A stretch of 32,773 bases of DNA from Prevotella sp. (GTDB taxonomy: Bacteria; Bacteroidota; Bacteroidia; Bacteroidales; Bacteroidaceae), in the NCBI GenBank assembly GCA_017557185.1, contig JAFZAP010000093.1:1-32773 (forward strand), given 5' to 3'. The position numbers were made by a program, and so were the translations under genes. Of the stretch, positions 1 to 32,773 are shown piece by piece. Position 1 is the first letter of the stretch. Each line of letters opens with the position of its first letter. The notes under the pieces are model-generated. The model was not told where the DNA came from, made no database searches, and saw only the letters and a list, made by a program, of their open reading frames with translations.

Positions 1-29
1 CCGAACAGCGGACACGGGGCACAAATGGC

Positions 30-51
30 GGGCAGACACGGGGGTCTGCCC
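30..51. repeat. Perfect GC-rich hairpin, 8-bp stem
   Basis: GGGCAGAC at 30-37 pairs with GTCTGCCC at 44-51 around a 6-nt loop. It lies downstream of the minus-strand carboxylesterase and could stop or stabilise that transcript. I recall similar motifs as dispersed intergenic repeats in Bacteroidota, which is memory and not shown here. Confidence 0.6.
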
Positions 52-78
52 CTACGAGCTGGCTGGGCATTTCAAACT

Positions 79-110
79 CCTCTCCTTTCGGAGAGGGCTG
101 GGGTGAGGCC
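79..110 (-). repeat. REP-like GC-rich element, copy a
   Basis: CCTCTCC (79-85) and GGAGAGG (90-96) form a perfect 7-bp hairpin, followed by a CTGGGGTGAGGCC tail. Read on the minus strand it starts GGCCTCACCCCAGCCC, which matches the copies at 15424-15462 and 10230-10254. It begins directly after the stop codon of the carboxylesterase, so it may act as that gene's 3' hairpin. Confidence 0.7.
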
Positions 111-1628
111 TTACCTCCTACCAAACCCGAAGCCTTGGGGCTGGGGTGCTTTCTCGGGTTCACCGAAGAAGGAAGCCTCTGCGTCCTTGTCGTTGAGCTT
201 AAACACCATGAACTTCGGGTTCTTCTCGGTGCAGGGTGCCCACACGCCGCCCTTCTTTCCGTTGGGATCGCCATACTTTACGAAGTTCGTCCACGCGGTG
301 AGCATCTTCTCGGAAAGGTCCCAGTCGCCTTGTGTCCAAGGACGCCAGCAGTGCTTCAGCGACTTGAACACGAACCAGAGGTCGCTGCTGTGGAAGGCGC
401 CGCGCAGACGCTGTGTCACCTCGGGATGACTGCCGTCGTCGGGCAGCGGACGTGCAAACTGATAGGCCCAAGCCTTGCCGCCCTTCTGCTGACGCACCTT
501 GCAGAACTCAGCGATGTTGGGAGCCATGTTGCCCATATCGTTCAGTGTGAAGCCAATCATGTAGGGCACATCGGCCAACGTGCCTTCGCGGGTGGCGTCG
601 TCGAAGCTCTTGATGCTGACATAGCCATCGATCATCGGCATGAAGGCCAGTCCCCGGCGCATGAACGGCATTCCGCCGCCAGCCTCTTGCCCGTCGCTGT
701 TGACCTGATAGTAAAGGGTGTTGAGGGCGAAGACGGTCTCGGTGCTTGCCTGGCGCATCTTCTGCAGGTCGGTGAGCCCGGCCCAGTCGAATACTTTCTT
801 GGCATTGGCAGCAGCATCCTCAATGCTTCCGCCGCTATAGCGGGCACCCATCGGGTTGCCGTTGGCATCGGGAATCGAAAGTCCCTGCGCACTCATGATG
901 ACAGCCTTGTGGAAAAGGCCGCGAGCCAGCGGACTCTCGCAGAGTGTGCGCACACTGCCACCGCCGGCGCTCTGTCCGAAAATGGTCACGTTGTCGGGAT
1001 CGCCGCCAAACTGTGCGATGTTCTTCTTAATCCATTTCAGCGCCTCGATCTGATCCAGGATACCGTAGTTGCCGGACACATGATGCGGGCTCTCCTCAGC
1101 CAGAGCAGGGTGAACGAGGAATCCGAACACGCCCAGGCGGTAGTTGATGGATACCAACACCACATCCTTCGCACCCCATTCCTGTCCGTCGAACTCCGGT
1201 TCGGAGCCGAAGCCCTCGCGATAGCCGCCACCGTGAATCCACAAGGCTACGGGCAGCTTCTTGTTCACCTGACCGGGAGCCTTCGTCCAAACGTTCAGAT
1301 ACAAGCAGTCCTCGCTGAAGGCAGCCTCCTTGCCATAGCCCCACTCAGTGTAGTAGCCACCGGTGTATTGAATAGCCTGATAGCTGGGGCGGCCGAAGGT
1401 GTCGCAGATCTTCACACCCTTCCAAGGCACAACGGGCTGAGGTTCCTTCCAGCGGTTCTCACGGATGGGAGGAGCAGCGTATGGGATGCCGCGATAAACA
1501 TACACGTCAGGATGGTCGTCGGTCAGTACGCCTTGCACCTGGCCACCTTCAATCGTTAACACAGGGTTTTCTGCCGCATAGGCAGATGCTGCTACCATCA
1601 GCAGAAGAGATACAAACAGTTTTTTCAT
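111..1628 (-). CDS. Secreted type-B carboxylesterase
   Basis: A 505-residue exported alpha/beta hydrolase of the carboxylesterase type B (COesterase) family, which cleaves carboxylic esters. A signal peptide covers about residues 1-19 (MKKLFVSLLL... ending AYAA). Family motifs are in order: EDCLYLNVW at 106-114, the oxyanion-hole HGGG at 132-135, the nucleophile Ser220 in GQSAGG, an acidic residue near Asp363, and the probable catalytic His412 in GAFHSSDL. The acidic triad member appears as NDMG where many relatives have DEG. The start at 1628 is preferred over ATG 1637 because it gives a standard signal peptide. It is the second gene of a two-gene unit, 24 bp after the other hydrolase, so both probably act on periplasmic or extracellular esters. 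The natural substrate (for example feruloyl or acetyl ester on plant polysaccharide) cannot be told from the sequence. Confidence 0.9.
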   Translation of the reverse strand: MKKLFVSLLLMVAASAYAAENPVLTIEGGQVQGVLTDDHPDVYVYRGIPYAAPPIRENRWKEPQPVVPWKGVKICDTFGRPSYQAIQYTGGYYTEWGYGKEAAFSEDCLYLNVWTKAPGQVNKKLPVALWIHGGGYREGFGSEPEFDGQEWGAKDVVLVSINYRLGVFGFLVHPALAEESPHHVSGNYGILDQIEALKWIKKNIAQFGGDPDNVTIFGQSAGGGSVRTLCESPLARGLFHKAVIMSAQGLSIPDANGNPMGARYSGGSIEDAAANAKKVFDWAGLTDLQKMRQASTETVFALNTLYYQVNSDGQEAGGGMPFMRRGLAFMPMIDGYVSIKSFDDATREGTLADVPYMIGFTLNDMGNMAPNIAEFCKVRQQKGGKAWAYQFARPLPDDGSHPEVTQRLRGAFHSSDLWFVFKSLKHCWRPWTQGDWDLSEKMLTAWTNFVKYGDPNGKKGGVWAPCTEKNPKFMVFKLNDKDAEASFFGEPEKAPQPQGFGFGRR

Positions 1629-1652
1629 AACGCACATTCTTTTATCATACGG

Positions 1653-2567
1653 TTACTTCATTTTTGCGTTCTTCTCCAACGTCCAGCGATCGCGCTTGGG
1701 CAGCGTGCACTTCTTGCCCTTGAACATCTTGGCCGACTTGCGGTCGCCCTTCAGCTGCCAGTTGAGCCAGGCGAGGGCAACGACGGAGAACTCACCGCCG
1801 TGAGGCTGGCGATAGGTGCCACCGTGACCGACGGGGAAGTTGGCGGCGCAGGCAGGCACATGACTGATGCGGTGGAAGTCGTCCATGCCGTTCTCGTAGG
1901 CGATGTCTTCCTTACCGCCGAGGATGTAGATGATGGGAGAGTGGATCTCCTTCAGCTTCGTCTTCGGAGGCATAGGCATTCCGCCTACAGCACTACCCGC
2001 ATTCTCACGGTTGAAGAGACCGCTGTTGCAGATCATCAGCGTAGTGATGCGTGGGTCGGCACAGTTGTAGAGCGTCTGCAGTCCGCCACACGACATACCT
2101 GCAGCACAGATGTTCTTCACGTCGATCTTCCCGTAGTAGGGCGACGACGGGTCGCTATTCTGCGCCACAGCCCAGTCGATTGATTCTACCTGCTGTTCGG
2201 TTGTCGACATCGGGCCGCGGTAGGGTTCTTCGTTCATCGGGATAAAGCCTGTTGCCACAACGAGGTAGCCATAGGAGGCAATCTCGTTCAGGAACTTGTA
2301 GTGCTCCCAAGGGGAGTTGGTGCAGGCGCCGTTGCCCCATACCAACACGGGCAGCTTCTGCTTCTTGCCGAACTTCGACAGGTCCTGCGGTGCGAACACG
2401 GTGTGGGCAGGCAGGTTGGCTTCTTCCTTCATGATGGCTTTGTAGGGGCCTGTTCCACCGTCTTCTACGATTCGCGACTTGTTCTCTCCATCGCCGTTGA
2501 ATCCCATACTGACGAGGCTGAAACCCCACAGCATGGCGGCTGTACATAATAATCGAATGGTTCTCAT
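1653..2567 (-). CDS. Exported alpha/beta hydrolase (GxSxGG type)
   Basis: A 304-residue protein with an N-terminal hydrophobic export signal (about residues 1-22) and an alpha/beta hydrolase fold. The VWGNGAC segment at about 77-82 is a typical strand and oxyanion-loop region, Ser159 in GMSCGG is the probable nucleophile, and the GHGGTY near the C-terminus (about residue 248) is a candidate for the catalytic His. It resembles dienelactone-hydrolase or cutinase-like proteins rather than type-B esterases, and the substrate is unknown. It is the first gene of the pair, with a sigma-ABfr-like promoter upstream, and the carboxylesterase follows 24 bp after its stop. The two are unrelated in sequence but share export and ester-hydrolase chemistry, which suggests a joint role in removing ester groups from a substrate. 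Confidence 0.82.
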   Translation of the reverse strand: MRTIRLLCTAAMLWGFSLVSMGFNGDGENKSRIVEDGGTGPYKAIMKEEANLPAHTVFAPQDLSKFGKKQKLPVLVWGNGACTNSPWEHYKFLNEIASYGYLVVATGFIPMNEEPYRGPMSTTEQQVESIDWAVAQNSDPSSPYYGKIDVKNICAAGMSCGGLQTLYNCADPRITTLMICNSGLFNRENAGSAVGGMPMPPKTKLKEIHSPIIYILGGKEDIAYENGMDDFHRISHVPACAANFPVGHGGTYRQPHGGEFSVVALAWLNWQLKGDRKSAKMFKGKKCTLPKRDRWTLEKNAKMK

Positions 2568-2615
2568 AGGTTTAATAATTTAGTGTAGAAATTTGATTTG
2601 TTGCGCTTCAAAATG

Positions 2616-2651
2616 CAAATTTAGTAATATTTTTTCGAATTTGTGTACAAA
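2616..2651 (-). promoter_or_regulatory. Sigma-ABfr-like promoter of the hydrolase pair
   Basis: On the minus strand TAAATTTG (2623-2616) matches the -7 consensus TAnnTTTG. A TTTG at 2651-2648 is the best -33 candidate but lies 24 nt away, slightly long. The -7 box is about 50 nt upstream of the start at 2567. Confidence 0.5.
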
Positions 2652-2675
2652 GTTATAGTTTTTTTTATATCTTTG
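2640..2675 (+). promoter_or_regulatory. Sigma-ABfr-like promoter of the envelope operon
   Basis: TATCTTTG at 2668-2675 is a perfect -7 box. TTTG at 2640-2643 is the best -33 candidate, with 24 nt between. It overlaps the divergent promoter of the hydrolase pair, so the two transcription units share about 36 bp of control region. Its position downstream of ATG 2643 rules that start out for the next gene. Confidence 0.65.
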
Positions 2676-2711
2676 CAATCTGAGATTGCGAGTACTAAAC
2701 ATCCCAACACA

Positions 2712-3989
2712 ATGAACAGGGTAAGCAGAACCATCCTACTGCTCGTGGCGATGCTCTTCGCGATAAGCATAGGTGCGCAGGAGTCGACGGCCGATGGTGC
2801 ACAATTCTATCTCAGCGGCACTATCAGCGATGCGACCACAGGTCGCCCGATTCCTCATGCTACGATTGTGGTTGAAGGGACGTCCATCTCGGTGGTGAGC
2901 AATGAAGACGGCTTCTTCACCCTGAAGACCGCGAGCGTGCCGAAAGGAGTCGCCTTTTCGTGTGTGGGCTATCAGTCGCAGGTGCTCAGGGGGCAGGCAC
3001 TCAGCCGAAGGAACGGCGCTACGGGTGGGGAACCTCTTTCAATTGCCCTGAGGCCTACCGCTATTGCCCTGAAAGAGGTTGTCGTGTGGACGGAGGACCC
3101 GCGCGAGCTCGTGCGCATCGCCATTCGAAAGATTTCACAGAACTATTGCGGCGAGGCCGAAATGTATCAGGGCTTCTATCGTGAGACTGCGATGAAGCGC
3201 CAGCACTTCATCTACGTGGCCGAGGGTGTTGTCGATATGTATAAGACCTCCTACAACCACAACGTCTATCGCGACCGTGTGGCCATTCGCAAGGGACGTA
3301 GGCTGTTGAGTCCGAAGCAAGGCGATACGCTCACGGTGAAGGTGATGGGTGGTCCTGTGCTGCCCGTGCAGCTTGATGTCGTGAAGAACGCCGACCTGTT
3401 GCTGAATGTGGAGGAACTCAACAACTATGTGTTTGCGATGATGCCCTCAACGACCATCGGCGACCGGCTGCAGTATGTCGTAGCCATCAAGCCGCGATGG
3501 GTGACCCCCTATCCGTTATATAATGGTCTGCTCTACATTGACCGCGAGACGCTGGCGTTCACGCGTGCAGAGTTGTCGCTCGACGTCAGCGACCGGGAAA
3601 AGGCAACGCGCTTCATGCTTGTCAGGAAGCCTGCCGGTGTGTTCTTCCGTCCCCGCGAACTCACGACGACCATCGACTACCGATACGATGAGGGTGTGAC
3701 ACGCATCAGCTACATCCGCAACCTCTTCCGCTTCAACTGCGACTGGAAGCGTCGCCTCTTCGCCACCTCGTTTACTGCTTGCTGCGAGATGGTGGTCACC
3801 GATCATGAACCGGCTGCCGGCCGCCTGCCTATCAAAGGCCGCGATTCCTTCGACTCGCGCGATGCCTTCTACGACAAGGTCGACTACTTCCTCGATCCTC
3901 TGTTCTGGGAGGACTATAACATCATCGAGCCGTCAGTCTCCCTCGACGAGGCTATCGGCAAACTGCTGAAGACCAAAGCGAAGAGGTAG
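2712..3989 (+). CDS. Carboxypeptidase-like regulatory domain protein, exported
   Basis: A 425-residue exported protein. A signal peptide covers about residues 1-23 (ending SIGAQ), then a CarboxypepD_reg-like beta-sandwich at about 32-110 (LSGTISDATTGRPIPHATI, then FTLKTASVPKGVAFSCVGYQ). This domain also forms the N-terminus of many SusC-type and other Bacteroidota outer-membrane proteins. The remaining 300 residues are the conserved region usually found in these proteins and have no catalytic motif I recognise. An open frame extends back to 2643, but the -7 box at 2668-2675 lies inside it, so ATG 2712, directly before a good signal peptide, is chosen. It leads a tightly packed plus-strand group of four envelope genes with gaps of 35, 12 and 37 bp. 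A periplasmic or outer-membrane role is inferred. Confidence 0.8.
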   Translation: MNRVSRTILLLVAMLFAISIGAQESTADGAQFYLSGTISDATTGRPIPHATIVVEGTSISVVSNEDGFFTLKTASVPKGVAFSCVGYQSQVLRGQALSRRNGATGGEPLSIALRPTAIALKEVVVWTEDPRELVRIAIRKISQNYCGEAEMYQGFYRETAMKRQHFIYVAEGVVDMYKTSYNHNVYRDRVAIRKGRRLLSPKQGDTLTVKVMGGPVLPVQLDVVKNADLLLNVEELNNYVFAMMPSTTIGDRLQYVVAIKPRWVTPYPLYNGLLYIDRETLAFTRAELSLDVSDREKATRFMLVRKPAGVFFRPRELTTTIDYRYDEGVTRISYIRNLFRFNCDWKRRLFATSFTACCEMVVTDHEPAAGRLPIKGRDSFDSRDAFYDKVDYFLDPLFWEDYNIIEPSVSLDEAIGKLLKTKAKR

Positions 3990-4024
3990 CAAACAATCAG
4001 AAACTTAACAATAATCAAAAAAAC

Positions 4025-4549
4025 ATGAGAGATATGACACAGAAAAAGTTGTGGAAGGCAGCGGCTGCACTATTGCTGCTCTGCGTGGCAGTAGGCTTTG
4101 CGGCTTGTGCTACTTCGGGAATGACGCATGAGGAGAAGGTTGCCGAACGGCAGCGGGTGGCGCAATTTGTTGCTGACGCTGTTGCCAACCGTGATTTTAA
4201 GATTGAGGTTGACCGCGTGACACCGCAGCGCATGTCGCCGCGAATACTGAGCTACGGCTACGGCGTGACGGTGAAGGGCGACTCCATCGATAGCTATCTG
4301 CCGTTCTTCGGCCGCGTGTATCGTGCTGAGTTCGGCGAGCAGAACGGACTGCGCTTCGAGGACCGCATCGCCCAGTGGCAGGCAGGTCAGACGAAGAAGG
4401 ACCGCTATGTCGTGGAGCTGCTGGTGCGTCGGCACATGGAGATTCTCTACTATCAGTTCGACATCTTCGACAACGGCAAGATCTCGCTGATGGTGAGGAG
4501 CGACAACCGCGACACGATGTACTTCACAGGCGAAATGGTGACAGAATAA
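4025..4549 (+). CDS. DUF4251 family lipoprotein
   Basis: A 174-residue protein with a lipoprotein signal: a hydrophobic stretch from about residue 12 ends VGFAAC, so Cys27 is the likely lipidated residue. The rest matches the general pattern of the Bacteroidota DUF4251 family: helical EEKVAERQRVAQFVADAV, then beta-strands including FFGRVYRAEFG and a C-terminal DTMYFTGEM. The function of the family is unknown to me. It starts 35 bp after the CarboxypepD_reg-like gene and ends 12 bp before the TonB-C protein, so it is probably co-transcribed with them. Confidence 0.78.
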   Translation: MRDMTQKKLWKAAAALLLLCVAVGFAACATSGMTHEEKVAERQRVAQFVADAVANRDFKIEVDRVTPQRMSPRILSYGYGVTVKGDSIDSYLPFFGRVYRAEFGEQNGLRFEDRIAQWQAGQTKKDRYVVELLVRRHMEILYYQFDIFDNGKISLMVRSDNRDTMYFTGEMVTE

Positions 4550-4561
4550 TCAGACGACGGT

Positions 4562-5689
4562 ATGAAACGAATCATTGGTGTATTTTGTCTTTTACAACTT
4601 GTAAGCCTTTGCTGCGTGGCGCAGGAAAAGGGTGACTACTTCGTGCGTTATGTGAAGGAGCATCTGCTCTACAGTCAGGGCGAGGAGGTGAACGTGATTG
4701 ACGTGGACCTGGAATGGCCCGATGCTATCGACGGCGCCGACCTGGGTCCGCTGCACACCTATCTTATTAAAGAACTCATGGGGCTGCAAAGCAACGATTT
4801 CGATCGGGCGATGCAGCAGTTCAAGTCGAAGTTCGGACAACCTGTCGCAGAGCAGTTCGCCTCGGCTCCCGTCGATGCGAAGATGTGCTATGTTGACCTT
4901 TCGCTGAAGCTGCTTGCCCATGAGCAAGGGCGCTATGTGTCGTACGAGATGAAGGGCACGTGCAAACCCGGCTCAGCTTCTAAGCACAAGGCTTCTGAAG
5001 TGTCGAAGCTACTGACATACGACCTGGTGGGATTGGGCATCCTGGAGCGTGACGACGTGCTGCGCCACACACGCTTGGAATATTATGGTTTCTCGAATAT
5101 CGACATACTCCTCCCTTCGCATTCCACAGACGAAATGTTCATGAATCTTTCGATCAACGATGCGTGTCTGGCACACGACAAGGTGCTTGTCAGGAACAGC
5201 ATCTACGACCAGTGGGGCAACTACAAGGAGTATCAGCTGATGATTGCCCCCGGTGACTTGAGCCGCTATCTCTCGAAGGAGGCGAAGTCGTTGCTGAAAC
5301 CCTTGAAGAAAAAGAAGACGGCATCGCTAGCGGTCAGGAACATTTCGGCAACAGGCCTGCCGTCGGTGGGTGTCACTGACCTCTGTACGAATCCCGACAC
5401 GAAGCCGGAGTTTCAGCTTCCGGGCCGAACGTTGTCAGAATACTTGACGAGCGAAGTGAAGCCTGTCGATAGCGAGGTGGATGGGAAATGCTATGGAAAC
5501 GTGTTGGTTCGGCTGACCATCGATCAGGAGGGCTTTACACGTTATGTCAGCGTTCAGCAGCCGCTGGCCCCAGCCTACGACCGCGAGGCTGTGCGTGTAG
5601 TGAAAAATCTGCCGCGCTGGAAACCGGCGATGAAAGACGGACAGCCTGTGGCGACACAGGTGATTGTCGGCATCGAGTTTGCCAAATAG
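4562..5689 (+). CDS. Exported protein with C-terminal TonB-like domain
   Basis: A 375-residue protein with a signal peptide (about residues 1-20, ending CCVAQ) and a TonB C-terminal-like domain over the last 90 or so residues. The pattern GNVLVRLTIDQEGF, then DREAVRVVKNLPRWKPAMKDGQPV and VIVGIEF, is typical of that fold. There is no N-terminal membrane anchor or proline-rich periplasmic spacer, so it is probably not a classical energy-transducing TonB. The central 200 residues match nothing I recognise. Many Bacteroidota encode such free TonB-C proteins of unknown role. It sits third in the four-gene envelope group. Confidence 0.75.
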   Translation: MKRIIGVFCLLQLVSLCCVAQEKGDYFVRYVKEHLLYSQGEEVNVIDVDLEWPDAIDGADLGPLHTYLIKELMGLQSNDFDRAMQQFKSKFGQPVAEQFASAPVDAKMCYVDLSLKLLAHEQGRYVSYEMKGTCKPGSASKHKASEVSKLLTYDLVGLGILERDDVLRHTRLEYYGFSNIDILLPSHSTDEMFMNLSINDACLAHDKVLVRNSIYDQWGNYKEYQLMIAPGDLSRYLSKEAKSLLKPLKKKKTASLAVRNISATGLPSVGVTDLCTNPDTKPEFQLPGRTLSEYLTSEVKPVDSEVDGKCYGNVLVRLTIDQEGFTRYVSVQQPLAPAYDREAVRVVKNLPRWKPAMKDGQPVATQVIVGIEFAK

Positions 5690-5726
5690 CCTTTCCGACT
5701 ATTGAAAAGGAAGAAGTCTTTTCAGG

Positions 5727-6464
5727 ATGAAGAAACTGTCGCATCTCCTCTCCTACGTGCTCATCGCTGCATTTCTGCTGGTGGTGGGCATTGCTATTCA
5801 CGATGTTTTCTTCCCTGAGGACAATCTGCTCAAGGCGCTGCTCTACGGTTCGTCGCGGAACAGTTCCCCGTGCAACGGAATTGACGTGAGCCACCATCAG
5901 GGCATTATCGACTGGGAGGCGGTAGGAGCCACGAATGTGCAGTTTGTGTTTTTGAAGGCCACGGAGGGCAGCACACATGTTGACCGCCGCTTCTCCCGCA
6001 ATCTGCGCGGTGCCCGCAAGGCTGGGATTCCCGTAGGCGCCTATCATTTCCTGAATGCGAAAAGCACCATTGCTGGACAGTTTGCCAATTTCTATGAACA
6101 CGCTTCGCCCGAGCAGCTCGACCTGCTGCCTGTGGTCGATGTGGAGTGGGTTGGTGTGCGCGGATGGAACACACGCCAGCTGCAGGACAGCCTGATGCTA
6201 TTCGTGCGATTGGTGGAAGAATACTATGGATGCAAACCGATCATCTATTCTGATTTGCGGTTTTTCAATCATCACCTGAAAGGCCGCTTCGACAAATACC
6301 CGCTTTTCATCGCGCGCTACCAAAAGAATCAGCCGCAACTGCCTTTTGCCCGCCGATATTATCTCTGGCAATCGTCAGAGAAAGGACATGTGGCCGGCAT
6401 CAATGGGCATGTTGACTTGGACATGCTGACGACGGGCACGGAGTTACGAGATATTATGATGTGA
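5727..6464 (+). CDS. GH25 family lysozyme (muramidase)
   Basis: A 245-residue glycoside hydrolase family 25 protein, which cleaves the beta-1,4 bond between MurNAc and GlcNAc in peptidoglycan. An uncleaved signal anchor or signal peptide is at about residues 5-23 (LSHLLSYVLIAAFLLVVGIAI). The GH25 fold starts at GIDVSHHQGIIDW (about 51-63). The DVEW motif in LLPVVDVEW (about 135-143) carries the acidic catalytic pair, and FLKATEG and GAYHFLNA are further family blocks. At about 190 residues the domain is full length. It is the last gene of the envelope group and converges on xth, with a GC-rich hairpin in the 37-bp gap. A role in cell-wall remodelling or in lysis of other bacteria is possible. 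Confidence 0.93.
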   Translation: MKKLSHLLSYVLIAAFLLVVGIAIHDVFFPEDNLLKALLYGSSRNSSPCNGIDVSHHQGIIDWEAVGATNVQFVFLKATEGSTHVDRRFSRNLRGARKAGIPVGAYHFLNAKSTIAGQFANFYEHASPEQLDLLPVVDVEWVGVRGWNTRQLQDSLMLFVRLVEEYYGCKPIIYSDLRFFNHHLKGRFDKYPLFIARYQKNQPQLPFARRYYLWQSSEKGHVAGINGHVDLDMLTTGTELRDIMM

Positions 6465-6465
6465 A

Positions 6466-6500
6466 TCCCCCTCCCGGTCGGGGTGGGGCGGGGTGGGGCT
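6466..6500. repeat. REP-like GC-rich element, copy j; probable bidirectional terminator
   Basis: The element fills almost the whole 37-bp gap between two convergent stop codons. CCCC and CCCG pair with CGGG and GGGG around a GT loop, and the minus strand reads AGCCCCACCCCGCCCC, similar to the copy at 19044-19080. Its position suggests a shared terminator, although there is no clear T run. Confidence 0.6.
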
Positions 6501-6501
6501 A

Positions 6502-7251
6502 CTACTTCAGTTCCAGCTCCACCGGGCAGTGATCGCTGCCGAGGATATCGGTGTGGATGCGGGCATCGACGAGCTGCGGGCGCAGCCGCTCGGAAATGAT
6601 GAAATAGTCAATGCGCCACCCTGCGTTCTTCTGTCGCGCCTGGAAGCGGTACGACCACCACGAATACGTCACCTGCTCGGGATAGAGCGTGCGGAACGTA
6701 TCGAGGAAGCCTGAGCCGAGCAGAGTGGTCATCTGCTGGCGCTCCTGATCGGTGAAGCCGGCATTCATACGATTCGTCTTCGGGTTCTTCAGGTCGATCT
6801 CCTCGTGGGCAACATTCAGGTCGCCACAGAGGATGACAGGCTTCTTGGCATCGAGGCGCTGCAGATAGGCGCGGAAGTCGTCTTCCCACTTCATGCGATA
6901 GTCGAGCCGGCGCAGTCCGTCCTGCGAGTTCGGCGTATAGCAGCAGACGAGATAGAACTGCTCCATCTCCATCGTGATGACGCGTCCCTCGTGGTCGTGT
7001 TCATCGATGCCGATACCGTAGCTGACGCTCAGGGGTGTGTGGCGGGTGTAGATGGCGGTGCCGGAATAGCCTTTCTTGTCGGCATAGTTCCAATACGACT
7101 GGTAGCCGGGAAACTCCAGGTCGAGCTGTCCCTGCTGCATCTTGGTCTCCTGCAGGCAGAAGAAGTCGGCGTCGAGAGCCGCGAAGGCATCGGCGAATCC
7201 TTTGCCTGCGCATGCCCTGAGGCCGTTTACGTTCCAGGAAATAAACTTCAT
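6502..7251 (-). CDS. xth: Exodeoxyribonuclease III
   Basis: A 249-residue Mg-dependent AP endonuclease and 3'-5' exonuclease of the ExoIII/APE1 family, acting in base excision repair. All family motifs are present: WNVNGLRA at 6-13 (metal ligand Asn), LQETK at about 34-38 (metal ligand Glu), [20 protein letters not shown] (catalytic Asp and Asn), the YSWWSYR loop, WRIDYF and the C-terminal SDHCPV with catalytic Asp and His. Length is normal. It lies 33 bp after the DUF4840-like gene and is the last of the minus-strand series. Confidence 0.96.
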
Positions 7252-7284
7252 ACGCTGTGGTTGGTTGTTGATTCTCGGCTGCTG

Positions 7285-7926
7285 CTACTTAGAACCGGCG
7301 AACACGACGAGCGAGTTGGCATCGCAGGTTGGACCGTTCTCGATGATGATCTTTTCGAGAATCATGTAGAAATACATGTTCTTCTTATTATCGTAGACGC
7401 CTGTGGCGTAGTAGGAATTGTTGTAGTTGGTGGTAAAGACGAAGGTGGCGTTCTTCTGTTCCTCGCCAAAGGTGAGCGGCATGTCAACCTTGAGATCTTC
7501 CGACCCTCTCGGAATGGCGTTGAAGTAACAGTTGGCAAGCGGTCCCGACGTGCCCCAAGGGCGATAGAGGTAGACGGCGACCTTCATCGTCTGGCTGCTG
7601 TCGTTCTTCAGAGCCTCTTTCACTTCTGTGTTGATGACATTATTGGCAAACACCTTCAGCGGGAAGTTGCGGATAGTGATGGTTGAATCAGGGGCGGTAA
7701 TCACCCATTCTGCCTTTACCGAATCGGTGAAAGCCTGATAGTAATTGTCGGGTGCGAAGTAGCACAAACCGCTATACGAGCCTTGCATGGCGTTAATCTG
7801 CTCCGTCTTCTCTGCATTAGTCAGAGGGACATAGATGTATTCTTCAACATCGTCGTTATTACACGAAACAAGTGCTGCCAGCGCGGCAATCACGAAGGGG
7901 AAAATAGTTTTTCTCAGAGTTTTCAT
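7285..7926 (-). CDS. DUF4840-like lipoprotein
   Basis: A 213-residue protein with a lipoprotein signal (MKTLRKTIFPF... LAALVSC, Cys about residue 22) followed by NNDDVEEYIYVPL and a beta-rich domain starting AMQGSYSGLCYF. Layout and size match the Bacteroidota DUF4840 family, function unknown, and the family name is given from memory. The frame is open back to 7971, but ATG 7926 gives the standard lipoprotein signal and is preferred. It lies between folE (72-bp gap) and xth (33-bp gap). No clear promoter was seen directly upstream, so co-transcription with folE is possible. Confidence 0.7.
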   Translation of the reverse strand: MKTLRKTIFPFVIAALAALVSCNNDDVEEYIYVPLTNAEKTEQINAMQGSYSGLCYFAPDNYYQAFTDSVKAEWVITAPDSTITIRNFPLKVFANNVINTEVKEALKNDSSQTMKVAVYLYRPWGTSGPLANCYFNAIPRGSEDLKVDMPLTFGEEQKNATFVFTTNYNNSYYATGVYDNKKNMYFYMILEKIIIENGPTCDANSLVVFAGSK

Positions 7927-7998
7927 ATCTTTTTTTGTTTGGTTCATATAGAGAAAACTGCCTTTCTGCAAAATCCTTGCATGAACGGCAGCTTTTTT

Positions 7999-8595
7999 TC
8001 AGATTCTTTTTGATTCGCCACGTAGCAGGTTCATAAACTCTTCGCGGGTTTTTGCTTGGTTGAAGGCTCCGCTGAAGTCGCTCGTCGTGGTGATGGCGTT
8101 CTGTTTCTCGACGCCTCGCATCATCATACACATATGCTTGGCCTCGATGACCACCATCACGCCAAGTGGCTTGAGGGTTTGCTGGATGCAGTCCTTGATC
8201 TGCTGTGTGAGCCGTTCCTGCACCTGCAGGCGGTGGCTGTAGATGTCCACCACGCGGGCAATTTTCGAGAGTCCGGTGATGTAGCCGTTGGGGATGTAGG
8301 CCACATGGGCCTTGCCGTAGAAGGGCAGCAGGTGGTGCTCGCAGAGCGAGAACACATCGATGTCCTTCACGATGACCATCTGGTTGTATTTCTCGGCGAA
8401 GAGGGCGTCGGTAAGCACCTGATGCGGGTCCTGCTGGTAGCCTCGTGTGAGCACCTGCATAGCCTTCGCCACACGCATCGGTGTCTTCTGCATGCCTTCG
8501 CGGTCGGGGTCTTCGCCCAGCAACTGGATGACTGACCGATAGTGGGCAGCCAGCTCATCCACGCCTTCGCGTACATAGATTTCAGTTTCAAGCAT
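7999..8595 (-). CDS. folE: GTP cyclohydrolase I
   Basis: A 198-residue enzyme converting GTP to 7,8-dihydroneopterin triphosphate, the first step of folate and related pterin synthesis. The family core is intact: [20 protein letters not shown] carries the zinc-binding Cys and His residues, followed by [23 protein letters not shown] and, near the end, [11 protein letters not shown] with the third zinc Cys. The N-terminal [17 protein letters not shown] block is also typical. It begins 8 bp after the SPOR gene stop, so the two are almost certainly co-transcribed. Confidence 0.97.
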
Positions 8596-8603
8596 AGTAT
8601 CGA

Positions 8604-9254
8604 CTAGTATTGCACGGTTATCTTGCCTTTCACTACTACCGCCTGTTTATAGCCCAGTTTCTTCACGTTAGTCAGCATGCGGTTGGCTTCGTCAAGTGTG
8701 CGGTAGTTGCCCATGCGGCAAATCCAGCGCGGTGAGTAGAAGTGCACGTAGATGGGCTCTGAGGGATAGGCACGCTTCACGACGCGTCCGGCCTCCTCGG
8801 CTTGCTGCTTTGCTTCGCGCGAGTTGCCGCCTGCATACACCTGCACGCGGTATCCGTTCACCTTCTGTGCTCCGCGCAGAATCTTCTTGCTCATGTCGAC
8901 CTCCACCTCGCCGGTGCCTTCAGGATCGGTCTTCGGCATATCGGGGCGCAGCGCCTGACGCTCCTTCGGTTCCTCCTTTTTCTCTTCCTCCTTCTTCTCT
9001 TCCTCCTTTGCATTGCCGGCGGCAGTTGCAGGCTTGGTGACAGGTGCCGGCGGTAACACGCCGTTCACCAGGTCGCTGATTTCCTTGCTCTGCGTCACCG
9101 AAACAGTGCCCAGTCCCTGTTCGTTCTGCTGCAGATGTTCCAGATAGGACTGGGCGCTGAGGGTCATTGATGTAAATAAGAATAGGAGTAATACGACCCA
9201 CCCCCTGCCCTCCTTGTGAGGGAGGGAGTTGTATGTTTTGCACAATGTTTTCAT
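8604..9254 (-). CDS. SPOR-domain cell-envelope protein
   Basis: A 216-residue exported protein. The N-terminus is a signal peptide ending LSAQ (about residue 35). A charged low-complexity linker rich in EEEKKEE follows at about 80-100. The SPOR domain occupies about 135-210 ([22 protein letters not shown], then [30 protein letters not shown]), and binds glycan strands lacking stem peptides at division sites. Residues 9-20 ([12 protein letters not shown]) are encoded by a GC-rich repeat element (9196-9230) and form an unusually long signal-peptide n-region. A Met lies upstream at 9266, but ATG 9254 gives the more natural start. It lies between tpiA and folE. Confidence 0.85.
9196..9230 (+). 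repeat. REP-like GC-rich element, copy g, inside SPOR gene
   Basis: Starts ACCCACCCCCTGCCCTCC and ends GAGGGAGGGAG, giving a CCCTCC/GGAGGG hairpin. It overlaps codons 9-20 of the SPOR-domain gene. It is similar to, and in inverted orientation with, the copy at 9313-9349. Confidence 0.75.
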
Positions 9255-9312
9255 GATTGGTGTCATTATTGTATTGTTATCTTTTTCAAATAGTCGATTA
9301 TTTTAAAAAGTA

Positions 9313-9349
9313 ACTACTTCCCTCCATGAGGGAGGGGTAGGGGGTGGGT
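9313..9349 (-). repeat. REP-like GC-rich element, copy h, upstream of SPOR gene
   Basis: On the minus strand it begins ACCCACCCCCTACCCC and continues with a CCCTCCATGAGGGAGG hairpin. It fills the tpiA-SPOR gap next to the tpiA stop codon. With copy g it forms an inverted pair flanking the start of the SPOR gene. Confidence 0.75.
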
Positions 9350-9360
9350 CTCCCTCTTAC

Positions 9361-10119
9361 TTATTTCCAAGCGTCGATGATGCCCTTGAAGTCGGCTGCC
9401 TTCAGCGAAGCACCGCCGATGAGGCCACCGTCGATGTCGGGCTTTGCAAACAGCTCGGGAGCATTCGAAGCCTTGCATGAACCGCCATAGAGGATGGTGG
9501 TGTCGTCGGCAACAGCCTGTCCGTACTTCTCAGCGATGATCGAGCGGATGTAGGCGTGGATTTCCTCAGCCTGCTCAGCAGTAGCGGTCTTGCCGGTTCC
9601 GATGGCCCAGATGGGTTCGTAGGCGATGACGATCTTGCGGAAGTCCTCCTCGCTCAGGTTGAAAACGCTGCCCTCGAGCTCGGTCTTCACCACTTCGTTC
9701 TGCTTGCCGGCCTCGCGTTCTTCCAGGCTCTCGCCGATGCAGAAGATCACCTTCAGGTCGTTCTTCTGGGCCAACAGCACCTTCTCGCGCAGAATCTCGG
9801 GAGTCTCCTTATAGTACTCGCGACGCTCGGAGTGTCCGAGAATCACATACTGAGCACCCGTTGATTTCACCATTTCGGCTGATACCTCACCCGTGAAGGC
9901 ACCCTTCTCCTTGTCGGCACAGTTCTCAGCACCCAGAGCCACAACGTCCTGATCCAGGAAGTCGGCAATCTTTGCCAGGTGGATGAATGGTGTGCAGATC
10001 ACAACACCGCAGTTGGGCTTGTCAGCCTTCAGTGTCTCGTTGAGCTCCTTAGCCAGAGCGATACCGTCTTGCAGGTTCATGTTCATTTTCCAGTTGCCTG
10101 CTACAATCTTTTTTCTCAT
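9361..10119 (-). CDS. tpiA: Triosephosphate isomerase
   Basis: A 252-residue glycolytic enzyme interconverting dihydroxyacetone phosphate and glyceraldehyde 3-phosphate. All active-site motifs are present: GNWKMN at 8-13 with catalytic Lys11, the GHSERR block (catalytic His), [14 protein letters not shown] (catalytic Glu and flexible loop 6) and the phosphate-binding YGGSCKASN and GGLIGGASL loops. Full length. A sigma-ABfr-like promoter lies directly upstream, so it can be expressed separately from the DoxX-like gene 86 bp before it. Confidence 0.98.
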
Positions 10120-10171
10120 TGTTGTTTGTTTTTATTGATTGATATTACTTAAAATAGTCTGATTCAATTTG

Positions 10172-10205
10172 CAAAAGTACAAAGAAAAAATGAAATACGG
10201 GCAAA
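10172..10205 (-). promoter_or_regulatory. Sigma-ABfr-like promoter of tpiA
   Basis: On the minus strand TTTG (10205-10202), 22 nt, then TACTTTTG (10179-10172), matching TAnnTTTG. The -33 box touches the stop codon of the upstream DoxX-like gene. The leader to the tpiA start is about 45 nt. Confidence 0.6.
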
Positions 10206-11525
10206 TTAAGGTAATAATTTACTATTTGACCCCTGAGAGGGCTGGGGTGAGGCTCTTTTCCTTCGGAACCACTTCGTCCATGCCCACGTGCGGTCGGCAA
10301 GCGTGAGCAAGGTCAGTGGAAGGACGAACCACAGCAGGATGGTAGCTATCTTTCGCGGCGTGCTGTCGGCAGGCTGATGCCCGATGGGCAGCTGCTCCAG
10401 CGGTTGTGCCGATAGCGCTGGATCGATGTGTGGCAGGTCGTTGTGGCTCCATTTCCCGATGATGGTACCCGCCTTCAGGAGCACCAGTCCCGGATTCGAG
10501 CGGATCACGGTCTTCAGCGTAGTTTCGTCGGTGGTGCAGAACGGATATTCCGCTCCCGTCAGCTCTATCCAGCGGTTGATGGCCTCGTCGGTCGAGGCGG
10601 TGAGGCAGTAGAAAGGGTAGTCGTGCTCCTCCGCATATTCGTATATCTGGTCGATGTCGCCGAAGTTCGAGTCGTCGGCATTCTCCAGATGCGGCGAGCA
10701 CAGCAGGAATGTGTATCCCGGGTCCTCGAGGATCTGTTCTGTGATATCCTCCTCGTGGAGAACAATCGAGAAGTCGTGGATGGGCGGCACATATCCCTTC
10801 TCCGTCTGTACGGTCTTTGAGTCGATGAATGTCCACGTGGAGTCGGGGTAGTCGTCGAGTGTGAACTCCTGTCGCTGCCCGTCCTTCTCCATGATGAAAG
10901 TCGTCTCGAACTTCGGTTGCGGAGCCCCCTCTGGAATCTCCATACCCTCGCTGATATTCGTTCCGAGGCGATAGGGCCGGAAGTCGAAGGGCGGCAGCAT
11001 GTACAGACTCCACAGACTGGAGCCGATAATGAAGATGATGGTGTAGTTGATGACGATCCACTGGTTCGACTCCGAGATGAAGCGCACCATCTTCAGCGGC
11101 CACCACGCCACCACCACAGCACATGCCAGCAGCAAGAGGTTCTTCAGCAGCGTCTGCCCGTTGGTGAGCTTCAAGGCGTCGCCGAAGCACCCGCAGTCCT
11201 CGATGGGGTTGGCGATGTAGAGCCACAGCGTGACGAGTGTCATCACCGCGATGAAGAACAAGGTCAGCCGCGACACCAGGCGTCGCTGGATGGCGAACAG
11301 CAGAAAGATGCCCAGACAGAATTCCACTGCCGACAGTACCACCGATCCCGATAGCGTGAGCCAGTCGGGAGCGAGTGCCGACATTCCCGCCGCTTCGGCA
11401 TAGTCGTGCAGTTTGTACTGCGTGCCCAGCGGGTCTATCGCCTTCACGTAGCCCGAGAATATGAACACCGCCGCCAGCACCAGTCGGCAAATGTTTACAA
11501 TGATGGTATTAATAGAGCGTTTCAC
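10206..11525 (-). CDS. DoxX-like membrane protein with thioredoxin-like C-terminal part (BT_3928 family)
   Basis: A 439-residue inner-membrane protein. The first 150 or so residues form four hydrophobic segments of the DoxX/MauE type (LVLAAVFIFSGYVKAIDPLG at the start). A further segment lies near 160, and a soluble part follows at about 190-370 with a thioredoxin-like pattern (YTFLLCSPHLENAD, then LTGAEYPFCTTDETTLKTVIRSNPGLVLL). A last membrane helix is near 395-412. I know this architecture as the BT_3928 family next to tpiA in Bacteroides. A redox role is plausible but unproved. Its start overlaps the DUF1599 stop by 4 bp (ATGA). The C-terminal tail, about residues 424-432 (RASPQPSQG region), is encoded by a repeat element and is probably not part of the original protein. 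Confidence 0.82.
   Translation of the reverse strand: MKRSINTIIVNICRLVLAAVFIFSGYVKAIDPLGTQYKLHDYAEAAGMSALAPDWLTLSGSVVLSAVEFCLGIFLLFAIQRRLVSRLTLFFIAVMTLVTLWLYIANPIEDCGCFGDALKLTNGQTLLKNLLLLACAVVVAWWPLKMVRFISESNQWIVINYTIIFIIGSSLWSLYMLPPFDFRPYRLGTNISEGMEIPEGAPQPKFETTFIMEKDGQRQEFTLDDYPDSTWTFIDSKTVQTEKGYVPPIHDFSIVLHEEDITEQILEDPGYTFLLCSPHLENADDSNFGDIDQIYEYAEEHDYPFYCLTASTDEAINRWIELTGAEYPFCTTDETTLKTVIRSNPGLVLLKAGTIIGKWSHNDLPHIDPALSAQPLEQLPIGHQPADSTPRKIATILLWFVLPLTLLTLADRTWAWTKWFRRKRASPQPSQGSNSKLLP
10230..10254 (-). repeat. REP-like GC-rich element, copy c, in C-terminal tail of DoxX-like gene
   Basis: On the minus strand it reads GAGCCTCACCCCAGCCCTCT, closely matching the copies at 79-110 and 15424-15462. 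It supplies the last codons but seven of the DoxX-like gene. Confidence 0.7.
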
Positions 11526-12139
11526 TCAGCTTCTTCTCCCAGTTTGATGCAACCGAACACGGCATAGTTGATGATGTCCATGTAGTTCGAGTCGATGCCC
11601 TCGCTGACGAGCGTCTCGCCATTCAGGTCCTCGATCTCCTTGATGCGCTGCAGCTTCGTGAGGATGAAGTCCGTGTACGAGCTCACGCGCATCCCCCGCC
11701 ACGCCTCGTCGTAGTCGTGGTTCTTCTTCAGCATCAGCTCCAGCGCCTCGGTAGCATGCCGGTCGTAGGCCGCCAGTGCCTCTTCGGGTGTCATATCGAC
11801 CTCATCGACATACCCCAGCTCCAGCTGCACCAGTCCTACGATGCCGTAGTTGATGAGTGCGATGAACTCCGGGCGAATGCCTTCGCCGACTTTCGACACC
11901 TTCTTCACCTCGAGCGAGCGAATGCGCTTCGCCTTGATGAACAGCTGGTCGGTGAGCGACGACGGGCGCAGGATGCGCCATGATGCACCATAGTCGTGCA
12001 GTTTCTTTGCAAACAGCGTCCGGCACTCGGCCATCACGTTGCGGAATTGACCTTCGGTCTTACTCTGTTGCGACTCGGCATAGCTCAAGGAATCTTGGTT
12101 CTGCTCTCGCTGTTCCATTGTTTGGTCTTCTGTGTTCAT
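11522..12139 (-). CDS. DUF1599 domain protein
   Basis: A 205-residue soluble protein made of two similar halves. The first contains KLHDYGASWRILRPSSLTDQ and IKAKRIRSLE, and the second KNHDYDEAWRGMRVSSYTD and TKLQRIKEIED, each followed by a region with Asn-Tyr (LINYGIVG and IINYAVFG). This internal duplication and the HDYxxxW motif are typical of DUF1599, which has been linked to nucleotide modification. The biochemical function is not known to me. It overlaps the lipoprotein gene before it and the DoxX-like gene after it by 4 bp each, so the three are translationally coupled. Confidence 0.85.
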   Translation of the reverse strand: MNTEDQTMEQREQNQDSLSYAESQQSKTEGQFRNVMAECRTLFAKKLHDYGASWRILRPSSLTDQLFIKAKRIRSLEVKKVSKVGEGIRPEFIALINYGIVGLVQLELGYVDEVDMTPEEALAAYDRHATEALELMLKKNHDYDEAWRGMRVSSYTDFILTKLQRIKEIEDLNGETLVSEGIDSNYMDIINYAVFGCIKLGEEAE

Positions 12140-12552
12140 TTATTATCTTCCATTTTCTTTCTGATGATTCTTACCTCGCCGATCAGCGCCTCGTAGCGCA
12201 CCTGCAGCGAGTCCTTTTTCACACCCAGCATGTTACGCTCGTAGATGCGCGTCTCCGCCTGCATCTGTGCCGTTACGGCCTGCAGCGCCGAGTCGGTGAG
12301 GGCGATGTCCTCCTGTGCCTGCTTCAGCGATGCCTCCTGCCAGATGCGCAGCGCGCGCTGCCTCTCGGCGAGAGCCTTTGGGAACCGGGCACGCAGCAAC
12401 ACGATAGAGTCATGAGCAGCCTTGTAGTTGCCCTGCTCGTACAGCTGCTCTATCTCGGTCAGCATCGTTGCTGCCCCCTCGTCTTTCTTCTGCTCACAGC
12501 CCGTTGCCGCCAGCATCGCCACGACAGCCGCGATAACGATATTCTTATTCAT
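12136..12552 (-). CDS. Small coiled-coil lipoprotein
   Basis: A 138-residue lipoprotein: signal MNKNIVIAAVVAMLAATGC with Cys19 in a good lipobox, then a mostly helical charged body (EIEQLYEQGNYKAAHDSIVLL, then a long coiled coil to the end). The EQGNYKAAHDSI stretch resembles a single TPR-like helix pair. It is the first gene of the DUF1599 and DoxX-like operon, overlapping DUF1599 by 4 bp. The promoter lies so close to the ATG that the transcript may be leaderless. No function can be assigned. Confidence 0.78.
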   Translation of the reverse strand: MNKNIVIAAVVAMLAATGCEQKKDEGAATMLTEIEQLYEQGNYKAAHDSIVLLRARFPKALAERQRALRIWQEASLKQAQEDIALTDSALQAVTAQMQAETRIYERNMLGVKKDSLQVRYEALIGEVRIIRKKMEDNK

Positions 12553-12556
12553 GCTG

Positions 12557-12587
12557 CAAAGGTACGATTAAGTGAGGAGAATACAAA
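12557..12587 (-). promoter_or_regulatory. Near-perfect sigma-ABfr promoter abutting the start codon
   Basis: On the minus strand TTTG (12587-12584), 19 nt, TACCTTTG (12564-12557). The ATG of the lipoprotein gene begins at 12552, only 4 nt after the -7 box, so transcription would start at or within a few bases of the A of the ATG. Confidence 0.7.
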
Positions 12588-12936
12588 ATGAAAACAGAAA
12601 TATTTTTCATTTTTATTCTCGAGCGATAGTACCTTCGACCGAAGGTCAGAGTAATGAAAACCGAGCGCAGAACAAAATAAAATCGGTTTTATTTTTCGAT
12701 CTCTCCGTTTTTTCTGTATTGTACCGATTTATTATACAGAGCATGTCTTTAGAGGATACGGAGCATTGTTCCAGAGGATACAGAGCAGTGTTCCAGAGGA
12801 TATGGAGCATAGCTCTAGAGAGAAAGGAGGCATGCTCTGCATGCTACGGAGCATGCCTCAAGAGGTTTTTCCTTGTTCTCCCAACCTTTTAAGCGAGCTT
12901 AAGGTGTGAGCATAATAAAAAAAATAAATTGATTTA
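12588..12936. other. Gene-free divergent intergenic region with hairpins and tandem array
   Basis: Between the divergent lipoprotein and XRE-cupin genes no credible coding sequence was seen. It holds a hairpin at 12631-12646 (ACCTTC/GAAGGT), one arm of a 13-bp inverted repeat at 12655-12667, an AT-rich 9-bp hairpin at 12674-12695 (AAAATAAAA, TCGG, TTTTATTTT), the 22-bp tandem array at 12741-12872, and a hairpin near 12885-12904 built on TTAAGC/GCTTAA. An open frame of 106 codons at 12572-12892 is not credible because it runs through the tandem repeats and lacks homologous pattern. Confidence 0.75.
12741..12872 (+). repeat. 22-bp degenerate tandem repeat, about six units
   Basis: Units start at 12741, 12763, 12785, 12807, 12829 and 12851, each exactly 22 bp. 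They begin GCAT or GCAG (the fifth GGCA). The common core is CAGAGGATA in units 1-3, and most end in GGA. Units 2 and 3 differ at only a few positions; units 4-6 are more diverged. The fifth and sixth units form a perfect 9-bp stem (12829-12837 with 12849-12857, GGCATGCTC/GAGCATGCC). As 22 is not a multiple of 3, it is unlikely to be a coding repeat. Confidence 0.85.
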
Positions 12937-12968
12937 TTTGGCATTTCGCTCGGTTTTCACTATCTTTG
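12937..12968 (+). promoter_or_regulatory. Consensus sigma-ABfr promoter of the XRE-cupin gene
   Basis: TTTG at 12937-12940, 20 nt, TATCTTTG at 12961-12968. The 20-nt spacer contains CGCTCGGTTTTCA (12947-12959), the second arm of a perfect 13-bp inverted repeat, which could be an operator. The leader to ATG 13024 is about 50 nt. Confidence 0.8.
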
Positions 12969-13023
12969 CAGCCGAAAAAGATTGTGATAACATACAATAA
13001 CACGAAAAATTAGTTTTAAAAGT

Positions 13024-13611
13024 ATGATTATGTCGAACGATCATTCCGTTATTGGATTGAAAATCAGGGGAATCAGAGAGACTAAGAACATCTCTGTAGA
13101 GGAAGTGGCTGAGCGTAGCGGACTGTCAACGGAGCAGATTATCAGCATCGAAAACGATGAGAACCTGCCGTCGCTGGGACCGCTGATTAAGATTGCGCGT
13201 GCGCTGGGGGTGCGTCTGGGTACGTTCCTCGACGACAACGACGAGCTTGGCCCGGCTGTGTCGCGTGCCGACGAGCGTGCCGACAGCAGCATCAGCTTCT
13301 CGAACGATGCCGCCGACGCGCGCCGCCACATGGAGTATCATCCGCTGGCGAAGCACAAGACGGGCCGCCACATGGAACCGTTCATCGTCGACATCCATCC
13401 TTGCGAGAACACGACCTTTGCCCCGTCGGAGCACGAGGGTGAGGAGTTCATCTACGTGATGCAGGGCGAGGTGGAAGTGGACTATGGCAAGAAGAAATAC
13501 CTCCTGCGCGAGGGCGACAGCATCTTCTACGACTCCATCGTGAAGCACCATGTGCATGGCGCCGACGGCAAGCCTGCCAAGATCCTGGCGGTGGTGTACA
13601 TACCCGCTTGA
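13024..13611 (+). CDS. XRE-family regulator with cupin sensor domain
   Basis: A 195-residue two-domain protein. Residues about 10-66 form an XRE-type helix-turn-helix (SVEEVAERSGLSTEQIISIENDENLPSLGPLIKIARAL). Residues about 115-195 form a small cupin barrel (HEGEEFIYVMQGEVEVDYG, then LREGDSIFYDSIVKHHVHG) that may bind a small ligand or metal. Such proteins commonly control a neighbouring metabolic operon. The acyl-CoA synthetase starts 85 bp downstream in the same direction, and I recall this pair as conserved in Bacteroidales, so the regulator probably responds to a fatty-acid-related ligand (inference). A second possible ATG is at 13030. A hairpin overlaps its stop codon. Confidence 0.88.
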   Translation: MIMSNDHSVIGLKIRGIRETKNISVEEVAERSGLSTEQIISIENDENLPSLGPLIKIARALGVRLGTFLDDNDELGPAVSRADERADSSISFSNDAADARRHMEYHPLAKHKTGRHMEPFIVDIHPCENTTFAPSEHEGEEFIYVMQGEVEVDYGKKKYLLREGDSIFYDSIVKHHVHGADGKPAKILAVVYIPA

Positions 13612-13630
13612 TTCGCTCGCGGATCAAGCG
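13605..13630 (+). terminator. Strong hairpin overlapping the XRE-cupin stop codon
   Basis: CGCTTGAT then TCGC pairs with GCGG then ATCAAGCG across 13605-13630, a 12-bp stem including one T-G pair, though its 2-nt loop means the innermost pair must open. It includes the TGA at 13609-13611. There is no T run after it, so it may stabilise or attenuate the mRNA rather than end it fully. The A-rich heptamer repeats TGAAAAG follow at 13634-13652. Confidence 0.5.
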
Positions 13631-13696
13631 AAATGAAAAGTGAAAAGTGAAAAATTTGTTCCGGCCTCGTCGTTCGTGCGGACATCACATTAGAAT

Positions 13697-15424
13697 ATGG
13701 AAAAAGAAAAGATAGTGGAATCAGGTAACACAAATACGAACGCCAACTCTGCCCCTATGGGGCAGGGGGGTGAGTTCACCCTCTTTGAGCGCACCCTGGG
13801 CCAGTGGCTGGAACACTGGGCAACGGTGACGCCCGACCGGGAGTATATCGTTTATAGTGACCGCGACCTGCGATTCACATGGGCAACTTTCAATGAGCGC
13901 GTGGACAACCTGGCAAAGGGCCTTCTCGCCATCGGTGTGAAGAAAGGCTCGAATGTTGGTATCTGGGCGACGAATGTGCCCGACTGGCTGACGTTCCTCT
14001 ATGCTACGGCGAAAATCGGCGCGGTGCTGGTGACGGTGAACACGAACTATAAGCAGGCTGAGCTGGAGTACCTGTGCAAGGACTCCGACATGCACACACT
14101 CTGCATCACCGACGGCACGTGGGAGTGCGACTATATCGACATGACCTATAAGATGCTGCCGGAGCTGCGCGACTGCGAGCGCGGACGCCTGCAGAGTGAG
14201 CGCTTCCCCTGCATGAAGAACGTCGTCTATATCGGCATGGAGAAGCATCGCGGTATGTTCAACACCGCAGAGCTGCTGCTGCTTGGACAGAACATCGACG
14301 ACGAGGAGCTGACGGAGGCAAAGAGCCGCGTGACTTGTCACGATGTGGTGAACATGCAGTATACGAGTGGCACGACGGGCTTCCCGAAGGGCGTGATGCT
14401 CACCCACTACAACATCACGAACGATGGTTTCATCACGGGTGAGAATATGGCGTTCACGGAGAAGGACAAGCTGTGTGTCTGTGTGCCGCTGTTCCACTGT
14501 TTCGGTGTGGTGTTGGCAACCATGAACTGCCTCACCCACGGCTGTACGCAGGTGATGGTGGAGAAGTTCGATCCGCTCGTCGTGTTGGCATCGGTGCACA
14601 AAGAGCGCTGCACAGCCCTCTACGGTGTGCCTACGATGTTCATCGCCGAGCTGAACCATCCTATGTTCCCGATGTTCGACATGTCATCGCTGCGCACGGG
14701 CATCATGGCGGGTTCGCTGTGCCCGGTGGAGCTGATGAAGCAGGTGTCGGATAAGATGTTCATGACCATCACTAGCGTGTACGGCCTCACCGAGAGCTCG
14801 CCGGGAATGACGCAGTCGAACATCAACGACACGTTCGAGCAGCGCTGTACCACCGTGGGCCGCGACTTCCCGTTTGTGGAGGTGAAAGTGCTCGACCCGG
14901 AGACGGGCGAGGAGTGTCCGGTGGGCGTGCAGGGCGAGATGTGCTGTCGCGGCTTCAACGTGATGAAGGGCTACTACAAGAACCCCGAGGCTACGGCGGA
15001 GGTGATCGACAAGAACGGATTCCTGCACAGCGGCGACCTCGGCGTGAAGGACGAGCAGGGCTACTATCGCATCACGGGCCGCATCAAGGATATGATTATC
15101 CGCGGCGGTGAAAACGTGTATCCGCGCGAGATCGAGGAGTTCCTCTATCACATGCCGGGCATCAAGGACGTGCAGGTGGCTGCGGTGCCCTCGAAGAAAT
15201 ACGGCGAGGAGGTAGGCGCTTTCATCATCCTGCAGGAGGGCGCGACGATGGAGCCTGAGGACGTCAAGGACTTCTGTCGCGGAAAGATTGCCCGCTACAA
15301 GACACCGAAATACGTGTTCTTCGTCGACTCGTTCCCGCTGACGGGATCGGGGAAGATTCAGAAGTTCAAACTCAAGGAGCTGAGTCTGCAGCTCTGCGAG
15401 AAGATGGGGATTGAGGTCATTTAG
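13697..15424 (+). CDS. AMP-binding fatty-acyl-CoA synthetase
   Basis: A 575-residue ANL-superfamily acyl-CoA ligase, activating a carboxylic acid with ATP and joining it to CoA. Motifs: P-loop [11 protein letters not shown] at about 221-231, [11 protein letters not shown] (A5), the linker and A8 region [20 protein letters not shown], and the catalytic Lys in [12 protein letters not shown] near the C-terminus. The length is normal for the family, apart from an N-terminal extension of about 27 residues before FTLFERTLG. Residues 17-27 ([11 protein letters not shown]) come from a GC-rich repeat element. Substrate chain length cannot be read from sequence; medium- or long-chain fatty acid is the usual annotation. 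Regulation by the adjacent XRE-cupin protein is likely. Confidence 0.92.
13746..13776 (-). repeat. REP-like GC-rich element, copy e, in acyl-CoA synthetase N-terminus
   Basis: CTGCCCC (13749-13755) and GGGGCAG (13759-13765) form a perfect 7-bp hairpin with a TAT loop, followed by GGGGTGAGTT. On the minus strand it reads AACTCACCCCCCTGCCCC, the same head as other copies. It encodes residues 17-27 of the synthetase. Confidence 0.72.
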
Positions 15425-15462
15425 GGGCCTCACCCCCAGCCCCTCTCCAAAGGGCGAGGGGA
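15424..15462 (+). repeat. REP-like GC-rich element, copy b, intergenic
   Basis: Starts at the last base of the synthetase stop codon with GGGGCCTCACCCCCAGCC, then CCCTCTCC and GGGCGAGGGG as the hairpin arms. A second partial GGGGCGAGGGG follows at 15469-15479. An open frame through it gives LTPSPSPKGEGS, a spurious extension of the CCA enzyme frame. It lies between the acyl-CoA synthetase and the CCA-adding enzyme. Confidence 0.75.
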
Positions 15463-15524
15463 GTATTTGGGGCGAGGGGAACAATAAAGGGGAGGAGAGG
15501 TACTGCCCCGAAAGAAAGAAGACC

Positions 15525-17012
15525 ATGAAATTATATAGCGATCAGGAACTGGCAGAGATACTGAATCAGGATGTTTTCCACCTGATTGGCGACTGCGCCG
15601 ATGAGCTCGGCGTGGAGTGCTATGTGGTGGGCGGCTACGTGCGCGACATCTTCCTCGAGCGCCCGTCGAAGGATATCGATGTGGTGGTCGTGGGGAGCGG
15701 TATCGAGGTAGCCCAGCTGCTGAAGAAGAAGCTTGGTCGCGGTGCACATCTGAGCGTGTTCCGTAATTTCGGAACGGCACAGGTGAAATTCTATGAGGGA
15801 CGTGGTGAGAAGCGAGTGGAGAAAGAGGTGGAATTCGTAGGCGCCCGCAAGGAGAGCTACAGCCACGACTCGCGCAAGCCCATCGTCGAGGACGGTACGC
15901 TGGAGGACGACCAGAACCGCCGCGATTTCACCATCAACGCGATGGCCATCTGCCTAAACAAAAACCGCTTCGGCGAGCTCGTAGACCCCTTCGACGGCAT
16001 CTACGACCTGGAGGACGGTATTATCCGCACGCCCCTCGACCCAGACATCACCTTCAGTGACGACCCGCTGCGCATGATGCGCTGTGTGCGCTTCGCCACT
16101 CAGCTGGGTTTCTTCATCGACGATGAGACCTTCGACGCGCTCTCTCGGAATGCCGAACGGCTGAAAATCATCAGCGGCGAACGCATTCAGGACGAACTGA
16201 ACAAGATTATCATGGCCCCGCACCCTAGCACAGGCTTCGACTATCTGTACCGTTCGGGTCTGCTGCAGCTCATCCTGCCCGAACTCACCGCCCTCGACGA
16301 TGTGCAGACGGTGAACGGCCGCGCCCATAAGAACAACTACTATCACACTTTGGAGGTGCTGGAGAATTTGGTCAGGCAGGGGGGTGAGGCCCCCCTTTGG
16401 CTACGCTGGGCCGCCTTGTTGCACGATATCGGGAAGATGAAGACGCGACGCTGGGAACCGGGCACAGGGTGGACGTTCCATAACCATAATTACGTTGGAG
16501 CGAAGATGGTGCCGCAGATATTCCGCCGGCTGAAGCTGCCGATGGATGCGAAGATGAAGTATGTGGAGAAGCTCGTCGACTTGCACATGCGCCCCATCGT
16601 GATTGCTGATGAGGAGGTGACTGACTCGGCGGTGCGCCGTCTGCTCAACGATGCCGGCGACGACATCGACGACCTGATGACGCTCTGCGAGGCCGATATC
16701 ACATCGAAGAACTCGCAGCGCAAGCAGCAGTTCCTGCAGAACTTCCAGATTGTTCGCGAGAAACTTGCCGACCTGAAGGAACGCGACTACAAGCGGCTTC
16801 TGCAGCCCGTCGTCGATGGAAATGAAATCATGGAGATGTTCAATCTGAAACCGTCGCGCGAGGTAGGAACGCTGAAGCAGACGCTGAAGGATGCCGTGCT
16901 CGACAACCGCGTGCCCAACGAGCGCGAACCCCTCCTGCAACTGCTTATGAAGAAGGCAAAGGAAATGGGGTTGTCCCTTACTTCGCCTTCAACCCCGTCA
17001 TCTGTAGAATGA
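15525..17012 (+). CDS. cca: CCA tRNA nucleotidyltransferase with HD domain
   Basis: A 495-residue enzyme that adds or repairs the 3' CCA end of tRNA. The poly(A)-polymerase/CCA head is at about 30-160: VVGGYVRDIFLERPSKDIDV holds the GGxVRD nucleotide loop and the catalytic Asp pair, and RRDFTINAMAI follows. The tRNA-binding neck helices come next (DDPLRMMRCVRFATQLGF), then an HD domain at about 275-400 with LLHDIGKMKTRRW. The frame is open back to 15411, but that part is translated repeat element. ATG 15525 starts the conserved protein. Residues 283-291 (VRQGGEAPL region) overlap a repeat-like sequence. The last 35 bp overlap the convergent Sel1-repeat gene. Confidence 0.93.
   Translation: MKLYSDQELAEILNQDVFHLIGDCADELGVECYVVGGYVRDIFLERPSKDIDVVVVGSGIEVAQLLKKKLGRGAHLSVFRNFGTAQVKFYEGRGEKRVEKEVEFVGARKESYSHDSRKPIVEDGTLEDDQNRRDFTINAMAICLNKNRFGELVDPFDGIYDLEDGIIRTPLDPDITFSDDPLRMMRCVRFATQLGFFIDDETFDALSRNAERLKIISGERIQDELNKIIMAPHPSTGFDYLYRSGLLQLILPELTALDDVQTVNGRAHKNNYYHTLEVLENLVRQGGEAPLWLRWAALLHDIGKMKTRRWEPGTGWTFHNHNYVGAKMVPQIFRRLKLPMDAKMKYVEKLVDLHMRPIVIADEEVTDSAVRRLLNDAGDDIDDLMTLCEADITSKNSQRKQQFLQNFQIVREKLADLKERDYKRLLQPVVDGNEIMEMFNLKPSREVGTLKQTLKDAVLDNRVPNEREPLLQLLMKKAKEMGLSLTSPSTPSSVE
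16372..16395 (-). repeat. Possible partial REP-like element, copy d, inside cca
   Basis: GGGGGGTGAGGCCCCCC reads GGGGGGCCTCACCCCCC on the minus strand, containing the GGCCTCACCCCC head shared with copies a and b, but lacking the CCTCTCC hairpin part. It encodes residues about 283-291 of the CCA enzyme, just before the HD motif. It may be a short fragment or chance similarity. Confidence 0.4.
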
Positions 17013-17556
17013 GTTTGGCATCGTCGTCGCCAGCGGCAGCGTTCTTGCGCAATTCCTGCACAATCGCTTTGCCATCCTTCTCGTTTTTCACCGCTTTCAA
17101 GAAGTATGTCTTTGCCTTCGCCTTGTCGGCTGCTACCCCCCGTCCTTTCAGATAGCACTTGCCCAACGCCAGCTGGGCGTCGCCGTTCTCCTGCTTAGCA
17201 GCGAGCGAGAAGTATTCGAATGCCTTCTTCGTGTCTTTCGCTACGCCTTCGCCGTTCTTATAGCATTTGCCCAGTTGATATTGTGCCTTTGCATAGCCTT
17301 GTGCAGCCGACTTCGCATACCAAGCAACCGCCATCTTGTCGTTTTCCTTCACGCCGTTGCCCTTGTCGTAGCAGCGTCCCACGCGATATTGAGCTTTCTT
17401 ATGGCCTTTCTCGGCAGCTGCCTTCAATTTCGGGAGGGCCTGCGTGTATTTCTTCGCGTCGTAGAGTGCCTTTCCATCGTCGTAGAGTTTCTCGACGGTC
17501 TGAGCACCGATAGCCGTGCAAAGCATCAGCATGATTGTTGTTAATAGGGTTCTCAT
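16978..17556 (-). CDS. Exported Sel1-like repeat protein
   Basis: A 192-residue protein with signal peptide MRTLLTTIMLMLCTAIGAQ and then at least three Sel1-type repeats (KGHKKAQYRVGRCYDKGNGV, QGYAKAQYQLGKCYKNGEGV, QENGDAQLALGKCYLKGRGV). These fold as TPR-like alpha-alpha hairpins used for protein binding. The frame runs back to 17649, but a consensus promoter at 17584-17614 places transcription start after those codons, and ATG 17556 begins a proper signal peptide. The 3' end overlaps the convergent cca gene by 35 bp. The binding partner is unknown. Confidence 0.88.
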   Translation of the reverse strand: MRTLLTTIMLMLCTAIGAQTVEKLYDDGKALYDAKKYTQALPKLKAAAEKGHKKAQYRVGRCYDKGNGVKENDKMAVAWYAKSAAQGYAKAQYQLGKCYKNGEGVAKDTKKAFEYFSLAAKQENGDAQLALGKCYLKGRGVAADKAKAKTYFLKAVKNEKDGKAIVQELRKNAAAGDDDAKLILQMTGLKAK

Positions 17557-17583
17557 TGTCTTTGTCAGTTTGGTTTGTGGTTG

Positions 17584-17614
17584 CAAAGATACGAATAAGT
17601 GAGAACAAAACAAA
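17584..17614 (-). promoter_or_regulatory. Consensus sigma-ABfr promoter of the Sel1-repeat gene
   Basis: On the minus strand TTTG (17614-17611), 19 nt, TATCTTTG (17591-17584). The leader is about 20-25 nt to ATG 17556. Confidence 0.8.
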
Positions 17615-17738
17615 GAATTTTTATTCTTTTTTTGTCGAGGCGTAGCCAAAGATTGTGAAAGTCGAGCACAATCAACCGATTTGCGTTATATCATGTTAAA
17701 ATCAGAAGCGATACCTGCGATATACCAAAAATTATTTA

Positions 17739-17746
17739 TAATTTTG
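17739..17746 (+). promoter_or_regulatory. Possible -7 box of the RND efflux operon
   Basis: TAATTTTG at 17739-17746 fits TAnnTTTG and lies about 107 bp upstream of the adaptor start. No TTTG was seen at the right -33 distance, so this is weak. Confidence 0.3.
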
Positions 17747-17852
17747 CAGTTTGAAAAAACTGATAGGCGCCTTTTGGTTTTCTTCCGATGGGTGCCCAGA
17801 TGGTTTTTTGATGATAAAGACATCAATAAAAATGTATAATAGTTATAAAGTT

Positions 17853-19040
17853 ATGAGAATTAAGACTTATTTCATGATTGCAGCAGCTGCTGTAATGCTT
17901 GCCTCTTGTGGAGGCAAGCGTGGTGGTCAGCCTAATTTCGCCGACGACGAGTATCCTGTGGTAACAGTAGGTACGTCGTCATCAGCCTCGCAGACCACCT
18001 ATCCCGCAACTATCAAGGGCGTGCAGGATGTGGAGATTCGCCCGAAAGTGGCAGGTTTCATCACTCGCGTGAATGTGCGAGAAGGCCAGGCCGTCGGTGC
18101 CGGTCAGGTACTCTTCGTCATCGACAATGCTACGTATCAGGCTGCCGTGCGTCAGGCTCAGGCTGCCGTGAACACCGCGAAGGCTCAGATGAACACTGCA
18201 AAGTTGACTTATGAGAACAACCAGAAGTTGTTTGAGCAGAATATCATTGGTGACTTCGAACTATCTACTGCCCGCAATGCCTACGAGACCGCTCAGGCTG
18301 CAGTGGCTCAGGCTCAGGCCGCACTGTCGTCGGCCCGCGAGACGTTGAGTTTCTGTTACGTGAAGAGCCCGTCGAGCGGTGTTATCGGTAATCTGCCATA
18401 CAAGGTAGGTGCTATGGTGAGCTCCGCCAGCACGCCTGCTCTGACCACGGTTTCTAATAATTCGGCTATGGAGGTATACTTCTCGATGAGTGAGAAGGAC
18501 ATCCTTGATATGACAAAGTCGTCGGGCACTGCCCAGGCTGCCATCTCTGCGATGCCTACAGTGAAGCTACAGCTGGCCGACGGCACTATTTACAATCACC
18601 CGGGTAAGGTGACGAAGATGAGCGGTGTGATCGATCCCGCTACGGGTTCCGCCCAGCTCATCGCCGTGTTCCAGAATCCGGAGCGCCTGCTGAAGAGCGG
18701 TGGCTCGGGTTCCATCATTGTGCCGCACGACAACTCGTCGGCCATTGTCATCCCGCAGGCTTGCGTCAGCGAGGTGCAGGACAAGAAGTTCGTCTACACT
18801 GTGACAAAAGACAATAAGGTGAAGTACACCGAGATTATGGTGGCTCCCCAGAACGATGGAAACAACTACGTTGTGACGCAGGGATTGAATGTTGGTGACC
18901 GCTATGTCACAAATGGTATCACCAAGCTCACTGATGGCCAGGAGATTGTGCCCATCACGCCACAGCGCTATCAGCAGAAGATTGACGAGCAGGCCAAGGC
19001 TATGAGTGCCGGCGACATCGTGAATGCGATGAAGAAGTAA
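17853..19040 (+). CDS. RND efflux periplasmic adaptor (AcrA/MexA type)
   Basis: A 395-residue membrane-fusion lipoprotein linking an inner-membrane RND pump to its outer-membrane channel. Signal MRIKTYFMIAAAAVMLASC with lipobox Cys19 supports the start at 17853; ATG 17832 is also possible. The first lipoyl half is at about 60-100 (VEIRPKVAGFITRVNVREGQAVGAGQVLF). A coiled-coil hairpin rich in Ala and Gln follows (AVRQAQAAVNTAKAQMNTAK, then ALSSARETL). The second lipoyl half is at VKSPSSGVIGNL, then beta-barrel strands and the membrane-proximal domain (VPHDNSSAIVIPQACV). It is the first gene of an adaptor, permease and channel operon. Confidence 0.94.
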   Translation: MRIKTYFMIAAAAVMLASCGGKRGGQPNFADDEYPVVTVGTSSSASQTTYPATIKGVQDVEIRPKVAGFITRVNVREGQAVGAGQVLFVIDNATYQAAVRQAQAAVNTAKAQMNTAKLTYENNQKLFEQNIIGDFELSTARNAYETAQAAVAQAQAALSSARETLSFCYVKSPSSGVIGNLPYKVGAMVSSASTPALTTVSNNSAMEVYFSMSEKDILDMTKSSGTAQAAISAMPTVKLQLADGTIYNHPGKVTKMSGVIDPATGSAQLIAVFQNPERLLKSGGSGSIIVPHDNSSAIVIPQACVSEVQDKKFVYTVTKDNKVKYTEIMVAPQNDGNNYVVTQGLNVGDRYVTNGITKLTDGQEIVPITPQRYQQKIDEQAKAMSAGDIVNAMKK

Positions 19041-19043
19041 ATA

Positions 19044-19080
19044 AGCCCCACCCCGACCCTCCCCCATAGGGAGGGAGGAG
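19044..19080 (+). repeat. REP-like GC-rich element, copy i, between adaptor and permease genes
   Basis: GCCCCACCCCGACCCTCCCC, then CATA, then GGGAGGGAGGAG, giving a CCCTCCC/GGGAGGG hairpin. It begins just after the adaptor stop codon and is followed by A-rich GTGAAAAATAAATAATGAAAA spacer sequence before the permease. It could tune expression within the operon. Confidence 0.7.
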
Positions 19081-19116
19081 TGAAAAATAAATAATGAAAA
19101 GTGAACAGTTAAGAAT

Positions 19117-22100
19117 ATGAGTTTTACAACATTCATAAAACGCCCAGTGCTGTCGACGGTGATCTCCATCGTCATCGTGCTGCTGGGTTTCATCGGACTG
19201 GCCACGCTGCCTATTGAGCAGTATCCGGATATTGCACCGCCAACGGTCGTGGTCCACACCAGTTATCCTGGTGCCGATGCTGAAACAGTAAAGAACTCCG
19301 TGCTCGTGCCGCTCGAAGAGAGTATCAACGGTGTGGAGGGCATGGACTATATTTCCTCATCGGCCTCTTCGGGTTCGGCCTCGCTGTCCATTCTGTTCCG
19401 TCAGGGAATGAATCCTGATATGTGTGCCGTGAACGTACAGAACCGCGTGCAACAGGCACAGGCTCTGTTGCCTGCTGAGGTGACGCGTATCGGTGTGACG
19501 GTGATGAAGCGTCAGACGTCGCAGGTGATGATGTTCACGCTGACCTCAGACGGACGTTATGACGACAAGTTCCTGAACAACTATTCAAACATCAACATCG
19601 TCCCCGCCATCAAGCGTATTCAGGGTGTGGGCGACGTGCAGAGCCCGGGTATGAAGACATACTCAATGCGTATCTGGCTGAAGCCGGAAGTGATGAAGCA
19701 GTATGGCCTGATGCCCTCCGACATCTCGGGTGTGCTGGCTGAGCAGAACATTGAGGCTGCACCGGGTACGTTTGGTGAACAGTCGAACGTGGCCTATGAA
19801 TATACCATGCGCTACACCGGTCGTTTGAAGAACGAGGAGGAGTTTGGAAACATCATCATTTCAAGCGATGCCAAAGGCAATACGCTCAAGTTGAAGGATG
19901 TGGCAAAGATTGAACTTGGCGGACTGCAGTACTCCGTTTCGATGAAGAACAACAACATCCCGTCGGTGATGGGTATGGTGCAGCAGATTGCCGGTTCGAA
20001 TGCCAACGAGATTGCCAAGAAGGTGAAGAAAGAGCTGGAGGAGCAGGCTAAGCTGTTCCCGCCGGGCATGATGTATAAGATCAACTACGACGTCACGGAG
20101 TTCCTCTATGCTTCGATTGAGGAGGTGGTGTTCACACTGCTCATGACCCTCGTGCTGGTGTTCCTGGTGGTTTACATCTTCCTGCAGGACTTCCGCTCGA
20201 CACTCATCCCGTTGATTGCCGTTCCGGTGTCGCTCATCGGTACGTTCTTCTTCCTGAAGATATTCGGCTTCTCCATCAACCTGCTGACGCTATCGGCATT
20301 GCTGCTGGCTATTGCCATCGTGGTCGATGATGCTATCGTGGTGGTCGAGGCCGTTCATGCGAAACTCGACCAAGGCTACAAGAGTTCCCTCACGGCATCC
20401 ATCGACGCCATGAATGAAATCTCGGGTGCCATCATCTCCATCACGCTTGTGATGGCCTCGGTGTTCATTCCCGTGTCGTTCATCGGTGGCACCAGCGGAA
20501 CGTTCTATCGCGAGTTCGGTGTGACGATGGCTGTCTCGATTTTCATCTCGGCACTGAACGCCTTGACGCTCTCGCCTGCTCTCTGCGCCATCTTCCTGAA
20601 ACCGAAGGACGAGAATGGTAAGGAAGTGAAGATGTCGCGTGTAGACCGTTTGCACACATCGTTCAACACGGCTTACAACAAGGTCTTGGGCAAGTATAAG
20701 AACAGCATGGAGAAACTCGTGCGCAAGCCTCTGGCCATCGGCATCGCCGTGCTCATCGGTATCCTTGTGCTCGCAGGTACCATGTTTACCACGAAGACCG
20801 GTCTGGTGCCCGATGAGGATACGGGTACGCTCTTCTGCACTGTCTCAATGCCGCCGGCAACCTCGGTGGCCCGCACGCGTCAGGTCATCAATCAGGTAGA
20901 CTCTATCCTGGCTGCCGATCCTGCCATTCAGAGCCGCGAGCAGATTCAGGGTTACAACTTCATCGCCGGTGCCGGTTCCGACCAGGCAACGTTCGTCATC
21001 AAGCTGAAACCGTTCAGCGAGCGTCAGAAAGGCTTCTGGTGGAAGCTGAGCGGACTGTGGCAAGGCGACGGCATCTATCGTTTCTTCCTGAATCCATTGG
21101 AGGCACAGGGTGTGTTGGCACAGATCTATATCAAGACCGCTCACATCAAAGATGCGAAGATTCTGGCCTTTGCTCCGCCTATGATTCCCGGCTTCTCGGC
21201 TAACTCGGGTGTGTCGCTCGTCATGCAGGACCGCACAGGCGGTTCGCTCGATAAGTTCTTCGGTGTGGTGCAGGACTATCTGGCCGAGCTCAACAAGCGT
21301 CCGGAAATCCAGATGGCTATGACTTCCTACAATCCGAGCTATCCGCAGTATATGATCCATGTTGACGTGGCCAAGTGTAAGCAGAGCGGCATCTCGCCCT
21401 CTACCATCCTCTCCACCCTGCAGGGTTACTATGGCGGACTCTATGCCTCGAACTTCAATGCCTATGGTAAGCTCTTCCGTGTGATGGTGCAGGGTTCACC
21501 CGAGACCCGTATGACTCCCGAGTCGCTTAACAGCGTCTATGTGCGCACGCCCAGCGGTATGTCGCCCATCCAGGAGTTCTGCAGACTGGAGCGCGTCTAC
21601 GGACCTACCAACATCACCCGCTTCAACCTCTTCACCTCGATCACCGTCACGGCCACTGTGGCTGACGGATACTCTACTGGTGAGGCCATCAAGGCTGTAG
21701 AGGAGGTGGCAAAGGATTATCTGCCCACGGGCTACACTTACGACTATTCGGGCCTGACCCGTTCGGAGGCTGCCTCTAGCAACTCTACGGCACTCATCTT
21801 CCTGCTGTGCTTCATCTTCATCTATCTGATTTTGTCAGCTCAGTATGAGAGTTATATCCTGCCGCTGGCCGTTGTGCTCTCTGTGCCGTTCGGTCTGGCA
21901 GGTGCCTTCCTCTTCACACAGCTCTTCGGCCACTCCAACGATATCTATATGCAGATCTCGCTGATCATGCTGATTGGTCTGTTGGCTAAGAATGCTATTC
22001 TGATTGTGCAGTTCGCCTTGGAGCGCCGCGAGCTCGGTATGGCCATCTCTTGGTCGGCTGTGCTGGGTGCTGCCGCCCGTCTGCGTCCTATCCTCATGAC

Positions 22101-22377
22101 CTCGCTGGCTATGGTCATCGGTCTGTTGCCGATGATGTTTGCTACGGGTGTAGGCAAGAATGGTAACCAGACGCTGGGTGCCGCTGCCGTAGGCGGTATG
22201 CTTATCGGTACGCTCTGCCAGATCTTTGTGGTGCCCACGCTGTTCGTCATCTTCCAGTCGCTGCAGGAGAAGTTCCGTCCGATGAAGTTTGAGGACGAGA
22301 CCGATGCTGAGGCTGCTGCCGAATTGGCGCAGTATGCTCACGGCGTAGTGCCGAAGGATTATCAGATTCAGGAATAA
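19117..22377 (+). CDS. RND multidrug efflux permease (AcrB/HAE1 type)
   Basis: A 1086-residue inner-membrane proton antiporter. The N-terminus FTTFIKRPVLSTVISIVIVL is the first helix of the family, and the porter domain begins with LPIEQYPDIAPPTV. The proton-relay aspartates are in TM4 (AIAIVVDDAIVVVEAV) and the partner Lys is in TM10 (LIGLLAKNAILIVQFALERR). GVGKNGNQTLGAAAVGGML near the end is also typical. Length is slightly above the usual 1030-1050, partly from an insertion around GFWWKLSGLWQGDGIYRFFL in the second porter half. Sequence alone does not give the substrate. It forms a complex with the neighbouring adaptor and channel. Confidence 0.97.
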   Translation: MSFTTFIKRPVLSTVISIVIVLLGFIGLATLPIEQYPDIAPPTVVVHTSYPGADAETVKNSVLVPLEESINGVEGMDYISSSASSGSASLSILFRQGMNPDMCAVNVQNRVQQAQALLPAEVTRIGVTVMKRQTSQVMMFTLTSDGRYDDKFLNNYSNINIVPAIKRIQGVGDVQSPGMKTYSMRIWLKPEVMKQYGLMPSDISGVLAEQNIEAAPGTFGEQSNVAYEYTMRYTGRLKNEEEFGNIIISSDAKGNTLKLKDVAKIELGGLQYSVSMKNNNIPSVMGMVQQIAGSNANEIAKKVKKELEEQAKLFPPGMMYKINYDVTEFLYASIEEVVFTLLMTLVLVFLVVYIFLQDFRSTLIPLIAVPVSLIGTFFFLKIFGFSINLLTLSALLLAIAIVVDDAIVVVEAVHAKLDQGYKSSLTASIDAMNEISGAIISITLVMASVFIPVSFIGGTSGTFYREFGVTMAVSIFISALNALTLSPALCAIFLKPKDENGKEVKMSRVDRLHTSFNTAYNKVLGKYKNSMEKLVRKPLAIGIAVLIGILVLAGTMFTTKTGLVPDEDTGTLFCTVSMPPATSVARTRQVINQVDSILAADPAIQSREQIQGYNFIAGAGSDQATFVIKLKPFSERQKGFWWKLSGLWQGDGIYRFFLNPLEAQGVLAQIYIKTAHIKDAKILAFAPPMIPGFSANSGVSLVMQDRTGGSLDKFFGVVQDYLAELNKRPEIQMAMTSYNPSYPQYMIHVDVAKCKQSGISPSTILSTLQGYYGGLYASNFNAYGKLFRVMVQGSPETRMTPESLNSVYVRTPSGMSPIQEFCRLERVYGPTNITRFNLFTSITVTATVADGYSTGEAIKAVEEVAKDYLPTGYTYDYSGLTRSEAASSNSTALIFLLCFIFIYLILSAQYESYILPLAVVLSVPFGLAGAFLFTQLFGHSNDIYMQISLIMLIGLLAKNAILIVQFALERRELGMAISWSAVLGAAARLRPILMTSLAMVIGLLPMMFATGVGKNGNQTLGAAAVGGMLIGTLCQIFVVPTLFVIFQSLQEKFRPMKFEDETDAEAAAELAQYAHGVVPKDYQIQE

Positions 22378-22396
22378 TTCAATGCTTTTGATGATT

Positions 22397-23794
22397 ATGA
22401 AGAAGATAAATATAGTATTAGTAGGCCTGGCAGCAATCGTCGCACTGACGGGTTGCAAGAGTCTCTATGGAAAATATGAGCGTCCCGATGTGAACACAAA
22501 GGGACTCTATCGCGACCCCGTGTCGCTCACCGACACGCTGGCCGTTCAGGATACCACCTCGTTTGGCAATATGCCTTGGCGCTCGGTGTTCACCGACCCG
22601 CAGCTGCAGAACCTCATTCAGACGGCTCTCGATAACAACGTGAACATGCTCAACGCAGCATTGAACGTGCAGATGGTTGAGGAAGCATTGAAAGTGGCAC
22701 GTCTGGCCTTCTTGCCCTCTGTGGCTTTCACGCCGCAAGGCACTATTGCCAGTTTGCAGACCGATCCTGCTATCACAACGAAGAGCTACCAACTGCCGAT
22801 CTCGGCTTCTTGGAATGTCGACCTGTTCGGCAACCTGCTCAATGCCAAGCGTTCGGCTCAGATGCAGCTGCTTGCTACGCAGGACTATCAGACCGTGGTG
22901 AAGACCAACCTCATCTCGGGTGTGGCCAACCTCTACTACACACTGCTCATGCTCGACCGCCAAGTGCAAATCGTCGGCGAGATGGAGAATCTCACCAAGG
23001 AGACTTGGGAGAAGATGCAGGTGATGAAGGAGACGCGTGCCGGCTATCGCTCTACCGCTGTGCAGAGTTCGGAGGCCGCCTACTATTCCGTACAGGCTCA
23101 GCGCGTTGACCTGCTGCGGCAGGTGCGCGAAATGGAGAACGCCCTCTCGCTCTTGCTTGGACAGCCCGCCCAGACCATTCAGCGCGGCACGTTCGAAGGT
23201 CAGTATCTGCCCGAGAACCTTGCAACGGGTGTCGGCATCCAGTTGCTCAACAACCGTGCCGACGTGCACGCTGCTGAGCTCAGTCTCGCACAGTGCTTCT
23301 ACAACGTGAACCAGGCCCGTTCGCGTTTCTATCCGCAGATCACCATCACGGGCACGGGTGCCTTCACCAATAACAACGGCCTCGTGAATCCCGGTAAGCT
23401 GCTGCTTTCGGCAGTGGGCTCTCTTGTGCAGCCCATCTTCCAGCACGGGCAGATTGTTGCTGGGTTGAAAGTGGCTCAGATGCAGTACGAACAGGCCTTC
23501 AACACTTGGCAGAACACAATCTTGCAGGCTGGCAACGAGGTTTCGAACTCGCTCGTGCAGTATAATTCTGCTGCTGAGAAGTCGGAACTCGATGCCAAGC
23601 GCGTAGAGGTGCTGAAGAAGAATGTTGAGGATACTCGAACGATGATGGCTTCGTCGGCCAACATTTCCTACCTGGAGGTGATTTCGGCTCAGTCGAACCT
23701 GCTGAATGCCGAGATTTCGAAGGTCACCGATGATTTCAACAAGATGCAAGCCGTTGTGAACCTGTATCAGGCTCTTGGCGGTGGTGCGAAGTAA
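22397..23794 (+). CDS. TolC/OprM-type outer-membrane efflux lipoprotein
   Basis: A 465-residue outer-membrane channel of the NodT/OprM family. Signal MKKINIVLVGLAAIVALTGC has a lipobox with Cys20 and fixes the start at 22397 over ATG 22382. Two OEP repeats of long helices follow (WRSVFTDPQLQNLIQTALDN, AALNVQMVEEALKVARLAFLP and, in the second half, RADVHAAELSLAQCFYNVNQARSRFYPQ). VQPIFQHGQIVAGLKVAQ and the closing NLYQALGGG are typical. It starts 19 bp after the permease stop and completes the tripartite pump. Confidence 0.95.
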   Translation: MKKINIVLVGLAAIVALTGCKSLYGKYERPDVNTKGLYRDPVSLTDTLAVQDTTSFGNMPWRSVFTDPQLQNLIQTALDNNVNMLNAALNVQMVEEALKVARLAFLPSVAFTPQGTIASLQTDPAITTKSYQLPISASWNVDLFGNLLNAKRSAQMQLLATQDYQTVVKTNLISGVANLYYTLLMLDRQVQIVGEMENLTKETWEKMQVMKETRAGYRSTAVQSSEAAYYSVQAQRVDLLRQVREMENALSLLLGQPAQTIQRGTFEGQYLPENLATGVGIQLLNNRADVHAAELSLAQCFYNVNQARSRFYPQITITGTGAFTNNNGLVNPGKLLLSAVGSLVQPIFQHGQIVAGLKVAQMQYEQAFNTWQNTILQAGNEVSNSLVQYNSAAEKSELDAKRVEVLKKNVEDTRTMMASSANISYLEVISAQSNLLNAEISKVTDDFNKMQAVVNLYQALGGGAK

Positions 23795-23818
23795 ATTGAT
23801 AATTGAAAATTGACAATT

Positions 23819-24601
23819 ATGGCAAGTGACATTTCTCCACGTGCTGAGATATCGCCCAAGGCGAGAATCGGCGACAATTGTAAGATATTCCCCTTCGTCT
23901 ATATTGAGGACGACGTGGTCATCGGCGACAATTGCATCATCTTCCCCTTCGTGAGCATTCTGAATGGAACGCGCATGGGGAAAGGTAACAAGGTGCATCA
24001 GGGTGCTGTGATTGCTGCACTGCCCCAAGACTTCAACTTCATGGGTGAAAAGTCGGAATGCGTCCTCGGCGATAATAACGTCATTCGCGAAAATGTGGTG
24101 ATCAACCGCGCTACACACACGGGTTGCCAGACCGTTATCGGTAACGGCAACTTCCTGATGGAGGGCGCCCACGTCAGCCACGACACGAAGATCGGTGACA
24201 ACTGCGTGCTCGGCTATGGTACAAAGATTGCCGGCGATTGCACCATCGGCAATGGTGTTATCTTCTCGTCGAGCGTCATCGAGAACGCAAACACCTGCGT
24301 TGGCGAAGGCTCGATGATCCAGGCAGGAACGACATTCTCGAAGGACGTGCCGCCCTACATCGTTGCTGGCGGAAAGCCTATCGGCTATAACGGTCCGAAC
24401 TCAACGATGATGACCGCTTGCGGTATCAGCGAGAAGGTGCAGAAGCACATCGCCAATGCCTATCGGTTGGTCTTCAACGGTCAGGGAAGCCTCTTCGATG
24501 CCGTCCTGCAGATCAAGGACCAGATTCCCGATAGTCCTGAAATCCAGAACATCATCCGTTTCCTTGAATCTACCAAGGTCGGAATCATGACAAAATTGTA
24601 A
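23819..24601 (+). CDS. lpxA: LpxA-like acyl-ACP--UDP-GlcNAc O-acyltransferase
   Basis: A 260-residue left-handed beta-helix protein with hexapeptide repeats from residue 5 to about 185 (ISPKARIGDN, then VVIGDNCIIF and IGDNCVLGYG). LpxA transfers a hydroxyacyl chain from ACP to UDP-GlcNAc, the first step of lipid A synthesis. The catalytic His is matched by His121 in HVSHD, and the C-terminal helices (ACGISEKVQKHIANAYRLVF) are LpxA-like. The usual LpxA substrate loop (GxPQD) reads ALPQDFNFMGE. It is outside an lpx/fabZ cluster here, and ends 1 bp before the patatin gene, so it may be a paralogue with another substrate. ATG 23819 is chosen over an upstream TTG. The short spacer before it is AATTG-rich. 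Confidence 0.85.
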   Translation: MASDISPRAEISPKARIGDNCKIFPFVYIEDDVVIGDNCIIFPFVSILNGTRMGKGNKVHQGAVIAALPQDFNFMGEKSECVLGDNNVIRENVVINRATHTGCQTVIGNGNFLMEGAHVSHDTKIGDNCVLGYGTKIAGDCTIGNGVIFSSSVIENANTCVGEGSMIQAGTTFSKDVPPYIVAGGKPIGYNGPNSTMMTACGISEKVQKHIANAYRLVFNGQGSLFDAVLQIKDQIPDSPEIQNIIRFLESTKVGIMTKL

Positions 24602-24602
24602 T

Positions 24603-25505
24603 ATGCGCGCCTTCAGGCATATCACCCTCTCCCTACTGCTTCTGCTGACAACAAGCTTGTCGGCAGAAGCAGCAGTTCTTTTTTCCAACAAGAGCGACTC
24701 TACGCGCCTGGCCCTTGTGTTGGGTGGCGGTGGTGCGAAGGGAGCGGCCCATGTGGGAGTTCTGAAGGTACTCGAAGAGGCTGGCGTGCGCCCGGATATC
24801 ATCGTTGGAACGAGCATCGGGGCTATCGTGGGCGGTCTCTATAGCATCGGCTACAGCGCACAGCAACTCGATTCGCTCTTCCGTTCGCGACAGTGGCTGC
24901 AGCTTTTTACGCGCGAAGCCATTAAGGGCAATGCTATCAAGACGATGCTCGACAGTCTATGCCTTACTGCTCCCCTACGGGGGGAGGCTGGGAGGGGGCT
25001 TCTTTTCGCCTGTATCGCTGCCGACCTGCCGTCGTTCTCGGAAATTGTGCTCACGGGTGACTCATTGGCAAGAAACATGCGTGCCAGTATGTCGATCCCG
25101 GCATTGTTCAAGGCTGTTCGTTACGATGACTATGTGCTTTACGACGGTGGCATCTTCAACAACTTGCCTGTGGACGTAGCGCGAAAGATGGGAGCTACGA
25201 AGGTTATCGCCGTCGATCTAACTGTAAACCATCCCGATGACGACGACGATGCTCCTTCCGAATTTGTTCAGCTGCTCGACGACCTTCTCGGTCTTTCCAG
25301 TGCTGATGGTATCGTGGGTTGGCTCTTCAATCGGCCCGACTTCAAGAAATATCGCAAGAATTGCAAGGATGCCGACATCTACATCAATCCGCCGCTCTAC
25401 GACTATGATGCTACCGACTTTGGTCGTACAGCCATCACCAAGATGATTTCAATTGGTGAGCAGTCAGCGCGTCAGCAGATTGAAACCCTCCGTTCTTTTC
25501 GGTAA
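24603..25505 (+). CDS. Short exported patatin-like phospholipase
   Basis: A 300-residue protein with a signal peptide (about residues 1-22, ending LSAEA) and one patatin domain. The oxyanion loop is LGGGGAKGAAHVGVLK at about 41-56, the nucleophile Ser is in GTSIG (about 74-78), and the catalytic Asp is in DGGIFNNLPV at about 182-191. It hydrolyses acyl esters of membrane lipids. Many Bacteroidota patatins are about 700 residues with a C-terminal outer-membrane barrel, which this one lacks. Residues 122-134 (TAPLRGEAGRGLL) are encoded by a GC-rich repeat element in a loop before the LFACIAADL strand, and the frame stays open. Its start lies 1 bp after the LpxA-like stop, so the two are probably coupled in lipid or envelope metabolism. 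Confidence 0.9.
   Translation: MRAFRHITLSLLLLLTTSLSAEAAVLFSNKSDSTRLALVLGGGGAKGAAHVGVLKVLEEAGVRPDIIVGTSIGAIVGGLYSIGYSAQQLDSLFRSRQWLQLFTREAIKGNAIKTMLDSLCLTAPLRGEAGRGLLFACIAADLPSFSEIVLTGDSLARNMRASMSIPALFKAVRYDDYVLYDGGIFNNLPVDVARKMGATKVIAVDLTVNHPDDDDDAPSEFVQLLDDLLGLSSADGIVGWLFNRPDFKKYRKNCKDADIYINPPLYDYDATDFGRTAITKMISIGEQSARQQIETLRSFR
24966..25002 (-). repeat. REP-like GC-rich element, copy f, inside patatin gene
   Basis: CTCCCC (24970-24975) pairs with GGGGAG (24981-24986), followed by GCTGGGAGGGGGCTT. The minus strand reads AGCCCCCTCCCAGCC, matching the head of the family. It encodes residues 122-134 of the patatin in frame. Confidence 0.72.
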
Positions 25506-25574
25506 CTATGCTCATACAAAATAAGATTTACATTGAATCCCCTTGTCAAAGGCGACAAGATAACCGCCATAATA

Positions 25575-26402
25575 ATGAATAGGATATTTTGCTTTATCTG
25601 CATCTGTTTTTTCGGTGCCCAGTTACTCTTCTTCAGTTGCAAGACAACGGCTCAACAGCCACTAACAGGGCTTGGGCCTCTGAAGGGTGATAGTTCAGTC
25701 ACTATGCCCACCTACTTTTTGAAAGGGGAAAAACAAGTATTGGTGCCTTCAAATGAAAATGAATATGCCATTGACTCCATGCTGAGTAAATATGTACAGT
25801 CTCAGTTAGATCCGAACGCCTACGATGGATGCATTTTTAACTATATCGTTAAATACAGAGTCGATACATTAGGAACGGTTCATGATGTAGTGATTGTGAA
25901 TTCGCGTTCAGGCGAAAAAACGTTGGACAGACAGATAAAGACAGCTATAGAGAAATTGCCATTGACACCTGCAAGAGAAGGGTCAAAGGTATTATCCGTT
26001 GACATCATCTCACGAATAAAGCTCGACTGGGTGACGGGCCTTACTTTTATAGAGGAAATAGCAAAGAAGATGAGTAGGCAAGATAGACTTAATGATGAAG
26101 ATTTTCTAATCTTGGAGAAATATTTGATGTATGCTAAGGACGAAACTTTTGCAGAAGAAGTGGGATACAACATGTTTAATTATTTAAAAAAGAATGAACA
26201 ACATAATGAGCAATTTCTCAATTATCTTAAGAAAGAGGGGCGCCCCAGAGAGGACTCTATAGTTCAGAGGATGCTTCAAATAATGTGGATAGATATAGGT
26301 GAAGAATATGAGGAATTTAATAAATGTGCTCATGACTTTCCTCTTTTTAAAAACTATGGAGTTGCTAAAGGTTCTTTCAGCAAATTACGTGATAATTTAT
26401 AG
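25575..26402 (+). CDS. Lipoprotein with TonB C-terminal-like domain
   Basis: A 275-residue protein. The signal MNRIFCFICICFFGAQLLFFSC suggests a lipoprotein with Cys22, and ATG 25575 is chosen for this reason over a frame open to 25533. A TonB-C-like domain lies at about 60-150: VKYRVDTLGTVHDVVIVNSR, then LDRQIKTAIEKLPLTPAREG and a final strand. The remaining 125 residues are helical and charged, without recognised motif. It differs from the TonB-C protein at 4562-5689 in domain order and lies 69 bp after the patatin gene. It marks the start of the AT-richer part of the window, so it may be an acquired gene. Confidence 0.72.
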   Translation: MNRIFCFICICFFGAQLLFFSCKTTAQQPLTGLGPLKGDSSVTMPTYFLKGEKQVLVPSNENEYAIDSMLSKYVQSQLDPNAYDGCIFNYIVKYRVDTLGTVHDVVIVNSRSGEKTLDRQIKTAIEKLPLTPAREGSKVLSVDIISRIKLDWVTGLTFIEEIAKKMSRQDRLNDEDFLILEKYLMYAKDETFAEEVGYNMFNYLKKNEQHNEQFLNYLKKEGRPREDSIVQRMLQIMWIDIGEEYEEFNKCAHDFPLFKNYGVAKGSFSKLRDNL

Positions 26403-26430
26403 ATTGCTACTTGTTGGATAAATTAAAATA

Positions 26431-26829
26431 ATGCAAATTTTACTTGCCCTTAGGAATGAAGGAAAAAATGAAGAACATGTTAAAAGTGTGAAACGGCAGG
26501 TGACCTATACCACGCCCGTAACGGTAATCGTCACACCCATCCATTCACAAGCCTCAGAAACTACCGCAGGTTTGGAAGGCGGCCTCGTTCCGGGCGGAGG
26601 GGGTGGTATCATTCCTCCTGTCAACCCCGTATCAGATATTGTGAAGACGTTTGACTATTGTGGTAACGCCATCTACGAAAACAATGTACTGACAACGCTG
26701 CTCGTTGATGGAGGCTACGTTTCATTCACAAAGTCAGGAACAGGCGCAAACGCAACGTTCACAACAAATTATTTGGAAGGAAAAATATTATTTCGTATAT
26801 TTGCAAACGAAAGTATCTTTGCAACGTGA
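26431..26829 (+). pseudogene. Rhs/YD-type protein remnant
   Basis: A 132-codon open frame. Codons 88-104 read FDYCGNAIYENNVLTTLLV followed by DGGYVSF, which I recognise as a segment of Bacteroidota Rhs-like (YD-repeat) proteins located before the Rhs core. The core, the toxin tip and the many YD repeats are all absent. The first half (VTYTTPVTVIVTP, then a GGLVPGGGGGIIPP linker) has no Rhs likeness. Its 3' part contains the promoter of the next gene, and an alternative start in another frame (ATG 26475 region) ends after a few codons. I consider it a broken fragment of a longer gene, though a small expressed protein cannot be excluded. Confidence 0.55.
26772..26803 (+). promoter_or_regulatory. 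Consensus sigma-ABfr promoter of the MG2-domain gene
   Basis: TTTG (26772-26775), 20 nt, TATATTTG (26796-26803). A second -7-like box TATCTTTG follows at 26814-26821 without a good -33. Both lie inside the 3' part of the Rhs-like remnant. The gene start is 26855. Confidence 0.78.
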
Positions 26830-26854
26830 TTACAAACTTAAAAAAGACAAAGCT

Positions 26855-29410
26855 ATGAGGAGGATATTACTATTCGCAATATTCCTTATTCTGTCATTGT
26901 CGCCAGTCTGTCATGCTCAGACTAGCAGCAGTTATATTGGCCGTTTGGCAGAAACCGTAAATCGTTTCAACCGTGTTTTTCCCCAGGAGAAAGTTTATCT
27001 CCACATTGATAACACCGGTTATTTTATGGGTGAAACTATTTGGCTGAAGGCCTATGTGGTTAGGACGGATAAAGACAGTCTTGGCAGCCTTAGCCATGTA
27101 TTGTATGTGGAGTTGGTCGGTCCTTATGGAGATGTGGTGAAAACCCAAAAGTTGAAAATAGAGAATGGTACTGCCCATGGTGAAATTGAATTGAATGGTT
27201 TATTGGGAAGTGGCTATTATGAAATACGCGCTTACACTCGTTACATGCTTAATTGGGGAAAGGATGCCATCTTCTCCAGGGTTATCCCCATTTTTGAACG
27301 TCCAGAAAAGGAAGGAGACTTTTCGAGGCCTGTAATCCGTGAAGAGGTTAATGAGAGGTTGATGCCCAATGAGCGTGAGGAAGTATCGGAGAGGCGTCAT
27401 CGCCTGAATGCCCATTTTTATCCTGAAGGCGGACACATGGTAGAGGGATTGAAAGGGCGTATGGCTTTTTCCTTGTCCGATCGTCAGGGGCGCCCGGTAG
27501 AAGGTGCCTGCAAACTGTTGCGAAATGGCAAGGAATTGCTTGAGACCAGAACTAATGGTGACGGACGAGGAGTGATTGAATGGATCCCTACAGCCGAGAA
27601 AACAACACTTCAGGTAATCGGTTCAGACGGGACACATGAAGAGTTTGATATACCCAAAAGTGAAACCACAGGCTGTGTGCTTTCTGTCAATGCGACAGAG
27701 GGTGATGCGGTTACGGTGTCATTACAGTCAACTGCTGATATGCATGGGCAGGCCGTAGGGATTGCATGGCTTCAGGGCGGTCACATGTATAAATGTGAAG
27801 AGAAGGTACTTTCTGCAAACGGCATCACATATTCTATGCCCCGTAGTTTGATGCGAGACGGTGTGAATCAGCTGACGGTCATTGATGAACAGGGGCGTAT
27901 ATTGTCTCATCGTATGGTTTTTGTCTATCCGAAACATCCTATTGATAGCATAAAGGTGATACCAACTAATACAAAGACGCTAACTGGCAAAAAAGAAGTC
28001 TTAGAAGTTCAGACTCCACCGAACACCACCTTTTCGCTGGCTATCACCGATGCTACTACTCAGACAGGAGGATGGTACCATAACGCGGCCACATGGTTGC
28101 TTTTGACAAGCGACCTCCGAGGGTATATCAGTCATCCAGAGTATTATCTGGAAGCCGACGACCTTGAGCACCGGCAGGCAGCAGATTTGCTAATGATGGT
28201 CCAGGGTTGGCGCAGGTATGACTTTCAGATGATGGAGGGAAAGAAAACTTTTGAGATGAACCACTCATTGGAAGACAGACTCTATATTGACGGCAAGCTG
28301 AATCAGTACAAACGCAAAAAAACTACAGACGGTGTGAAGATGGGCGTAGTATTAACCAACAGGCTTGGCGATCAGTTGGCTGGTCAGACCACAACAGGAG
28401 CAAAAGGGCATTATGCGTTTGCGCTTCCTGATTGTTACCGAGATTGGGATGTTACAATTATGACGATGAAAGATGATAAGTTCGAAAATTACTATGTAGG
28501 CATTAATCGTCATTTTTCACCGGAAAAGCGTAATTTGGACCTGTTGGAGACAGAACCTTTGGAACTGAAAGAACCGATGTTGAAGATGGTTTATCCTGAG
28601 GGAGATGATCAAAGCTGGAAGAGCGATGATGTTCAGATTTTGCAGGAAGTGAAAGTGACAGGAAAGCTGTGGAGAAACCCCCGAGCTTTTTGGGAGCGTG
28701 AGAGCCGCGGGGCAAGAAATGCGAGAATCTGGTATAATTGCGAGTTAGAAGCGGACGGTTTGCTTGACCAAGGCCTGCCTGTTCCAACGCTCATAGGTTT
28801 CCTCAAGCAAAAGAACCCTTTATTCACGGGCAATGACAATTTGTCCGGGATTTCATCTTACCAAAACGATTCCTATAATCTCTACGAAGATGGTCTTTCG
28901 TACTCTCGGCGTCCTATCATATGGATTGTAAACAATAGGTTCTTCTGTGCTACAGGCATGCCAACAAAAAATGTAACTCGTCCACAGGAGGATGATCACC
29001 CGTTGGAAAAACCGATAACTTTTCCTACACAATTAGATGAAGTGAAGAAAGTCTATGTCTCTATGGACAGAAACGATTTGCGCCGGTTTGCGCCTTATTT
29101 AAACACTATGGGGCAAAATTGTGTAGTTGTCTATGTCTATTCTTATAACACTCTGCCCGTTGAGGCAGCGAAGGGAATACGTATGACACATTTTGATGGA
29201 TTTAATGTTCCCAAAGAATACGAACAGGAAATGGTGACAGGATTGCTGCCAGCTGATGACCATCGCCGAACTTTATATTGGAATCCCAACGTGAGAACCA
29301 ATGAGGAAGGAAAAGCCACTATTGAATTCTTGAACCGTCCATCCTGTAATTTACTGAATGTTTCCGCGGAATGCATTGGAGCAAACGGAAAGCCCATAAT
29401 CAATAGATGA
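26855..29410 (+). CDS. MG2-domain exported protein (Bacteroidota macroglobulin-like)
   Basis: An 851-residue protein with a signal peptide (MRRILLFAIFLILSLSPVCHA). The first domain, about 40-135, has FPQEKVYLHIDNTGYFMGET then IWLKAYVV, the MG2-like beta-sandwich pattern found in large Bacteroidota surface proteins. Further beta-sandwich repeats follow. Near residue 595, ILQEVKVTGKLWR resembles the start of a TonB-receptor plug-like segment, and the C-terminus ends with the conserved WNPNVRTNEEGKATIEFLNR block. There is no barrel, so it is probably periplasmic or surface-attached, handling or protecting a polymer or protein. The promoter at 26772-26803 rules out the longer frame from 26705. 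Function is unknown. It is more AT-rich than the upstream genes. Confidence 0.82.
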   Translation: MRRILLFAIFLILSLSPVCHAQTSSSYIGRLAETVNRFNRVFPQEKVYLHIDNTGYFMGETIWLKAYVVRTDKDSLGSLSHVLYVELVGPYGDVVKTQKLKIENGTAHGEIELNGLLGSGYYEIRAYTRYMLNWGKDAIFSRVIPIFERPEKEGDFSRPVIREEVNERLMPNEREEVSERRHRLNAHFYPEGGHMVEGLKGRMAFSLSDRQGRPVEGACKLLRNGKELLETRTNGDGRGVIEWIPTAEKTTLQVIGSDGTHEEFDIPKSETTGCVLSVNATEGDAVTVSLQSTADMHGQAVGIAWLQGGHMYKCEEKVLSANGITYSMPRSLMRDGVNQLTVIDEQGRILSHRMVFVYPKHPIDSIKVIPTNTKTLTGKKEVLEVQTPPNTTFSLAITDATTQTGGWYHNAATWLLLTSDLRGYISHPEYYLEADDLEHRQAADLLMMVQGWRRYDFQMMEGKKTFEMNHSLEDRLYIDGKLNQYKRKKTTDGVKMGVVLTNRLGDQLAGQTTTGAKGHYAFALPDCYRDWDVTIMTMKDDKFENYYVGINRHFSPEKRNLDLLETEPLELKEPMLKMVYPEGDDQSWKSDDVQILQEVKVTGKLWRNPRAFWERESRGARNARIWYNCELEADGLLDQGLPVPTLIGFLKQKNPLFTGNDNLSGISSYQNDSYNLYEDGLSYSRRPIIWIVNNRFFCATGMPTKNVTRPQEDDHPLEKPITFPTQLDEVKKVYVSMDRNDLRRFAPYLNTMGQNCVVVYVYSYNTLPVEAAKGIRMTHFDGFNVPKEYEQEMVTGLLPADDHRRTLYWNPNVRTNEEGKATIEFLNRPSCNLLNVSAECIGANGKPIINR

Positions 29411-29531
29411 AGGAAATACTCATTAAGATGAACAAGAAATATTGTTGGGATTATGAAGTATTTATGGTATTCTCATTAATTCCCCAAAAAGACAAAAATA
29501 AAATTGTTAAGTCATTTGTGAAGTGTTTTTC

Positions 29532-29562
29532 TTGGACTTTGTTTTGTTAAAATGTATATTTG
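29532..29562 (+). promoter_or_regulatory. Sigma-ABfr promoter of the lipocalin-like gene
   Basis: TTG (29532-29534), 20 nt, TATATTTG (29555-29562). Another -7-like box TATCTTTG is at 29591-29598, closer to the start at 29637. The same pair arrangement of two boxes is seen before the MG2 gene. Confidence 0.65.
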
Positions 29563-29636
29563 CAGCGCGAATATTAAACATAATTTTTTGTATCTTTGCA
29601 AATGTTTCAAACTATATCGGTAATCCATTTTTGACA

Positions 29637-30110
29637 ATGAAGAAGTTTTTATTTTTTTTCTATTTTTCAATAGTTGGCATGGGACTATCCTGTCGAAACC
29701 TAGGTCAAACCATTAATATTAATAATCGTACAGAAGACAAATTGGATACTCTACAGGGAAATATTCAAGAGGATTCTCTACCTTGTATAATCGGGAGTTG
29801 GTATCTTTCATGTACATACATAAACGGTGCCATGATAATGGGAAATGATAATCCATGGATTCGTTTCTTAGATGATGGTCATGGAGAGTATTATGCCTTT
29901 GAAGCTTCTTCTCAATATCCCTCGTTGTTTGATTGGCAAATTAACGACACACTTTTGACAATTAATGGCTATAGGAGATTTTTAGAAATACAAAAGGATT
30001 CGATTAAGTTTTCTTTCACCTTTGAGAAGAATGATTATTTAACTTTAAAGTATCGTAATGATGATGGAGTTTTTATAGTTTTTTATTTGGGAAGACGTGA
30101 CCAAAAGTAG
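29637..30110 (+). CDS. Lipocalin-like lipoprotein
   Basis: A 157-residue lipoprotein: MKKFLFFFYFSIVGMGLSC gives a lipobox with Cys19. The mature part starts with a polar stretch and then IIGSWYLSC, reminiscent of the GxW entry of lipocalin-like domains, followed by alternating beta-strands (WIRFLDDGHGEYYAF, WQINDTLLTINGYRRF, LTLKYRN). A small beta-barrel is likely; ligand unknown. ATG 29637 is chosen because the two promoter boxes lie upstream of it and within the longer frame from 29523. Strongly AT-rich. Confidence 0.65.
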   Translation: MKKFLFFFYFSIVGMGLSCRNLGQTININNRTEDKLDTLQGNIQEDSLPCIIGSWYLSCTYINGAMIMGNDNPWIRFLDDGHGEYYAFEASSQYPSLFDWQINDTLLTINGYRRFLEIQKDSIKFSFTFEKNDYLTLKYRNDDGVFIVFYLGRRDQK

Positions 30111-30620
30111 AGTTACTTTTCCGCCTTTAAACTGGTAACAGAGATTGACAAAAGAGATAAGGCTATATTCCTTCCTACGGGAGCCAAAGCAGCAAACTGT
30201 CTTGGAAAATCTTCTCAGGTTCCTATAAACACAAGTGATTCCAGACTACAGGCTCTAGCAGGATGCTGACTCTTGAAAATGGGACAGTCACCTTAAAACA
30301 AAGAGCGCCAAAGGATTTTGCCTTTTGCGGAAAGTTGATACAAGAACTTGTACAGGCTCGTAGTATCGGAGAAAAAATGGCAGACAGCAAAGCTTCTGCC
30401 CGAAACACCCGAAAAGGCTACTATAAAACATGATTTGCTTTTGGTTCCCATTTGGATGAGGCAAATAATCGAAAGAAAAAAAAGGGGACAAGAAAATGAG
30501 TAAATGGATTGACTTATAAAAGGATGGGCGTAGGTCAATGATACGAACCGTCAGTCAAGCAAAGTAGACATATGATGCTTTTTCCGAAAAAAATAGAGGG
30601 AAACTGCAGTTCTCTATGCC
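30111..30620. other. Gene-free decayed stretch, about 510 bp
   Basis: No intact gene. Short peptide-like runs are interrupted by stops, for example a plus-strand run ending at a TGA near 30268, whose sequence includes TEIDKRDKAIFLPTGAKAA, and a 56-codon frame at 30263-30433. They look like debris of a former gene, but I could not assign a family. Minus-strand frames here, up to 81 codons, overlap each other and have no recognisable domain. Confidence 0.5.
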
Positions 30621-31494
30621 ATGTTCCATACCAGTATCAGTGAACAGCTATTATTCAAAGATGGTACAAGCCTTGGTAAAGGTAGAACATCATCTACCGA
30701 TTAAGTGAGTACATATATTATGCTTTGTGCCGAGACGTTTTTTTTGCTAGCAGACGACTACAGCTATCGCTGTCTGAAGCACTTCTACTTGGAAACCGTC
30801 TGCAAGCACATGTGCCATCTGTTCCCGCACGTGGTCTCATACAACCAGTTTGTGGGGTTGGAGCGCGATGTGGCCATTCCGTTGGCATTGTTCATCAAGA
30901 AGGTGTTGCTTGGCAAGTGCACGGGCATCAGCTTTGTCGACAGCACACCGCTTCGTGTATGCAGGAACCTGAGGATCCACATCCACATGGTTTTCAAGGG
31001 GATTGCCCAACAGGGCAAGTGCTCCATGGGCTGGTTTTTGCTTCAAATTGCACCTTGTCTGCAATGAGAGGGGCGAACTGCTCAACTTCATGATAACGCC
31101 GGGGGACGTTGATGACAGGAAGCCGTTAGAATACAAGGCCTTCATGGAGTTCATCTTCGGGAAACTCTTCGCCGACAGGGGGTATATCAGCCAGGACCTC
31201 TTCGAGATGCTCTTCGTTGACGACATACACCTGGTGACAAAGCTGAAAAGGAACATGAAGAACTCGCTGATGAATCTCTATGACAAAATCCTCCTCAGGA
31301 AAAGCTCGGTCATCGAGACTGTCAACGACGAACTCAAGAACATCTGCCAGATAGAACATACCAGGCACCGCTCTGTTGACAACTTTGCAACCAATCTCTT
31401 TGCAGGACTCATTGCCTACAACCTCTTGCCAAAAAAGCCACAGATGAACATTGAAATCATCGACAAAAACAGGCTCATTAGTCAGAATTCTTAA
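30621..31494 (+). pseudogene. IS982-family transposase, disrupted
   Basis: The transposase is split into pieces. An N-terminal segment MFHTSISEQLLFKDGT runs in frame from ATG 30621 to a TAA at 30702-30704, and the same frame continues as VSTYIMLCAETFFLL and on to GKCTGISFVDSTPLRVC, FKGIAQQGKCSMGWF. Near 31035 the frame shifts to FKLHLVCNERGELLNFMITPG, GDVDDRKP, LFADRGYIS, LKRNMKNSLMNLYDKI and VIETVNDELKN. These are IS982-family (DDE type) blocks. The shift fits a loss of 2 nt where TGGTTTTTTGGC-like codons for WFFG would be expected. No matching left terminal repeat was found, so the element is probably truncated at its 5' end and inactive. Confidence 0.85.
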
Positions 31495-31507
31495 ATCGAA
31501 CTCACGT

Positions 31508-31841
31508 TATATTAGCATTCCTTGAACTTGCTTTATATCAAGAGACCACCCACTCCTGGCAATTGATATGGCTTGCCAATCCTCTTTATATATATGCATT
31601 GATTTCATTCTATAGAGGAAAGAAACCCGCAAAAAGTGTAGTAGCTGCATTTTTTTTGTCATTGCTCTTTAATGAATGTCATGGGAGTTTGATGTTAGGC
31701 GTAGGACCAGACTTCGAAAGATTCGTTGCTGAAAAATTGAGTGGATATTATCTATGGCACATAAGTATACTGATTTTGTGCCTAGGATTGTTTTTCCTTT
31801 ATATGTTAGAATACTTACATTTTTTTCTGAAGGAAAAATAG
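31508..31841 (+). pseudogene. C-terminal fragment of a multi-spanning membrane protein
   Basis: The open frame starts inside the end of the IS982 remnant and runs to TAG at 31841. From about 31512 it reads ILAFLELALYQETTHSWQ, then LIWLANPLYIYALISFYRG and two further hydrophobic segments, with KKPAKSVVAAFFLSLLF and WHISILILCLGLFFLYML. That gives three or four membrane helices without a start codon, promoter or N-terminus. The 5' part was presumably lost when the IS inserted or by a later deletion. No family assigned. Confidence 0.6.
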
Positions 31842-31875
31842 GGGAAAAGAGTTTCATTTTTGATTTAAATAACGT

Positions 31876-32235
31876 ATGGAAAAGTATTTTGCATTCATAT
31901 TTCTATTATTCCCTCAGCTGTTACTTGCTCAGACTGGGGGCGCAGGCACGGAGCACGGATTTCGTGCAGATGACGAACTGAGCAGGGAAGTGGTGGTGTT
32001 CGATGGGAACGGAACAAACGGGCGTAATGTTGTCTGGGACTTGCAGGAAATGGAAGTTCTCGACAATGACTATAAGACCCGCTATGGCGGTGCCGAGACT
32101 GTGCCCTGGCTGGTTGCAGGTTATGAAGGCCTCACTGGCCATCAGTATCTTACAAACGAAGACGGAGCTTATTTGTTAGCCCGACGTTCCACAACCGCAC
32201 GCAATAGCGATATCCTTCAACTCTCAAAAGAATGA
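31876..32235 (+). CDS. Short exported protein, probably an N-terminal fragment of an Rhs-associated protein
   Basis: A 119-residue protein with signal peptide MEKYFAFIFLLFPQLLLAQ, then a soluble part: HGFRADDELSREVVVFDGNG, VVWDLQEMEVLDNDYKTRY, LVAGYEGLTGHQYLTNEDG. This layout (RxDDxL, WD, DxxYxxxY, then a GxE...Y block) recalls the N-terminus of longer exported proteins that I associate with Rhs-type loci in Bacteroides and Prevotella, so the frame may be a truncated gene. The likeness is from memory and needs a search. GC content is higher than that of the preceding pieces. The stop is followed by a perfect palindrome and a long hairpin. Confidence 0.5.
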   Translation: MEKYFAFIFLLFPQLLLAQTGGAGTEHGFRADDELSREVVVFDGNGTNGRNVVWDLQEMEVLDNDYKTRYGGAETVPWLVAGYEGLTGHQYLTNEDGAYLLARRSTTARNSDILQLSKE

Positions 32236-32253
32236 TATGATGCCAGGAGGGGC

Positions 32254-32267
32254 GCAGGCGCGCCTGC
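32254..32267. repeat. Perfect 14-bp palindrome GCAGGCGCGCCTGC
   Basis: Self-complementary GC palindrome 19 bp after the preceding stop codon. With almost no loop it would be a poor terminator hairpin; a binding site is possible. Confidence 0.6.
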
Positions 32268-32271
32268 TTCC

Positions 32272-32351
32272 TTCCCTTGATTCCTCCCTTCCTTAGAAAT
32301 ATAAACCTTCCTCCCCAGAGATGACGCTAAGGAATGAAGGAATGAAAGGAA
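32272..32351. repeat. Imperfect 25-bp inverted repeat with 30-nt loop
   Basis: Arms 32272-32296 and 32327-32351 pair at 21 of 25 positions. They are built from TTCCTT/AAGGAA-type motifs (CCTTCCTTAG and CTAAGGAATGAAGG). It may be a long terminator hairpin or a repeat-element remnant. Confidence 0.6.
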
Positions 32352-32366
32352 CTTCGCTTCTGATTT

Positions 32367-32656
32367 TGTCAACTTATTCAGTACACTACATTCTCCAGAA
32401 AATTATTTTTTTTGCTGCAATTCTGTCATGCTGCAAGACTCATTGATAATCAACGGGTTGTGAATGGCAGCAATATGGCAGCAGTGGTAGCAAATCTCGT
32501 TTTTAACTAAAAATCAACACAAAAACAGAGGTTCTTTGAACGTTAATGGCCATATAATCTACCATATAATTCTCCGTTTATATGGGGAATTATATAGCTA
32601 TGAGCACACGTACCTACAGCACGCGTCCTACCTGACGTGTACTGAATAAGTTGACA
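32367..32656. mobile_element. 290-bp segment bounded by perfect 20-bp inverted repeats (MITE-like or IS ends)
   Basis: TGTCAACTTATTCAGTACAC at 32367-32386 is exactly complementary to the 20 bp at 32637-32656. The right copy lies 27 bp before the start of a transposase frame and is probably the terminal repeat of that IS. The left copy, in the opposite direction, would be the end of another copy or the other end of a small non-autonomous element. The 250 bp between hold a TTGATAATCAA palindrome (32443-32453), three direct repeats like ATGGCAGCA (32464, 32475, 32484) and a 12-bp hairpin at 32564-32595. No gene was seen. Confidence 0.6.
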
Positions 32657-32683
32657 CTTTTGAAATCAAAAAAGTGTATCAGT

Positions 32684-32773
32684 ATGCGACAAAGAAGATT
32701 TTTTACAAACGAGCAACGACTTGGGATTCTCGATGAGTTTTTGTCGTCTGGCAAGTCAAAACACCGTTTTGAA
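32684..32773 (+). CDS. Start of a transposase (IS3-type OrfA-like), cut by window edge
   Basis: Thirty codons from ATG 32684 reach the end of the window without a stop: MRQRRFFTNEQRLGILDEFL, then SSGKSKHRFE. This looks like the N-terminal helix-turn-helix of IS3-family OrfA or a similar transposase. The upstream 32637-32656 repeat is a suitable terminal inverted repeat, which supports a mobile-element gene. Only the N-terminus is visible, so the family is tentative. Confidence 0.6.
   Translation, partial: MRQRRFFTNEQRLGILDEFLSSGKSKHRFE

Follow-up and report, generated by a model that had tools for sequence, protein, structure and literature searches.

Inverted doublets of REP palindromes are known as REPINs. 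Among the closest described systems, that of the GTAG REPs and their RAYT genes (REPtrons) is characterized by high-copy palindromes of 20-40 bp, copies of which flank a nuclease gene, and by family-specific enzyme genes (PMC3733652). CGTC REPs, including RPE-4 and RPE-6 of Rickettsia and dRS3 of Neisseria, are presented as palindromes that can lie in frame within genes and that lack a dedicated transposase (PMC3733652). One study places a Thermosynechococcus DUF559 gene among the EDxHD nucleases (PMC9403480). The C-rich hairpins of Prevotella sp. analysed here are probably the ends, and internally deleted derivatives, of what we infer to be a mobile DUF559 element, REP/RAYT-like in its arrangement and equipped with an unrelated enzyme.

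The likeness to REP/RAYT systems lies in a high-copy palindrome (at least 158 matches), in inverted doublets, and in a division into several families that have separate enzyme genes. The differences are that the enzyme is a PD-(D/E)XK/EDxHD protein, DUF559, rather than a Y1 HUH protein; that each repeat consists of a C-rich head followed by a hairpin, with GTAG located 5' of the hairpin in 2 of 150 copies and on the 3' side in 26 of 150; and that in-frame insertion is very frequent. CGTC REPs differ in sequence, the consensus of the 150 copies being unlike theirs by eye; a CGTC-REP link to DUF559, considered in view of PMC3733652, was rejected after a scan for C/T-G/C-TCAT-tagged hairpins found it in 0 of 19 named records. 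With the EDxHD homing endonucleases (I-Bth0305I, 3r3p), DUF559 has a common fold and sequence family as well as the re-use of sites, whereas the bracketing palindromes, the dispersed non-autonomous derivatives, and the in-frame position within genes, with no intron or intein recognised, set the present elements apart from free-standing homing genes. Unlike the Vsr very-short-patch-repair endonuclease, DUF559 is located here in a mobile-looking unit. The internally deleted, non-autonomous inverted-repeat units also recall MITEs, but no DDE transposase partner was found, the arms are themselves hairpins, and the 8-nt flanks of 18 pairs, read by eye, gave no clear sign of a duplicated target.

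We examined a stretch of 32,773 nucleotides (the window), for which a dispersed family of REP-like palindromes, occurring in both orientations and entering genes in frame, had been proposed. This proposal was borne out. All ten stretches named in the original prediction are present as described; seven are supported, the one at 10230 is borderline, and those at 13746 and 16372 are unsupported. Two profiles were used; neither carries base pairs, as MAFFT puts loops of unequal length out of register. Profile R1 was built from 23 sequences, six of which are window sites; it matches these six (E 1e-9 to 5.5e-6), but as members of its training set they have no value as a test. For profile R2, 17 copies from the same genome and none from the window were used; it independently recovers 5 of the 10 sites and no other full site in the window, in agreement with the predicted absence of copies past 25 kb. 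Each site was also compared with the arms on either side of 51 DUF559 genes, and its score set beside those of 60 random window pieces. A search of the window against Rfam gave no match at gathering scores.

At the left end of the window, a type B element (CCTCACCCC.AGCCCTCTCC-GAAA-GGAGAGG-AGT) at 72..110 (-) adjoins the end of a carboxylesterase gene, 111-1637(-); R2 matches it at E 0.0019 (72-107), its hairpin has a z of -3.2, and its DUF559-arm score is 20.0 (control maximum 23.5). The degenerate element at 6466..6500 (-) fills the gap between two convergent genes with stops at 6464 and 6502. It contains a G4 motif, and its score against the arms of C113, a DUF559 element of the same genome, is 18.5 (control maximum 15.0); neither R1 nor R2 matches it, and its fold (z -0.49) is not above shuffles. 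Two elements form a convergent pair spanning 154 bp. Its left half, 9195..9232 (+), either precedes a SPOR-domain gene or coincides with its start, which is uncertain (R2 E 0.0018 at 9195-9230; DUF559 arms 22.5, control maximum 16.0), and its right half, 9313..9350 (-), is separated by 11 bp from the tpiA stop (gene 9361-10119, -), with an R2 E of 4.4e-8 (9315-9350) and the arms of the genome's own DUF559 element C62 as a tied best match. A probable truncated type B element at 10230..10254 (-) is translated in frame at the 3' end of a MauE-type gene, 10206-11525(-). It has a 19-nt head in common with the site at 79; its score against the arms of C42, a DUF559 element of the same genome, is borderline at 15.0 (control maximum 16.5), and it is matched by neither R1 nor R2.

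The possible element at 13746..13776 (-), at the start of an AMP-ligase gene, 13697-15424(+), has a head and hairpin by eye, an in-frame ATG in the loop CCCCTATGGGG, and a fold z of -2.8; R1, R2 and DUF559-arm scoring (14.5, control maximum 19.5) lend it no support. A full type B element at 15428..15464 (+) lies directly 3' of the AMP-ligase stop and 5' of the CCA-enzyme start; R2 matches it at E 3.7e-10, and the best of the 51 DUF559 genes is the genome's own C42, whose arms score 32.5. The stretch at 16372..16395 (-) is head-only and lies within the CCA-adding enzyme gene, in a loop carrying elements in some relatives; it has no support from R1, R2 or DUF559-arm scoring (12.0, control maximum 19.0). 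Directly 3' of the stop of an HlyD-type gene, 17751-19040(+), is a type C element at 19045..19082 (+), with an R2 E of 0.0011 (19046-19080) and a DUF559-arm score of 21.5 (control maximum 14.0). The last element, 24964..25002 (-), is located in frame (LCLTAPLRGEAGRGLL) within a patatin gene, 24603-25505(+), and scores 23.5 against DUF559 arms (control maximum 16.0), with no R2 match. The sites predicted at 79, 6466, 9313, 15424 and 19044 follow stop codons. An overlap with five genes, also predicted, holds in part: for 24966, within the patatin gene, and for 10230, at the C-terminal end of the MauE-type protein. At 9196, 13746 and 15424 the actual start codon is in doubt or lies further 3', and 16372, in the CCA-adding enzyme, is unsupported.

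Copies far in excess of chance are found in this rumen-Prevotella-type genome as a whole, where a pattern search, overlapping gap variants included, returned 53+101 = 154 matches and its reversed control 0. R1 gives at least 158 matches at E<=0.1, a count that includes the 23 training copies and is raised because R1 was built from the same genome; 150 of 1359 candidates were scored. Inverted neighbours less than 200 bp apart are all convergent (18 '+-', 0 '-+'), and 8 neighbours are in tandem. Four of the non-autonomous convergent pairs measure exactly 113 bp, and tandem clusters and solo copies occur as well. A canonical G4 motif is present in 90 of the 150 copies, and all four G4 motifs of the window are located in elements; several copies fold no better than shuffles. 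The idea that the elements are designed to be open in all six frames was dropped, since 51 of 150 copies and 974 of 3000 shuffled sequences are so, which reflects composition only. Among 60 genomes of the genus, 17 lack a copy at E<=0.001.

Nearly half of the copies (73/150) lie inside mechanically called ORFs of at least 200 aa, with at least 40 aa on either side. Elements and entire DUF559 units occur in frame within conserved genes, which include those for IspF, RpiB, Gmk, LeuRS, MetH and PriA, assigned by Pfam match, and those for MnmA, TatD, PFL and Mfd; ArgC, ArgG, RNase H, ABC-F and a 'UvrA-type' protein were identified by eye, the Pfam matches of the last two being of the ABC type only. 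Across relatives, which are different species represented by one genome each, orthologous sites vary in presence and absence, with empty sites at three genes, those for PriA, the CCA enzyme and the UvrA-type protein (the joined-flank search for the latter gave mostly paralogue matches, G047 alone being informative). Relative L033 lacks elements at 9195, 9313, 10230, 13746 and 15428, and carries a diverged element at the same place as 19044, a shared position that fits slow decay or local function as well as mobility. In the CCA-enzyme loop at 16372, elements occur in L033 (a pair), L037 and L084, and a tblastn search of 80 CCA-gene loci found no DUF559. At the patatin site, the same flanking codons enclose a hairpin of a different subtype in L033 and a complete convergent pair in L037. 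The idea that the PriA site carries solo elements was rejected, since the inserts of 27-105 nt that separate the anchors in several relatives do not, as judged by eye, represent this palindrome.

The gene that was to be looked for as a linked partner, a RAYT/Y1-type transposase, did not emerge as such. An element lies within 1.5 kb in 3 of 32 PF01797 loci and brackets the gene in none, and Y1 genes have inverted repeats of their own, different kind at 15 of 23 loci scored; at L001, a GTAGGGGCAGACC palindrome flanks the Y1 gene. The Prevotella sp. genome has one Y1 gene of 176 aa and two further partial matches. Element load across the 60 genomes, uncorrected for phylogeny like every test here, correlates with DUF559 (rho 0.69) and not with Y1 (rho 0.13); with the lack of bracketing and the other repeats at Y1 genes, this led to the rejection of a RAYT link.

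DUF559 genes (PF04480) are located between inverted copies in 41 of 51 cases in the genus, above the 99th percentile of random intervals, with 10 of the 51 failing at a score of 13.5. The left and right arms of these units match each other, and the best match of dispersed copies is to resident DUF559 arms in 81.5 of 144 cases (16.9 expected). Three PF04480-free genomes (G022, G027 and the 97% complete G032) have 19-27 elements; five have PF04480 and no R1 match, including G039, where another palindrome flanks the gene. Structural relatives, queried with a viral homologue, are 3hrl, 3r3p and 1cw0, the closest solved ones including I-Bth0305I (3r3p). The DF...ExDGxxH residues are kept at 90% or more in 39 genes; DUF559 has the fold and the conserved acidic and histidine residues of EDxHD (Vsr-like) nucleases. 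On the same side, 30 of 51 genes share homologous host flank with the gene of at least one other genome, forming 10 groups of 2-5; for 17 of the 30 the nearest DUF559 belongs to their own group, and for 13 it lies elsewhere. The complete element is, in our judgement, rather likely to be a DUF559 endonuclease gene of about 120-160 codons between two inverted palindromes.

Similar hairpins bracket DUF559 in some very distant bacteria. At the phylum level, 17 of 28 loci are bracketed above a score of 13.5 and 11 fail. Of the 19 named records (Cyanobacteria, Deinococcus and Proteobacteria), 12 exceed the local 95% control and 9 the 99% control; 7 are below 13.5, and three at 13.5-18 are weak because the local control for named records reaches 22. 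Viral DUF559 relatives are bracketed in 0 of 15 loci (15 of 21 tested), and phages were set aside as carriers, a 33-nt element query also being unmatched in the phage collection.

Could DUF559 simply be a site-specific, free-standing homing endonuclease that returns to fixed sites, with the palindromes serving it for recognition or protection, and with another route accounting for the dispersed copies? The shared host flanks and the kinship with I-Bth0305I are what this would lead one to see, although vertical inheritance could also give shared sites. The 13 genes with their nearest relative elsewhere imply that sites seem re-entered; furthermore, copies located at unrelated sites are similar to the arms of resident DUF559 units, and homing does not produce the roughly 150 dispersed non-autonomous copies. 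We consider this explanation unlikely. That the elements are ordinary REPs served by a Y1 (HUH) transposase, with DUF559 as a passenger landing among them, appears less probable still: size, hairpin, inverted doublets and copy number are REP/REPIN-like and Y1 genes are present, yet these have other flanking repeats, a lack of bracketing and no load correlation, and co-variation with the arms is not expected of a passenger.

Immobile terminators, mRNA stabilisers or G-quadruplex signals under host selection would fit the sites directly 3' of stops, the retention of 19044 in L033 and the frequent G4 motifs; set against the copies within ORFs, the variation of sites between relatives and the genus genomes lacking any copy, this has at best a very slim chance. 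That short, C-rich elements, several folding no better than shuffles, are chance GC-rich, low-complexity matches is scarcely credible: the pattern search, with 154 matches against 0 when reversed, refutes it, and a window-free model found five window sites.

Returning to a DUF559 element with hairpin ends, the enzyme would act as a Vsr/I-Bth0305I-like PD-(D/E)XK nuclease that recognises its own palindrome as an extruded hairpin, single strand or duplex, and may cut near the element end. Host repair could then copy or join the element at a new site, or homing could refill an empty allele, and shorter copies might be mobilized in trans. The in-frame bias would represent a selection filter, survivors being those that spare the host protein, in loops or gene ends. 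A homing-endonuclease-type enzyme would thereby take the role of the Y1 transposase in a REP/RAYT-like scheme. Whether this amounts to a separate, transposase-free class, in which DUF559 (EDxHD, Vsr-like) moves cognate C-rich hairpin ends in cis and deleted copies in trans and persists through in-frame entry into essential genes, with palindromes of the CCCTCACCCC...CCCTCTCCC type as its footprints in Bacteroidota, Cyanobacteria, Proteobacteria and Deinococcota, seems to us evenly balanced.

In the open-access literature searched, neither a link between DUF559 and palindromes nor a description of such a mobile element was found; the new part would be the enzyme class, the general logic being REP/RAYT-like. 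Bacteria commonly carry REP-like palindromes, and some families have no known mobilising enzyme, as stated for CGTC REPs (PMC3733652). One large palindrome superfamily now gains a candidate enzyme other than a transposase, making its mobility directly testable. If correct, this reading would give a function to DUF559, a large 'domain of unknown function', would explain the odd PLPSGGxGGG-type inserts of conserved proteins, and would reveal a mobile element living within essential reading frames without known splicing.

All ten hairpin sites of the original prediction (at 79, 6466, 9196, 9313, 10230, 13746, 15424, 16372, 19044 and 24966) are present in the window, which is contig 85 of a 3.35-Mb draft genome that is 89% complete; the CCA enzyme is 86% identical in the closest named relatives, the rumen Prevotellaceae MAGs RUG178 and RUG12193. 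The predicted excess of copies over control was borne out, as the element pattern matched this genome 154 times (overlapping variants counted) and its reversal, used as a control in the same genome, did not match at all. A sequence profile trained on 23 copies, six of them from the window (R1), matched at least 158 times at E ≤ 0.1, a count that includes its own training copies and comes from the 150 candidates scored out of 1359. R1 matched the six window sites it had been trained on, and a second profile trained on 17 copies, none from the window (R2), recovered five of the ten. Two further window sites match the arms of DUF559 elements above control.

The 150 listed copies, grouped by eye, form several sub-families on one shared plan: a C-rich head (ACCCACCCCC, GCCTCACCCCC, GCCCCACCCC or GCCTACCCCC), about two variable bases, a hairpin (for example CCCCTCCC-GAG-GGGAGGGG) and then AG(T). 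Ninety of them carry a canonical G-quadruplex motif on the G-rich strand, and within the window all four motifs of this kind belong to elements. Neighbours less than 200 bp apart comprise 18 convergent pairs, no divergent pairs and eight same-strand copies with gaps of 0–7 bp. Four of the pairs measure exactly 113 bp, and in ungapped comparison their spacers agree at 19–27 of 45 positions. Tandem same-strand arrays with a period of about 37 bp occupy 1338–2289 of L037, a relative's locus, with five units within 2106–2289.

The window holds other repeats and a transposase. At its low-GC end, a DDE_Tnp_1_3 transposase spans two overlapping frames at 30705–31494 (30705–31067 and 31003–31494), and a perfect 20-nt inverted repeat at 32367–32386 and 32637–32656, 250 bp apart, perhaps marks the ends of a small mobile unit. 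A 22-nt unit forms a near-tandem array at 12734–12865 (copies 73–77% alike to the reference), and a T-rich TATCTTTGCA-type motif, which we take to resemble Bacteroidota promoters, occurs at 2661, 12954, 17732, 26789 and 29584.

A linked RAYT/Y1 transposase (PF01797), sought as originally suggested, was not found: only three of 32 Y1 loci had an element within 1.5 kb, none was bracketed, and element count did not follow PF01797 over 60 genus genomes (rho 0.13, p 0.31; statistics ignore kinship). A different palindrome, of the GTAG type, flanks this genome's intact Y1 gene, with inverted GTAGGGGCAGACCCCCGTGTCTGCCC-type copies at 1234–1267 and 1858–1890 of its locus (L001); these are a separate RAYT-linked family within the same genome. 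In locus L002, a Y1 match lies between long terminal inverted repeats at about 1290–1850, in a TIRYT-like arrangement.

Three long convergent pairs, 414–440 bp apart, each enclose a homologous open reading frame encoding DUF559 (PF04480), a Vsr/I-Bth0305I-like nuclease that was found in 37 of the 60 genus genomes. For 51 of 85 listed PF04480 matches we asked how well the upstream flank resembles the reverse-complemented downstream flank, with 1000 random intervals as the control; 41 scored above the 99th percentile of the control and 26 above its maximum (statistics ignore kinship). In 31 of 39 strong-arm genes the best match of the left arm was its own right arm, a result favoured by the arms having been picked by their own alignment. 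Arm similarity in these 39 genes co-varied with DUF559 protein similarity (Mantel 0.39, 0/2000 permutations; kinship ignored). Element counts per genome, made with stricter filters and at most 110 candidates scored in each, followed PF04480 (rho 0.69, p 1e-9, 60 genomes, kinship ignored); the gene was present in 24 of 27 genomes with at least ten elements and 13 of 33 with fewer. With six DUF559 arms left out, 81.5 of 144 dispersed copies (ties shared) best matched a DUF559 element of their own genome, where 16.9 were expected, again ignoring kinship. The link is not absolute, because three genus genomes carry elements without PF04480 and some DUF559 genes are unbracketed.

Bracketing is also seen outside the genus. 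Of 148 Bacteroidota genomes, 78 carry PF04480, and 17 of 28 loci scored there passed the cut-off of 13.5 (a 29th was too short). We chose 19 of the 46 plasmid-collection records with a PF04480 match and set them against 760 local controls; 12 scored above the 95% point of these controls and nine above their 99% point. The nine were Sinorhizobium meliloti, Qipengyuania, Sphingobium, Sphingomonas, Azospirillum lipoferum, two Pseudanabaena and two Deinococcus; the Qipengyuania arm GCCCACCCC..CCCCTCCCG nearly equals the Prevotella arm. Seven records did not pass: two E. coli, Photobacterium, Shinella, Sinorhizobium K101, A. argentinense and Synechocystis (score 12.5). Bracketing was likewise not detected in any of 15 loci tested from 21 viral DUF559 relatives.

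The in-frame presence within genes noted originally holds genome-wide: of the 150 listed copies, 73 are enclosed by a mechanical ORF of 200 aa or more that leaves 40 aa on each side of the element, 22 are near an ORF end and 55 are in none. A Pfam scan of ten such ORFs gave seven clear hosts, one ABC ATPase and two without a match. The element falls within the matched domain in MnmA, TatD, PFL and UvrD/exonuclease, and beside or between matches in the other hosts, which include beta-galactosidase, an AAA helicase type and Mfd. LeuRS, MetH, PriA, an AAA helicase type, an epimerase, an ABC ATPase and an Eco57I-type methylase each contain a whole DUF559 unit in frame; at IspF, RpiB and guanylate kinase, such units reach into the start of the gene. 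Two Bacteroidota genomes (loci L351 and L356) have a unit at the same MetH position, in L351 between two B12-binding domains.

Comparison with relatives revealed empty and variable sites. At the PriA site, DUF559 is present in this genome only among 51 loci, with anchors 480 nt apart versus 12–105 elsewhere. A UvrA-type gene has a 113-bp pair here versus an unrelated 14-residue loop in another genus genome (G047), so insertion may replace loop residues. Many Prevotella have nothing inserted in the loops of the CCA-adding enzyme, and others have varied inserts there, among them a full pair in L033, a relative's locus; in L045, L064 and L089 the same loops have in-frame inserts of short direct repeats. 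These loops seem to tolerate many in-frame inserts. A patatin site has different single hairpins in the window and L033, and a pair in L037. The anticipated presence/absence at orthologous sites, compared with L033 for all window sites except 79 and 6466, was seen for 9196/9313, 10230, 13746 and 15424, which L033 lacks, but not for 19044, which has a diverged counterpart there.

Homologous host flanks place 30 of the 51 DUF559 genes in ten groups, each spanning two to five genomes, and 17 of these 30 have their nearest DUF559 relative within their own group. This pattern is consistent with homing or inheritance, combined with re-entry of sites by other lineages.

Together, these data strongly associate DUF559 with the palindromes, a link that rests on the genome-wide tests rather than on single window sites. 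The palindrome family is not counted among REP/RAYT systems, as none of the 32 Y1 loci is bracketed by its copies and only 2 of the 150 listed copies have GTAG 5′ of the hairpin. We favour a nuclease-served palindrome family, putatively mobile and like REP/RAYT in its working; the element may in addition home at fixed sites.
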